From: a virus
IMG/VR virus record: IMGVR_UViG_3300020054_000001
Location: 1-44,013 of that record
DNA length: 44,013 nt
Strand: one strand, 5' to 3'
Positions 1-44,013 of the stretch are shown piece by piece. The position numbers were made by a program, and so were the translations under genes. The notes beneath the pieces were generated by a model. That model ran no database searches. It saw nothing but the letters and a program-made list of their open reading frames with translations, and had not been told where the DNA came from. The stretch's first letter is position 1. The number at the start of each line of letters is the position of its first letter.

Positions 1-127
1 CCGCCGCCACGGTTTACAAGTGGAGGCGCGAGAACCAGCACCTCAAGCCGCCCCCGGTGGAGAGGACCGCCAGGGATCGCAGGGGACGACCGGAGAAGAC
101 CCGGGACGAGTTCGCGGAATGGCTCGA
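1..127. repeat. Terminal direct repeat (assembly overlap), left copy
   Basis: Bases 1-127 are identical to 43887-44013. The repeat lies wholly inside one open reading frame that continues across the junction, so it is best read as the overlap of a circular assembly graph; 127 is a common maximum k-mer length in short-read assemblers. It indicates a complete, circular or circularly permuted genome of about 43,886 bp. A true 127-bp terminal redundancy cannot be excluded but would be coincidentally equal to the k-mer size. Confidence 0.9.
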
Positions 128-266
128 TGAGAACCACCCCGGAGCCCGGGACCTGTGCGCGAGTAACGCAACCCACGTTGCGATTGGCAAGGCTTACGGG
201 ATCACGGGGGAGGCTGTCCGCCAGTGGCGGGTCAAGCTGAGCCGTGGGGCCTCTGTGGTGGCGTGA
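1..266 (+). CDS. Two-HTH DNA-binding protein (C-terminal part, continues from 43793)
   Basis: This is the 3' part of a 119-aa protein that starts at 43793 and is split by the cut of the circular contig. The visible residues include a basic linker (RDRRGRPEKTRDEFAEWLD) and a second helix-turn-helix-like stretch around HVAIGKAYGITGEAVRQW, matching in style the first one in the N-terminal part (WRVAEEAGVSAATVYKW). A small protein with two HTH units is expected to bind DNA, probably as a transcription regulator. The gene faces convergently into the tail appendage operon, 33 bp away. An internal GTG at 57 could look like a start but is only an internal valine codon. Target unknown. Confidence 0.85.
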   Translation, partial: AATVYKWRRENQHLKPPPVERTARDRRGRPEKTRDEFAEWLDENHPGARDLCASNATHVAIGKAYGITGEAVRQWRVKLSRGASVVA

Positions 267-299
267 TCGGCCTCGGGGCAGGGGCTGGCCTCCACATCA

Positions 300-698
300 T
301 CACTCGGCGTCCTCCTGGGGGCTCTCAGGCTCTGGAGGCGGCTCCTCGGACTCCACCTCGGCCTCGGACTCCACGGCCCGGGACGCCGCCGCCGAGACGA
401 CCAGATCCCGGATCTCCGACGCACCCAGACCGGTGAACCCGAGGGCCAGGACCAGAGCGGCCCACCTCAAGGGCTTGTGATCAATCGCCTTGGACGCCAC
501 GCCCGCCCACGTCGTCTCCGAGGCCGGAGTTGGGGCTGGAGGTGGCTGGACCGGCGCGGGCGCAACATGGGGAGGTTGGGGCCGGTGGTGCTCGATGATG
601 TGAGCGTCCACTCGCCTTGTGAGCGTGTGGACCTCGTCCCGGAGGCGCAGGGTCTCGGAGAGGTTCTCTCGGACTAGCCCCAGGACCTCGTCAGACAT
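300..698 (-). CDS. Coiled-coil membrane protein at end of the tail operon
   Basis: 132 aa. The N-terminus (about residues 5-40) has heptad-like leucine and charged spacing typical of a short coiled coil, followed by a proline-rich linker (40-60), one predicted membrane helix (about 78-97, LRWAALVLALGFTGLGASEI) and a very acidic Glu/Pro tail. This architecture resembles XhlA-type membrane-associated phage proteins that accompany lysis genes, but with a longer linker; that is an inference and I see no catalytic motif. Its start overlaps the end of the upstream gene by 8 bp, so it is probably translated by coupling. It is the last minus-strand gene of the structural operon. Confidence 0.7.
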   Translation of the reverse strand: MSDEVLGLVRENLSETLRLRDEVHTLTRRVDAHIIEHHRPQPPHVAPAPVQPPPAPTPASETTWAGVASKAIDHKPLRWAALVLALGFTGLGASEIRDLVVSAAASRAVESEAEVESEEPPPEPESPQEDAE

Positions 699-879
699 AG
701 AGCCATTCTCGGCAGATCAGGAGAGCGGCCTCCCTCTGATCTGCCGTGCCACCAGAGGCGACCCATCCGGCGTCAGGGTCCGAAACCTGCACGTCGATGC
801 CGTCGAACTCCACGACGCCACCGGACACGGGATCTACATCCCAGCCGCTACACATGATCAACGCTTGATCTAGGGTCAT
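691..879 (-). CDS. Small hypothetical protein
   Basis: 62 aa from the ATG at 879, chosen because it overlaps the stop of the upstream gene as ATGA, the commonest junction in this genome. A longer version from 909 (72 aa) has no visible ribosome site. The sequence is acidic with several tryptophans and cysteines (MCSGWDVDP near the start, LLICREWLYV at the end). No family recognised. Its position between a tail appendage gene and a membrane protein suggests a minor virion or lysis-associated role only by context. Confidence 0.6.
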   Translation of the reverse strand: MTLDQALIMCSGWDVDPVSGGVVEFDGIDVQVSDPDAGWVASGGTADQREAALLICREWLYV

Positions 880-1682
880 GTCGGCACCGTGATCTTGCCG
901 GTTCGCCATCCGCGAACAGTCTCGGTGAACTGATTAAGGTCCGCAGCGTTACGCCAGCCACAGAACCCCCAATGGGCGTTGCCGGGCGTCCACTTCGAGG
1001 CGGTGAGTTTCGCTAAGTAGCCCGTAGGCAAGAGCTGGTATCCATAGTTCGTGCCGTTTATCGGAGTGAACGTGTCAGGGTCGGGCCAACTGCCGGGCCA
1101 TGCGACCATGCGCCAACGGACCATGCCCCACTGACCAAGGATGATCTCCACCAACAGGTCGGACGGAGGGGTGATCGCCTCCGCCGGGCTGATTGTGCGC
1201 GTGCTCTCCGAGAAGTACACGATGTTCCCATTCGCGGTCCCGAACCAAACCTGTTGAATGTCTGTAGGGGTCGCATTCTCCGTGAGCGTGATGCCGCACC
1301 CGTCATAGTTGGCCGATGTGCCGTTGATCCGCGCCTGGAAGAACAGCCGTTCCGTGTACTGATCCCACGACCCCCCGACACTGGCCTGCACGTCCGCGAG
1401 GAGCATCGTCGCCGGGGCCACATCCGCATACGGGATTGAGCGGGTGGAGATTTTCGTCCGCATGACGAGCCCGGTAGACCCGTCAAGCTCCAGCGTGTCG
1501 GTAGCCGAGTCGTTGTGACTCGTCATCACGACGCCGTTCACGGTGTTGGGGTCCGTCGTTTTCCAGTCCGCAGTCGCCAACGCTGCCGCGTCGGTGCAGT
1601 CCCACTCCACGGTGAACGTGGCACCACCGCCGCCACCACCCGCCACGGGGGTTGGGAACTTCGTCACACCACCGAACGCCAT
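876..1682 (-). CDS. Putative tail appendage / receptor-binding protein
   Basis: 268 aa. After a Gly-rich hinge (residues 14-20) the protein is rich in Thr, Ser, Asn, Trp and alternating hydrophobic residues, the composition of beta-sandwich carbohydrate-binding or fibre proteins. It is the distal gene of a run of beta-rich proteins after the tail tip genes, where siphophages usually encode fibres and host-recognition proteins. Start overlaps the upstream stop as TGATG. The short N-terminal glycine hinge could join it to the tail. No specific fold or ligand can be named from sequence alone; a virion decoration is the alternative. Confidence 0.6.
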   Translation of the reverse strand: MAFGGVTKFPTPVAGGGGGGATFTVEWDCTDAAALATADWKTTDPNTVNGVVMTSHNDSATDTLELDGSTGLVMRTKISTRSIPYADVAPATMLLADVQASVGGSWDQYTERLFFQARINGTSANYDGCGITLTENATPTDIQQVWFGTANGNIVYFSESTRTISPAEAITPPSDLLVEIILGQWGMVRWRMVAWPGSWPDPDTFTPINGTNYGYQLLPTGYLAKLTASKWTPGNAHWGFCGWRNAADLNQFTETVRGWRTGKITVPT

Positions 1683-2071
1683 CAGACGACCAGGGGGGCG
1701 AGGTAGACGAGGAGGGTGCCGTCCGTATCAGAGCCCGCGGACGCCTTCAACTGGTAGAAGATCCCGGTGCTCGCGGCGCGGTTCATGGGGAGCCCGAGGC
1801 CAATGGCCCCTGCCGTGTCCCCGTTCGCGTCCACCGTCACGGTGTCCTCATAGACACAATTACCGCTCGACGCATCGAAGAACCGCACGGTGATGGTCAG
1901 AGCCGCCTCCGCGCCGCCCGTGCGCTCCAGGGTGTACCCGTCGAGGACATAAGAGTCCAGGTCCACTGAGGCGGCGTCCAACTGGATCTCAGCCGCCGTG
2001 GAGAAGGACGTGGTGATGTTGGTAAACGTGATCGCGTCCGCGGCTCGTCTGGCCTGGGGCCTGTACGTCAT
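1682..2071 (-). CDS. Beta-rich tail appendage protein
   Basis: 129 aa, almost entirely short hydrophobic/Thr-rich strands with acidic turns (for example VDLDSYVLDGYTLERTGG), suggesting one small beta-sandwich domain. It lies between two other putative tail-appendage genes. The ATG is preceded by a strong AGGAGGC ribosome site and by an 8-bp stem hairpin at 2087-2111. Probably a structural virion component; a chaperone for the neighbouring fibre is the alternative. Family not recognised. Confidence 0.6.
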   Translation of the reverse strand: MTYRPQARRAADAITFTNITTSFSTAAEIQLDAASVDLDSYVLDGYTLERTGGAEAALTITVRFFDASSGNCVYEDTVTVDANGDTAGAIGLGLPMNRAASTGIFYQLKASAGSDTDGTLLVYLAPLVV

Positions 2072-2086
2072 CGATGCCTCCTAGGC

Positions 2087-2111
2087 TTTCCCGCTTGCAT
2101 TATGCGGGAAA
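2087..2111. other. Intergenic hairpin before tail appendage gene
   Basis: Perfect 8-bp inverted repeat TTTCCCGC / GCGGGAAA separated by 9 nt, in the gap between two tail genes. There is no T-run after it in the direction of transcription, so it is more likely an RNA processing or attenuation structure than a full terminator. Confidence 0.6.
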
Positions 2112-2124
2112 ACGTGGGCCGGTG

Positions 2125-2694
2125 TTAGTTGAGATCGATCGCGTGGATCGCGTAGGTCCCGACGAGTCCAGCCGTGGCACCCGTCGCCATTGAGGCGTTG
2201 ACGTACTCGCCCGAGCGCCACGCGCGGACGGTGTGCCCGTTCGTCCCTGGGTCCCCCAGGTTGTCCGCAGCGCCCGCACCCGAGCCCACGTCCAAGCCGT
2301 CAATGATATTGTCGTAGGAGGTAGACCCGTCGCTCCCCTCGCCCACGTCAATCGTGCAGGAGCCGGTCGCCTCCGTCGTCACAAGGATCACGATCCGCAG
2401 CACGATCAGATCGGTCCCGTAGGTGTTTTCGACCGAGAAGATCCCCGCCGCGGCATCGCTCGCGGTCAAGTTCCCCTGGATCACGAACCCGGCGAACTTG
2501 CTCATCTGGTCCCGCTGGACCCCGTTGGACTTCGAGGTGCCTGCGTCCTTGATCTCCAAGTAGCCGCTCTCCCCGTCCACGTTGAGCGAGGTACCGTCCA
2601 CCGCGGTGGACTTGAGGGCCTTGTTTCCGACGCCAGGGGACACCATCTCCCCGTCCGTGAACGTAACGCCGCCGATCTTGCCTGAGTTCGCCAT
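2125..2694 (-). CDS. Putative tail fibre / virion surface protein
   Basis: 189 aa, Gly/Ser/Thr/Asp rich. The N-terminus (MANSGKIGGVTFTDGEMVSPG) and the run of short strands resemble fibre-like or head-decoration proteins; the region ATGSCTIDVGEGSDGSTSYDN is reminiscent of loops in beta-helical or sandwich appendage domains. It has its own ribosome site (AGGAGCAGAG) and lies 9 bp after the putative tail hub gene. No enzymatic motif is visible. Role assigned from composition and position only. Confidence 0.55.
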   Translation of the reverse strand: MANSGKIGGVTFTDGEMVSPGVGNKALKSTAVDGTSLNVDGESGYLEIKDAGTSKSNGVQRDQMSKFAGFVIQGNLTASDAAAGIFSVENTYGTDLIVLRIVILVTTEATGSCTIDVGEGSDGSTSYDNIIDGLDVGSGAGAADNLGDPGTNGHTVRAWRSGEYVNASMATGATAGLVGTYAIHAIDLN

Positions 2695-2702
2695 CTCTGC
2701 TC

Positions 2703-4607
2703 CTAGTCGCCGTCGCCGTCTCCACCGGTCTGGCTTGTATCGTAAAACCGCGCATGGATCGCCGTGACGTTAATCGTCTGCGACTCCAGATCGCGTTCGA
2801 GTCTGCGGATCTGCCCCACGGAATCCGGGAACCCGTGGATCTGGTACTGGATCGTGTCTCCCAGTTGAAGCCGATACCACTCCACGCCCATGTCCGCCTC
2901 CGTGTAGGTCTGGCGTTGGGAGAACTGCGCCGTTATGACCTGAGCCGCAGTCTGGAGCCCATCGGAGGTCTGGGTCTTCTGGTGATTGAAGGTCGTGTAC
3001 GTCTCCGCCCTGGAGAAGACCCCACCCCCCGCGCTCGCCGCTTGCTCGGTGAGGTTGTTCCCTAGTTGGGTTCGGCTGTCCTCGGGGTTGAGGTCGTCCG
3101 AGGGGTCACCCTGGGCCAGGGACTGAGGCTCCCCGTATATCTCCGCCGAGGTCAACTCCAACCGGTTGAGATACTCGCCGCCTGGGTCCGCCTGTACCTG
3201 ACCCGTGACGGGTGCAGAGCCCGCCAGATCCGAGAACCGGATCTGGTAGTCCGCGGAGGATTGGACCGCGTTCGGACGCCGCCATAGCGGGTACCAGCGG
3301 CGCTCCCCGGTCGTAGGGTCGAACCGCTGGACGAAGTCAGCCGGGGCCGTCTTGAACAGGTCAGTGAGTACGTCTCGGACCGTGGGCGGGCTCTTGGTCA
3401 AGTCCTTCGGGACCGCACACTGGACCCGTTCCCACCCCGGAGCCACGAGGGGCCGGTAGGTGGAGAAGTCCGCCAGCGCGCCCGTCCCGAATACGTCCTC
3501 CCCGAGCGAGAGAGGCCCGGGGGTCTCGATGAAGTCCTCCAGAATGTCCTCGATCCGAGCGCGGGTGGATGCGCTGGAGGACTCCTCATACTCGGTCTTT
3601 GCGCCGTTACCGACCGGCGTCGGATCGGGCTGGCCGATCTCCGGCCCCGAGATCCGCGCGAAGATGCGGAACCCCTGGGTGAACGGGAACGCGACACCCG
3701 CCCCGGTCACGAAGGTGAAGTTCGTCCCAAGAGGCCCCGCGGCGTACTCGGTATTGAGAAACGTCATGGTGGGCACGGACTTGAAGATCGAGCCAGTGGG
3801 GAGCCCTGTGACCTCCGCCGCGATCTCGTGAACGTAGACGTTTTCCTGGGCGCTCACATGGCACCAGTAGCGAGTCCCGCCTGCGACCACGCCACGCTGG
3901 CCATAAGGGAGGCACTCCCGCCAGATCGTCTCGTATGACGTGATCGACACCCCGCGACCGATCACGCCTCCCACCTCTTGGAGCCGGTGGTCTGGGTTGA
4001 TGTCATATGTGCCGGGGTAGTACAGGGCGTCCACCTGACCGGCGGACCTCTTCTCCGTCCACGCGGAGTCATCCTCGGGGAACTGGACCGTGGGCCACTT
4101 GCGCTCCAGGAGTGCCACATACTCCCGTGCCACGAGGGTGAAGGTGGCCGGAGTGCTGCTCGGGGGCCGGTCCACGAAGCCGCTGAACCGCTCCTCCGCG
4201 GCTCCTGTGTCGAGGTCGATCATCCAGACCTTGAACTCGCGGCTCCGCCACCGCCCGTACAGGACGGCGTCCCGGAGGTCCGCGTCTCCGCTGTCGTCCG
4301 GGGTCTCAGAGCGCGGATCCCGGGGGTAGGAGATCGGGACCTTGATCGAGAACTGACCCGGGGGAGCGATGTACTGATCCAGCTTCCCGAGGTCCTCGAT
4401 CATCGTCACGTCGAAAGACCCGCCGCGCCAGTAGTGCCTCACGGGCCACTGTGCGCCATCGTCAGGGTCTGGGGCGGTGTATCCGGTTCCCACCCTTGTG
4501 GCGGGGCCGGAGAGCCTTAGAGCGCGATCCTGGCCCCCGCTGGTGGTGTACCTGCATCGGATCAGGTACCCGAGACGGAGCCCCCGCTTGGCATAGTCGA
4601 TGGGCAC
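2703..4607 (-). CDS. Tail tip / hub protein
   Basis: 634 aa, the second gene after the tape measure, where siphophages encode the distal tail and hub proteins. The mixed alpha/beta composition, the aromatic N-terminal part and a C-terminal stretch (VEWYRLQLGDTIQYQIHGFPDS, then RRLERDLESQTINVTAIHARFYD) fit a baseplate-hub-like protein in which beta-barrel and phage tail-associated domains close the tube. The gene follows its neighbour by a single base. I see no clear hydrolase or lysozyme motif. The specific hub family is not certain. Confidence 0.65.
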   Translation of the reverse strand: MPIDYAKRGLRLGYLIRCRYTTSGGQDRALRLSGPATRVGTGYTAPDPDDGAQWPVRHYWRGGSFDVTMIEDLGKLDQYIAPPGQFSIKVPISYPRDPRSETPDDSGDADLRDAVLYGRWRSREFKVWMIDLDTGAAEERFSGFVDRPPSSTPATFTLVAREYVALLERKWPTVQFPEDDSAWTEKRSAGQVDALYYPGTYDINPDHRLQEVGGVIGRGVSITSYETIWRECLPYGQRGVVAGGTRYWCHVSAQENVYVHEIAAEVTGLPTGSIFKSVPTMTFLNTEYAAGPLGTNFTFVTGAGVAFPFTQGFRIFARISGPEIGQPDPTPVGNGAKTEYEESSSASTRARIEDILEDFIETPGPLSLGEDVFGTGALADFSTYRPLVAPGWERVQCAVPKDLTKSPPTVRDVLTDLFKTAPADFVQRFDPTTGERRWYPLWRRPNAVQSSADYQIRFSDLAGSAPVTGQVQADPGGEYLNRLELTSAEIYGEPQSLAQGDPSDDLNPEDSRTQLGNNLTEQAASAGGGVFSRAETYTTFNHQKTQTSDGLQTAAQVITAQFSQRQTYTEADMGVEWYRLQLGDTIQYQIHGFPDSVGQIRRLERDLESQTINVTAIHARFYDTSQTGGDGDGD

Positions 4608-4608
4608 G

Positions 4609-5853
4609 CTATGGCCGCAACTGCCCGAGGCTCATCTGGCCGCTCATGTAGTCCGACTCGTTCCCGCTGTAAGCGTCCGCGGAGAACTGGCGGATCGTGC
4701 CGTAGAACAGGAATCCCTTGTCCGCCTCGTCGTCTGCCTGGAGGCTCCCGCTGAGTACGTCCGTCCAGTTGAGGGCGAAGACCATGCCGCTGGCCCTGCC
4801 GTACCGCTTCGCCTCGACCATCCAGGCCCGATAGTCCGCGGACTCCCACCGCTCCAACTCGATGGAGATCCGCCACTCGGACTTGAGGATCACCGGATGC
4901 TGGTTCTCCAAGGTGCGGGGCGGGGTACGGACGAACAGATCCTGATCCGATATCTCACGGACGGTCCTCGTGGACGAGGAGATCGCCGCCATAGCTCGGC
5001 AGATCCCGATCCGGTGGTAGGCGTGATCGTCTACATGGTTCCAGCGGACGAACCAATACCGGTACCCGGTCGCGTTGCTCGTGATCCCCACCTGGAGGGT
5101 GTTCTCTGCCTCGCTCGGACGGTCGGAGACGTTGATCGTAAGCGGTGCGCTCGCTTCCCATGCCGCCGAGGCGTTCCCGAAGTAGCTGTTCGAGGCGAAG
5201 ATCGTCACGTCGTTGTAGAGCGAGGCCGCGGAGGTGTCCGTGCCCCCCACGCTTTCGAGGATGAGCGCGATCAGGTTCGGCGCGATCTCGCTCCCGAGTG
5301 GGGTCGTGTACTGGATCCACGTCTGAGTGCTACTCCGCTCAGAGTTCGCGAGGTAAACGAACGATCCGCTCACGTTCGTAGCGTCGAACCCCAAGAGGAG
5401 CGTCATCACGTTCTGGGTGGGGTTGCTCGCGTTCGGCATCGTGAAGGCGTTGTTGGAGTCGTTGGAGATGCTGAACTTCCGAGCCGTGGGGCTGTATCCG
5501 ACCGAATACTGATCCGAGAGTCCCGCGCCAGACTGATTCGCCGCCGTGTTCAACTCGGCCTGGATCGCCGCCGCGAGATTGATCGCTGCGTTCCACCCCC
5601 CGTACCATCCCGCCGCGCCGGAGATGTTGATCGTGATCACCCCCCCGCCCTCGTTGATGTAGATCCGATCGTTCGTGCCAGCGGTCAACTCGAAGGACCC
5701 GCCGCCCTCCTGGGCCTCCCATTGCTGGTACATCTGCCCGGGTAGGTCCGTCTGGAGGTAGCTCCGTGGGAACTCAGGCGTCTCGCCGGAGGTGCCGGAG
5801 AGGACGCCGTCCCCGCCGAAGAGGTCGGTCAAGAAAAGGCCCGCCCGTGCCAT
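4609..5853 (-). CDS. Distal tail-like protein
   Basis: 414 aa, immediately downstream of the tape measure (TGATG overlap). Position equals the distal tail protein slot of siphophages. The first half is rich in Gly, Ser, Asn and Thr with beta-type periodicity; the last 110 residues (from about 300) contain an aromatic/basic segment, including KSEWRISIELERWESADYR and FLFYGTIRQFSADAYSG, that could be the ring-forming part. Could alternatively be a tail-side receptor-binding protein. No catalytic residues recognised. Confidence 0.6.
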   Translation of the reverse strand: MARAGLFLTDLFGGDGVLSGTSGETPEFPRSYLQTDLPGQMYQQWEAQEGGGSFELTAGTNDRIYINEGGGVITINISGAAGWYGGWNAAINLAAAIQAELNTAANQSGAGLSDQYSVGYSPTARKFSISNDSNNAFTMPNASNPTQNVMTLLLGFDATNVSGSFVYLANSERSSTQTWIQYTTPLGSEIAPNLIALILESVGGTDTSAASLYNDVTIFASNSYFGNASAAWEASAPLTINVSDRPSEAENTLQVGITSNATGYRYWFVRWNHVDDHAYHRIGICRAMAAISSSTRTVREISDQDLFVRTPPRTLENQHPVILKSEWRISIELERWESADYRAWMVEAKRYGRASGMVFALNWTDVLSGSLQADDEADKGFLFYGTIRQFSADAYSGNESDYMSGQMSLGQLRP

Positions 5854-7835
5854 CAGACTGCTCCCGCGTATCGGACGTTCTGCCGGAAGTCGCTACCGTC
5901 CTCGACCGACCGTGTCAAGTGTGGCCCCAGGGCGCGGGTGAGCCGCCTCCCGTCCATCTCCACGATCACCTCGGTGGGTTGGTTCGCGGAGCCCATCACG
6001 CCCGCCTCCATCTGGCGGCGCTGTAGGGCGAGCATCTTCGTGATCTCGGAGGTCCCGTTCGGGTCCATCACCATCTCATCCTGACGGACGGCGAGGACCG
6101 TGTGCCGGTTCAGCCCAGCCTCACGGAGAGCCCCGGGAGGGAGACCCGCGTCCGCCACACCCTGGATCGTCGTGGCCGCGATGGTCGCGATCTGGGCCGC
6201 TCCAGCGATCCCCGCCGCCACCGCCGCGGGCGCATTGGCCGGGGCCGGGATGTTCGCCAGAGCGTTGGAGACCGCCAGGGCGGTGTTCACCACGGCTTGA
6301 GCAATCGCCGCGGCCTTCCCAGCCACGAAGAGGGCCTTGGCCGCTCGCTTGCCCGCTAGGGTCTGGCCGAAGTAGGAGTCCTCCACCGCTTGCTGGGCGA
6401 TGCCCGCGAGGGTCTCAATCGCACCGAACGACGCGAAGGCCGCTCCGATCTGCTCCTGCTTCGTCCGCTCGATGAGCGCGATCTCCTGCTCGTAGATCTC
6501 CTCCTGCCGCTTGAGGTCTTCCTTCCTCAACTGATCAAGCTGTTCCTGACGGGCGCGCTCCGCCTCTACCTTCGCCATCGTCTTGGCGTTCTCGAACTCT
6601 ATGACCCCCGCTAGTTCGTCGGCCCGCCCAAAGTCCATCCCGCCGCCGATGAACGCCGCGGTCTCCCGCTCCCTTCGCGCCCTCTCAGCGGCAGATCCGG
6701 GGACAACCGGCGCGGGTCCAGACCGGCCCGCACGCCTACCAGACGGAGCCGCAGCCGGGGCCGCAGCCGAGGACTTGATCTTCGCGGCCTCGGACTCGGT
6801 GACCACTCGACCGTCCGGGAGGATCACGAGGTCCTCGGGGGCTCCCGCGGCCTCCTGGCCCGCAGCACGAGCCGCCAACTTCTGATTCTCCGCCCTCTGG
6901 CGGGCCAGAGTGGCCTCCTTACCTCGGATCCGATCTAGTGCGGCCCCGAACCCGTCGAGCCCCGGAATCGCGTCCAAGAGCGACGTGGCGAGGTCATCGA
7001 AGAAGGACGGGAGGTCCTTCACGGACTCGATGAATCTGCTGGTGGTCGGGATCCCCTCCTCGGTAAAGAACGTGATCAGGTCGGTCAAGACCGGGATCAC
7101 GTCTTCCGCGAGTGCTGACTTGACCCCGATGAACGCCGTCTGGAGGTTGGCGACCGCGGTCTGATACTCCTCGGAGGCCGCGATCGCCTCCTCGCTCATG
7201 TACCCACCGAGACGCCTGAGTTCCGCGTCCGCCTGATCGAACGCCTCGGAGCCCCCGAGGAAGATGTCCGCGGTCTCCGCCCCCGCCCGTCCCAGAACGG
7301 TCATCAGGGTGGCCGTCACGTCTCCGCTCTGGCCTAGCTCCTTCATCCGGTCCGCGAGGTCCCGGGACACGTCCATCACGCTGCGGAGGCGACCGTCGGA
7401 CTTCGTGACGGTGATCCCGAGACGCTCGAACGTCTCGGCCATCCGCTTGTTCCCGGTCACGCTGTCCAGCATGTTCCGCTGGAGCCTCTTGAGGCCCGCG
7501 TTCAGCTTGCTGAAGTCAACCCGAGCACGACCGGCCAGGAAGGAGAGTTGCTGGGTCTCCGCGTTCGTGACGCCGAGCACGCGCGCGGTCCTCGCGAACT
7601 CGTCCCCCATCGCCGCCACCGCCGTGGCGTTCTTGACCAGAGCCGCCGAGAGGCCGATCACCGCGGTCCCTGCCGCCGCCGCCCCCGCCGCTGCCAGCAT
7701 GAACGGGGAGGACATCGCCGCCCCGAGCCGCTTCGACTGTCGATCTAGCCTTCCAAAGACCCCGCCGAGTTGCTTGATCTCCCGCTGGGCCTTGCTGGTG
7801 TCCGCTCCGATCTTGATGTCGATCGCACTAGCCAC
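5853..7835 (-). CDS. Tape measure protein
   Basis: 660 aa; sets tail length and is ejected with the DNA. Start is a GTG with a strong GGAGGTGA ribosome site. N-terminus DIKIGADTSKAQREIKQLGG is typical of tape measure proteins, followed by hydrophobic segments (about 45-70), long helical heptad-rich regions, a charged coiled coil (about 425-470) and a second strongly hydrophobic Ala/Gly-rich stretch (about 485-560). At roughly 1.5 Angstrom per residue it would support a tail near 100 nm. Directly follows the frameshifted chaperone pair, as expected. Alternatives are unlikely. Confidence 0.93.
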   Translation of the reverse strand: MASAIDIKIGADTSKAQREIKQLGGVFGRLDRQSKRLGAAMSSPFMLAAAGAAAAGTAVIGLSAALVKNATAVAAMGDEFARTARVLGVTNAETQQLSFLAGRARVDFSKLNAGLKRLQRNMLDSVTGNKRMAETFERLGITVTKSDGRLRSVMDVSRDLADRMKELGQSGDVTATLMTVLGRAGAETADIFLGGSEAFDQADAELRRLGGYMSEEAIAASEEYQTAVANLQTAFIGVKSALAEDVIPVLTDLITFFTEEGIPTTSRFIESVKDLPSFFDDLATSLLDAIPGLDGFGAALDRIRGKEATLARQRAENQKLAARAAGQEAAGAPEDLVILPDGRVVTESEAAKIKSSAAAPAAAPSGRRAGRSGPAPVVPGSAAERARRERETAAFIGGGMDFGRADELAGVIEFENAKTMAKVEAERARQEQLDQLRKEDLKRQEEIYEQEIALIERTKQEQIGAAFASFGAIETLAGIAQQAVEDSYFGQTLAGKRAAKALFVAGKAAAIAQAVVNTALAVSNALANIPAPANAPAAVAAGIAGAAQIATIAATTIQGVADAGLPPGALREAGLNRHTVLAVRQDEMVMDPNGTSEITKMLALQRRQMEAGVMGSANQPTEVIVEMDGRRLTRALGPHLTRSVEDGSDFRQNVRYAGAV

Positions 7836-7838
7836 GGA

Positions 7839-8279
7839 TCACCTCCGGTCCCGGTTCGCCTTCTCGCGTGCCTTCTCGCGCTGCGCCAGGGTGATCAACT
7901 GCCACTCCGAGTCGAGCACGCCGAACGCCGCGAAGAGCCACGCGGGCTGTCCCGAGGGGTGGCCCGCCTGGGGGAGCGTCCTCCGGCTCTCCTCCCGAGC
8001 GTCCGACCACCGACGAACGGCGGACCAGATCCGGCCCGTCATCTTGTCTGGGCATGTGTTCAGAGCCCGGTCCCGAACCTTGAGGCCCTGGGGGCGCATC
8101 GAAGGCGATGGGAGCGTGACCGGTGTACGCCACCCGTCTCCGCCCTGCTTGCATCGCTTTCCACCGCATCGTCCCCACAGCCTACACCCGTCCCAGCCCA
8201 GTTCTTCCCGCGCCGCCCTCCGCTCCTCGTCGTCCCAGTCCATCTCCGGCACGTCCAGATAGTGGAGGGCGGCTCTCAG
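7839..8279 (-). CDS. Tail assembly chaperone extension (GT, -1 frame)
   Basis: This is the second reading frame of the tail chaperone pair. After a -1 slip at the A_AAA_AAC site (8285-8279) translation continues CTG AGA GCC GCC and runs in frame, without a stop, into the open frame that ends at 7839 just before the tape measure. The extension is about 146 residues, rich in Arg and Trp with several Cys near its start. In lambda-type phages the equivalent GT product helps fold tape measure on the tail initiator. A GTG at 8252 is in this frame but has no convincing ribosome site, so independent translation is unlikely. Confidence 0.85.
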   Translation of the reverse strand: MRAALHYLDVPEMDWDDEERRAAREELGWDGCRLWGRCGGKRCKQGGDGWRTPVTLPSPSMRPQGLKVRDRALNTCPDKMTGRIWSAVRRWSDAREESRRTLPQAGHPSGQPAWLFAAFGVLDSEWQLITLAQREKAREKANRDRR

Positions 8280-8692
8280 TTTTTTGCGTCGTCCTCCGTC
8301 AGTACGCCGCCGAAGAGGACGTGGGTCATCACCTCGGCCCCGAGGTCCACCACCTCGTCCAGAAGGTCCCAGAGGGCCTCCAGGGCGATGGGAGAGCCCT
8401 CATCGGTGATCCCCTCTGCTCCGACCACATGAGCCCGAATGAACCTGGACCGGTAGGCGTTCCCGTCGATCTCCGCCGACTTGAGGATCTCCACCGTGGC
8501 CCGGGCGGTCTTGTCGGACCCCTCCCGCCGCTCCTCGTCCTGGGCGAGTAACTCGAACCACTCGTGCTGATATCCCCGGATCAGTGGCTTGTGAAGGATG
8601 GCGAAGGGCTCCGCCGCGTCTCGGTTGTTGGCGAACTTGGGGACGTACCGCTCGGGCGGTACCTCATATCCCCGGAGGGCGTTGATATCCAT
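8276..8692 (-). CDS. Tail assembly chaperone (G, zero frame)
   Basis: 138 aa from the ATG at 8692 (MDINALRGYEVPPERYVPKF). Encodes the short chaperone form, stopping immediately after the slippery heptamer; a fraction of ribosomes extend into the T frame. It is helical and acidic at the C-terminus and begins with a conserved-looking segment. A GTG at 8743 that overlaps the upstream stop as TAGTG would add 17 Pro/Gly-rich residues; I prefer 8692 because GGAGCGC lies upstream and the chaperone-like sequence begins there. It assists tape measure and tail tube assembly and is absent from mature virions in the known systems. Confidence 0.82.
   Translation of the reverse strand: MDINALRGYEVPPERYVPKFANNRDAAEPFAILHKPLIRGYQHEWFELLAQDEERREGSDKTARATVEILKSAEIDGNAYRSRFIRAHVVGAEGITDEGSPIALEALWDLLDEVVDLGAEVMTHVLFGGVLTEDDAKN
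8279..8285 (-). promoter_or_regulatory. Programmed -1 ribosomal frameshift site A_AAA_AAC
   Basis: In the zero frame the minus strand reads GAC GCA AAA AAC TGA. A_AAA_AAC is a canonical X_XXY_YYZ slippery heptamer, placed on the last two sense codons of the upstream frame and directly before its stop. Slipping back one base joins it to the downstream frame. Position between tail tube and tape measure genes matches tail chaperone frameshifting. Confidence 0.88.
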
Positions 8693-8742
8693 GACTGTGC
8701 GCTCCGCATGGATGAGCCCGGGACCCCCGGGCGGGGTCGGCA

Positions 8743-10158
8743 CTAGCCGAGCATGATAAAGACCTCATCCTCCGTGGTGCCTCGGGCCTGTCCCGAGAAG
8801 GAGAGGCGGACCTCCCCGTCGTCGAAGGAGAAGTCGGGGACCTCCACATAGACGCTCGGGCACTCCACCGCGACGATCGATCCGGTGGTGTCTCCCTGCT
8901 GGTTGAACCACTCGATCCCGGTCCGCTGGATCGCGTCTCGGACGCGGTGCATCTCGGGGGTGTAGCGGCTCCAAGCCTCCGCGGACGCGGTCACGTTCCT
9001 CATGCCCTGGACGTAGTCCGCGACTTTGTACGCCGCGCCGTGTACGTCCTCGCGGAGGATCAGGCCGTGGTCCACCTCAACCCCGAACGTCTCCACCTCG
9101 GAGAGCACGTCCGCGAGGTAGGTGTGTCCGCCAGTCGCCGGGACGGGCGAGCCCGAGTAAGTCCCCGTGGGTTGGTATGGCTCGATCAGAGCCCCGCTAC
9201 TGTGCGAGGAGGCCGACCCGGAGGGCGAGGCGCGGACGACCGTGAGCGTGTTCGTGCCGGTGTCCTTCGCCGTGACCTGGACGAACTCCTCGTCCGTCTC
9301 GCCCGCGTCGATCGTGTAGTAGTATGGATTGGAGGCGCTCACGTCGTCGGGGACGATGTCCACGTTCGCGACCACGATCGAGGTCACCAAGTTGTTGATC
9401 GACCCGTTGAGCGTGCCCGTGTACTGGAGACGCGCGGACCGGGCGCGGCCCGAGATGGTCAGGCGGATCGCTCCGTCCCCGCCACCGTTAACCCCCACCG
9501 TCGTGGCGAAGGACCCCGTGAGCCGCCACATGTGCGAGTTGTTCCCGAGCCAGATCGTGGCCCCGTCAGGGTCCGCGTCCGCGCCGTCGTGGGGCGAGAA
9601 CGTGATCCCGCTGGTGACCGTGACTCCGTCCGCGGGGGCCACGGAGAGTGGAGTGGCTAGGGTGAGTTCGTCGTGGGTGCCTGGGGCGGTGTTGACCGAG
9701 GCGATCCGCCGTGTCTCTCCGCTGATCGTGACGCACGAGACGCCCGCCGTGAAGTTGGCCCCGTCCCCGTTCGTGATCGGGATCAGCGTCGTGGTTGGGG
9801 TCTCAGCCCCGCTCACCGTGTCCACCGCCGTGTCCGCAACCGCCGCGGTCTGCTGGAGGAGTCCGCAGTTCACGAGCAGATCGGCCCAGTCCGGGGCCGT
9901 GGCCGCGGTTCCGGGGGTGTAGGCGTATAGCTCCGCGGACCACTCCACCGTGGCCTTGAGCGAGATCGACCCGTTGGCGGTCGCGGTGCCGAAGGCGTCC
10001 TCCCGAGCCTGGGAGGGGTTCTTGCTCGTCACCGTGGCGTTGATGATCCGCACCGCGTCCGCGGCCACTGGGTACTGAGTCGCAGGCGTGGCGAACGTGG
10101 ACTCAGGGTCCACGAACATCACGCGATAAATCGGAGAGCCTCGGTTGGGTCCAGTCAT
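8743..10158 (-). CDS. Major tail (tube) protein
   Basis: 471 aa, upstream of the tail chaperones, the standard place of the tube protein. Beta-rich throughout, with N-terminal and C-terminal parts that look like the tube fold (YVEVPDFSFDDGEVRLSFSGQ near the end) and a central Thr/Ser/Gly-rich region (about residues 110-320) that probably forms one or two extra surface domains. This makes it about twice the size of a minimal tube subunit. Family known to hexamerise around the tape measure; the domain count here is inference. Confidence 0.8.
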   Translation of the reverse strand: MTGPNRGSPIYRVMFVDPESTFATPATQYPVAADAVRIINATVTSKNPSQAREDAFGTATANGSISLKATVEWSAELYAYTPGTAATAPDWADLLVNCGLLQQTAAVADTAVDTVSGAETPTTTLIPITNGDGANFTAGVSCVTISGETRRIASVNTAPGTHDELTLATPLSVAPADGVTVTSGITFSPHDGADADPDGATIWLGNNSHMWRLTGSFATTVGVNGGGDGAIRLTISGRARSARLQYTGTLNGSINNLVTSIVVANVDIVPDDVSASNPYYYTIDAGETDEEFVQVTAKDTGTNTLTVVRASPSGSASSHSSGALIEPYQPTGTYSGSPVPATGGHTYLADVLSEVETFGVEVDHGLILREDVHGAAYKVADYVQGMRNVTASAEAWSRYTPEMHRVRDAIQRTGIEWFNQQGDTTGSIVAVECPSVYVEVPDFSFDDGEVRLSFSGQARGTTEDEVFIMLG

Positions 10159-10176
10159 CCTCTTACTCCATCCGGC

Positions 10177-10740
10177 TCACGCGCCGGGGTAGTCCTCGAT
10201 CACCACCACCTCAACGCCCCAGCGGAGGAGGGTGTTCGCGGTGTTCAATTCGGAAAGGAAGAGGCTCTCCGCCTCCACGATCTCGGCTCGGAGGATACGC
10301 CCCCGGGCGTTCCCCGTGGTACCTCCGTTGTTCAGCGTGTACCCGTAGGCCCCGGGCGTGGTCGAGCGGAGGAACATGGACCGCATGACCGCGTCATAGT
10401 CGAGGGACCGCTGGACCAAGGTGGCCTCATCTCCGGCCACGTCCCGATCTACGCACATCAGGAGGATGCTCAGGGTGTGCGGGACCTCGCGGGAGTTGTT
10501 CGAGGTCTCCCGAGAACTGCTCTCCCAGATCACCCCACCGTAGGGGCTCTGGGTGTCCGTCTGAGAGCCCAAAAAGACGTAGTTGTCCCATTGCACCACA
10601 TCCGGGAGTTCGTCGATGGAGATGCCCTCCTGGCTCCTGTACGTTGCGAGGTGGTCATTGAAGGACGCGCGGACGCTGTCCGAGGTCGTCAAGAACGCAT
10701 ACAGGGCGTCCGTGACCAGTCTGGCTCCGACGATCGGCAT
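10177..10740 (-). CDS. Tail terminator / completion protein
   Basis: 187 aa, located between the neck gene with a virion-morphogenesis signature and the tube protein, the usual slot for the protein that caps the tail tube and joins it to the neck. N-terminus PIVGARLVTDALYAFLTTSD is a typical short helix before a mixed alpha/beta domain; the C-terminus (RWGVEVVVIEDYPGA) ends in a strand as in tail terminators. Start overlaps the upstream stop as TGATG. The assignment is mostly positional. Confidence 0.65.
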   Translation of the reverse strand: MPIVGARLVTDALYAFLTTSDSVRASFNDHLATYRSQEGISIDELPDVVQWDNYVFLGSQTDTQSPYGGVIWESSSRETSNNSREVPHTLSILLMCVDRDVAGDEATLVQRSLDYDAVMRSMFLRSTTPGAYGYTLNNGGTTGNARGRILRAEIVEAESLFLSELNTANTLLRWGVEVVVIEDYPGA

Positions 10741-11357
10741 CAGCGGGTCTTCTTGCGCGCGAGGCGCTGCATGGAGCCCTGGCGGCGCTCGAAGTCCTTG
10801 GCGTCGATGATCCCGGCGTCGGCACCGAGGGCCTGCCGTCGCTTAGCGACGATCATGGCCTGGAGGATCTGGGACACCACATAGGGGAGCGTCCCGGGCT
10901 TGATCCTCGGGTCGAACTTGATCGGAGGGCGCGCGGGCATGTACGCCGTCCCGTACTGGTGGTATGTGCCGATCTCCGCCTGCTCGCCCTTCGCCCCCAC
11001 CGTGAGGGTCTTCTTCGTCTTGCGGACACGAGACCCGGAACCGCCCGTGAGCGCACTACGGAGCGCCCCAGTACGCACAAGGATCGGACGGCCCGGGAAC
11101 TCTCGCGCCTTCTGGATCGCATAGGCCGGGGACAACGGAGCCCACTTGCGCCGATTCCCTGTGGCCGCGCCCTCTGACTTGAAGGTCCGCATGTTGTGAC
11201 GGTGGATCAGGGTCGTGACGTGGGGCCACGCCTCGGAGGCGTCCTCGATCAGATCCGCCCACTTCTCCATGCCGCGGAGCAACTTGAGGCCCCCCGGCTC
11301 CATCGTGATCGTGAAGCCGTCCCCGACGCGCCCGCCGAACTGTGAGCGGGAGACCAT
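10740..11357 (-). CDS. Phage virion morphogenesis protein (Mu gpG / HK97 gp10-like)
   Basis: 205 aa. Carries the recognisable pattern of this family: WAPLSPAYAIQK, then ILVRTGALRSAL, then YHQYGTAYMPARPPI near residues 85-165. These proteins join or complete the neck and tail during morphogenesis. Start overlaps the upstream stop as TAATG. A basic C-terminal tail (RRQGSMQRLARKKTR) may contact DNA or the neck ring. Family assignment is from motif recognition. Confidence 0.8.
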   Translation of the reverse strand: MVSRSQFGGRVGDGFTITMEPGGLKLLRGMEKWADLIEDASEAWPHVTTLIHRHNMRTFKSEGAATGNRRKWAPLSPAYAIQKAREFPGRPILVRTGALRSALTGGSGSRVRKTKKTLTVGAKGEQAEIGTYHQYGTAYMPARPPIKFDPRIKPGTLPYVVSQILQAMIVAKRRQALGADAGIIDAKDFERRQGSMQRLARKKTR

Positions 11358-11884
11358 TAGAGCGGCTCCGCGTCTTGGATCACCGGCCCGGGGATGTACG
11401 CCACGTTATCCCCGCCCCAAGTCTCGGAGTAGTCTGGATCTTTGCCGTCCGTCCAGTCCGAGTTGGCGAAGGGAGAGGCCGGGAGGTCATCTGCCGCGCC
11501 GTCTGCGATCAAGACCCGCCGCAACTGCCGATCCTCGCGGAGTTGCGCGAGCATCTCCATCGCGGCCTCGATCAGCCTCTGGGCCGTCGTGTCACCCTGG
11601 CCCGCGGCTCGGACGCCCTGGGCGCGCACTCCGACGCTCCCCTTGGCCTCCAGGACGCGCCCAGACGTGAGGAGGGACTCCACCTCCTTGGCCCACCCTT
11701 CCCCCGCGCTGGAGGCCGTGAAGGCGACGGAGACGCCCGCCATCTTGAGCTGAGTTCGGATGAAGTCATACGCCCGGCCCCAGAGGAACGTCCCCTGGGT
11801 GCTCGTGGGCGTGGTCGTGGAGGTCAGGGTTCCGACCTGGGGCGCGTGACTGAGGGCCTCGGAGATGCTCGCGTTAAACGGCAC
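11357..11884 (-). CDS. Putative head-tail connector / adaptor protein
   Basis: 175 aa with a GTG start 4 bp after the previous stop. Mixed alpha/beta; a central helical region (about 85-125, RLIEAAMEMLAQLREDRQLRRVL) and an aromatic acidic end. It lies between capsid and neck genes in an ordered block, so a neck adaptor role is probable. I do not recognise a specific family. Confidence 0.6.
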   Translation of the reverse strand: MPFNASISEALSHAPQVGTLTSTTTPTSTQGTFLWGRAYDFIRTQLKMAGVSVAFTASSAGEGWAKEVESLLTSGRVLEAKGSVGVRAQGVRAAGQGDTTAQRLIEAAMEMLAQLREDRQLRRVLIADGAADDLPASPFANSDWTDGKDPDYSETWGGDNVAYIPGPVIQDAEPL

Positions 11885-11887
11885 GGG

Positions 11888-12091
11888 TTAGCCCTCCTTC
11901 GGCTTGCTTGCCTTCTTCGCCTTCTTCGGCGCGGGAGCCTTGACGGCCTCCGCCTGACGACGGCGGATCATCCGCTCCGCGTCATCCTCCGAGACCTCGA
12001 TCACAGCCCCAGCCGGGAGGCTCGGGACCGGGCGAGGCTCGCCCTCCACTCGGAATGCCCCACGCATGGGGCACAAGAGGCGGACCTTCAT
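11888..12091 (-). CDS. Small basic-tailed hypothetical protein in the neck block
   Basis: 67 aa from the ATG at 12091, which overlaps the upstream stop (TGATG). The first half forms short strands (MKVRLLCPMRGAFRVEGEPRPVPSLPAGAVIEVSEDDAERMI), then an Ala/Lys/Pro-rich tail (KAPAPKKAKKASKPKEG). Small head-completion-like proteins with a Lys/Pro tail occur in many phages at this position. Function not established. Confidence 0.65.
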   Translation of the reverse strand: MKVRLLCPMRGAFRVEGEPRPVPSLPAGAVIEVSEDDAERMIRRRQAEAVKAPAPKKAKKASKPKEG

Positions 12092-12477
12092 CACTCCGCC
12101 TCCAGAGCCGCCAGGGCGTCCCTGTAGACCTGTTCCGAGGCCGAGGAGACCCTGGGGTCGTTGGCCTGGAGAAAACGCACCTCGGCGGCGCTCAGGCCCT
12201 CCAGATACGCGGGCATGCTCTTGATGCTCGGCCACTTGCTAGGGACCGAGAACCCCGGAGCGGAGTCCGCACCCCCTCCCGGAGGAGAGATGGGCGAGGG
12301 TGCGGGCTCCTGGGGGGGCTCCTTCTCCACCGCTTCGTCTAGGACGATCGACCCGTCCGCTAGAAAGCGGGCGATGTCCGCGGGGGAGAGATCCGGGAGG
12401 GGATCACCCGAGCGGATGACCCCGCCCCCGTTCTGCTTTCCTACTGCCCGACCGGGCGCGACCTTATAGCGAGCCAT
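12091..12477 (-). CDS. Hypothetical neck-region protein
   Basis: 128 aa with an AGGAGCG ribosome site. The N-terminal 45 residues (up to LDEAVEKEP) could fold as a small beta/alpha domain, then a Pro/Gly/Ser-rich linker (50-78), then a helical end (GLSAAEVRFLQANDPRVSSASEQVYRDALAAL read in parts). Such a split resembles short head-tail proteins with a helix-extension-helix end that binds nucleic acid, but no family can be named with confidence. Confidence 0.6.
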   Translation of the reverse strand: MARYKVAPGRAVGKQNGGGVIRSGDPLPDLSPADIARFLADGSIVLDEAVEKEPPQEPAPSPISPPGGGADSAPGFSVPSKWPSIKSMPAYLEGLSAAEVRFLQANDPRVSSASEQVYRDALAALEAE

Positions 12478-12505
12478 TGGATGCGCTCCTATCCGTTGCT
12501 CTCTA

Positions 12506-12928
12506 TCAGACCGTAGTCAGGCCGAAGCCGTCATTCGCGAGGACGCGCCAGCGGTAGGCACCTCCCACGGTGATGGCTTCCAGGCTGATGTGGTCGCCCG
12601 CATCCTGCCCGGTCAGGGTGTTGTTCCCGGTCTGGTTCACCGGCTGGGCCACGGTGATCACGATGTCGCCACCGCCGTCCGTGTCGAAGCCGATGTTCAG
12701 CCGCTGGCCGACGAACGCCGGGATCGCGAGGGTTCGCGTCTCGCCGCTGCCGCCACTGGTCAACATGCACGAGCCCGAGGAGGTCACCGGAATGGCCCCC
12801 GCATCGCCCGGGTCGTCGATCTCCTCGGTCACCAACTGCGGAGCGAGCAGATCGCCCGTGACAGTCAGGGACCGGTTGATCGTCACATCACCGAGGAACA
12901 CCCGATCTACAAGAACTGGAAGGCTCAT
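12506..12928 (-). CDS. Head decoration or fibre-like protein
   Basis: 140 aa with a strong GAGGAGGT ribosome site. Starts SLPVLVDRVFLGDVTINRSLTV, then beta-rich Gly/Thr/Asp segments with repeated VTGD, TLTGQD, ITVGGAY turns. Encoded directly after the major capsid protein. The N-terminal pattern resembles short beta-helical fibre shafts. Possibly a capsid-surface protein; a hypothetical structural role is all that can be supported. Confidence 0.55.
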   Translation of the reverse strand: MSLPVLVDRVFLGDVTINRSLTVTGDLLAPQLVTEEIDDPGDAGAIPVTSSGSCMLTSGGSGETRTLAIPAFVGQRLNIGFDTDGGGDIVITVAQPVNQTGNNTLTGQDAGDHISLEAITVGGAYRWRVLANDGFGLTTV

Positions 12929-12951
12929 GGCCTACCTCCTCTCAGGTGTGA

Positions 12952-13911
12952 TTAGGAGACGACCGAGGACCACAGGTAGCCCAGGGCCGGGGTCGGCACC
13001 GTGAACTGCTCGCAGTAAATCGCGTCGATCTGCTCCTGGTACGAACCGGGGAGGTCGTAGCGACGGATCTCCGGGTCACCCGCGCCGCGGAACCGGAACC
13101 GCTGGATGCAGGACTGGGGCGTGTACGGGGTCGGGCTCTGGACGATGTGGGCGAACAGGCAGAACTTGCCCCAGATGAAGGACTTGCTCTCCGTGAGCCC
13201 CTCCGCTGCGGTGTTGCTGCTCGCCGCGCCGACGATGATCCGATCCACGTCGAGGGCCGCGGCCAGGGCGTCGTCGGGGACGATCCCGCCGCTGGACGAG
13301 GTGCGGCTCCACAGTTCGAGGATCCGATCGTTGGTCCGCAGGGCCTTGTACACCTCGTATCCCATGATCGCGGTGTTGGGCTTGACCCCGGCGTTGGTCA
13401 GGACGGAGTCCTGAGCCGTCAGGGCGTCCGCCACCGGATCCGAGCCAGCCGCGTCCCACTGAGTACCCACCGCGGCGGTAAAGCCGGAGAAGGTAGTCGC
13501 GTTGAAGACGAGGTTGGCGAGGACACGCTCGCGGACGATGGAGGTGTACTTCATCAGCCGGGCGGTGTGCGCGCGGCGGAGGTCGTTACCGTTCCCCATC
13601 GCGAACTTCTGGGAGGTCTTGTTCACGAGGACGCCTTGGGCGCGCTCGTTAAGGTTCCACCCGTCCACCTCGGTGATCGACGTGCGGATCACGTTGGGGC
13701 GGTCCATGCCGGGGCCGAGGACCATATCGTCGAACGGGGACTCAGCGGCGAAGCCCAGACCCACGTCGATGAAGTTCCCGCTCATCGTGTCCACGTCGAT
13801 GACGGGGCACGCGGCGCTGTTGTACGCAATGAAGGACCCATCCTCCGGCGCGAGCATGCGCGCGTAACGCTGGAGGAACCGATCCTGTGTGAAATCGCTA
13901 CGATTGGCCAT
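12952..13911 (-). CDS. Major capsid protein
   Basis: 319 aa. Order protease/scaffold, cement protein, this gene, then neck genes identifies it as the major head subunit, and the length fits an HK97-fold protein without an N-terminal delta domain (scaffold is separate). Features include an N-terminal arm (MANRSDFTQDRFLQRYARML), an acidic central region and a C-terminal segment with aromatic strands (IQRFRFRGAGDPEIRRYDLPGS in parts). The similarity of the N-terminal nine residues to an internal segment of the protease/scaffold is noted separately. Confidence 0.88.
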   Translation of the reverse strand: MANRSDFTQDRFLQRYARMLAPEDGSFIAYNSAACPVIDVDTMSGNFIDVGLGFAAESPFDDMVLGPGMDRPNVIRTSITEVDGWNLNERAQGVLVNKTSQKFAMGNGNDLRRAHTARLMKYTSIVRERVLANLVFNATTFSGFTAAVGTQWDAAGSDPVADALTAQDSVLTNAGVKPNTAIMGYEVYKALRTNDRILELWSRTSSSGGIVPDDALAAALDVDRIIVGAASSNTAAEGLTESKSFIWGKFCLFAHIVQSPTPYTPQSCIQRFRFRGAGDPEIRRYDLPGSYQEQIDAIYCEQFTVPTPALGYLWSSVVS

Positions 13912-13917
13912 TGGAGA

Positions 13918-14298
13918 CTACCCTTCCTCGTAGTAGGAGACTGACCAGAGGACGGAGATCAACTCGCCGTCTGCGCCGCCCTGGATCGCTTGTCCGAGGG
14001 CGTAGTTGCCGGTGGTGACGGGGATAGCTTCGCCCGCCGCGTTGCTCATAACGAGGGTGCCGCCCGTGACGGTGGCTCCGGCCTCAACCTTGATGACTCC
14101 GCCAACCTGTACATCGACGTACTTGTCATCGGTGTTGGCCTCGCCCACCTCGTCGGTGAGAGCGCCGAACATCAGTTCACCGGCTCCGCAGAGGTCGATA
14201 TCAGCGTCCGCGGCAAACTTGACGATGTGCCAGGAGTTGGCCGAGAAGTTCGCGTTGGTCTTAAAGGACTGGATCTCTGGCTTCCACTTCTGTCCCAT
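13918..14298 (-). CDS. Capsid cement protein (DUF2190-like)
   Basis: 126 aa, between protease/scaffold and major capsid genes. Contains the typical small-barrel pattern of capsid stabilising proteins: FGALTDEVGEANTDDKYVDVQVGGVIKVEAGATV (read in parts), then GTLVMSNAAGEAIPVTTGNYALGQAIQGG. These proteins decorate the capsid lattice. Ribosome site GGAGGCG about ten bases upstream. Good family fit by pattern and context. Confidence 0.82.
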   Translation of the reverse strand: MGQKWKPEIQSFKTNANFSANSWHIVKFAADADIDLCGAGELMFGALTDEVGEANTDDKYVDVQVGGVIKVEAGATVTGGTLVMSNAAGEAIPVTTGNYALGQAIQGGADGELISVLWSVSYYEEG

Positions 14299-14304
14299 GA
14301 TGGT

Positions 14305-15759
14305 CTACGCCTCCGCCTGGGTGTTGCTGCTCAGGGAGTCCCAGGCGCGGACGAATGCCTCCGCCTCGGTGATCCCGTGCTCTTTCTGGATCTTCTCCGC
14401 CAGGGCCATCGTGGCGTCGAAGTCGTCGCCCTTGGGCGCGGTCCCCTCGGAGGGAGCCGCCACCACGTCCGCCACCGGCTGGGTGGGGATGTTCTGGACG
14501 GGGAAGAGGGCGTGGGCCTCCTCCTCGCCGAGGGCGGTCAGGACGCGCCAGTAGCGGTCTTCCTGGGCCTTGGCGATCCGGCCATCGGCCACAGCCTGCC
14601 GGAGCGTCAGGGTGCGGTCACGCTCGCCAAGGGCGGCGACCTTCTCCCGCTCGGCATCACGCTCCGCGGTCACGTTCTTCAACTCGTCCTCAAGGACCAC
14701 GGCCTTCTCGGCCTGCTCCTTGAGGGCCACGAGAGCGGCCAGAGCGTCCGCCTCCGTAGCACTCTCCGAAAGCGCGAGCGGGCCGCGCAAGTGCTTGATG
14801 TCCATCTGAGGGACCTCCTTTGGGTTGATCTCGGACGCCGCGATCGGGTCCATTGTGCGAACGAAGGGGCGGTTCGTGAGGGTTCCGCCGATCGGGACGT
14901 ACTCGTCGATCGGGCGTCCCTTCGAGTCCAGCGCCATCCCCGGAGGGGCGAAGACCAGCGAGAACCCGCGGAACTCTCCCGCGCGGACCTTGCCTCGGCC
15001 CTCGTCGGTGTACTCGAACGAGCCCATGAGCGAGGCTGAGCCGTCCGCGTTCATGCGCTTCCGCACCTCGCGGTAGACCGCCGCCAGCCGCTTCACGTCC
15101 GCGGGGTCGATCTTCCCGTCCCGGATCGCGCTCACCTCGTCGTGCTCATAGCCCACGGGGACCGAGCCGCCGACATAGTGATCCGCTTGCTTCGCAGCCG
15201 CGAAGCCCCGAACCAGGGAGTCGATCATCTCCTCGGTGACCATGAGGGCAGAGGGGCCGGAGTGCGGCTTCCCGCCCATCATGCGGGGCCGGTGCTCGCC
15301 CGTGCGGAGTAGTTCGACCTCTACCCGCTGACCGTCCATGAGGGCCACGGCGTGGGGCTCATACGCCTCCCCGAGCATCCGGGGGGCCTTGAGGTACTCG
15401 GGCTGGGTGAAGTCGGCCCGGTTGGCCATCCCTATCTCGGGGTGGTACGCCATCTCCATCTGGTGTGGCTTGTCGGAGTGGTCGCCCATGTGGGCCTCCT
15501 CCTCCTCATGCTCGCCCATCTCGCCAGTGGCCTCCTCGATCCGGTGAGCCATCCCATGCTCCCGAAGCCATTGCTTGAACTCCTCCGCGCCCACTCGCGC
15601 CGCGTCAGCGCGGACGGACTGGATCTCGGAGCCGCCATCGGCGCGGACCCCATAGACGACGGAGAGCCACTCGGGAGCCCCTGGGAGCTTGCCCATCCGA
15701 AACCGGATGAAGCCTTCGGGGTCCCTCTGGCGTGCGGCGTGCTGATTCGGGAACGGCAT
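14305..15759 (-). CDS. Prohead protease fused to scaffold (Mu I-like)
   Basis: 484 aa. Residues about 150-315 look like a Mu I-type prohead protease (PVGYEHDEVSAI, then MGSFEYTDEG and FRGFSLVFAPPG, then LTNRPFVRTMDPIAA), while the last 150 residues are an Ala/Glu/Lys-rich coiled coil (ALVALKEQAEKAVVLEDEL and on) of scaffold type, followed by a Pro/Ala linker and short C-terminal helix. The fused layout lets the protease cut itself and the scaffold out during maturation. An N-terminal His/Glu-rich stretch (75-100) precedes an internal MANRADFTQ at about residues 110-118. No clear ribosome site precedes the ATG. Confidence 0.85.
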   Translation of the reverse strand: MPFPNQHAARQRDPEGFIRFRMGKLPGAPEWLSVVYGVRADGGSEIQSVRADAARVGAEEFKQWLREHGMAHRIEEATGEMGEHEEEEAHMGDHSDKPHQMEMAYHPEIGMANRADFTQPEYLKAPRMLGEAYEPHAVALMDGQRVEVELLRTGEHRPRMMGGKPHSGPSALMVTEEMIDSLVRGFAAAKQADHYVGGSVPVGYEHDEVSAIRDGKIDPADVKRLAAVYREVRKRMNADGSASLMGSFEYTDEGRGKVRAGEFRGFSLVFAPPGMALDSKGRPIDEYVPIGGTLTNRPFVRTMDPIAASEINPKEVPQMDIKHLRGPLALSESATEADALAALVALKEQAEKAVVLEDELKNVTAERDAEREKVAALGERDRTLTLRQAVADGRIAKAQEDRYWRVLTALGEEEAHALFPVQNIPTQPVADVVAAPSEGTAPKGDDFDATMALAEKIQKEHGITEAEAFVRAWDSLSSNTQAEA

Positions 15760-15859
15760 CGCGGAAAGGTTGCAAGCGTAACGGGTGCGGATTCAAACGG
15801 AAAAAACGGGGACGGAGGCCCGCTCCCGGATCTTTTTCCAACTTTCTTCGCTTTTCCGC

Positions 15860-15936
15860 TTGCGCTGAATGTGGGGGCGTTCTATAAATAAATCGTCAGC
15901 GGGACACAACAACAACAACCCGCCCGGAGAGACACC
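15860..15936 (+). promoter_or_regulatory. Type A promoter with leader hairpin
   Basis: -35 TTGCGC (15860-15865), 17-bp spacer, -10 TATAAA (15883-15888), preceded by a T-rich tract and CTTTTCCGC. The leader has GCGGG ... CCCGC pairing around an ACAACAACAACAA loop, then a GGAGAG ribosome site. Confidence 0.88.
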
Positions 15937-16299
15937 ATGAACAACGACCTGACCATCTTCCGCCGCCTCTACCGCAACCTCCAGGGCGAGGCTATCGAGG
16001 CCGGTTTCGCCGCTAGCGCCGCCGAGTTCAACCGCGCCGCCTTGTGGGGAGTCGAGGATGAGGTTAAGGCCGCAGCCCGCGGCGGTGACGTTGAGGCCGC
16101 GATGGCGCTCTGCGATGCCGCCGAGGCTTGGCTGGACGGCGAACTGGCGGCGGCTCGCAAGGCTGCGGGAGAGGACGATTGGGAGGCGGCTTGCGAGGCT
16201 GCGGGAGAGGACGATTGGGGCGATTGGGACGAGCGCGCGGCTTACCGGGCGGCGGTTTGGAAACGGGCTTGCGACGCTCAGCTATCCTACGTCGATTGA
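15937..16299 (+). CDS. Acidic Ala/Trp-rich orphan protein, antisense in head operon
   Basis: 120 aa, helical and acidic with many Ala and Trp. Residues about 72-95 carry two tandem copies of a 12-residue unit with the core AAGEDDW, encoded by an in-frame 36-bp tandem repeat. Expressed from its own type A promoter on the strand opposite to the flanking head genes and closed by a terminator. That is the layout of a moron: an independently expressed accessory gene. No known family; function unknown. Confidence 0.75.
   Translation: MNNDLTIFRRLYRNLQGEAIEAGFAASAAEFNRAALWGVEDEVKAAARGGDVEAAMALCDAAEAWLDGELAAARKAAGEDDWEAACEAAGEDDWGDWDERAAYRAAVWKRACDAQLSYVD
16149..16220 (+). repeat. In-frame 36-bp tandem duplication
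   Basis: Two adjacent 36-bp copies (16149-16184 and 16185-16220) differ at only a few positions and encode two copies of a 12-residue acidic unit. Confidence 0.85.
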
Positions 16300-16319
16300 G
16301 CCCACACGGGCCGCACACA

Positions 16320-16360
16320 AGCCCCGCCCCGTGCGGGGTTTCGTGCTTGGGGCTCTTTTT
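16320..16360 (+). terminator. Intrinsic terminator
   Basis: Nested hairpin: outer arms AGCCCC (16320-16325) and GGGGCT (16349-16354), inner CCCCG...CGGGG, then CTTTTT. Its T-run merges with the T-rich tract upstream of the next promoter. Confidence 0.8.
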
Positions 16361-16382
16361 CCAACTTTCTTCCGTTTTCCGC

Positions 16383-16454
16383 TTGCGTCCGGTCTGGCTG
16401 GTTTCTATAACTAACTCACTAGCGGGGCACGAAGCGCCGCGGGAGGAGAGAGTG
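16383..16454 (+). promoter_or_regulatory. Type A promoter with leader hairpin
   Basis: -35 TTGCGT (16383-16388), 17-bp spacer, -10 TATAAC (16406-16411). Leader carries CGGGGC-ACGAA-GCGCCG, a six-pair stem with one internal mismatch, then GGGAGGAGAGAG. Confidence 0.85.
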
Positions 16455-16637
16455 ATGTTCTGTGTCGAGTTCTTTACCGGAAGGTCTTGGGTGCTCGTGG
16501 GGGAGTACCCGTCAGAATCAGAGGCCGAGGAGAGCGCCGCCTATGTGGCTTGGCATCGGAAGTCCGGGTTCAAGTTCATGAACCTTCACGTCGAGTCCGT
16601 CTCCATTCGAGACTCGCACGGTCGCCGGTACGTCTAG
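16455..16637 (+). CDS. Small orphan protein, antisense in head operon
   Basis: 60 aa, beginning MFCVEFFTGRSWVLVGEYPS. Short aromatic strands at both ends, one acidic helix between (SEAEESAAYVAW) and a basic end (DSHGRRYV); this looks like a small two-strand, one-helix domain. Start chosen at 16455 because GGAGGAGAGAG lies just upstream; longer in-frame extensions lie upstream of the promoter. Its stop overlaps the stop of the convergent minus-strand gene. No known family. Confidence 0.75.
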   Translation: MFCVEFFTGRSWVLVGEYPSESEAEESAAYVAWHRKSGFKFMNLHVESVSIRDSHGRRYV

Positions 16638-16816
16638 CCCTTCTCCCGCCAGTCCTTCGAGCGCCGATCCCCTCCCCATCCGTGGGCCGAGGGGATCTGC
16701 GCTTTCTGGCGCATCTTCCGCACCGCGTCCGCGGTCAATCCCTCGCGGAGTGCGACCACCCGATCCGCCTCCTTGCCGATCCCGTCTGGGAGTGTGGTCC
16801 GTGGGGGTCGCGCCAC
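16634..16816 (-). CDS. Small basic protein in head operon
   Basis: 60 aa from a GTG that overlaps the upstream stop as TAGTG. Arg/Lys-rich with a predicted helix (ADAVRKMRQKAQI) and a basic tail (GWGGDRRSKDWREKG). Overlapping stop with a convergent gene and coupled start support a real gene. May bind nucleic acid by charge; no family recognised. A longer frame (16518-16832) on the same strand is less likely because it would run deep under the plus-strand gene. Confidence 0.55.
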   Translation of the reverse strand: MARPPRTTLPDGIGKEADRVVALREGLTADAVRKMRQKAQIPSAHGWGGDRRSKDWREKG

Positions 16817-17256
16817 TATCCGAGCCCCTCAAAGGCGTCCCAATGCACGTCGATGAACGCCACGGGGCTCCCGCCCATCTTGCTCGTGGCCTGGACGTGG
16901 AGGTAATCCCCCGCCTGGAGGTACTGGACCGCGGGGGAGGTGAAGGTCCACGCCACGGTCGTGAAGTCCCCCGAGCCCGCGGCCAAGGTCACGTTCGCGA
17001 TCAGAGTCACCACCGCGCCCCGCCTCCGGTACATCTCCATAGTGGTGGAGCCCGAGGAGCCGTCCACCTCGTGGTGGAGGTGGGCGTAGGCGATGTGCCG
17101 CGCCTCCGAGGTGCCTACCCGCCCATACTCAGCCGCCGCCGTCGCCGTCAGGGTCCCTGGAGTCGGAGCTAGGGCCACGTCCTTCGTCACCGGGGACTGG
17201 AAGAAGGAGATCGTGGGGTACCAGAAGGGCCGCGGAAAGCGGTGGGACGTGAACAC
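16816..17256 (-). CDS. Beta-rich structural protein next to portal
   Basis: 146 aa with a GTG start. The sequence alternates hydrophobic and Thr/Ser residues (LTATAAAEYG, VVTLIANVTLAAGSGDFTTVAWTF in parts, HVQATSKMGGSPVAFIDVHW) and resembles a jelly-roll surface domain as in C1q-like or fibre-head proteins. It follows the portal fusion by 15 bp. Likely a virion decoration; exact role unknown. Confidence 0.6.
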   Translation of the reverse strand: MFTSHRFPRPFWYPTISFFQSPVTKDVALAPTPGTLTATAAAEYGRVGTSEARHIAYAHLHHEVDGSSGSTTMEMYRRRGAVVTLIANVTLAAGSGDFTTVAWTFTSPAVQYLQAGDYLHVQATSKMGGSPVAFIDVHWDAFEGLG

Positions 17257-17271
17257 TCAAGACCCCCCAGA

Positions 17272-20200
17272 TCACCCGAGGTCGGGCCGGAACTCTTCCT
17301 GCTCGGGCGGGACCGCGAGGATCAGACAGTTGCACTTGTCCCCGCCCTCGCATAGCTGGAAGGGCGTGGCGAAGAAGTCCAGTTCATCGGGGCCGAAAAC
17401 GGTCCCGTCGAACTGATCGCAGAACTGGCAGGTCTGGCTCTCCAAGAGGTTGCTGAAGATGAACCGGTCCGCGCCCTCGGCCCGTTGTTGCTGGGCTCGC
17501 CCCAGGCCGAAGGTGGTATTCACATCCGCTTGCGCTTGATTGGCCTCCGTGCCGGGAGAGAGGGCGCGGATCGCGCTCGTCACCAGAGCCCCGATCCCGA
17601 GGGTGGGCAGAGCCCCGCCGATCCCGGCGTTCTGGAGGACGCTCTGGGCTCGGTTGCGGAGCCGCGCGACCATCGCCGCCACGGTCGTCCGCGCCACGGA
17701 CTCGATCGCCTCGTTCGGCTCGATCTCGTCCACCTCGCTCTCAGGCTGGGCCGGGGCGGGCTTCGGCGCGCGGACCTTCCGCCTCCCTCCGGCCTTGGGC
17801 TGATCCGCCATCGCGCGGATCCGCTCCACGAGCCTCCGAGAGTCGAGGAGCGCCCCGGAAGACCCGCACCCACAGCCGGGGCCGTGGACGTGATCAGAGG
17901 ACGCCACAGCCCCCGAGGACCGCTCCTGCCACTCCAGGGAGACCTCGTCCTCGGTGATGGGTCCGCCCTTCGCCCACGTTCGGCACGTCCGCGCGCTGTG
18001 GCATTTGAAGTGGTGCATGTGGCAGTACCCGAGCCGCCCGTCCTCGTCGGACACCGGCCCCGGCATACATGCCTCCATCCTGGGGGACACATCGAAGGCG
18101 ACACAGTTCCCGCAGAGGCTCTCCCGCGCCGCCTCCTCGGACGTGTCCCACGCCTCCGCGATCTCCTCCCAGAAGTCCCCAGGGCGGTCCACATTGAGCG
18201 GCCCATAGCCGAACTGGCGGACCGTCGCGTCCCGGTTCCGGGTGTTGATCTGGACGCTCTGAGTCGCCGCGGGGCAAGCGGCGTGCTCAGCCATCGCGCG
18301 GGCGTCCTCGCGCTCCAAGATCCGCTCCACCCACTCGCGGCCAGGGTCGCCGCCCCAGCCCTGCCACGCTTGCCAGCCCTTGCCCTTCTCGTCCCAAGTC
18401 GCGCCCTCTTTGTCCACCTCATGGCGGGCGAAGTAGGACCTCATCCGACGCATCGTGGCGATCGTGACCGGGCGTCCGTTCGCGAGGTCCCGAGCACGGG
18501 CCAGACCCACCGCGGTCATCCCTCGCTCGCTTGGGTGTGCGTCCTTGCGGGCGCTGAGAGCGTCTCTCGCGGCCTTTCGCACCGATTCCGGGGGAATGTG
18601 TGTGTCTGACTCCGCGGAGGCCACCAGGGTCCTCTCCGGCGCTGGAATCCCCGGGGAGCCCACCTTGGCCTCACCGGTTGCGAGGTCCGCCGCCAAGGAC
18701 GGGTCATCCTCCAGGCGATCCATCTCGCTCTCGACGGAGAGCCGCCCCGAGCGGTACACACGGCGGAGGGCGGTGATCAGGTTCCGCTCTAGCTCGCGCT
18801 CGTTCGGGACCGGGATGTCCGCCACGTCCCCGAGGGTCTCGGCGTCCTTCTCCAGCCTGTCCCCGTACTCCTTCGCGGTCTCCATCCGCCAGTCCACGAG
18901 GACCTTCGTCACCTCGTCCTTCCCGGCGTTCGTGACCGCGAGGGTCTCCGAGAGGCGGATCACCGTCTCGATCGGACGGACCGCGCGACCACCGGGACCG
19001 GCCACGATCCGATCCCCCATCACGCGGGACTCGGGGAGCAGATCCGCCGCGGCCTGTGGCTTGTTCGGGTGGCCCTCTGGGAGCAGATCATCGTCCTGGG
19101 GGTGGCCTCCGGTGCCAGCCACGCGGCGGAGGAACCCGTTGACGCGCCCCATTGCCCACTGGTTCCGGGTCATCCCTGGACGGTGGGAGACGGAGAAGGC
19201 ACCCGCCCCGCGTCGATACACAGCCTTCAGAGCGCCCAGGTCCACCCGTCGAGCCTTCGAGGTGCGGCCATCGTTGTGGTCCTCGACCTTGGCGCGTAGG
19301 GCCTCCTCCACCGCGGGCGAGACCTCGATCCCGCCTCGCTTTCCACTGGCGGATCCCTCGGGGTTCTTCTTCGAGCCGCGGACCCGCTCCTCAGGGAGGG
19401 CGGGAGTCTTCGCGGGGTCTTCCGCCGCCGCTCGGACCTCGGACTGATCCTCCGCCTCGTCGGCCTCCTCGCCGCCCGAGTCAGTGACTCCGCCGCCGTC
19501 CCCATCGGGCGGACCTTCCGGGGGCTCGTCCGGTCCGTCTGGCTCGTCCTCCTCGCCCGTGTCCGCCTGGGTCGGCGTGATGTTCGGCGGGGCCTCGTTC
19601 TGGAGTCGCGCCTTCCACTGGGCCGAGGTCTCCATCGGCATCTCAGGCAGGTTCAGCGCATCGCGGATCGTGGCCTCGATCCCGCCGTCCAGAGTCAACG
19701 CGCCCGCGTCGGATGCCTTCGTGATCGCGGCCACGAACTCGGACGGGTCCGAGACCGGCATGGGGCCGAAGGACAGGACCGGATAGGATTCCACGTCCCG
19801 GAAATTGAGCGAGACCAGACGCTTCAAGGGGGCCGTGGAGACGGGGCCGCGCGTCAGGGTGGAGACGATGGTCCGCGCCACATACTCGGCCAGGGCGTGG
19901 AACTCCTGCTTCTGGCTCCCGTGGAGGGCCTGGGTCCCGTTGGCGGAGCCGGTCGCCACATGCTGAGCGAACATCCCGGCGAGGGCGTCCATCTTGAGTT
20001 GCTGCTTGGTCTTGTCGAGGTCGCCCGCTCTGAACGGCACCTCCCGGTAGGTGACCCGGAACCCGGGCGGGAGGGAGTACCTCGCCAGAGCCCCCGCGCG
20101 GAGGTTGGAGACGATCTGATTCACCGTGGCGATATCGCCGGGGTTCGCCTCCGCCGTCGTCTCGATCTGTGGGATCCCGAATGCCGCCTTCTGCCACCCG

Positions 20201-21096
20201 TTGATCTGGAGCTTGCTCAGGGTGCGCCACTGTTCCCAGAGGCTCCAGTTGGGCCGGAGGAGGCCATAGGGCGCGGGGTCGTTCCCCTGGGGCATAAAGC
20301 GCGCGTGGACTAGCTGATCCGCCCTAAATCGCACGTTGTCGTAGTTGCGGGCGCGGGTCGCCTTGGCGATCTCCTCGTCCCCTCCGACGTTGTACACCTC
20401 CACGCCCCACACGGTCCGATTGTGCGGCCCCGGCTCGGGGAGCCAATACTGGACGTTCCACGCGGGGATCGGAGCGATCTGGAGCGTGTGTGCGCCCTGT
20501 AGGACCACGGCCCCGGAGTCATCGCGGACCGTGATCGTGGGATCGACCGGATAGTATGGCTGGCCCAGGACGAAGCCATCCGTCGGGAGCGTGGCGAACT
20601 GGCTCAGGAGGCCCATCATCCCGCCGCCGCCGCCCGCGTAGTGGTCATCGATCACCGTGCGGGCGAACTCCGCGATCATCAGGTCGCGGGAATCGCCGCC
20701 CTTCGGGGGATCGATCCGCCACTGGCGCGAGAGCGTGGAGAGGCTCCAGGCCAGTTTCCCCGCCTGGAGGATCGGCCACTCGCGGACCATCTTGTCCCGG
20801 AAGCCGATGTACCCGTCGAACCCGAACCACTGATCCTGATCGAGCCGGTCGTTGTGCTCTAGCTGGACCTCACCCCCGGAGACGTAGACGCTCGGGGGCG
20901 CGTAGTCCTTCCGAGGGAGCCCGCTTGGGGCCTGAGTCGCCAGGGCGGTGATCTCGCGCGGGACGGTGATCTGGGGCTGACCCGTGGCCTTGGCGCGTTC
21001 CACCGTCGCCGCGTCAACCGCCAGGGTCCAAGTGAGTGAGCCGTTGTCTTCCACGCGAGCAAAGTACGCGCGGGCATAAGATCGCGCAACCGTCAA
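17272..21096 (-). CDS. Portal-MuF fusion protein
   Basis: 1,274 aa, about twice a normal portal. Residues 1-490 are a Mu gp29/DUF935-like portal (KQQLKMDALAGMFAQHV and the LHGSQKQEF region typical of the wing). An acidic Pro/Gly linker (500-560) leads to two helical repeats-like modules (about 590-665 with YRRGAGAFSVSHRPGMTRNQ, and 835-930 with GMTAVGLARARDLANGRP), a Cys cluster (C995, C998, C1010, C1025, C1032, C1038) that could hold metal, and a MuF/SPP1 gp7-like end (LESQTCQFCDQFDGTVFG, LCEGGDKCNC). One chain would therefore supply the DNA channel and the minor head protein. The start codon is TTG at 21096, after a repeated hairpin; a GTG at residue 15 is an alternative. Confidence 0.85.
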   Translation of the reverse strand: MTVARSYARAYFARVEDNGSLTWTLAVDAATVERAKATGQPQITVPREITALATQAPSGLPRKDYAPPSVYVSGGEVQLEHNDRLDQDQWFGFDGYIGFRDKMVREWPILQAGKLAWSLSTLSRQWRIDPPKGGDSRDLMIAEFARTVIDDHYAGGGGGMMGLLSQFATLPTDGFVLGQPYYPVDPTITVRDDSGAVVLQGAHTLQIAPIPAWNVQYWLPEPGPHNRTVWGVEVYNVGGDEEIAKATRARNYDNVRFRADQLVHARFMPQGNDPAPYGLLRPNWSLWEQWRTLSKLQINGWQKAAFGIPQIETTAEANPGDIATVNQIVSNLRAGALARYSLPPGFRVTYREVPFRAGDLDKTKQQLKMDALAGMFAQHVATGSANGTQALHGSQKQEFHALAEYVARTIVSTLTRGPVSTAPLKRLVSLNFRDVESYPVLSFGPMPVSDPSEFVAAITKASDAGALTLDGGIEATIRDALNLPEMPMETSAQWKARLQNEAPPNITPTQADTGEEDEPDGPDEPPEGPPDGDGGGVTDSGGEEADEAEDQSEVRAAAEDPAKTPALPEERVRGSKKNPEGSASGKRGGIEVSPAVEEALRAKVEDHNDGRTSKARRVDLGALKAVYRRGAGAFSVSHRPGMTRNQWAMGRVNGFLRRVAGTGGHPQDDDLLPEGHPNKPQAAADLLPESRVMGDRIVAGPGGRAVRPIETVIRLSETLAVTNAGKDEVTKVLVDWRMETAKEYGDRLEKDAETLGDVADIPVPNERELERNLITALRRVYRSGRLSVESEMDRLEDDPSLAADLATGEAKVGSPGIPAPERTLVASAESDTHIPPESVRKAARDALSARKDAHPSERGMTAVGLARARDLANGRPVTIATMRRMRSYFARHEVDKEGATWDEKGKGWQAWQGWGGDPGREWVERILEREDARAMAEHAACPAATQSVQINTRNRDATVRQFGYGPLNVDRPGDFWEEIAEAWDTSEEAARESLCGNCVAFDVSPRMEACMPGPVSDEDGRLGYCHMHHFKCHSARTCRTWAKGGPITEDEVSLEWQERSSGAVASSDHVHGPGCGCGSSGALLDSRRLVERIRAMADQPKAGGRRKVRAPKPAPAQPESEVDEIEPNEAIESVARTTVAAMVARLRNRAQSVLQNAGIGGALPTLGIGALVTSAIRALSPGTEANQAQADVNTTFGLGRAQQQRAEGADRFIFSNLLESQTCQFCDQFDGTVFGPDELDFFATPFQLCEGGDKCNCLILAVPPEQEEFRPDLG

Positions 21097-21100
21097 GGGT

Positions 21101-21126
21101 GCCCCGTACTAGGCCCGGGGCGGGGC
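21101..21126 (-). repeat. Type II intercistronic hairpin
   Basis: RNA sense: GCCCCG ... CGGGGC around a loop containing GGCCTAGTA; an alternative register pairs CGGGG with CCCCG closer to the loop. One of six copies of an intercistronic hairpin; here it sits just before the portal start. Confidence 0.75.
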
Positions 21127-21138
21127 TCGTGGGTTGAC

Positions 21139-21396
21139 TTAGCGCGACACCTCGAAGAGTCCGGGCGCGGCCTCCGCCGCCGTCTGGCTGCTCTGGTAGG
21201 TGTCACCGAAAGCCATCGCACCGAGCGATCCGGGCCGCTGGTAGTACAGGTCATACACCCGCTCGCCGGAGACCTCGTCACGATAGCTACGGATCTCGCA
21301 CTTGCTGTCCTTGGACCGCAGGACATCGAGACCATCGCCGCGGCGAATCGAGAACCAGTTGTTGAGGTCGGCGTAGTTGGCGGCGTTCGTGGTCAT
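21139..21396 (-). CDS. Small orphan protein with own promoter
   Basis: 85 aa, starts MTTNAANYADLNNWFSIRRGDG. Mixed alpha/beta with a central strand pair (KCEIRSYRDEVSGERVYDLYYQ) and a Gly/Ala-rich end. First gene of a transcript that leads into the portal fusion, so its promoter also feeds the head operon. No family recognised. Confidence 0.75.
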   Translation of the reverse strand: MTTNAANYADLNNWFSIRRGDGLDVLRSKDSKCEIRSYRDEVSGERVYDLYYQRPGSLGAMAFGDTYQSSQTAAEAAPGLFEVSR

Positions 21397-21466
21397 GTTC
21401 TCTCTCCTCCCGGGTGCTCCGTGCCCCCGTTGGATTATTTATAGACCCCCTCGATATTGGGCGCAA
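21397..21466 (-). promoter_or_regulatory. Type A promoter with leader hairpin
   Basis: Minus strand: -35 TTGCGC (21466-21461), 17-bp spacer, -10 TATAAA (21443-21438). Leader folds as GGGGGC-ACGGA-GCACCC with one mismatch, then GGGAGGAGAGAG. Probably the main promoter for portal and downstream head genes. Confidence 0.88.
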
Positions 21467-21491
21467 GCGGAAAAGCGAAAAAAAGCGAAAG

Positions 21492-21520
21492 AAAAAGCCC
21501 CGAGGATTTCCCCAGGGCCT
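21492..21520 (-). terminator. Intrinsic terminator
   Basis: Minus strand: GCCC-T ... GGGGC stem followed by TTTTTC. Lies after the small gene ending at 21534 and just upstream of the next type A promoter, so its T-run forms part of that promoter's upstream tract. Confidence 0.75.
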
Positions 21521-21533
21521 CTCCGTCTCCTCT

Positions 21534-21731
21534 TTAGCCTCCGATCACGAGGCAGAAGATCGGCGTGGACGACCCCAGCACGGCCAGCGTCCGCCGCACG
21601 ATCCGCACACGTTGATCCGGGTTCTCCCGCCTCAACTCCTCCCGCCACGCGGCGGCGTCCGCCCTGGAGGTGAAGGTCCAGATCGCTCCGAGTTCCCCTC
21701 CGGGGGTGATGCAATGGCCGGGGTTGTTCAT
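21534..21731 (-). CDS. Small orphan protein
   Basis: 65 aa, starts MNNPGHCITPGGELGAIWTF, with a GGGAGGGAG ribosome site. A basic helix (DAAAWREELRRENPDQRVRIV) is followed by a hydrophobic end (LAVLGSSTPIFCLVIGG) that could insert in a membrane. Third gene of a three-gene transcript that ends at a terminator. Function unknown. Confidence 0.7.
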   Translation of the reverse strand: MNNPGHCITPGGELGAIWTFTSRADAAAWREELRRENPDQRVRIVRRTLAVLGSSTPIFCLVIGG

Positions 21732-21741
21732 GGCTCCCTCC

Positions 21742-21909
21742 CTAGCTCTCGGCCCTAGCGAGGGCCTCCATCGTCACGCGGGCGTCAGTCTCCGCGGCAC
21801 GCTTCGTGCCGGTGTACTCGATCTCTTGCACGATCCGCCCGTTGCGGCGGATCTGGGAGCGCCAGACACGGCTCCCGGCGCGGAACGTCATCACAGACCA
21901 GTTGCTCAT
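21742..21909 (-). CDS. Small orphan protein (55 aa)
   Basis: 55 aa, starts MSNWSVMTFRAGSRVW, ends ARAES. A beta-type N-terminal half (RVWRSQIRRNGRIVQEIEY) and a C-terminal helix. Ribosome site GAGGAGGAGAGAG directly upstream, preceded by a type II hairpin; stop lies 10 bp before the next start. The shared leader with neighbouring genes supports a real gene. No family recognised. Confidence 0.75.
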   Translation of the reverse strand: MSNWSVMTFRAGSRVWRSQIRRNGRIVQEIEYTGTKRAAETDARVTMEALARAES

Positions 21910-21923
21910 CTCTCTCTCCTCCT

Positions 21924-21944
21924 CCCGGGTACAAGGCCCCCGGG
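21924..21944 (-). repeat. Type II intercistronic hairpin
   Basis: RNA sense: CCCGGG-GGCCTTGTA-CCCGGG, six-pair stem with the shared loop, directly upstream of a GGAGGAGAGAG ribosome site. Confidence 0.85.
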
Positions 21945-21958
21945 CGGGCTCTGGGTTG

Positions 21959-22186
21959 CTAGTCGATCAGGTAGCAGTCGGCCAGCGCGGCTTTGACCGT
22001 CGCGGCCTTGCCCTCCGCGATCACCGTGGGCGCGATCCCCGTGGTGGTCAGGGAGTAGTGGCCCGCGTCGTAGCGGAGCGAGAGCGTCCCGAGGCGGGTC
22101 TGGCCGATGAGGGCGTCCCCTTGCTTGCGGGCGAGGCGAAGGTCAGAGGCGGCGAAGCGGGCGAGGTCGGCGTCAAGTGCGGTCAT
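21959..22186 (-). CDS. Small orphan protein with type A promoter
   Basis: 75 aa from the ATG at 22186 (MTALDADLARFAASDLRLAR), which sits next to GGAGGAGAGAGACC. An N-terminal helix is followed by short strands (TLSLRYDAGHYSLTTTG) and a final helix (AATVKAALADCYL). A longer frame to 22258 would run through the promoter and is rejected. First of three small genes on one transcript. No known family. Confidence 0.78.
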   Translation of the reverse strand: MTALDADLARFAASDLRLARKQGDALIGQTRLGTLSLRYDAGHYSLTTTGIAPTVIAEGKAATVKAALADCYLID

Positions 22187-22302
22187 GGTCTCTCTCCTCC
22201 TGGGGCGTCGTTGCCCCGTCGATGCTCTATTTATAGACGCGGGCGATATCGAGCGCAAGCGGAAAAGCGAAGAAATATCGGAAAGGCGAGGCGTCCAGCG
22301 TT
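22187..22302 (-). promoter_or_regulatory. Type A promoter, leader hairpin and upstream motif
   Basis: Minus strand: -35 TTGCGC (22258-22253), 17-bp spacer, -10 TATAAA (22235-22230). Leader stem GGGGC-AACGAC-GCCCC before AGGAGGAGAGAG. Upstream motif ACGCTGGACGCCTCGCC lies with CTCGCC exactly 22 nt from CCGCTTGCGC. Confidence 0.9.
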
Positions 22303-22311
22303 TCTAGAACG

Positions 22312-22333
22312 AAAAAACCCCGCCTGGGCGGGG
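22312..22333 (-). terminator. Strong intrinsic terminator
   Basis: Minus strand: CCCCGCC-CA-GGCGGGG followed by TTTTTT. It ends the transcript of the single gene at 22358. Confidence 0.92.
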
Positions 22334-22357
22334 CTTGATCGGAGCGGGGCTTGTGGC

Positions 22358-22642
22358 CTAGAGGCTCGTGTAGAGGCCCGTGGTGGACTCGATCACGCTC
22401 TTGACGTTCGAGGCGTAGACACCGGAGAAGGACGCCACCTCCTTGATCGAGAAGTTCCGGCCCAGCTTGAGGAAGTCCATCGTGTAGGTGTCATCACCGG
22501 CCAGGGTGATCTTGAGGTAGTTGGCCTTTCGGCTCCCGCGGAACTTGAAGGACAGGGCGTCCCCGTGGTCGATCAGGTTGAAGGCTCCCATCATCACGAG
22601 AGCGCCGCCGAGTTGGGTCTGGATGGTGCGGGCGATGTTCAT
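22358..22642 (-). CDS. Orphan protein expressed as a single gene
   Basis: 94 aa, starts MNIARTIQTQLGGALVMMG. Basic; alternates helix and strand, with FSIKEVASFSGVYASNVKSV near the end resembling a helix-turn-helix-like turn, although I would not call it one. Complete monocistronic unit: type A promoter, leader hairpin, gene, perfect terminator. It lies just after the large terminase stop. Function unknown. Confidence 0.8.
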   Translation of the reverse strand: MNIARTIQTQLGGALVMMGAFNLIDHGDALSFKFRGSRKANYLKITLAGDDTYTMDFLKLGRNFSIKEVASFSGVYASNVKSVIESTTGLYTSL

Positions 22643-22758
22643 GGTCTCTCTCCTCCGCGGGGTTCGTCCCCGTCGATGAGTTAGTTATAGATGACCACCC
22701 ACACGGGCGCAAGCGGAAAAGCGAAAAAAGACGGAAAAGGCGAGACGTACAGCGGTTA
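22643..22758 (-). promoter_or_regulatory. Type A promoter, leader hairpin and upstream motif
   Basis: Minus strand: -35 TTGCGC (22712-22707), 17-bp spacer, -10 TATAAC (22689-22684). Leader stem CGGGG-ACGAA-CCCCG. Upstream motif CCGCTGTACGTCTCGCC starts at the terminase stop codon and has the fixed 22-nt distance. Confidence 0.9.
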
Positions 22759-24564
22759 GAACCCGCCAGATCCGTCCCACATATCCCCGGAAAACCACGG
22801 GGACGCGATCTCCGGGGCCGCGGGCGTCAGCTTGATCCGCTCGGTCGGCCTCTTCCGTTGCTCCCAGATCACGCCCTGAGCCGCCGCGTCGGGAAGGTCG
22901 TTCCGCCCGGTCCCGTCTCGGCACTCAGCCTCGAACATCACGACCCACGGAACGGAGACGCGCCCCGAGTCCTTCCCGAGTGCATCCGGCCACCGGTCCC
23001 CGCGCGCCCTGGCGATAGGGAGGAGGGTGGCGATCTCCGAGTAGCTCACCGAGACGCGGCGGAGCCATGTGGCGTCGGGGTGCGGGAGGTAGACCTGCCC
23101 TGAGCGCATACGGGCCGCGAGGACGCCGATCCGGCTCTCCTTCGACTGAGACCCAGGGGAGAACCCCTCCACCCCTCGGATCACCCTCTGAAGGTCCTCC
23201 ACGAGGGCGGGGCCGAGGGCCTTGGTCTCCACGATGAACGAGTCCAGCCCCGGGGACTGAGCCCGCGCGAAGTCGAGACACCGCTGGCGCATCTCGTGCC
23301 ACGTCATCACGTCCGCGTCGAGGTCGTACAGGTACAGGATCGCGCCCTGGCGTCCCATAGCCTCGATCGCCACGCGGGAGGAGGTGGCCTTGGTGGTCCC
23401 GAACGTGGCGTCAATGCTGGCCCACCTCTGATCCATCGTGATCGTGGCCGGGTGCTCGAAGAATCGGGGACAAGCGTCCAGGGCCTCCGCTAGTTCGTTC
23501 CCGCCCTCCTTCTGGGGGTCCTGCCGGTATTGGGCGGCGTACTGTGACGGCCCCATCACCTCTCTCTGGCGGTTTAGGATCTCAGACGATAGGAGGACCG
23601 GGTGGAGTAACTCCCCGGGCTCAGATCGCGGATCTGACGGCGAGGCGTGGGGGTGCTCGGGGTCATACTCGGCGGGGAGGCAGAGGTGATCCCAGCCCAT
23701 GCGGATCAGCCACCCTCCCACGTCCAGATCGTGGAGCCTCTGGCCGATCACCATGCGGGCGTGATGCCCGTCCCGCTGGTCATCGATCCGGTTCCATAGC
23801 TGGCCCGCGATCACGCTCCGCACCTCTAGCAGTCGGCGGGCGGTCTGATCCTCCGAGCCGCGGATCACCTCCGAGGCGTCCAGGGCATCGTCTACGCCCC
23901 ACATCCCGCCACGGAGGCCGGTGATCTGGGTGCTCCGGGTGCTGAGGCACTGACGGCCCCCGCCGCTGTTTAACTCGAACCAGAGGCGCTCATTCTTGTC
24001 ATCGCGGAAGGCCCACGGCTGATCCCCCGCCTGGAGGACCTCGTCCCAGGGTCCGCCCCTCCACTGGTCAAGCTCTCGGAGCCTTCGGACCTGATACCGG
24101 AGGAGCCGCTGGTATCGCTCCGAGCGGATGATGTACCGGGCGCGGCCTGAGTCCCGGGAGACCACCCGATCCGAGCCACTGAGCCAGATGCACGTCCACG
24201 TCGGATCGTGGAGCCACCGGAAGGGCGCGGAGAGGACCGAGCCCACGACGGACTTCATGGACCCGGGAGGGACCGCGAGGTAGCCGTTGGGGCGGCGGTA
24301 TGTGATCCGCTCCTCGATCCAGTCACACATCACGCGCACGTAGGGAGCCGGGAGGAATGGCCGCGCGCCGTGGAGGACCGGCCACACATACAGCAGGAAC
24401 CCGAACAGGCTCCCCAGGGCCTCCTCCATCTCCAGGGCCTCCTCCACGAGCCTCCGAGGCTCCCCAGAGAGCCCCGCCGCATGAGCCCGCGCGGTCTCCC
24501 CGTCGCCCTCTCGGGCCGCGAGGATCGCGCGCTGGGCTCGGATCCGGTCTAGTGTCGCGCTCAT
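22756..24564 (-). CDS. terL: Large terminase subunit
   Basis: 602 aa DNA-packaging motor. ATPase: Walker A VPPGSMKS at residues 98-105 (Lys104), Walker B with VDD at 224-226. Nuclease: acidic residues D385 (SIDATFG), E446 (FIVETKAL) and D557/D559 (NDLPDAAA) in the usual order of the RNase H-like domain. Length is normal. The ATG overlaps the stop of the preceding small gene as ATGA. It is the fourth gene of a transcript starting at the type A promoter near 25448, and is followed by a conserved upstream motif of the next promoter. The small subunit is encoded elsewhere. Confidence 0.93.
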   Translation of the reverse strand: MSATLDRIRAQRAILAAREGDGETARAHAAGLSGEPRRLVEEALEMEEALGSLFGFLLYVWPVLHGARPFLPAPYVRVMCDWIEERITYRRPNGYLAVPPGSMKSVVGSVLSAPFRWLHDPTWTCIWLSGSDRVVSRDSGRARYIIRSERYQRLLRYQVRRLRELDQWRGGPWDEVLQAGDQPWAFRDDKNERLWFELNSGGGRQCLSTRSTQITGLRGGMWGVDDALDASEVIRGSEDQTARRLLEVRSVIAGQLWNRIDDQRDGHHARMVIGQRLHDLDVGGWLIRMGWDHLCLPAEYDPEHPHASPSDPRSEPGELLHPVLLSSEILNRQREVMGPSQYAAQYRQDPQKEGGNELAEALDACPRFFEHPATITMDQRWASIDATFGTTKATSSRVAIEAMGRQGAILYLYDLDADVMTWHEMRQRCLDFARAQSPGLDSFIVETKALGPALVEDLQRVIRGVEGFSPGSQSKESRIGVLAARMRSGQVYLPHPDATWLRRVSVSYSEIATLLPIARARGDRWPDALGKDSGRVSVPWVVMFEAECRDGTGRNDLPDAAAQGVIWEQRKRPTERIKLTPAAPEIASPWFSGDMWDGSGGF

Positions 24565-24803
24565 CTCAGGATGGCCGCGGTGGCGTCGGAGAGCCTGCTA
24601 AAGACCCCGTCCACGTCGCAGAGGTGGACCCGGTAGCGGGGATCCAGCGGATCCGCGTGCTGGGCGGCATGGTGGATCGCCCTGGCTTGCTCCGCGTCCT
24701 GGGTCACGATCCAGTCTCGGCACCGATCCCCGCCATAGTGGAAGGTCGCCACGACGTGGGAGCCCCGCACCTCATACCAACCCCGATCGATCTTCGTCCT
24801 CAT
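24561..24803 (-). CDS. Orphan protein translationally coupled to terL
   Basis: 80 aa (MRTKIDRGWYEVRGSHVVATF). N-terminal strands, then a helix with paired His residues (QARAIHHAAQHADPL) and a further strand region. Stop overlaps the terL start, and a type II hairpin precedes its GGAGGAGAC ribosome site. Coupling to terL hints at a packaging-linked or simply co-regulated role. Not homologous by eye to small terminases. Confidence 0.72.
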   Translation of the reverse strand: MRTKIDRGWYEVRGSHVVATFHYGGDRCRDWIVTQDAEQARAIHHAAQHADPLDPRYRVHLCDVDGVFSRLSDATAAILR

Positions 24804-24814
24804 CGTCTCCTCCT

Positions 24815-24835
24815 GCCCGGTACAAGGCCCCGGGC
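24815..24835 (-). repeat. Type II intercistronic hairpin
   Basis: RNA sense: GCCCGG-GGCCTTGTA-CCGGGC, six-pair stem with conserved loop, followed by CAGGAGGAGAC. Confidence 0.88.
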
Positions 24836-24861
24836 GGGGCTATGGGTGTCTGGGGTCGCGC

Positions 24862-25128
24862 TCATGCGATCAGGGCCTGGAGGACGATCGCCTTGGCCTC
24901 TCGGACCGTGGCCCCGTTGGGGATCTCCACGTCGGCTCCGTCCACGTCCGCGCACCAGACCCAGGGGGCCTCACGGTCCCGCACGAGTCCGCCGACCCCG
25001 TTGGCGTGCCAGCGGGTGGGGCGCTCCCGCTGGATCCTGGCGACCCACTCCCCGCCGACCTCCAGGCTCCACTCGGTGCATCCCTCGAAGGTCCCCAGGT
25101 TCTCCCACTTGCCGATCTGCTTGCTCAT
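24862..25128 (-). CDS. Orphan protein, Trp-rich
   Basis: 88 aa from the ATG at 25128 (MSKQIGKWENLGTFEGCTEW) next to GGAGGAGAGAG. Seven tryptophans, beta-type spacing and a final helix (ATVREAKAIVLQALIA). The longer frame to 25290 runs antisense-like through the neighbouring gene and is rejected. Middle gene of the pre-terL transcript. No family recognised. Confidence 0.75.
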   Translation of the reverse strand: MSKQIGKWENLGTFEGCTEWSLEVGGEWVARIQRERPTRWHANGVGGLVRDREAPWVWCADVDGADVEIPNGATVREAKAIVLQALIA

Positions 25129-25142
25129 CTCTCTCTCCTCCT

Positions 25143-25163
25143 GCCCGGTACAAGGCCACGGGC
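25143..25163 (-). repeat. Type II intercistronic hairpin
   Basis: RNA sense: GCCCG-TGGCCTTGTAC-CGGGC, five-pair stem; same loop core, followed by CAGGAGGAGAGAG. Confidence 0.85.
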
Positions 25164-25175
25164 GGGGCGTTCTGG

Positions 25176-25403
25176 CTAGTAGTAGGTGACGAGGTCGAAG
25201 GCGATAACGTTCCCGATCTCGTCGCGACCCGCTGCGGATGCGAACGTCACGCCCTTCCGCCCGTCGTCGCTCCACTCGGTGGCGGACCAACGCTCCGAGC
25301 CCTTGACAGGCAAGCGGCGGAAGTCATTGACCGCGAGCCACTCCACGGCCTCGGGGCGGGTGGCGAAGGAGACGGTGGAGATGTTGGCGCGGGTGGTGGT
25401 CAT
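25176..25403 (-). CDS. Orphan protein with type A promoter, first gene before terL
   Basis: 75 aa, starts MTTTRANISTVSFATRPEAVEW. Short strand, helix, then a basic loop (PVKGSERWSATEWSDDGRKG) and a final beta segment ending VIAFDLVTYY. First gene of the transcript that reaches terL. No known family; size and fold type resemble several neighbours, which may be diverged paralogues. Confidence 0.75.
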   Translation of the reverse strand: MTTTRANISTVSFATRPEAVEWLAVNDFRRLPVKGSERWSATEWSDDGRKGVTFASAAGRDEIGNVIAFDLVTYY

Positions 25404-25475
25404 CGTCTCTCTCCTCCGGGGCTCGTCCCCGCTGTTGGATTATTTATAGACCGGGCCGAATGCACTCGCAAGCGG
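25404..25475 (-). promoter_or_regulatory. Type A promoter with leader hairpin (drives terL operon)
   Basis: Minus strand: -35 TTGCGA (25471-25466), 17-bp spacer, -10 TATAAA (25448-25443). Leader stem CGGGG-ACGAG-CCCCG directly before GGAGGAGAGAG. No CTCGCC motif upstream; a terminator lies there instead. Confidence 0.9.
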
Positions 25476-25502
25476 AAAAGCGAGAAAAGGAGCAGAAAAA
25501 GC

Positions 25503-25524
25503 AAAAACCCCGCTCGGGGCGGGG
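25503..25524 (-). terminator. Strong intrinsic terminator
   Basis: Minus strand: CCCCGC ... GCGGGG stem followed by TTTTT, after the gene ending at 25547. Confidence 0.9.
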
Positions 25525-25546
25525 CTTGCTTGTGGTGGGCGGGCCG

Positions 25547-25768
25547 CTAGCCCTGGCACTCCCGGGGCTTAACCTCCCCCCAGGTGTCCCAGAAGGCGAG
25601 CCCGAGGTCCAGGCCGTTGGGGGTGGCGGCAATGGGGGCGTAACGGTGGCAGAGGGACCGACCGGTCCCGCGGGAGTCGATGCGGACGAGGATGGCGTTC
25701 ATCTCGTCCCACACGAACAGGCGGCTATCAGTGGCGAACTTGTTGGGAAGGTCGGCGGCGTTGGTCAT
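25547..25768 (-). CDS. Small orphan protein
   Basis: 73 aa, starts MTNAADLPNKFATDSRLFVW. Beta-rich with a compact acidic end (LAFWDTWGEVKPRECQG). Second gene of a two-gene transcript that ends at a strong terminator; preceded by a type II hairpin and a GGAGGAGAGACC ribosome site. Function unknown. Confidence 0.75.
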   Translation of the reverse strand: MTNAADLPNKFATDSRLFVWDEMNAILVRIDSRGTGRSLCHRYAPIAATPNGLDLGLAFWDTWGEVKPRECQG

Positions 25769-25783
25769 GGTCTCTCCTCCGTC

Positions 25784-25804
25784 CCCGGTACTAGGCCCCG
25801 GGGT
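25784..25804 (-). repeat. Type II intercistronic hairpin
   Basis: RNA sense: CCCCGG-GGCCTAGTA-CCGGGG, six-pair stem; loop shared with the other copies but stem changed with compensation. Confidence 0.88.
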
Positions 25805-25819
25805 GGGCTCGTGGTGGCT

Positions 25820-26131
25820 CTAGGCAATCCCGAGGTCCGTAACCGTGGCTCCGTCGAGAAGCCAGACACGGCGTCCGGTGATGTCGGTCCCGGTCATTCC
25901 GAGGTAGGCCGCGACGTGACCCGCGCCGCCCTTGCGGATCCCGCGGAGGGTGAAGTCCTTAGCGGCCACATACTCGCCGGTCGCCTTGTTGTGGAACCCG
26001 CGCTGGCGGCGGAAGGTCGCGGAGTCCGCGAGAAGATCCCCCAGGGTGGTGGAGTCGTTGAGCACGTTCACGAAGATGGTGCGGAACTCGTTGGCGCTGA
26101 TCGCGATGTCGTTGGCGGCGGGGTTGGTCAT
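25820..26131 (-). CDS. Orphan protein with type A promoter
   Basis: 103 aa, starts MTNPAANDIAISANEFRTIF. A helical N-terminal half (FVNVLNDSTTLGDLLADSATF in parts), then basic and Gly-rich strands. Its N-terminus resembles that of the downstream gene (MTN-A), suggesting common descent of some of these small genes, which is a weak observation. Function unknown. Confidence 0.75.
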   Translation of the reverse strand: MTNPAANDIAISANEFRTIFVNVLNDSTTLGDLLADSATFRRQRGFHNKATGEYVAAKDFTLRGIRKGGAGHVAAYLGMTGTDITGRRVWLLDGATVTDLGIA

Positions 26132-26248
26132 GTTCTCTCTCCTCCGTGGCGGTGTGTCCCGCCGATGAGTTAGTTATAGAACTACCCCACATTCGGGCGC
26201 AAGCGGAAAACGAAAGAAAAGCGAAAAAGGCGAGGCGTCGAGCGTTTA
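26132..26248 (-). promoter_or_regulatory. Type A promoter, leader hairpin and upstream motif
   Basis: Minus strand: -35 TTGCGC (26202-26197), 18-bp spacer, -10 TATAAC (26178-26173). Leader stem GGCGG-GACACA-CCGCC. Upstream motif ACGCTCGACGCCTCGCC begins at the stop of the RHH gene, with CTCGCC 22 nt from CCGCTTGCGC. Confidence 0.9.
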
Positions 26249-26515
26249 GGGGTGCTCGCCGTCCATCGCCGCCAGGAGGACGTGGATCACGTCGTCCAGG
26301 GTCCGCCGTGCTCGCCTCCCCATCGAATAGCTCTGAGCGTCCTCGATGAGCGAGATCGCCTCCCTGAGCCTCTCGGCGGGGATCGTTAGGCCCTCGGCCA
26401 CGTCATGGGCCGCGGAGGCCACATAGGCCGATACAGAGCACCCCAGACGGTCCGCCGCCCCTGAGACGACCTCCCGCCACTCCTCGGAGACTCGCATGTG
26501 GAATCGCTCAACCAT
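26246..26515 (-). CDS. Ribbon-helix-helix DNA-binding regulator
   Basis: 89 aa. The N-terminus ERFHMRVSEEWREVVSGAADRLG followed by VSAYVASAAHDVA (read in parts) is the strand-helix-helix pattern of CopG/Arc-type regulators. The remaining residues form two helices that may oligomerise. It has its own TGTACA-type promoter and a near-perfect AGGAGGTG ribosome site, and its stop codon merges with the upstream motif of the next type A promoter. Likely a repressor; candidates for its target are the TGTACA sites. Confidence 0.75.
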   Translation of the reverse strand: MVERFHMRVSEEWREVVSGAADRLGCSVSAYVASAAHDVAEGLTIPAERLREAISLIEDAQSYSMGRRARRTLDDVIHVLLAAMDGEHP

Positions 26516-26564
26516 CGCACCTCCTGGCGTGTGTACAGTAGAGGGTGCTGTTTTGTACGCACAA
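26516..26564 (-). promoter_or_regulatory. Type B (TGTACA) promoter
   Basis: Minus strand: -35 TTGTGC (26564-26559), 18-bp spacer, -10 TACTGT (26540-26535) overlapping a TGTACA palindrome (26532-26537). A second partial box, TGTACG, lies in the spacer. Short leader with AGGAGGTG. Confidence 0.75.
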
Positions 26565-26675
26565 CGCCAAGAAAACGGACCCCCCTGATCCTAGTGTTTC
26601 CGCGGACTTGCGCCCGAGGTCGTATAGAGGATCCTCGCGGCTCCCTTTTTGCCCCCTTCGCTCCCGCTCGGGGCC

Positions 26676-27923
26676 TCAGAAAAGGCCGACCTGTACCGGT
26701 GGCCTCCAGGCTGGATCCTCCGAGCACGTGACCCACTCGCGCTGTTGCTTGCTGAACGTCCTCCTCTGCCCCACCCGCTGACTCGTGATCTCCACGGCTT
26801 GCCAGCCCTCGGCCACGAGCGCCCCGATGGGCTCGGCCTCGCTGATGTAGACGCGCGCCCCCGCCTCGGACCACCTCCGCGCCATCTCCACCACGTCCTC
26901 GCGCGGGAGGTCGTTCCCATAGCCGGTCGTGCCGACGTAGGGAGGGTCGATGAATACGACCGTCCCGGGCGGGAGGTCGGCGGGCTCGATGGCTCGCGCG
27001 TCGGGGGCTTGGGTGGCGGGAACTTCTGGGGCGGCGTCAAACCTCCTCGCAAGTCCAGCCCTCTCAATGCTTGCAACCCATCCCTCTGCATGGCACGAGG
27101 AGGGGCGGTCAGGCCCCATGTATCGCCCAGAGTTCGTCCACGCTTCCCCCAGGGACCACCGCGCCACCTCCCGCGGGTCTACCGCTCGCGCGTCGGGCGT
27201 GACGGTGGCGGGGAGGGTCGGCGGCGACTCCATGCGGTTTGGCATTGACGACGCACAAAGCAACGGCCCGCCGAAGTCGCCTAGGTTCCCACCGGGGCCG
27301 CGATAGCCCGGCGCGTTGACGTCGCCTTGCGCGCACCAAGCAGCGACAAGGTTAAAGCGCGCCACCTCCCTCGGGTCTACCGCTCGCGCGTCGGGGGTGA
27401 CGGTGGCGGGGAGGGTGGGGGCGGCTGCGTAATCAGTCGCAATGTTCCGCGCCGGCTTCCTGCCGCCCTCAATGATGGCCTCCTCGCCTTGCGGCACATG
27501 CACCGAACACCACCCGCTATCCGGCTCACACCTCCGGTATGACCACTGCGCCAGTGCTGAATGCCGCGCCACCTCCCGCGCCTCCCCTACCCGTATCGGA
27601 CCCTCGGCCCGCAGCCGCTCCCACAGCGCGCGCGGCTCCTCGTCCTTCCACGACCGGATGATGCGCGCCGCCTCCTGCATCAACTCGCGGTCGGTGTAGG
27701 CGTGGAGCAGGGCGCGGCATCCCGGGTCGGGCTCTGCCCACAAGTACCGCTCGGCACCCTGCCCCGGTCGCAGGCCCATGACGCGGAGCAGCGCGAGCCC
27801 ATAGCCGTGCTTATTGCCCATCCGCGAGACAGGCGGGCGCGCGTACTTGCCGCCCTGGAGCATGAGCGAGACGGACGCGAGCCCCGCGCATAGCTCGACG
27901 AAGAGAGGACACCTCTCGCTCAC
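26676..27923 (-). CDS. D12-like DNA adenine methyltransferase
   Basis: 415 aa from a GTG that overlaps the previous stop as GTGA. N-terminal FVELCAGLAS (8-17) and RMGNKHGYG (34-42) correspond to the AdoMet-binding region of Dam-type enzymes; DPPY at 326-329 is the catalytic motif IV; the chain ends in QVGLF, a sliding-clamp-binding pattern. Between them lie three diverged copies of a unit with the core PATVTPDARAVDPREVAR, two of them almost identical in DNA (27161-27218 and 27359-27416). It probably protects phage DNA from host restriction. The very long upstream frame is not used. Confidence 0.8.
   Translation of the reverse strand: MSERCPLFVELCAGLASVSLMLQGGKYARPPVSRMGNKHGYGLALLRVMGLRPGQGAERYLWAEPDPGCRALLHAYTDRELMQEAARIIRSWKDEEPRALWERLRAEGPIRVGEAREVARHSALAQWSYRRCEPDSGWCSVHVPQGEEAIIEGGRKPARNIATDYAAAPTLPATVTPDARAVDPREVARFNLVAAWCAQGDVNAPGYRGPGGNLGDFGGPLLCASSMPNRMESPPTLPATVTPDARAVDPREVARWSLGEAWTNSGRYMGPDRPSSCHAEGWVASIERAGLARRFDAAPEVPATQAPDARAIEPADLPPGTVVFIDPPYVGTTGYGNDLPREDVVEMARRWSEAGARVYISEAEPIGALVAEGWQAVEITSQRVGQRRTFSKQQREWVTCSEDPAWRPPVQVGLF
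27161..27418 (-). repeat. Internal 58-bp duplication in the methyltransferase gene
   Basis: 58 bases at 27161 and at 27359 match except for two positions, offset by 198 bp (66 codons, in frame). They encode repeated units in the presumed target-recognition region. Confidence 0.88.
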
Positions 27924-28444
27924 AACCCCGCCTCGAACACGTCCAGGGCGTGGCGCTCCATCTCCGTGAGCGTCCCCGCCTCCCGCCTCTCGCATAGCTC
28001 CTCCCACCGCTCCCGCCAGTGCGCGAACCACGCCAGATCCTCCGGCGTCAGGTTGATCCCCGCCGTCTCTCCTACGGTGTGCTCCACCTTCTCCGGGGCG
28101 TAGACGCCCGAGACGCGCGCCTGGAGGTCGATCCCCTTGTAGACCCGATCCAGGGCCTTCAGAGCCGTCTCCGCGTCTTCTCCCTCCCTGACAAGCCCCC
28201 ACGCCACATCCAGGGCCGCGCCGATCCTGGCGTGGACTGTGGCCGCGTCCGGGTGGACAGGAGCGCCGCTCTTGGCCCATTGCTCCCGCACCACCTTGAG
28301 GTCATGCCATAGGGTCCGCTCGGAGACCCTGAGAGCCCGCGCCACCTCGGCGGAGTTGTGCTTCCCGAGCCCTCCCGGTGAGAGGTACTGAGCGAGGACC
28401 TTATGCCTCCGCGTGACTGTCTCTTCCGCTGGCTTCCCTGCCAT
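27920..28444 (-). CDS. terS: Probable small terminase subunit
   Basis: 174 aa. An N-terminal helix-turn-helix (NSAEVARALRVSERTLWHDL, about 30-49), then a helical region with the pattern ALKALDRVYKGIDLQARVSG VYAPEKVEHT that closely recalls the oligomerisation and portal/TerL-linking part of small terminases (LELRAKLLGL..PEK). It would recognise phage DNA and start packaging. It lies 3.4 kb upstream of terL, separated by a methyltransferase and orphan genes. A phage transcription regulator is the alternative. Ribosome site GAGGAG. Confidence 0.65.
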   Translation of the reverse strand: MAGKPAEETVTRRHKVLAQYLSPGGLGKHNSAEVARALRVSERTLWHDLKVVREQWAKSGAPVHPDAATVHARIGAALDVAWGLVREGEDAETALKALDRVYKGIDLQARVSGVYAPEKVEHTVGETAGINLTPEDLAWFAHWRERWEELCERREAGTLTEMERHALDVFEAGL

Positions 28445-28474
28445 GTGCCCACACTCCTCACCGCTCGCGTGTGA

Positions 28475-29164
28475 TCAGGTGCCCCCGAATAGCGCGATCT
28501 GGTTTCTCATCCGCGCCTGCTCCGCGCTCTCGCCTGAGAGCCTCCTGAGCGCCCTCTGGTGCCTCTCCGCGTCGATCTCCGCCCCCACATACTCCCGGCC
28601 TAGTCGGAGGCAGCACCGGGCCAGGGAGGCGCTCTCCCCGGCGAACGGATCGAGGATCAGCCCGCCCTCCGGGGCGACGGTCCGCACGAGCAGATCGAGG
28701 GCCTCCTGGGGCTTCTCCGAGTGTCCGAGCCTGGGGGCGTGGATCGCGTTGCTCTGGCGTCCGTCCGCTGGCCTGGGGGAGCCCTTGACGTACAGGAGCC
28801 AGATCTCCGAGTCCCCGGCATGGTGGTACCCCATCCCGAAGCCCCCGTCCTTCGTCCACGCTCCGCCCGTGACGTATCGCCAGGGGATCAGGTGGTGGAC
28901 GGCGAACCACTCGGACAGCTTCGGCCACGTACACCAGATCGCGAGGTAGGCGGAGGGTCCGCACAAGGGCCAGCACGAGGCGAGGACCGAGGCGATCCAG
29001 GCGTCGGACCCGGTCTGGTACAGGTGGGCGGCGGACGATGTCCCGCTCCCTCCGGTGGTGGTGTTGCCGTACTCCCAGGGCGGATCTGCGATCACGCCCG
29101 AGACGCTCCCCGGAGCTAGCGATGCGATCAGGTCTTCCGCGCCCGTGTGCCGGATCTGGATCAT
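28475..29164 (-). CDS. DNA N4/N6 methyltransferase (DPPW, beta-type order)
   Basis: 229 aa from the ATG at 29164, which overlaps the previous stop as ATGA. Motif IV ADPPWEYG (26-33) comes first, and the AdoMet motif LDPFAGE (171-177) near the end, the order of beta-class enzymes of the N6_N4_Mtase family. The C-terminus NQIALFGGT holds a clamp-binding-like QxxLF. Probably modifies phage DNA. The longer frame to 29404 runs through the upstream methyltransferase and is not used. Confidence 0.85.
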   Translation of the reverse strand: MIQIRHTGAEDLIASLAPGSVSGVIADPPWEYGNTTTGGSGTSSAAHLYQTGSDAWIASVLASCWPLCGPSAYLAIWCTWPKLSEWFAVHHLIPWRYVTGGAWTKDGGFGMGYHHAGDSEIWLLYVKGSPRPADGRQSNAIHAPRLGHSEKPQEALDLLVRTVAPEGGLILDPFAGESASLARCCLRLGREYVGAEIDAERHQRALRRLSGESAEQARMRNQIALFGGT

Positions 29165-30285
29165 CCGAACAGGCTCCCTTGGCCCGGGAGGATCCCAGGC
29201 TCGGCCACCGCGCCGTGATCTCCCAAGATCGCCAGAGCCCAGCGGTGCCACTCCTCCACCCGCTCGATCGAATCGCAAGACCGGCCCAACTTCTGACACG
29301 CCCGCAAGACCGGAGCCCCGCCGCCGAATGGCTCTAGAACGCGATCCCCCGGGCGGCTGCTCGCCTTCACGATCCGCTCGATGTGCTCGGGTCGCTTCGC
29401 GCATGAGTGCCGCCGCTTGGCGCTAACAGGTGGCGCGCTCCACACGTCGGTCACGCCTTGCGGAAGGGTGAAGGGGTAGCGGAGAGCCTCGTACTCCTCC
29501 CGGAGAGCCTCGTACTCCTCCCGGAGAGCCTCGTACGACTCCCGGAGAGCCTCGTACGACTCCCGGAGCCCGCCGCGTCGTGCCCACACGTCCTCGGTCA
29601 CGAGGTAGGGGCGCTCGGTCGGTGGTCCGTGCTCGCGGGCGTAGGCGGCAAGGGCTGAGAACCCCTCCCACGTCGGGAACGCCCACTGGGAGCGTGTGAA
29701 GTAGTGCGAGGCCGACGAACGATAGGCGCGATCCGTCGCGTCTCCGATGGTCAACCCCGCGCGCTCCATCCACTCCGCGCGGAGGAACGTCCTCACCGTG
29801 TTCCGCTCGTCCGCCCCCGCCGCTTCGATTAGTGACTTGTGCGCGAGTCCGTCATGCCCTGGCGCGACCCCTTGCGCCGCGAGCGCGCTGATATCCACGG
29901 CTTCGCGGACGAAGAAGTAGCAGTCTTCCGACGATACCGGCCAACCTCGGATTGCCTCAGAGTCAAGCCGACCGGCAAGCGCCGCCATGCCCTTGTGCCA
30001 CCGAACCGACGAGTAGAACCGCCACCCGTACTCCTCAACCACCGGCAGCATCCGCGCGCACCCCTCGGGGGTACACCAGAAGTAGAGCGACGACGACGGG
30101 GCCGCTAGACGGTCCCACGCTTCGAGGTGTGGCCGGTACCACTCCGCCAGACCCTTCGGGGACTTCGGATCCCCTGGGAACCCGCCGATCCCATAAGCGC
30201 CGTCCGAGACGATCAGCGTGTAGGCGTCGGAGGGGAGCGTCGGGTAGATCGCGAGCCCATCGCCGTGGTGTGCCTGGAGCATCAC
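29161..30285 (-). CDS. DNA methyltransferase with heptad repeat tract
   Basis: 374 aa. SDGAYG (27-32) stands where DPPY is usual, followed by GGFPGDP; EPFGGG (318-323) is the AdoMet motif, again in beta-class order. Residues 240-269 contain four exact or near-exact LRE[SE]YEA heptads, forming a rigid helix between the two halves; this is encoded by a 21-bp tandem repeat. The chain ends GQGSLFG, a clamp-binding-like motif. The SDGAYG variant is known to me from phage methyltransferases and need not mean loss of activity. Start overlaps the previous stop. Confidence 0.82.
   Translation of the reverse strand: MMLQAHHGDGLAIYPTLPSDAYTLIVSDGAYGIGGFPGDPKSPKGLAEWYRPHLEAWDRLAAPSSSLYFWCTPEGCARMLPVVEEYGWRFYSSVRWHKGMAALAGRLDSEAIRGWPVSSEDCYFFVREAVDISALAAQGVAPGHDGLAHKSLIEAAGADERNTVRTFLRAEWMERAGLTIGDATDRAYRSSASHYFTRSQWAFPTWEGFSALAAYAREHGPPTERPYLVTEDVWARRGGLRESYEALRESYEALREEYEALREEYEALRYPFTLPQGVTDVWSAPPVSAKRRHSCAKRPEHIERIVKASSRPGDRVLEPFGGGAPVLRACQKLGRSCDSIERVEEWHRWALAILGDHGAVAEPGILPGQGSLFG
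29485..29568 (-). repeat. 21-bp tandem repeat (4 copies) inside a methyltransferase gene
   Basis: Four 21-bp units encode LRESYEA, LRESYEA, LREEYEA, LREEYEA. Copy number could change by slippage in whole heptads without breaking the frame. Confidence 0.92.
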
Positions 30286-30581
30286 CCGAACAAGCCCACT
30301 TGACGCGGATCAGGCACCGCGCCTACCTCCACCTCGGCGGTGTAGATCGCCTCCTCGATCCGCCCCCGCCATGACTCGGGATAGACGGCCTTGTCATGCG
30401 TCCCGCTGCCGCTGGTCTTCTGGACCAGACGCATCTCGGGGCGTCGGTCGTGCTCCGCCTCCCACATATCCCGCACCCGGGAGCCCGCCGACCACGCGAC
30501 ACGCTTCCCGGTGTCGCTCCCCGCGTCCATGCTCAGGTCCCGCATGACCGAGCAGACGGTGATCCTCGCTTCGTGCCTCAT
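30282..30581 (-). CDS. Hypothetical protein with clamp-binding-like C-terminus
   Basis: 99 aa, starts MRHEARITVCSVMRDLSMDAG. The middle (SRVRDMWEAEHDRRPEMRLVQKTSG in parts, then HDKAVYPESWRGRIEEAI) resembles the short C-terminal domain of some phage regulators that binds Tyr/Asp-rich partners, but I cannot name it. It ends RQVGLFG, matching the tails of the neighbouring methyltransferases. Starts and stops overlap both neighbours. Probably works with DNA modification. Confidence 0.7.
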   Translation of the reverse strand: MRHEARITVCSVMRDLSMDAGSDTGKRVAWSAGSRVRDMWEAEHDRRPEMRLVQKTSGSGTHDKAVYPESWRGRIEEAIYTAEVEVGAVPDPRQVGLFG

Positions 30582-30841
30582 GCTCTCTCCTCCATCTCCT
30601 CAAGTCGTCGCCGCGTCTCGCGGGATAGCTCCCACCGGGCGCGGTTTCTCAGGGCTGGCCCGTACTGGAGGACACCCCGCCAGACGAGCCGTCTCAGGGC
30701 TTGCCACACTCGCTCCGCTTCGATCTCACAGTGGCCCGCTACCTCCATCGCCAAGAGAGGACCTCCGCCGAGTTCGATCACCGCCTCCAGGACGATGTGA
30801 TCCTCGTCCCGCCACAGGTTGATCCAGTCCCGGGGGATCAT
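30578..30841 (-). CDS. Winged-helix-like small protein
   Basis: 87 aa from the ATG at 30841 (ATGA overlap). Predicted helix-helix-helix-wing: DHIVLEAVIELGGGPLLAME, then AERVWQALRRLVWRGVLQYG, then RARWELSRETRRRLEEME. This is the ordering of winged HTH proteins; it may regulate the modification operon. The long upstream extension of the frame is rejected. Confidence 0.7.
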   Translation of the reverse strand: MIPRDWINLWRDEDHIVLEAVIELGGGPLLAMEVAGHCEIEAERVWQALRRLVWRGVLQYGPALRNRARWELSRETRRRLEEMEERA

Positions 30842-31113
30842 CCGTCCCCTCCGATCCCCATGACCTCCAGCCCAAGGGCCAGGGCCGTGGCGTCCGACCG
30901 TTGGCCGTCCTGGGGCCTCTCTAGGGGCTCCCCAGGCTCTCCACACCGCGAGCAGTTGATCCCGCCCACGTAGAAGTGGCCGCACCCGATACAGCACCGG
31001 TCCCGCCACTCTCGGAGGGCCTCCGCCTCGTGCGGATCGAGCGCAAGCGTGATCGAGCATCCGCGGGATCTCCCCAGGGCCTCGGATAGCTTCTCCCGGT
31101 CGTCGTCATCCAT
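30838..31113 (-). CDS. Small zinc-ribbon protein, first gene of modification operon
   Basis: 91 aa from the ATG at 31113 (MDDDDREKLSEALGRSRGC). A CxxC pair (CIGCGHFYVGG) followed by NCSRCG gives a four-cysteine zinc ribbon at about residues 42-58. First gene of the transcript from a divergent type B promoter, with GGAGG upstream. A frame extension to 31161 would overlap the promoter. Function unknown; zinc ribbons of this size often bind DNA or protein. Confidence 0.7.
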   Translation of the reverse strand: MDDDDREKLSEALGRSRGCSITLALDPHEAEALREWRDRCCIGCGHFYVGGINCSRCGEPGEPLERPQDGQRSDATALALGLEVMGIGGDG

Positions 31114-31137
31114 CAGGGTCTCGGTCCTCCACGGGTC

Positions 31138-31197
31138 GGGGTGTACAGTACAGGGACACACATTGACCGGTCAAGGGTTGGGCTGTACATTTGTCGC
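31138..31197. promoter_or_regulatory. Divergent type B promoters sharing a TTGACCGGTCAA palindrome
   Basis: Plus: TTGACC (31163-31168), 17 bp, TACATT (31186-31191). Minus: TTGACC (31174-31169), 18 bp, TACTGT (31150-31145). The two -35 boxes abut to form a perfect 12-bp palindrome. TGTACA boxes at 31142-31147 and 31184-31189 overlap the two -10 boxes, 42 bp apart. Confidence 0.8.
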
Positions 31198-31497
31198 ATG
31201 AAGCGAGACATCAGACTCACGCTATACGGGGCGGATCAGGAGCGGGGCCAGACCGACGACGAGAACGCCATGATCGCGGACGCGCTGGCGTTCCTCCGTG
31301 AGAGGGGCCTCCGTGTCCCCGCCATGAGATCCGGCTCCCGGTGCTCCGAGCAGACCCTGATCCGGGAGGTCGCCTTCGGCGTCCTGGCAGATCCGCGCGA
31401 CCTTGAGAGGCTGATCCAGCGGTCCCGAGAGCACGGCGTCCCGCTCCGGGAGACGGTCCGAGAGGCCGTCCGCGAGGGGTGCCGAGGCTCGAAGTGA
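31198..31497 (+). CDS. Small regulator-like protein, probably leaderless
   Basis: 99 aa, starts MKRDIRLTLYGADQERGQTD. The start KRDIRLTLYG is a strand as in ribbon-helix-helix proteins, then charged helices (DENAMIADALAFLRERGL, EQTLIREVAFGVLADPRDLERLI in parts). Divergent from the modification operon and sharing its palindromic control region, the classical layout of an autoregulator. There is no ribosome site, and the -10 box ends 6 bp before the ATG, so transcript start and start codon should coincide. DNA-binding function is inferred. Confidence 0.7.
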   Translation: MKRDIRLTLYGADQERGQTDDENAMIADALAFLRERGLRVPAMRSGSRCSEQTLIREVAFGVLADPRDLERLIQRSREHGVPLRETVREAVREGCRGSK

Positions 31498-31519
31498 GCC
31501 CAGGAACCCCCGGTCCGAT

Positions 31520-31768
31520 CTAGCTCCCCATCTCCCACACCGCGATGACCTCGGCCTCCTCCGTGAGGGCCTTGTACATCGGGCGTACCACGTTCAGCCA
31601 CTCGCAGAAGAAAGCCACCGGGCGGCCACCGCGGCGGATGTGGCTCGCGTCGGTCAGGGCCTCATCCTTCCGCGCTGCGATCAGAGCCTTGGCCGCTTCG
31701 TAAAGCGTCAGATCGTCAGCGTTGTGTCCGTTGGTTCCGCGGATGGAGTATCGGGCTTCGTGGGTCAT
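31520..31768 (-). CDS. Orphan protein with type A-like promoter
   Basis: 82 aa, starts MTHEARYSIRGTNGHNADDL. One helix (YEAAKALIAARKDEAL), a strand pair around GRPVAFFCEWLNVV, and a helical end. The N-terminus (beta, then a helix with D-L-YEAAK) looks like a small DUF-type phage protein. Own promoter and leader hairpin. Function unknown. Confidence 0.72.
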   Translation of the reverse strand: MTHEARYSIRGTNGHNADDLTLYEAAKALIAARKDEALTDASHIRRGGRPVAFFCEWLNVVRPMYKALTEEAEVIAVWEMGS

Positions 31769-31843
31769 GGTCTCTCTCCTCTGGGACGTTGTGTCCCGCC
31801 GTTGGACTATTTGTACTAGACCCGCCCATCACGGCGCAAGTGG
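31769..31843 (-). promoter_or_regulatory. Type A promoter (weak -10) with leader hairpin
   Basis: Minus strand: -35 TTGCGC (31839-31834), 18-bp spacer, -10 TACAAA (31815-31810), the most divergent -10 of the family. Leader stem GGGAC-ACAAC-GTCCC then AGAGGAGAGAG. Confidence 0.8.
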
Positions 31844-31969
31844 AAAAGAGAGAAAAAGAGAAGAAAATATCCGGGACGCCTGAGAGCCGCTCTCGTGCGC
31901 TTTCCACCTCCAGGCATACCCCGGCAAGGGTCGAGCCCTGAAACGCGCTCTGGCGGCGTCCTGGGCGCT

Positions 31970-32344
31970 CTAATCGTGCAGGGCTCGCACGCCCTCCCCG
32001 AACAGATCCCGTCCGCCCGCCTCTCGGGTCTTGTCCTCGGCCATGCACCCGGGGCACTTCCGCCCCAGGTCCACCACCACGGACCACCGGTCCGGCTCTT
32101 CGTGTCCGCAAGCCCAGACGTACCGGGGCCGCGTGTCCGAGGGGTCCAGCCTGAGACGGTGGAGGGCCGTGGAGAGGTCGTACAAGCCCGAGCCCCCGAG
32201 CCCTTCGGGGTATGGTTTCGCCAGGAACACGCGCCCCGCTCGGGCCTCCAGGGCCACCTCGTGGCGTCCTCCGGGGAGGAGGGTGGCCGTGGCTCGGAAG
32301 GAGCCCCCGAAGGGGCGCAGGTTGGTCAAGATCGCCCGGCTCAT
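31970..32344 (-). CDS. Orphan protein with Cys pair
   Basis: 124 aa from the ATG at 32344 (ATGA overlap with the previous gene). Strand-rich N-terminal half (FRATATLLPGGRHEVALEA) and a CGHEEP ... KCPGC arrangement at about residues 80-103 that could hold zinc, then a short helix with RDLFGEG. Third gene of a Cys-rich run. Function unknown. Confidence 0.72.
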   Translation of the reverse strand: MSRAILTNLRPFGGSFRATATLLPGGRHEVALEARAGRVFLAKPYPEGLGGSGLYDLSTALHRLRLDPSDTRPRYVWACGHEEPDRWSVVVDLGRKCPGCMAEDKTREAGGRDLFGEGVRALHD

Positions 32345-32526
32345 TCGTAGACGTACCCTTCGCCGCCGCATCGCTCGCACCCCCGATGGCAGTCGCAGGG
32401 CACCCAGCTAAGGATCTCCTCCTCCTCCGCCATCTTGTCGTCCCAGGCGTCCTCCTGGGCGCAGGTGCAGCGGAGCACGCTGTCGATCAGGGTGGCGCAG
32501 CGTGGGTGATGGTTTTCGTTGCTCAT
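32341..32526 (-). CDS. Small Cys-rich protein
   Basis: 61 aa from the ATG at 32526, with GGGAGGC upstream. Cysteines: PRC, RCTC and WVPCDCHRGCERCGG, the last resembling the CxxCxGxG zinc-binding repeat of DnaJ. Likely a zinc-binding mini-protein. The frame extends upstream to 32772 in an overlapping frame that I reject. Function unknown. Confidence 0.75.
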   Translation of the reverse strand: MSNENHHPRCATLIDSVLRCTCAQEDAWDDKMAEEEEILSWVPCDCHRGCERCGGEGYVYE

Positions 32527-32528
32527 GG

Positions 32529-32831
32529 TCAAGCCTCCCGCCGCTTGTGGGTGTCGCACTCGGGCATGGTGCAGATCGTCACGGAGCCGATCTTGAGGGT
32601 GGCCCACTCGCCGCACACCTCGCACGGCTGGTAGTCCTGGGTCGGGCACCCGCCCTCGACGCACGAGGCGCAAACCTCGTGCCCCTGGACCTCCGTCCAG
32701 TCTCCAGCGTGGAGGCACTCGCCGCACACCTCGCACACCTCGGGACAGTAGACGTGGTCGCAGTGCTCGCACGCGCCCTCGGGCGGGGTCGCGGTCTTCC
32801 AGGCGTCGTATCCGGTCAAGCTGGGGTACAT
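32529..32831 (-). CDS. Multi-zinc-ribbon orphan protein
   Basis: 100 aa with fourteen cysteines in CxxC-type pairs: CEHCDHVYC, CEVCGECLHAG, CASCVEGGC, CEVCGEWA and CTMPEC. Probably three small zinc ribbons in a row. First gene of a three-gene Cys-rich transcript from a type A promoter. Zinc ribbons arranged in tandem commonly bind nucleic acid or other proteins; no specific role can be given. Confidence 0.78.
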   Translation of the reverse strand: MYPSLTGYDAWKTATPPEGACEHCDHVYCPEVCEVCGECLHAGDWTEVQGHEVCASCVEGGCPTQDYQPCEVCGEWATLKIGSVTICTMPECDTHKRREA

Positions 32832-32947
32832 GGTCTCTCTCCTCTAGGGCTTCGTTGCCCCCCGTTGGACTATTTATAGGCCCGGGTGATTCTCAGCGCA
32901 AGCGCATATCGAACTATTTTTGAAAAAGGCGAGCCGTGTAGCGGTCA
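32832..32947 (-). promoter_or_regulatory. Type A promoter, leader hairpin and upstream motif
   Basis: Minus strand: -35 TTGCGC (32901-32896), 17-bp spacer, -10 TATAAA (32878-32873). Leader stem GGGC-AACGAA-GCCC. Upstream motif CCGCTACACGGCTCGCC, again 22 nt from the CGCTTGCGC block although the sequence between is different. Confidence 0.9.
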
Positions 32948-32957
32948 GCCGCCCCTC

Positions 32958-33122
32958 CTACAGGTCCCGCGCGGCCTCTCGGGCCAGGGTCCGGTACTTG
33001 TGGACCCGCGTGGCGAGCCACAGGCGGGTGGAGGGGTTGCGCTGGGAGCGCAGGGACCGGGCGTAGAACGCGGCCTCGGTGATGTAGGTGCGGAAGATTC
33101 CGCGAGCGGTGGCGGTGTCCAT
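32958..33122 (-). CDS. Small basic helical protein
   Basis: 54 aa, starts MDTATARGIFRTYITEAAFY. Strongly basic single or double helix with Arg and Tyr on repeating positions (RSLRSQRNPSTRLWLATRV). Ribosome site AAGGAGGAGAC and a type II hairpin upstream. Second gene of a two-gene transcript. Charge suggests nucleic-acid binding; unproven. Confidence 0.72.
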   Translation of the reverse strand: MDTATARGIFRTYITEAAFYARSLRSQRNPSTRLWLATRVHKYRTLAREAARDL

Positions 33123-33133
33123 GTCTCCTCCTT

Positions 33134-33154
33134 GCCCGGTACGAGGCCCCGGGC
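33134..33154 (-). repeat. Type II intercistronic hairpin
   Basis: RNA sense: GCCCGG-GGCCTCGTA-CCGGGC, six-pair stem, followed by CAAGGAGGAGAC. Confidence 0.88.
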
Positions 33155-33169
33155 GGGGCGCTGGAGTGG

Positions 33170-33382
33170 TTAGGCGTAGAGAGCGACGTTGGTCTCCACG
33201 GCGCGGCGGATGCTCCCGGCGCGACGGCGCGCGGCGTCCGTGTTGAGGTCGGTGTTGGCGAGGAGGTAGTCCGCCTCGGCCATGTAGCGGCTCACCGAGT
33301 TGAAGGCGCATCCCTTGGGCGCGGCAACGGCGGTGCGGATGGCGGCGATGAGGTCTCGGGTCGCGATGTCGGCGTTGGTCAT
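33170..33382 (-). CDS. Orphan protein with type A promoter
   Basis: 70 aa from the ATG at 33382 (MTNADIATRDLIAAIRTAVA). Helical, Ala/Arg-rich (YLLANTDLNTDAARRRAGSI in parts). Shares the MTNA start with the gene at 25547 and could be a distant relative. A longer frame through the promoter to 33451 is rejected. Function unknown. Confidence 0.75.
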   Translation of the reverse strand: MTNADIATRDLIAAIRTAVAAPKGCAFNSVSRYMAEADYLLANTDLNTDAARRRAGSIRRAVETNVALYA

Positions 33383-33497
33383 GGTCTCTCTCCTTGGGGC
33401 TTCGTTGCCCCCCGTTGGATTATTTATAGGACAAGCCTCATCCCAGCACAAGCGGATAGCGCGCTTTTTCCGAAAAAGGCGAGACGCACCACGATCA
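33383..33497 (-). promoter_or_regulatory. Type A promoter, leader hairpin and upstream motif
   Basis: Minus strand: -35 TTGTGC (33451-33446), 17-bp spacer, -10 TATAAA (33428-33423). Leader stem GGGGC-AACGAA-GCCCC. Upstream motif TCGTGGTGCGTCTCGCC starts at the helicase stop codon, 22 nt from CCGCTTGTGC. Confidence 0.9.
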
Positions 33498-34796
33498 GCC
33501 CACGACCGGATCGAACCTCTGGAACTCTCCCCGCCACCTCATCTTGGCCCGCCCCAGGCGTCCGAACCGGGCCTTAAGGATCGACACCTCCGCCAGTCCC
33601 TTCACGCCTGACTCAGGGTTGTAGTAATCGTCCCTGTAGAGCCCGAGAGCGGTGGACGCCGCCTGAACGAGTTTCTTCCCATAGTCGATGTCTCCGAGTT
33701 TGGGCCGCTTGTCGGTCCGCTTTTTAACGTCGGAGTTCATCTGTACGCACAGGATCACGGCCACCCCGCACTTCTTCCCGATCCTCTGGGCGTACTCCGC
33801 GATCTCGGAGATCCGCTCGGGCTCGGTCATCCTGTCGTCGGAGGCGGGGACGATGTGGGCGTGATCGATCCCGATCCACTGCCAGCCCTCGGTCCTGACC
33901 CCTCGGCGGGTCCTGGCGTAGATCTCGGGCATGGTCGGGAGGTCGTCGTCCACCCAATACGGGAGCCGGTCGATCCGCTCGTGGGCTCCGACCAAGATCG
34001 CCTTCTCCTCGTCCGTGAGGCTTCCGTGCTGGATCCGGCTGTAACTGATCCGGCCCTCGTTCGCGAGGTCCCGCTCCATGTACTCGTCCCGGGTCATCTC
34101 CAGACCGAACAGGCACCCGGGATGACCGTTGGCGGCGAGTCCCTTCGCTAGCTGGCCCATGAGGGCGGACTTCCCCAAACCGGACGCTCCGAGGATGAGG
34201 ATCACCTTCCCGAGCACGATCAGCCGTCCGTGCTCCTCGTCTAGCTCGCGGATCCCCGTTGGGAGGGCCTGAGCCCCCGGCTCGTCGCGGATCAGCCGGT
34301 CCACCACCCGGTGGGCCGTATCGGAGACGGGAGAGCACGTGGGGGGCTTGGGAGAGCCCTCCTCGATGGTGTCCCCGAGCATCTTGGCCGCTCCCTCGAA
34401 GTCCCCGCCCCGGCTCAGGTTGGCGTGAGCCATCACACACGAGGTCATCAGGGCGCGGGCTCGGGCGTCCATGAGGACGCGGGCTGCGTACTTGTCCACC
34501 TCCGAGGTCATCGGACAGGAGCCCAGGAGGCCGACGAGATACGGGTACCCGCCGATCTTGTCGAGCATCCCCGCCCGCTCCAGGCGTCCAGCCACTCCCA
34601 CCGGATCCATCGGCTCGTTCGCCTGGGAGCACTCCAGATAGGTCCGCCAGATCAGACGATGGGGCTCGGAGTAGAACGACTCCGGGACCACTCCCTGGGC
34701 CTGTAGGTCCCAGAGCGTGTCCGGTGACATCAGGACCGCCCCGAGGCAAGCCCGCTCCGCTCCCACGTCGTGGGGGATCTTGTCCGAGATGATCAC
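33495..34796 (-). CDS. DnaB-like replicative helicase
   Basis: 433 aa. The first 100 residues are a DnaB N-terminal-like helical domain (ERACLGAVLMSPDTL). RecA fold: Walker A GASGLGKS at about 203-210, Walker B-type WIGIDHAH near 305, then ILCVQMNSDVKKR and RPKLGDI, the usual arginine-finger region. Start GTG at 34796, overlapping the previous stop as GTGA with GGGAGGA just upstream; a longer GTG start at 34814 is less likely. It unwinds DNA at the phage fork, loaded by the upstream replication protein. Confidence 0.9.
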   Translation of the reverse strand: MIISDKIPHDVGAERACLGAVLMSPDTLWDLQAQGVVPESFYSEPHRLIWRTYLECSQANEPMDPVGVAGRLERAGMLDKIGGYPYLVGLLGSCPMTSEVDKYAARVLMDARARALMTSCVMAHANLSRGGDFEGAAKMLGDTIEEGSPKPPTCSPVSDTAHRVVDRLIRDEPGAQALPTGIRELDEEHGRLIVLGKVILILGASGLGKSALMGQLAKGLAANGHPGCLFGLEMTRDEYMERDLANEGRISYSRIQHGSLTDEEKAILVGAHERIDRLPYWVDDDLPTMPEIYARTRRGVRTEGWQWIGIDHAHIVPASDDRMTEPERISEIAEYAQRIGKKCGVAVILCVQMNSDVKKRTDKRPKLGDIDYGKKLVQAASTALGLYRDDYYNPESGVKGLAEVSILKARFGRLGRAKMRWRGEFQRFDPVVG

Positions 34797-35899
34797 CGCT
34801 GATCCTCCCACCACCGCGCCACGATGGGACGAAGGGCTTGGACCGAGGGCGCTCCCTCCTGGCGGGCGATGTAGTCCAGGGCTTGATCGAACGTCTGGAT
34901 CTGACCCAATACGCGGAGAGTGTCGATGTCGCCCCGCGCCTTCTGGGCGTGCCCGTCAACCTCCCGCCACCACCGCTCGACCTTGACCGAGGGGACGCTT
35001 GGAGCGGAGAGGACGCCCCTCGCCCTCTTGTCCAGCCGCTTGATCAGCGTGTTCCGCTTGTACTCGGAGTTGAAGCCCCACATGGCCTCTGGGCCGTTGA
35101 CCTTGAATGCGTCGGATCCTCGGTCGTTCTTCCCCCGCCACCACTCATCGACGGCGAGAGCCTCCAGATCTTCCGCGATCGCTTCGTAGCCGTGGGCCTG
35201 GATCGCCTTCTTCGCACTAGAGAGCCTCAGTCCGTCAGCCTTCGAGCCCTTGGACCGCCGAGTCTTGGCGAGTTCATGCCACCGGGCGATCAGCGTCTCC
35301 GCCTGCTCTGCCCGAACCTGAGCCGCCGTTTTAGCCTTCGGCATCGGAAACAGGGTCGGCGCTCCGCCGACGTTCAAGTCTTGTGCTTCTTCTTGTGCTT
35401 CTTCTTGTGCTTCATGTGGGGGGTTCCGCACCCCCGGGGGCTGGGGGGTTCCGCACCCCGGGGGTCCCGGGGGGGCTACACCATGCGGGGCTTCGTGCCC
35501 CTGGGGGCTCTCCACCCCGGGGGGCTCCGCACCCCCGGGGGCTTGTCTCCATATGGGGCACCCGAGCGGGGCGCAGTCCCACGAATCGTAATCCTTGACC
35601 AGAGCCCACTCGGCGGGCCTGGAGGCGCGCGGGTCAGCTTCACGGACGAGGACGATCACGCCCTTCCGCCTGAGGCCGTCCAAGGCTCGCTTGCGCTGCT
35701 TCCGATCGCGGATCCCGGTCAAGGACTCGATCACCGCATGGGAGAACCTGTGCTCGGTCGTGGTCTTTCCCCAGCCCCAGGAGGCGCGGATCAGCGCGAG
35801 GACCATACGGAACTCGCTCGGGGTCAGGTCGGCATTGTTGAGGACCGCGAAGAGGTCCCGGTGGACCGGCATCGCCCGGTCTGGCTGAACGTCAGCCAC
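34793..35899 (-). CDS. Lambda O-like replication initiator
   Basis: 368 aa from a GTG at 35899. The N-terminal 100 residues (VHRDLFAVLNNADLTPSEFRMVLALIR in parts, ASWGWGKTTTEHRFSHAVI, LTGIRDRKQRKRALDGLRRKG) match the winged-helix origin-binding domain of Phage_rep_O proteins. A Pro/Gly-rich linker with a repeated HEAQEEAQEEAQ tract follows, then a helical C-terminal domain that probably binds the helicase. The linker is encoded by iteron-like DNA (35380-35541). The ATG at 35872 is an alternative start. In lambda, O binds iterons inside its own gene; the same is proposed here. Confidence 0.85.
   Translation of the reverse strand: MADVQPDRAMPVHRDLFAVLNNADLTPSEFRMVLALIRASWGWGKTTTEHRFSHAVIESLTGIRDRKQRKRALDGLRRKGVIVLVREADPRASRPAEWALVKDYDSWDCAPLGCPIWRQAPGGAEPPGVESPQGHEAPHGVAPPGPPGCGTPQPPGVRNPPHEAQEEAQEEAQDLNVGGAPTLFPMPKAKTAAQVRAEQAETLIARWHELAKTRRSKGSKADGLRLSSAKKAIQAHGYEAIAEDLEALAVDEWWRGKNDRGSDAFKVNGPEAMWGFNSEYKRNTLIKRLDKRARGVLSAPSVPSVKVERWWREVDGHAQKARGDIDTLRVLGQIQTFDQALDYIARQEGAPSVQALRPIVARWWEDQR
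35380..35541. other. Candidate replication origin inside the initiator gene
   Basis: Four well-matched copies of a GC-rich unit (GGGGG-TTCCGCA/CTCCGCA-CCCC-GGGGG) at 35418-35440, 35443-35464, 35503-35524 and 35519-35541, plus one degenerate copy. Next to them, three exact 12-bp repeats (CTTGTGCTTCTT, 35380-35415) form a strand-biased tract. Iterons plus a biased tract within an O-like gene is the lambda origin layout. Confidence 0.6.
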
Positions 35900-36092
35900 C
35901 GTGGACCTCTGCCTTCTCGTCGTCGCGGAAGACCACGACGCGCCCACCAGCGCAACGGACCCGGATCTCCACGATGCTCGCCACGGGATCGTTTCCGTGT
36001 CCGGTGACGTGGTCCCACATGGCGTTGAGCAGTTGCTCCACCGTGCAGTTGATCACCGTGCCCATCTCGATACCGTCTCTGTTTTCGTTCAC
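35892..36092 (-). CDS. Small protein before the replication initiator
   Basis: 66 aa from the GTG at 36092 (reads MNENRDGIEMGTVINCTVEQ). GGAGAGGTG precedes it, itself preceded by a CCCGC-GACA-GCGGG hairpin, which supports this start over an ATG at 36128. Helix (VEQLLNAMWDHV) followed by beta strands (IVEIRVRCAGGRVVVFRDDE). Overlaps the initiator start by 8 bp. No family recognised; possibly a regulator or helper of initiation. Confidence 0.65.
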   Translation of the reverse strand: MNENRDGIEMGTVINCTVEQLLNAMWDHVTGHGNDPVASIVEIRVRCAGGRVVVFRDDEKAEVHGG

Positions 36093-36149
36093 GGCGCACC
36101 TCTCCATTCCCGCTGTCGCGGGTGTCATGCGCTCGCCTGTAGGTGGGCG

Positions 36150-36239
36150 GCGCGGGGTTCGTCTTCGAGGCGGGGTTCCGCCGCCCTCCCCCGGATTGCT
36201 GGCCAGCAGTGGGGGAGGGGGCGTTCACGAAACCCGCGC
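36150..36239. other. 90-bp interrupted palindrome upstream of replication genes
   Basis: Outer arms GCGCGGGGTTCGT (36150-36162) and ACGAAACCCGCGC (36227-36239) match at 12 of 13 positions. Inner arms CCCTCCCCC (36184-36192) and GGGGGAGGG (36211-36219) are perfect, and between them lies the palindrome TGCTGGCCAGCA (36197-36208). Noncoding, no T-run, so not a standard terminator. Candidate replication, packaging or attenuation structure. Confidence 0.75.
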
Positions 36240-36265
36240 TCGGCGGTGTGTCCTCTCGGACTCGA

Positions 36266-36481
36266 TCAGTCTATGCAGGGGATCCGCTTGCGGTCAAGCG
36301 GCCTCCTCACGGACCTCCGCCCGTGCTCCCACGCCTCCCGAGCCAGGGGCGGGACCTTCTCCGGGAGAGCCTCCCCGCGGGCACCCATCGCCCATGCGTA
36401 ACGCTCCACCACGAGGCACTCCGGCCCGCACGCGGCGCGGGGACCGTACAGGGCCGCGGCTTGTAGACACTTGCTATGCAT
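36266..36481 (-). CDS. Small basic hypothetical protein
   Basis: 71 aa, starts MHSKCLQAAALYGPRAACGP. Cys at the start, a helical middle (VVERYAWAMGARGEAL), then a strongly basic end (HGRRSVRRPLDRKRI). Starts 8 bp inside the end of the upstream gene with a GAGGAG ribosome site there. The long noncoding palindrome follows. Function unknown. Confidence 0.65.
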   Translation of the reverse strand: MHSKCLQAAALYGPRAACGPECLVVERYAWAMGARGEALPEKVPPLAREAWEHGRRSVRRPLDRKRIPCID

Positions 36482-36761
36482 CTTCGAGGCTCCTCGTCAT
36501 GGCCTCGTCATACATCGCCCCGTAGATCTCGCTCACCGCTTCTTCCAAGGCGCACCATGCCGCGTCCCACATCTCATCCGGCATCGAGTCCCACACCAGG
36601 GGCCGACCGTAGGAGTCGATCAGGTCCGCTCTCTCCACCTCTGGACCCTCTTCTGGCTCCCAATATGTGCTCGGGTATCCGGGGGCATAGCTCACCACGC
36701 CTCGAACCGGGCCGATGTGCGGGAGGACCACTCCGTCCTCTGGCTTGATCTCGATCTGCAT
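36474..36761 (-). CDS. Acidic hypothetical phage protein
   Basis: 95 aa from the ATG at 36761 (MQIEIKPEDGVVLPHIGPVRG), with a strong AGGAGGTGAGAG ribosome site. The segment SYAPGYPSTYWEPEEGPEVERADLI (in parts) recalls a small phage protein with a YxPG...EPEEPAEVE core found in many phages, of unknown role. Acidic, with a C-terminal helix (MWDAAWCALEEAVSEIYG). Divergent from the recombination operon; TGTACA at 36784 lies between start and the other promoter. Confidence 0.72.
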   Translation of the reverse strand: MQIEIKPEDGVVLPHIGPVRGVVSYAPGYPSTYWEPEEGPEVERADLIDSYGRPLVWDSMPDEMWDAAWCALEEAVSEIYGAMYDEAMTRSLEDA

Positions 36762-36833
36762 CTCTCTCACCTCCTGGCTGGACTGTACACCAGAGGCCCC
36801 CGGCGTGGGGTGGACTTTTTTCCACTTCACCAC

Positions 36834-36868
36834 TTGACCCCCTCGCCTGTAGGTGTACAGTTCACACC
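36834..36868 (+). promoter_or_regulatory. Type B promoter of the recombination operon
   Basis: TTGACC (36834-36839), 16-bp spacer, TACAGT (36856-36861) overlapping TGTACA. The spacer is exactly CTCGCCTGTAGGTG plus two bases; the same 14-mer is found at 36132-36145 upstream of the replication genes. Divergent TGTACA at 36784-36789. Confidence 0.75.
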
Positions 36869-36884
36869 GATGGAGAGAGAAACG

Positions 36885-37112
36885 ATGAGACGCGATGACC
36901 TGTGCTCCGCCTTGCGCGCCTTCCTCCTCCTCGCGGAGCTAACCCCCGAGGAGCGGGAGCGGGTCCAGACGGTCCTCGCCGTTCTGGAGGGCGTGGCCTT
37001 CGAGCATGAGAAGGAGATGGTGCGGGAGTGGCTCGCGGGTCCACCGATGCCTCAGAGGTTCGGACGCCTTCCGGTGATCACGGAAGGTCCGCACTGTAGA
37101 AACGCCATCTGA
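36885..37112 (+). CDS. Small helical protein, first gene of the recombination operon
   Basis: 75 aa from the ATG at 36885, next to GGAGAGAG. N-terminal helices (DLCSALRAFLLLAELTPEER, QTVLAVLEGVAFEHEKEMV) and a Pro/Arg-rich end. An in-frame ATG at 36870 would be only 8 bp beyond the -10 box. May be a regulator or an anti-host factor, as often in first genes of early operons; no family recognised. Confidence 0.7.
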   Translation: MRRDDLCSALRAFLLLAELTPEERERVQTVLAVLEGVAFEHEKEMVREWLAGPPMPQRFGRLPVITEGPHCRNAI

Positions 37113-37124
37113 TAGGAGAGAGAG

Positions 37125-37778
37125 ATGGAAGACAAGACACACCCGGGGGCGCTCTTTGCCGCCCTCGCCAAAGCCCAAGCCGCGATGGACAACGTGGTGA
37201 AGGACTCGGCCAACCCCCACTTCAAGAGCCGCTTCGCGTCCCTCGCCGCCGTGCGGGACGTGGTGATCCCCGCCCTCGCGGAGCAGGGGATCGCGGTGGT
37301 CCAGATGCCAGGGAACGACGAGCACGGGAGGGTCACAATCCAGACCGTCCTCCTCCATGAGTCTGGGAGCCTGGACTGTGGCACGGTCGCCACAACTGCC
37401 ACCGTCCGAGGTGGGAACGAGGCACAAGCCCTTGGATCGGCTGTGAGTTACCTGAGGAGGTACTCTCTGGCGGCGATCTGTGGCGTGGCCCAGGAGGACG
37501 ACGACGGGAACGCGAGCGGACCGTCTGGACGCTCCCAAGGGCGCTCTCAGGGACGCCCGCGGCCACCCGCGGGGCGGGTGCCTGAGTACAGCGTCCAGCA
37601 CGTCACGAATGCGCTGATCCATGTGTTCGGGGACCTCTCCGATGAGGCCAACCGGGCGGAGGCTGAGAGCATGGTCCAGGAGACGACCGGGCTCGGCATC
37701 GAGGACATGATGGGGAGCAAGACGGGCCGGGAGGCCGTGATCTTCGCACTCCGCGAGAACGCCAGGAGGGGACGATGA
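37125..37778 (+). CDS. ERF-family single-strand annealing protein
   Basis: 217 aa. The pattern ALAKAQAAMDNVVKDSANPHFKSRFASL (in parts), AVRDVVIPALAEQGIAVVQ, LLHESGSL, then GSAVSYLRRYSLAAICGVAQEDDDG is that of ERF recombinases. A Gly/Arg/Pro-rich linker follows (about 130-155), and a C-terminal helical domain. Anneals complementary single strands during phage DNA recombination and works with the SSB two genes downstream. Spacing 12 bp after the previous gene, with GGAGAGAGAG. Confidence 0.92.
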   Translation: MEDKTHPGALFAALAKAQAAMDNVVKDSANPHFKSRFASLAAVRDVVIPALAEQGIAVVQMPGNDEHGRVTIQTVLLHESGSLDCGTVATTATVRGGNEAQALGSAVSYLRRYSLAAICGVAQEDDDGNASGPSGRSQGRSQGRPRPPAGRVPEYSVQHVTNALIHVFGDLSDEANRAEAESMVQETTGLGIEDMMGSKTGREAVIFALRENARRGR

Positions 37779-38353
37779 GCAAGACCACAGCCCAGATCGC
37801 CAGTGAGTGCCAGTTCGTCCTCGACTTGGAGGCCCGGTGGGCTCTCGCCTGCCAGGAGGGGACCCCCGAAGGAGACCTCAAGGCCGAGGCTCTAGAGCAG
37901 GAGATCCTCGCGTGGTGGGATGACCTCGCGTCCGACGTGCCCCAGAAGGCGGAGGCGGCTCTCTACGTTCTCGCCAGGGTTGAGGGAGAGGTGGAGTCCC
38001 ACCGGTCCGCGAAGAAGGCCCTCATGGCACCCCTGGACGCCAGGATCCGGCGAGCCTCCCGGGCGGTGGATCGGATCAAGCGGGAGGTGCTCCCGACCCT
38101 GATCGAGGTGGAGCGCCAGCGGACCGGGGAGCGGGACGTGGCGATCGAGACCGCCCTGGGGCGGATCAGGATGCAGAGGGCCGGATCTCCGGCTCTGATC
38201 GGGCCGTCCGACCCGAGCCAGTGGCCCGAGCAGTTCACCGAGCGGCGCACGCTGACAAGCGAGGCCAAGCGGTACTACAAGGAACACCCCGAGGAGATGG
38301 CGGACGCCGGGTTCTCCTGGGACACGAGCGAGACGATCAGGATCTACCGCTAA
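37775..38353 (+). CDS. Gp157-like protein
   Basis: 192 aa. Acidic N-terminal helices, a central long helix rich in Lys/Arg (ESHRSAKKALMAPLDARIRRA, DRIKREVLPTLIEVERQRTG) and a beta-hairpin end (GRIRMQRAG), the architecture of Siphovirus Gp157 proteins that lie with recombination genes and are linked to phage resistance in streptococci. Start overlaps the ERF stop (ATGA). Role in recombination is inferred from context. Confidence 0.75.
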   Translation: MSKTTAQIASECQFVLDLEARWALACQEGTPEGDLKAEALEQEILAWWDDLASDVPQKAEAALYVLARVEGEVESHRSAKKALMAPLDARIRRASRAVDRIKREVLPTLIEVERQRTGERDVAIETALGRIRMQRAGSPALIGPSDPSQWPEQFTERRTLTSEAKRYYKEHPEEMADAGFSWDTSETIRIYR

Positions 38354-38363
38354 AGGAGGAGAC

Positions 38364-38771
38364 ATGAGCAACACGATCATCATCACCGGCAACCTCGGGC
38401 GAGACCCCGAGCGCCAGCGGGAAGGCGCGGGACCCGTGATCTTGAACCTCGCGGACTCCGTGGGCTTCGGGGACCGGAAGACCACCACATGGCGGCGTGT
38501 CGCCGTCTGGGGCAAGACCGGGGACTACTGCCTCACCGCCCTGTCCAAGGGCGACCTCGTCACCGTGACGGGCGAGGAGAGCCAGAGGGTGTGGACGGAC
38601 AAGGAGGGGAAGGAGCGCACCACCTCCGAGGTGAACGCCCGAGCCGTGGACGGCCCCTTCCGCCGAGTGACCCGCGAGGAGCGGGGAGGCTACTCCGCCG
38701 CGGGGGACCGCTCGAAGCCAGCCGGATACAGCGGCGGCGGATTCGCGGACGGCGACGACATCCCGTTCTAG
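38364..38771 (+). CDS. ssb: Single-stranded DNA-binding protein
   Basis: 135 aa. N-terminal OB fold (NTIIITGNLGRDPERQ, TTTWRRVAVWGKTGDYC, LSKGDLVTVTGEESQRVWTDKEGK in parts), a Gly/Ser/Arg linker and the acidic tip DDIPF used by SSBs to recruit repair and replication proteins. Strong AGGAGGAGAC ribosome site. Shorter than bacterial SSBs, as usual for phages. Confidence 0.93.
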   Translation: MSNTIIITGNLGRDPERQREGAGPVILNLADSVGFGDRKTTTWRRVAVWGKTGDYCLTALSKGDLVTVTGEESQRVWTDKEGKERTTSEVNARAVDGPFRRVTREERGGYSAAGDRSKPAGYSGGGFADGDDIPF

Positions 38772-38779
38772 GACGACTT

Positions 38780-38844
38780 GCGCGCGGCATCTCTCTCCAT
38801 CCGACACCGCGCGCCCGGGGTGGGGGCTTCGGCCCTCGCCCCGG
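38780..38844 (+). promoter_or_regulatory. Two tandem hairpins after ssb, one with a UUCG loop
   Basis: First: GCGCGCGG (38780-38787) with CCGCGCGC (38807-38814), loop containing CTCTCTCC, complementary to GGAGAGAG-type ribosome sites. Second: 13-pair stem 38815-38827 / 38832-38844 around TTCG, then TTTGGAGGGAGG. Contiguous and very stable; likely mRNA stability or attenuation. Confidence 0.75.
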
Positions 38845-38861
38845 TTTGGAGGGAGGACACG

Positions 38862-39245
38862 ATGACGAGAGAAGAAGAGACCGCCCGCTTCATCGAGGTC
38901 TGGAATCAGGCCCAGAGCGTGGCCGAGGTGGCCGAGCACTTCGGAGTCGAGCCCATCTCCGCCCGCCGTCGTGCGTTCCGCTGGAGGCGTCGAGGGCTTG
39001 ACGTGAAGCACATGCCACTCACGGACCAACTGGGACCGGGGCTCCCCGTCCTCCGCAAGGGGATGAGGGTCCGCCACGGGGAGAGGCTCGGGACGGTGAT
39101 CAAGCCTCGGGTCAAGCGCACCGAAACACGGGGCGAAGTGACCCTGATCCGGTGGGATGACGGGACGATGGGAGAGACCACGAGACGAGGGAGGATCGGC
39201 GGGCGGGCCTGGATCGGTGACGACTACCTGGAGATCGTCGAGTGA
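38862..39245 (+). CDS. HTH protein between ssb and resolvase
   Basis: 127 aa from the ATG at 38862 next to GGAGGGAGGACACG. Residues about 20-45 (SVAEVAEHFGVEPISARRRAFRWRRRG in parts) look like a helix-turn-helix with a very basic recognition helix; the rest forms a small beta barrel (LRKGMRVRHGERLGTVIKPR, EVTLIRWDDGTMGETT). Possibly a DNA-binding recombination or regulatory factor. The upstream 28-residue extension lies in the hairpin region and is rejected. Confidence 0.72.
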   Translation: MTREEETARFIEVWNQAQSVAEVAEHFGVEPISARRRAFRWRRRGLDVKHMPLTDQLGPGLPVLRKGMRVRHGERLGTVIKPRVKRTETRGEVTLIRWDDGTMGETTRRGRIGGRAWIGDDYLEIVE

Positions 39246-39649
39246 TCTACCGGGCCACCATCCCAGGCGAGCCGGTCCCGAAGGGACGCCCCAGGCTCGG
39301 ACGCAATGGCCGCACATACACCCCCACCAAGACCCTGGCTTGGGAGAAGGCCGCGGCGTGGGCGATCCGGGAGAGCATCCCCGATAGCGGTCTGGACGAG
39401 CCCCTGGAGCTAGTCGTGGATGTGTACTGCTCTAGGCCCAAGGCGCACTCCAGGCGGCGGCGTATGGCGCGGGAGATCAAGCCCACGAAGCCCGACGCGG
39501 ACAACTATGGAAAGGCCGTGTGCGATGCCTTGGAGAAGTCAGGGGTGATCGTGAACGACTCGCGGATCTGGTCCCTCACCGTGCGGAAGTGGTGGACTGC
39601 TCCCCATGAGGAGCCCAGGGTGGAGGTGGTCCTGACCCGCTCGGTGTGA
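39242..39649 (+). CDS. rusA: RusA-family Holliday junction resolvase
   Basis: 135 aa from a GTG overlapping the previous stop (GTGA). N-terminal KGRPRLG, a basic patch (KAHSRRRR) and catalytic aspartates D85, D87 and D106 in KPDADNYGK ... VIVNDSRIW; their spacing (2, then 19) equals the known D70, D72, D91 of E. coli RusA. Cleaves recombination or packaging junctions. Last gene of the recombination operon. Confidence 0.92.
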   Translation: MIYRATIPGEPVPKGRPRLGRNGRTYTPTKTLAWEKAAAWAIRESIPDSGLDEPLELVVDVYCSRPKAHSRRRRMAREIKPTKPDADNYGKAVCDALEKSGVIVNDSRIWSLTVRKWWTAPHEEPRVEVVLTRSV

Positions 39650-39677
39650 CTTTCTTTCTGTTTTTTCTCTTTTGCGC

Positions 39678-39751
39678 TTGCGCTCTGATTCGGCTTCCCT
39701 GTATAAAGAGAGTGTCAGCGGGACACAACGTCCCCGGAGGAGAGAGAAGCC
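39678..39751 (+). promoter_or_regulatory. Type A promoter with leader hairpin
   Basis: -35 TTGCGC (39678-39683), 18-bp spacer, -10 TATAAA (39702-39707), T-rich tract upstream. Leader stem GGGAC-ACAAC-GTCCC then GGAGGAGAGAG. Confidence 0.9.
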
Positions 39752-39952
39752 ATGATCAAGAACCGCCTGGACCTTCGCGACTTTGCCAACACCGACGAGG
39801 ATTCGGCTGACGCCATCCGGCGAGCCGACGCCGAGGGGTGGGGCCTCAACCTCTACGCCGACCCCGAGCAGGACGGCGCGGAACTCGTGGACATTGACGA
39901 CGCGATCGATGCCGCGCGCATCGACTCCGGCCTCGTCTACCTCACGCGGTAG
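39752..39952 (+). CDS. Small acidic orphan protein
   Basis: 66 aa, very acidic (MIKNRLDLRDFANTDEDSAD). Helix (SADAIRRADAEGWG) followed by short strands and a second acidic helix (DIDDAIDAARIDSG). Acidic DNA-mimic or anti-host roles are common for such early phage proteins, but unproven here. First gene of a small plus-strand operon. Ribosome site GGAGGAGAGAG. Confidence 0.75.
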   Translation: MIKNRLDLRDFANTDEDSADAIRRADAEGWGLNLYADPEQDGAELVDIDDAIDAARIDSGLVYLTR

Positions 39953-39967
39953 GAGGAGAGAGAAGCC

Positions 39968-40177
39968 ATGACCACGATCGACACCATCACCGACGAGCAG
40001 ATCATCACCCTTGGCGAGGAGGCGGGGTGCGCTGGCGACCTTGCGATGGTGGCTATCTGCGAACGAGCCATCGACGGAGACGACGAGGCGCGGGCCGAGT
40101 GCGTTGAGGTCATCCGAGACGCCGAGGCCCAGCGGGAGCCCGAGAACCGAGACTTCGATCTGGTGTGGGGAGACTGA
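39968..40177 (+). CDS. Small acidic helical protein
   Basis: 69 aa, starts MTTIDTITDEQIITLGEEAG. The pattern ITDEQI..L..EAG.AGD..MVAIC.RA..GD..A...C is one I associate with widespread small phage proteins of unknown function. Ribosome site AGGAGGAGAGAG. Second gene of the operon. Confidence 0.78.
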   Translation: MTTIDTITDEQIITLGEEAGCAGDLAMVAICERAIDGDDEARAECVEVIRDAEAQREPENRDFDLVWGD

Positions 40178-40494
40178 TGATCGTCCGCGACGAAGAGACC
40201 GCCGCCCTAGTCCTCGACGGCTCCCGGAGGCGGGTCTTCCAGCGGGTGCGGGCGGTGGTGGGTCCTGAGATATGCCCCACCGTCTCCGCGGCTCAGATGG
40301 CTCTGATCCAGAGCGGGGCGGATGATGTGGCCTTGGAGCTAGGGACCGCCGCGGCCACCACCCACCACCTACGCCACGCCCTCGTGGCGGCTCTCATGCG
40401 TCTCCGGGACCCCTCGGGGCCATGCCCGAACTGCGGAGAGCCCTGGGACGCCCACAACGCCAAGTGCCACCTTGGGAGGCTCCTCGGTGTCTAG
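40177..40494 (+). CDS. Orphan protein with C-terminal zinc motif
   Basis: 105 aa from the ATG at 40177, overlapping the previous stop as TGATG. Helix-rich body (QMALIQSGADDVALELGTAA in parts, HHLRHALVAALMRL), ending in CPNCGEPWDAHNAKCH, a three-Cys/His zinc-binding-like tip. Function unknown. Confidence 0.72.
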   Translation: MIVRDEETAALVLDGSRRRVFQRVRAVVGPEICPTVSAAQMALIQSGADDVALELGTAAATTHHLRHALVAALMRLRDPSGPCPNCGEPWDAHNAKCHLGRLLGV

Positions 40495-40687
40495 TTGGAT
40501 CATCGTCAAGGCGTCCCGGATCCCGAAACGCCCCACCACCTCGCACGCCTACCAAGGCCCCACGGCCAGGATCGCGGGTGTAGAGCCTGGGAGGGTGTAC
40601 GACACCCGCGAGGGAGCCCAGAGGGACGCGGTCAAGCTTGCCTCGTGGAACCGGTGCGGGTTCGTGGTGGTCGAGGTGAACCAATGA
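40487..40687 (+). CDS. Small basic protein
   Basis: 66 aa from the GTG at 40487 (reads MSSWIIVKASRIPKRPTTSH), with GGGAGGC upstream inside the previous gene. Beta-type: IVKASR, ARIAGVEPGRVYDT, CGFVVVEV. Overlaps neighbours at both ends. Function unknown. Confidence 0.65.
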   Translation: MSSWIIVKASRIPKRPTTSHAYQGPTARIAGVEPGRVYDTREGAQRDAVKLASWNRCGFVVVEVNQ

Positions 40688-40698
40688 ATGGAGGAGAC

Positions 40699-41121
40699 AT
40701 GACTAACGACGAATCGAAGGCGCTCGGGCTGCGGGCGATGGCGGCGGGGATGGAGTGGACGCGAGGCTGTCTTGACGGTTCAACCGGCATGACCGTGCTG
40801 GCCGCTTGGCACATCGGAGGCAGCACCGCCGCGATGGCTGCGTTCGGGTTGCACCAAAGCCACACGATCAGCCTGTGGCAGCAATCCAACCTCGGCTGGC
40901 CTGATCTCCGCGACCCCGCGACCCTGGGCGTGCTACTGGCCCAAGTGCGGGAGGCGTGGGAGCCGCATCGGGGCTCCGATTGCATAGCCAGCACGATGCA
41001 CACCGGCACCGGCTGGGGTGTTCGCGCCCGATACGGATCTGAGGGGCTCGCGACCATTGTGGAATGCACCCACGAAACCGAAGCCGAGGCCCTCGTCGCC
41101 GCGCTGGAGTCCGCGAACTAA
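40699..41121 (+). CDS. Orphan protein, last gene of the plus-strand operon
   Basis: 140 aa from the ATG at 40699 next to GGAGGAGAC; an ATG at 40684 overlapping the previous stop (ATGA) would add five residues and is also possible. The protein has Ala/Gly/Trp-rich helices (LRAMAAGMEWTRGCL) and ends in EAEALVAALESAN. Its stop overlaps the stop of the convergent lysis operon. No family recognised. Confidence 0.7.
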   Translation: MTNDESKALGLRAMAAGMEWTRGCLDGSTGMTVLAAWHIGGSTAAMAAFGLHQSHTISLWQQSNLGWPDLRDPATLGVLLAQVREAWEPHRGSDCIASTMHTGTGWGVRARYGSEGLATIVECTHETEAEALVAALESAN

Positions 41122-41582
41122 CGCCCCAAGGGGTCTTCGTCCCTAGCTCGCTCGCGTCTCGCCTCTCCTACGTCGTGGAGCCTCTCTAGGGCGTAGATCC
41201 GCTGGCGGTCCTCCCACGCCTTCTCCCTGATGTCCGAGATCGTGGGGGGCTTCTCCGCCGCCTGATGGACCTCCCCTCGGAGTGCGTCCACCTCGGCGCG
41301 GCATACCTCCTCCGCGGCTTTCGTCGCGATGTCCGCCACGGCGCGCGAGATCGCCGTCTCCTCGTCTCTGACCATCGAGCCCACCCACCGGTCCGCCTCC
41401 ATAGTCAGGACGCCTATGGCAGCGGCTACGAGCGTCAGCGTGCCCTTGTCCACGCTGGCGAGCACAGCCCACGGACCGCCCGCGGGCGGCGGGGCCTTGC
41501 TCGGCGCACCCCTACGGGCGTCGATGGCGTCCCGAGCCGCCTCCACCGCGATCGTGAGTGTGTCTTCTGGCTCCTCGCTCAT
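41118..41582 (-). CDS. Membrane protein at end of lysis block
   Basis: 154 aa. One hydrophobic segment (GTLTLVAAAIGVLTM, about 46-60) and a long charged helical C-terminal half (EVDALRGEVHQAAEKPP and on) typical of a periplasmic or cytoplasmic coiled coil. It follows the endolysin without a gap, the position of spanin genes in many phages, but there is no lipobox and no clear signal peptide. Possible spanin component; otherwise a membrane-attached protein of unknown role. Confidence 0.6.
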   Translation of the reverse strand: MSEEPEDTLTIAVEAARDAIDARRGAPSKAPPPAGGPWAVLASVDKGTLTLVAAAIGVLTMEADRWVGSMVRDEETAISRAVADIATKAAEEVCRAEVDALRGEVHQAAEKPPTISDIREKAWEDRQRIYALERLHDVGEARRERARDEDPLGR

Positions 41583-42113
41583 TCACGCCACCCTCCACCT
41601 CTGCCTCATCTCCGCGTCGATCTGAGGGAGGCCGAGGTGGCTCGGTGAGCCCTCTTGGGGTTGCTGGATGTGGACCGGGTCCCCGATGCTCGCTAGGGAG
41701 CGGAGGCCGAGGGTCTCAGCCTCCTCCGCGTAGACCCTGTACCCCTGGACCCCGTGGTGAGTCGCTCCCGCGTCCCACTCCGCCGCGCCGTCCACGAGCC
41801 AATAGCAGTCGAGCGCAAGCCCCCACTGATGCCAGGAGAGGCCGGGGATCGCGTTGGTCGCCCATCGTCCGCTCTGCGGTCCCGCGTCGAGGATGCACTG
41901 GGCGAGGTACGGAGCCCCCGCGGCCTTTAGCTCCTCCACCTTGCGCTGGACCTCCGCGGAAGATCGGGACTGCCGCCAGAGAGCCCCTTGATCCACCGGA
42001 TGGCGGGCCGTGAAGAACGGACGCATCTCCACGCCCCGGGATTTGCAGGCACTGAGCACCCGGTAGCAGACCTCGCGGAACTCTGGATCCAAGGCTCCCA
42101 TGTCACGGCTCAT
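41583..42113 (-). CDS. M15-type endolysin
   Basis: 176 aa from the ATG at 42113 (overlap with the previous stop). Zinc peptidase pattern of the VanY/M15C L-Ala-D-Glu or D-Ala carboxypeptidase type: H95 and D102 in SWHQWGLALD, acidic residues between, and H148 in GDPVHIQ. N-terminal HPVDQGALWRQSRS is also typical. No cell-wall-binding domain. Cuts peptidoglycan peptides at the end of infection, after membrane permeabilisation by the upstream holin genes. Confidence 0.88.
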   Translation of the reverse strand: MSRDMGALDPEFREVCYRVLSACKSRGVEMRPFFTARHPVDQGALWRQSRSSAEVQRKVEELKAAGAPYLAQCILDAGPQSGRWATNAIPGLSWHQWGLALDCYWLVDGAAEWDAGATHHGVQGYRVYAEEAETLGLRSLASIGDPVHIQQPQEGSPSHLGLPQIDAEMRQRWRVA

Positions 42114-42547
42114 CGTCTCGCTCCCTCCACGGCCCATCCGACCCCAGCGCACGCCCCAAACCCCACCGCAGCACCCGCCGCGAAGTCCCGAGGCTTGCTC
42201 GCCCGGCACGTCTTGATGCCCTCCACGGTGGCAGCGTGGATCCGGTCCGCGAACCGCCGATCCTCATCCCTCCACCGGTAGCAGGCCACCAGAGCCCGGG
42301 AGGCGTCCTCATACGCCTCCACCGAGCGCGCGAACCCTTGACCCGCCAGGAGCCACCCATCGAAGGGGGCGGGGTCTCCCGCTAGTACCTTCGCCCGGTC
42401 CTTCACCACGTCCCGGAGGTCCTCGGGCTCATACCGGGTCACGTCCTCCCAGGGGATCGGGTCGATCAGCCGGTGACGACCCGCACCCGTCAGAGCCAGG
42501 ACCGAGACCGCCACGAGGACCCAGCGGAGATCGATCTGGACCGTCAT
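42110..42547 (-). CDS. Membrane protein of the lysis block
   Basis: 145 aa. N-terminal hydrophobic helix (RWVLVAVSVLALTGAG, about 8-23), a charged helical middle domain and a Gly/Ala-rich hydrophobic end (FAAGAAVGFGACAGVGWAV). Might span both membranes, as spanins do, but the N-terminal segment has no lipobox Cys. Overlaps both neighbours (ATGA). Role in lysis is inferred from position only. Confidence 0.6.
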   Translation of the reverse strand: MTVQIDLRWVLVAVSVLALTGAGRHRLIDPIPWEDVTRYEPEDLRDVVKDRAKVLAGDPAPFDGWLLAGQGFARSVEAYEDASRALVACYRWRDEDRRFADRIHAATVEGIKTCRASKPRDFAAGAAVGFGACAGVGWAVEGARR

Positions 42548-42906
42548 CCGAGCGGATCCGCCCCGAGCGCCTGTGCGCGTCTCTCGCGGTCTTTCGCATC
42601 CTCGGGGGGTGCTGACTCGACGGACTCACCCAAAGCCTCTGAGGCGCGCTCTGAGGCCCTCTCCTGGCGGCTCTCGGTCTGGCGGGTCTCCACCGCTGCC
42701 GCCTCTCGGTGATCTTCGATCGCCTCGGTGGCCTCGTCCCGGGCGGCGCTCCTCCGCTGCGCGGAGCGCACACCCACAGCACCCGCGAGTACAGCGGCCA
42801 CAGCCTCCACCACGAAGCCCCGAAGGGGCGGGACGAGGACGAGAAGCAGGAGGACGCCAGCCGCCGCCACGGTGGCCCAGAAGTACCAGGGCAGGGGGCG
42901 GCTCAC
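42544..42906 (-). CDS. Holin-like membrane protein with charged tail
   Basis: 120 aa from a GTG that overlaps the previous stop (GTGA). Two hydrophobic segments (FWATVAAAGVLLLLVLV and GFVVEAVAAVLAGAVGV) separated by a short loop, then a long Glu/Arg-rich helical tail. Two-helix topology with a charged end fits a class II holin or an antiholin-like protein. Confidence 0.68.
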   Translation of the reverse strand: MSRPLPWYFWATVAAAGVLLLLVLVPPLRGFVVEAVAAVLAGAVGVRSAQRRSAARDEATEAIEDHREAAAVETRQTESRQERASERASEALGESVESAPPEDAKDRERRAQALGADPLG

Positions 42907-43133
42907 TGGGGCGGCTCCTCGACGGGTGGAGACCCGCTCGGGCGCTCCGTCTCCCCGGAGATGTACCGGCTCCCGAGGTATGCAGCACCACCGACGAACG
43001 CGGCATAGATCCCGGCGATCTCCACGCTGGAGTCCTTCGCCAAGACGCACCCGGAGACGGCGATCACCATCCCGATGAACTTGAGCCTCCGGGACTCCTT
43101 CTCCGTGTCCTTGCGCTTGCTGGTGGTCCTCAT
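42903..43133 (-). CDS. Holin
   Basis: 76 aa: basic N-terminus (MRTTSKRKDTEKESRRLK), two predicted membrane helices (FIGMVIAVSGCVLA, IAGIYAAFVGGAAYLG) and a Pro/Glu tail, the size and layout of a class II holin. First gene of the lysis block, with coupled downstream genes. No promoter of either family is visible upstream; it may depend on read-through of the UUCG terminator before it. Confidence 0.72.
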   Translation of the reverse strand: MRTTSKRKDTEKESRRLKFIGMVIAVSGCVLAKDSSVEIAGIYAAFVGGAAYLGSRYISGETERPSGSPPVEEPPQ

Positions 43134-43172
43134 GCGGCGGAGGGTACCACCCGAGGATCTGGCCCAAGCAAG

Positions 43173-43191
43173 AAACCCCGCCGAAGCGGGG
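43173..43191 (-). terminator. Intrinsic terminator with UUCG tetraloop
   Basis: Minus strand: CCCCGC-TTCG-GCGGGG followed by TTTCTT. Very stable short stem after the gene at 43217; incomplete T-run may allow read-through into the lysis genes. Confidence 0.85.
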
Positions 43192-43216
43192 TCCCTGCGG
43201 GGGCGCTAGCTCAGGG

Positions 43217-43612
43217 TCATCGGGCGATACCCGCCTGGAAATCGGCCAGCTCACGGGCGAGGTCAGCGCCCGGGTGCAGCGCCTCCCGGACGGTGTAGGT
43301 ATCGCAGAAGCGGTAAGCCACCGCCTCGGCAGCGTCAGCCCACTCGGCGGGGGTCGGCTCGCGCTCGGTCACGACCTCATCGTTACCGCAGAGCGGGCCA
43401 CCGACCACACCGACCACAACCTCAAGGTCGGCGCGGTAGTGAGCCTCCTCGCGGGCGAGGTCAGCGAACTCCGCGCCGCTGATCTCCTCCCGGTAGGCCA
43501 CCGCCAGCGCGCGGCGGTAAAGGGCGAGGGCCGCACGGTAACGGGTGCGCGGGTCGGCCTTGACGTGACCCTTGCCCCAGCGGGGAGCGGCGGTGTTGAG
43601 TGCGTTGTTCAT
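43217..43612 (-). CDS. Orphan protein with type A promoter, upstream of lysis block
   Basis: 131 aa from the ATG at 43612 (MNNALNTAAPRWGKGHVKAD). Predominantly helical with Tyr-rich stretches (RYRAALALYRRALAVAYREE, AEFADLAREEAHYRADLE) and an acidic end (ALHPGADLARELADF). Expressed from a type A promoter divergent from the two-HTH gene. The extension to 43708 would run through the promoter. Family unknown. Confidence 0.75.
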   Translation of the reverse strand: MNNALNTAAPRWGKGHVKADPRTRYRAALALYRRALAVAYREEISGAEFADLAREEAHYRADLEVVVGVVGGPLCGNDEVVTEREPTPAEWADAAEAVAYRFCDTYTVREALHPGADLARELADFQAGIAR

Positions 43613-43689
43613 GTTGTCTCCGTGTCGTTTGTTGTTGTGTCCCGCTGACACTCTTTTTATACCCACTCCCGTTCCGATGGCGCAAGTGG
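43613..43689 (-). promoter_or_regulatory. Type A promoter (divergent pair, leftward)
   Basis: Minus strand: -35 TTGCGC (43685-43680), 18-bp spacer, -10 TATAAA (43661-43656). Leader lacks the usual perfect stem; GTGTC ... GACAC or TGTC-AGCGG-GACA pairing is possible. Diverges from the promoter of the two-HTH gene. Confidence 0.82.
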
Positions 43690-43731
43690 AAAAGTGAAAA
43701 AAGATCAAAAAAGACCGGGGGGCCTTTCCGC

Positions 43732-43792
43732 TTGCGCTTTTTCATCACTTGTGCGATATAAACCCGGTCGAATGTCCGACGAAGGAGGAGAG
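43732..43792 (+). promoter_or_regulatory. Type A promoter (divergent pair, rightward)
   Basis: TTTCCGCTTGCGC with -35 TTGCGC (43732-43737) and -10 TATAAA (43757-43762); the spacing of 19 is the longest in the family (18 if ATATAA is used). Leader has GAAGGAGGAGAG but no perfect hairpin. Confidence 0.75.
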
Positions 43793-44013
43793 ATGACGAA
43801 GCTAGGACGCCCGCCCGCTGTGCTCCCGGAGGGGTTGAACCCGTTCACGTTGCCCGCCTGGAGGGTGGCCGAGGAGGCGGGAGTCTCCGCCGCCACGGTT
43901 TACAAGTGGAGGCGCGAGAACCAGCACCTCAAGCCGCCCCCGGTGGAGAGGACCGCCAGGGATCGCAGGGGACGACCGGAGAAGACCCGGGACGAGTTCG
44001 CGGAATGGCTCGA
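43793..44013 (+). CDS. Two-HTH DNA-binding protein (N-terminal part, continues at 1)
   Basis: First 73 codons of the 119-aa protein completed at 1-266. Starts MTKLGRPPAVLPEGLNPFTL after GAAGGAGGAGAG. The first HTH (about residues 22-44, WRVAEEAGVSAATVYKWRRE) resembles MerR/Cro-type motifs, with a basic end. Because its own promoter belongs to the type A family and a second type A promoter diverges from it, this protein is a candidate regulator of that regulon. That is an inference from context; binding sites were not mapped. Confidence 0.85.
   Translation, partial: MTKLGRPPAVLPEGLNPFTLPAWRVAEEAGVSAATVYKWRRENQHLKPPPVERTARDRRGRPEKTRDEFAEWL
43887..44013. repeat. Terminal direct repeat (assembly overlap), right copy
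   Basis: Identical to 1-127; see the left copy for interpretation. Confidence 0.9.

Follow-up and report, generated by a model that had tools for sequence, protein, structure and literature searches.

The stem-loop of bacteriophage T7 gene 10 raised reporter output fourfold and has been described as an mRNA stabiliser (PMC2254391). Moreover, 5′ hairpins hinder RppH and 5′-end-dependent decay and stabilise mRNA in both E. coli and B. subtilis (PMC3997798). When the first 25 transcribed bases (+1 to +25) were folded, the T7 phi3.8, phi10 and phi17 leaders gave −13.4, −13.4 and −10.3 kcal/mol, respectively, with hairpins that start at +1; phi10 and phi17 have the same 5′ arm, GGGAGA, and different 3′ arms. 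In cluster K mycobacteriophages such as TM4 and Adephagia, a repeated start module (SAS/ESAS), made of a promoter, an inverted repeat and an SD element, stands before small non-structural genes. The ESAS inverted repeats are 17 bp long and conserved in sequence, and RNA pairing is not supported for them (PMC3203893); ESAS also contains a promoter (PMC11373665). In addition, the T4 protein gp43 binds a hairpin operator near a phage ribosome site, the loop identity of which is kept between T4 and RB69 (PMC3014915).

Compared with these systems, the hairpins of the phage studied here are a known kind of device in a new layout. As in the T7 class III leaders, the promoter-linked hairpins are repeated, here near predicted 5′ ends, on one promoter type, with a promoter-near 5′ arm, a variable 3′ arm and a strong SD. 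However, in T7 the promoter is that of T7 RNA polymerase and the hairpin runs from +1, well upstream of the SD, whereas here it has a predicted offset of 2–6 nt, lies 0–2 nt from the SD and is accompanied by a second, intercistronic family. The initial annotation knew of no repeated 5′ hairpin family tied to one promoter type; the T7 phi3.8, phi10 and phi17 leaders already form one. The arrangement also resembles the 5′ stem-loops of ompA, papA and aprE, in which a stable hairpin near the 5′ end is followed by the ribosome site and the shape is independent of sequence, but these belong to single genes with measured function, whereas a repeated family with a proposed role is seen here. The stems were 4–7 bp long and variable, and the SD was AGGAGGAGAGAGA, in place of the 17-bp conserved repeat and the 13-bp GGGATAGGAGCCC that define SAS/ESAS (PMC3203893). 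Similarly, the T4 gp43 operator serves a single autoregulated gene, while the present hairpins form repeated families.

The window, that is, the whole stretch of DNA analysed, is the complete IMG/VR record G000 (44,013 bases) of an environmental tailed phage, with genes for a Mu-like portal and protease, a DnaB helicase, a replication-O-like protein and an ERF recombinase. A near-identical twin record exists (IMGVR_UViG_3300020168_000026, 99.8–99.9%). The window carries a repeated promoter, type A, of the form TTTTCCGCTTGCGC-N17/18-TATAAA, and 13 leaders behind it were examined. Seven exact copies of TTTTCCGCTTGCGC...TATAA (TTTTCCGCTTGCG-N-TATAA) were present, while the reversed pattern gave none. 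No phage RNA polymerase was recognised in the phage genome. The hairpins precede small genes (54–131 aa), most of them without a known family, and the SD that follows the hairpins is a long polypurine tract.

A hairpin of 4–7 bp between the −10 box and the ribosome site, here called class A, was found in 11 of the 13 type A leaders (Table 1), in agreement with the initial annotation, and the five stems that it listed (GGGGC/GCCCC, CGGGG/CCCCG, GGGAC/GTCCC, GGCGG/CCGCC and GCGGG/CCCGC) all read as given. It had also extended the family to 43656, but the nearby leader (ATG at 43612) folds no better than shuffles (p ~0.3), and the leader at 43793 has a weak stem of 3–4 bp only. Added up over 11 leaders of the window, a set that includes 43612 and leaves out the redundant 33382, the folding energies came to −91.6 kcal/mol, against −38 for mononucleotide and −43 for dinucleotide shuffles (z ~−8). 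Furthermore, the mean energy upstream of the SD was −8.4 kcal/mol for the leaders and −3.1 kcal/mol for 26 other starts of the same genome, and a perfect 5-bp hairpin occurs in only 6.3% of random 22-mers from the window. Eight distinct stems were counted in 12 leaders, so that shape is kept rather than sequence; the loops have a common AC(G/A)A core, with spacers of 5 to 15 nt. An RNA hairpin under selection in the type A leaders is thus well supported. The hairpins could not be read as intrinsic terminators, since purines and no T run follow them, and a terminator scan gave no match at either hairpin class. A search with Rfam 15 returned no match at or above the gathering threshold in the window, and matches in 21050–26250 were at chance level.

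Table 1. Hairpins and promoter-linked leaders of the window (arms and loop written 5′ to 3′ on the strand given).
Feature	Position	Strand	Sequence	ORF	Remark
Type A promoter, example	15852..15887	+	TTTTCCGCTTGCGC...TATAA		
Class A	15899..15923	+	GCGGG/CCCGC	15937-16299	15-nt loop
Class A	16422..16440	+	GCGGgGC-ACGAA-GCgCCGC	16455-16637	one mismatch
Class A	21411..21429	-	CGGGgGC-ACGGA-GCaCCCG	21396-21139	one mismatch
Class A	22202..22217	-	GGGGC-AACGAC-GCCCC	22186-21959	
Class A	22658..22672	-	CGGGG-ACGAA-CCCCG	22642-22358	
Class A	25417..25431	-	CGGGG-ACGAG-CCCCG	25403-25176	last G shared with SD; weakest of the eleven
Class A	26148..26163	-	GGCGG-GACACA-CCGCC	26131-25820	
Class A	31783..31797	-	GGGAC-ACAAC-GTCCC	31768-31520	
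Class A	32846..32861	-	GGGGC-AACGAA-GCCCT	32831-32529	outer G-U
Class A	33396..33411	-	GGGGC-AACGAA-GCCCC	33382-33170	
Class A	39720..39734	+	GGGAC-ACAAC-GTCCC	39752-39952	
Type A leader	43613..43661	-		43612-43217	no significant hairpin
Type A leader	43757..43792	+		starts at 43793	no significant hairpin
Class B	21101..21121	-	GCCCCG-GGCCTAGTA-CGGGGC	portal-like ORF	no SD; covariance model R1, E=2e-4
Class B	21924..21944	-	CCCGGG-GGCCTTGTA-CCCGGG	21909-21742	
Class B	24815..24835	-	GCCCGG-GGCCTTGTA-CCGGGC	24803-24561	
Class B	25143..25163	-	GCCCGt-GGCCTTGTA-cCGGGC	25128-24862	closing pair broken
Class B	25783..25803	-	CCCCGG-GGCCTAGTA-CCGGGG	25768-25547	
Class B	33134..33154	-	GCCCGG-GGCCTCGTA-CCGGGC	33122-32958	

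The selected structure had initially been argued from compensating changes, and this part of the argument did not hold for class A. When the leaders were aligned by homology (alignment A3), three paired columns remained, all nearly invariant G-C, with two-sided changes at none of the three and an unfavourable covariation term of +0.26; the covariation score was equalled or beaten in 459 of 500 shuffles. Two-sided changes do appear when the stems are superimposed by their closing pair, as in the initial annotation, but 12 unrelated hairpins of the window aligned in this way showed them at all five pairs in 500 of 500 draws. The covariation argument is therefore circular, and hairpins aligned by their own stems should be treated with caution, because they will always appear compensatory. 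A chimera test, which needs no alignment, gave −91.6 for the native leaders and a mean of −74.3 for arm-swapped ones (p ~0.001, a result inflated by the relatedness of the copies) and backs selection on pairing modestly. The same 5′ arm, GCGGGACACA, is common to four or five leaders, among them those of 15937, 26131, 31768 and 39752, whose 3′ arms (CCCGC, CCGCC, GTCCC and GTCCC, respectively) pair with different stretches of it. Since the 5′ arm is the same and the 3′ arms differ, these leaders represent a register shift and not a paired substitution. Together with the better pairing of native than of swapped arms, they also speak for selection on pairing.

These results bear on whether the stem is a functionless by-product of GC-rich leaders derived from one duplicated unit. 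In favour of this, the leaders are related to one another, chimeras with exchanged arms lose little folding energy, and covariation by homology is missing in class A. However, the energies lie at z ~−8 against composition-preserving shuffles, and the replacement of arms in several leaders kept the pairing in different registers, which leaves this explanation barely credible.

A second hairpin family, class B, was found between genes of the same cassettes and had been missed before. It precedes five intercistronic starts with the same SD and no promoter, and a sixth copy stands before a portal-like ORF. The tie to one promoter type proposed initially thus applies to class A, but not to class B. 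In total, eight copies were found in three phages: the window phage, a relative with about 70% DNA identity (L038) and L037, a contig of 56% GC that is otherwise without significant similarity to the window. The loop, GGCCUNGUA, aligns without gaps and is invariant at eight of nine positions in the eight copies. The six-pair stem has two-sided changes at three pairs, with a score of 0.349 against 0.066 when shuffled (reached in 0 of 500); when the partner was slid by one base as a control, the score fell to 0–0.024. With seven distinct sequences, this covariation is good but not large evidence, and class B is a stronger lead than class A. GCCC stands upstream of every copy and might pair with the loop as a pseudoknot or compete with the stem, an inference, since these bases are invariant. 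In 84,980 species genomes, class B gave 10 matches, which were treated as chance because none of them precedes an SD, and nothing significant was obtained from annotated phages and plasmids. Class B also resembles a segment of 16S rRNA, GGGCCUUGUAC, but this likeness was set aside: it covers 11 nt, is equalled by about 0.6% of random 35-mers from the window, and its central base varies among the copies.

Each of the 19 SD-linked elements in the two classes has the 3′ end of its hairpin 0–2 nt before the SD. For class A, the distance from the predicted start, assumed to be the seventh base after the −10 hexamer, is 2–6 nt; this measure does not apply to class B. Because the one spacing is 0–2 nt and the other 2–6 nt, the distance of the hairpin from the SD is fixed no less tightly than that from the 5′ end. 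Most other starts in the genome lack the hairpins found at type A and class B starts. Our preferred, tentative reading, with a probability of about 0.45, is that the hairpins shield the ribosome sites of short mRNAs or serve as marks for them, by analogy with the T7 phi10 leaders. The small accessory ORFs would be expressed in short units that each have a promoter, with a terminator-like hairpin at several of them. A GC-rich hairpin stands before most translated starts inside these units, class A at transcript starts and class B at internal ones. Such a hairpin and the strongly bound ribosome site might then block 5′-end-dependent decay, by RppH/RNase E or by RNase J depending on the host, so that class A would shield the primary transcript and class B the downstream cistron after internal cleavage. 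The 3′ arm of class A could vary freely while it pairs with the promoter-proximal G-rich arm, as between T7 phi10 and phi17. Strict sequestration of the end is disfavoured, because a predicted unpaired 5′ end of 4–6 nt is long for the requirement of B. subtilis RppH, which needs two unpaired nucleotides, with a preference for at least three (PMC3997798).

The close spacing between hairpin and strong SD, seen in both classes, also speaks for a direct action on translation, in which the hairpins would hold other structure away from the SD or form a compact standby site; structure in the region before an SD can alter initiation by a factor of more than 100 (PMC3936740). Insulation of the SD was rejected, as the hairpin had no predicted effect on accessibility (0.49 intact, 0.49 with the 5′ arm complemented and 0.45 with the hairpin deleted). 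Moreover, the SD is missing behind one class B copy, which fits stability better than translation, and a direct role in translation is distinctly unlikely. An inverted repeat that acts at the DNA level, either as an operator covering the start site or as part of the promoter, with the RNA hairpin incidental, is also conceivable. The repeat overlaps the transcription start of a conserved promoter, and ESAS, which joins a SigA-like promoter to an inverted repeat beside a start-associated sequence, has been regarded as a DNA site (PMC3203893, PMC11373665). However, the half-sites vary (GGGGC, CGGGG, GGGAC, GGCGG and GCGGG) with spacers of 5–15 nt, unlike a protein operator, and class B is placed alike without a promoter; we consider this highly doubtful.

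The main rival is recognition of the loop by a phage or host RNA-binding factor, for which the hairpins would be translational operators or enhancers that switch the accessory genes together. A fixed loop with a covarying stem is the usual sign of loop recognition. This is the pattern of class B, where the loop is almost constant in the three phages while the stem covaries, and its invariance suggests recognition rather than mere protection. The class A loops share their core, the hairpins lie 0–2 nt from the SD, and a precedent is given by T4 gp43 with its upstream operator hairpin (PMC3014915). On the other hand, the loops of the two classes are not alike, so that one factor reading both is not obvious, the likeness of the class A loops may reflect recent common descent, and no candidate protein was identified. 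Class B makes a better case for a factor than class A does, and overall a factor is possible, on the unlikely side. In a bolder combination, class B would be an undescribed small RNA motif of unrelated phages, with GCCC upstream, a covarying stem of 6 bp, the loop GGCCUNGUA and possibly an H-type pseudoknot of GCC with loop GGC, and one trans-acting factor or nuclease would find the accessory gene starts by both hairpin classes; this is speculative and unlikely.

Among the relatives, class A was present in one leader of L038, where the ortholog of ORF 22642 encodes a 90% identical protein behind a different class A hairpin, a point in favour of the preferred reading. In five relatives from a capsid scan (L041–L045, 78–79% identity), class A leaders were not seen in the stretches covered, and the homologous small-gene unit of L041 is driven without such a hairpin, which disfavours mRNA protection. 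Apart from the near-identical record, a promoter scan of viral contigs gave just isolated matches without hairpin or SD, and a looser promoter-plus-leader scan nothing besides the twin and L038. Scans with the terminase and DnaB proteins found the twin and one distant relative (39% for DnaB), with no such leaders in the part examined, and class A had no significant match in annotated phages. A GGGG..CCCC-SD scan returned single hairpin-SD matches in non-related contigs without a type A promoter, which were set aside as selected by the pattern.

If the hairpins do protect or mark gene starts, promoter, hairpin, polypurine SD and often a terminator would form a modular kit reused for small accessory genes. 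The parts of such a kit diverged in parallel within one genome and would offer a natural mutant series for the rules of 5′ stability, and class B, which also occurs in an otherwise unrelated phage, would be a testable new RNA element. As for the terminators, terminator-like hairpins follow several units (21524-21491, 22336-22315 and 25527-25505), the total of the scan being 11 against a shuffle mean of 7.2, which is little excess.

The second hairpin family (class B) was found between genes of the window and in two other contigs, and each copy was composed of an upstream GCCC, a covarying stem and the loop GGCCUNGUA. The family was common to the window phage and the phage contig L037, which is otherwise unrelated to it. 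The RNA possibly forms an H-type pseudoknot or a competing fold. In the UUG-loop copies, 10-11 nt (GGGCCUUGUAC) were identical to the 16S rRNA segment located at E. coli 1385, and this match was interrupted in the remaining copies. As a control, about 0.6% of random 35-mers from the window reached the same likeness.

Copies of the class B hairpin
Source	Position	Strand	Loop
Window	21101-21121	-	
Window	21924-21944	-	UUG
Window	24815-24835	-	UUG
Window	25143-25163	-	UUG
Window	25783-25803	-	
Window	33134-33154	-	
L037	about 10881-10905	+	
L038 (relative, about 70% DNA identity)	about 5390-5415	-	

In the relative L041, a stretch at 4600-4760 looked by eye like a homolog of the window's small ORF 39752-39952, and the leaders of the unit that contains it carried neither class A (type A leader) nor class B hairpins. 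The viral contig pair L073 (~7773-7798) and L075 (~4010-4035), both on the minus strand and with 70% GC and no type A promoter, had a GGGGTTCGTACCCC hairpin immediately 5' of GGAGGAGAGAG, possibly an independent use of the window's hairpin layout.

Furthermore, TGTACAG-type repeats close to gene starts in the window (26530-26560, 31140-31165, 36780-36795 and 36850-36865) looked like a second class of promoter or operator. Repeats also occurred within ORFs: a tandem repeat at 29480-29570 in ORF 29161-30285 (unit about 21 bp, CCTCGTACTCCTCCCGGAGAG), and a GC-rich, GGGGGCTCCGCACCCCCGG-like run at 35415-35545 in the replication-O-like ORF 34793-35947.
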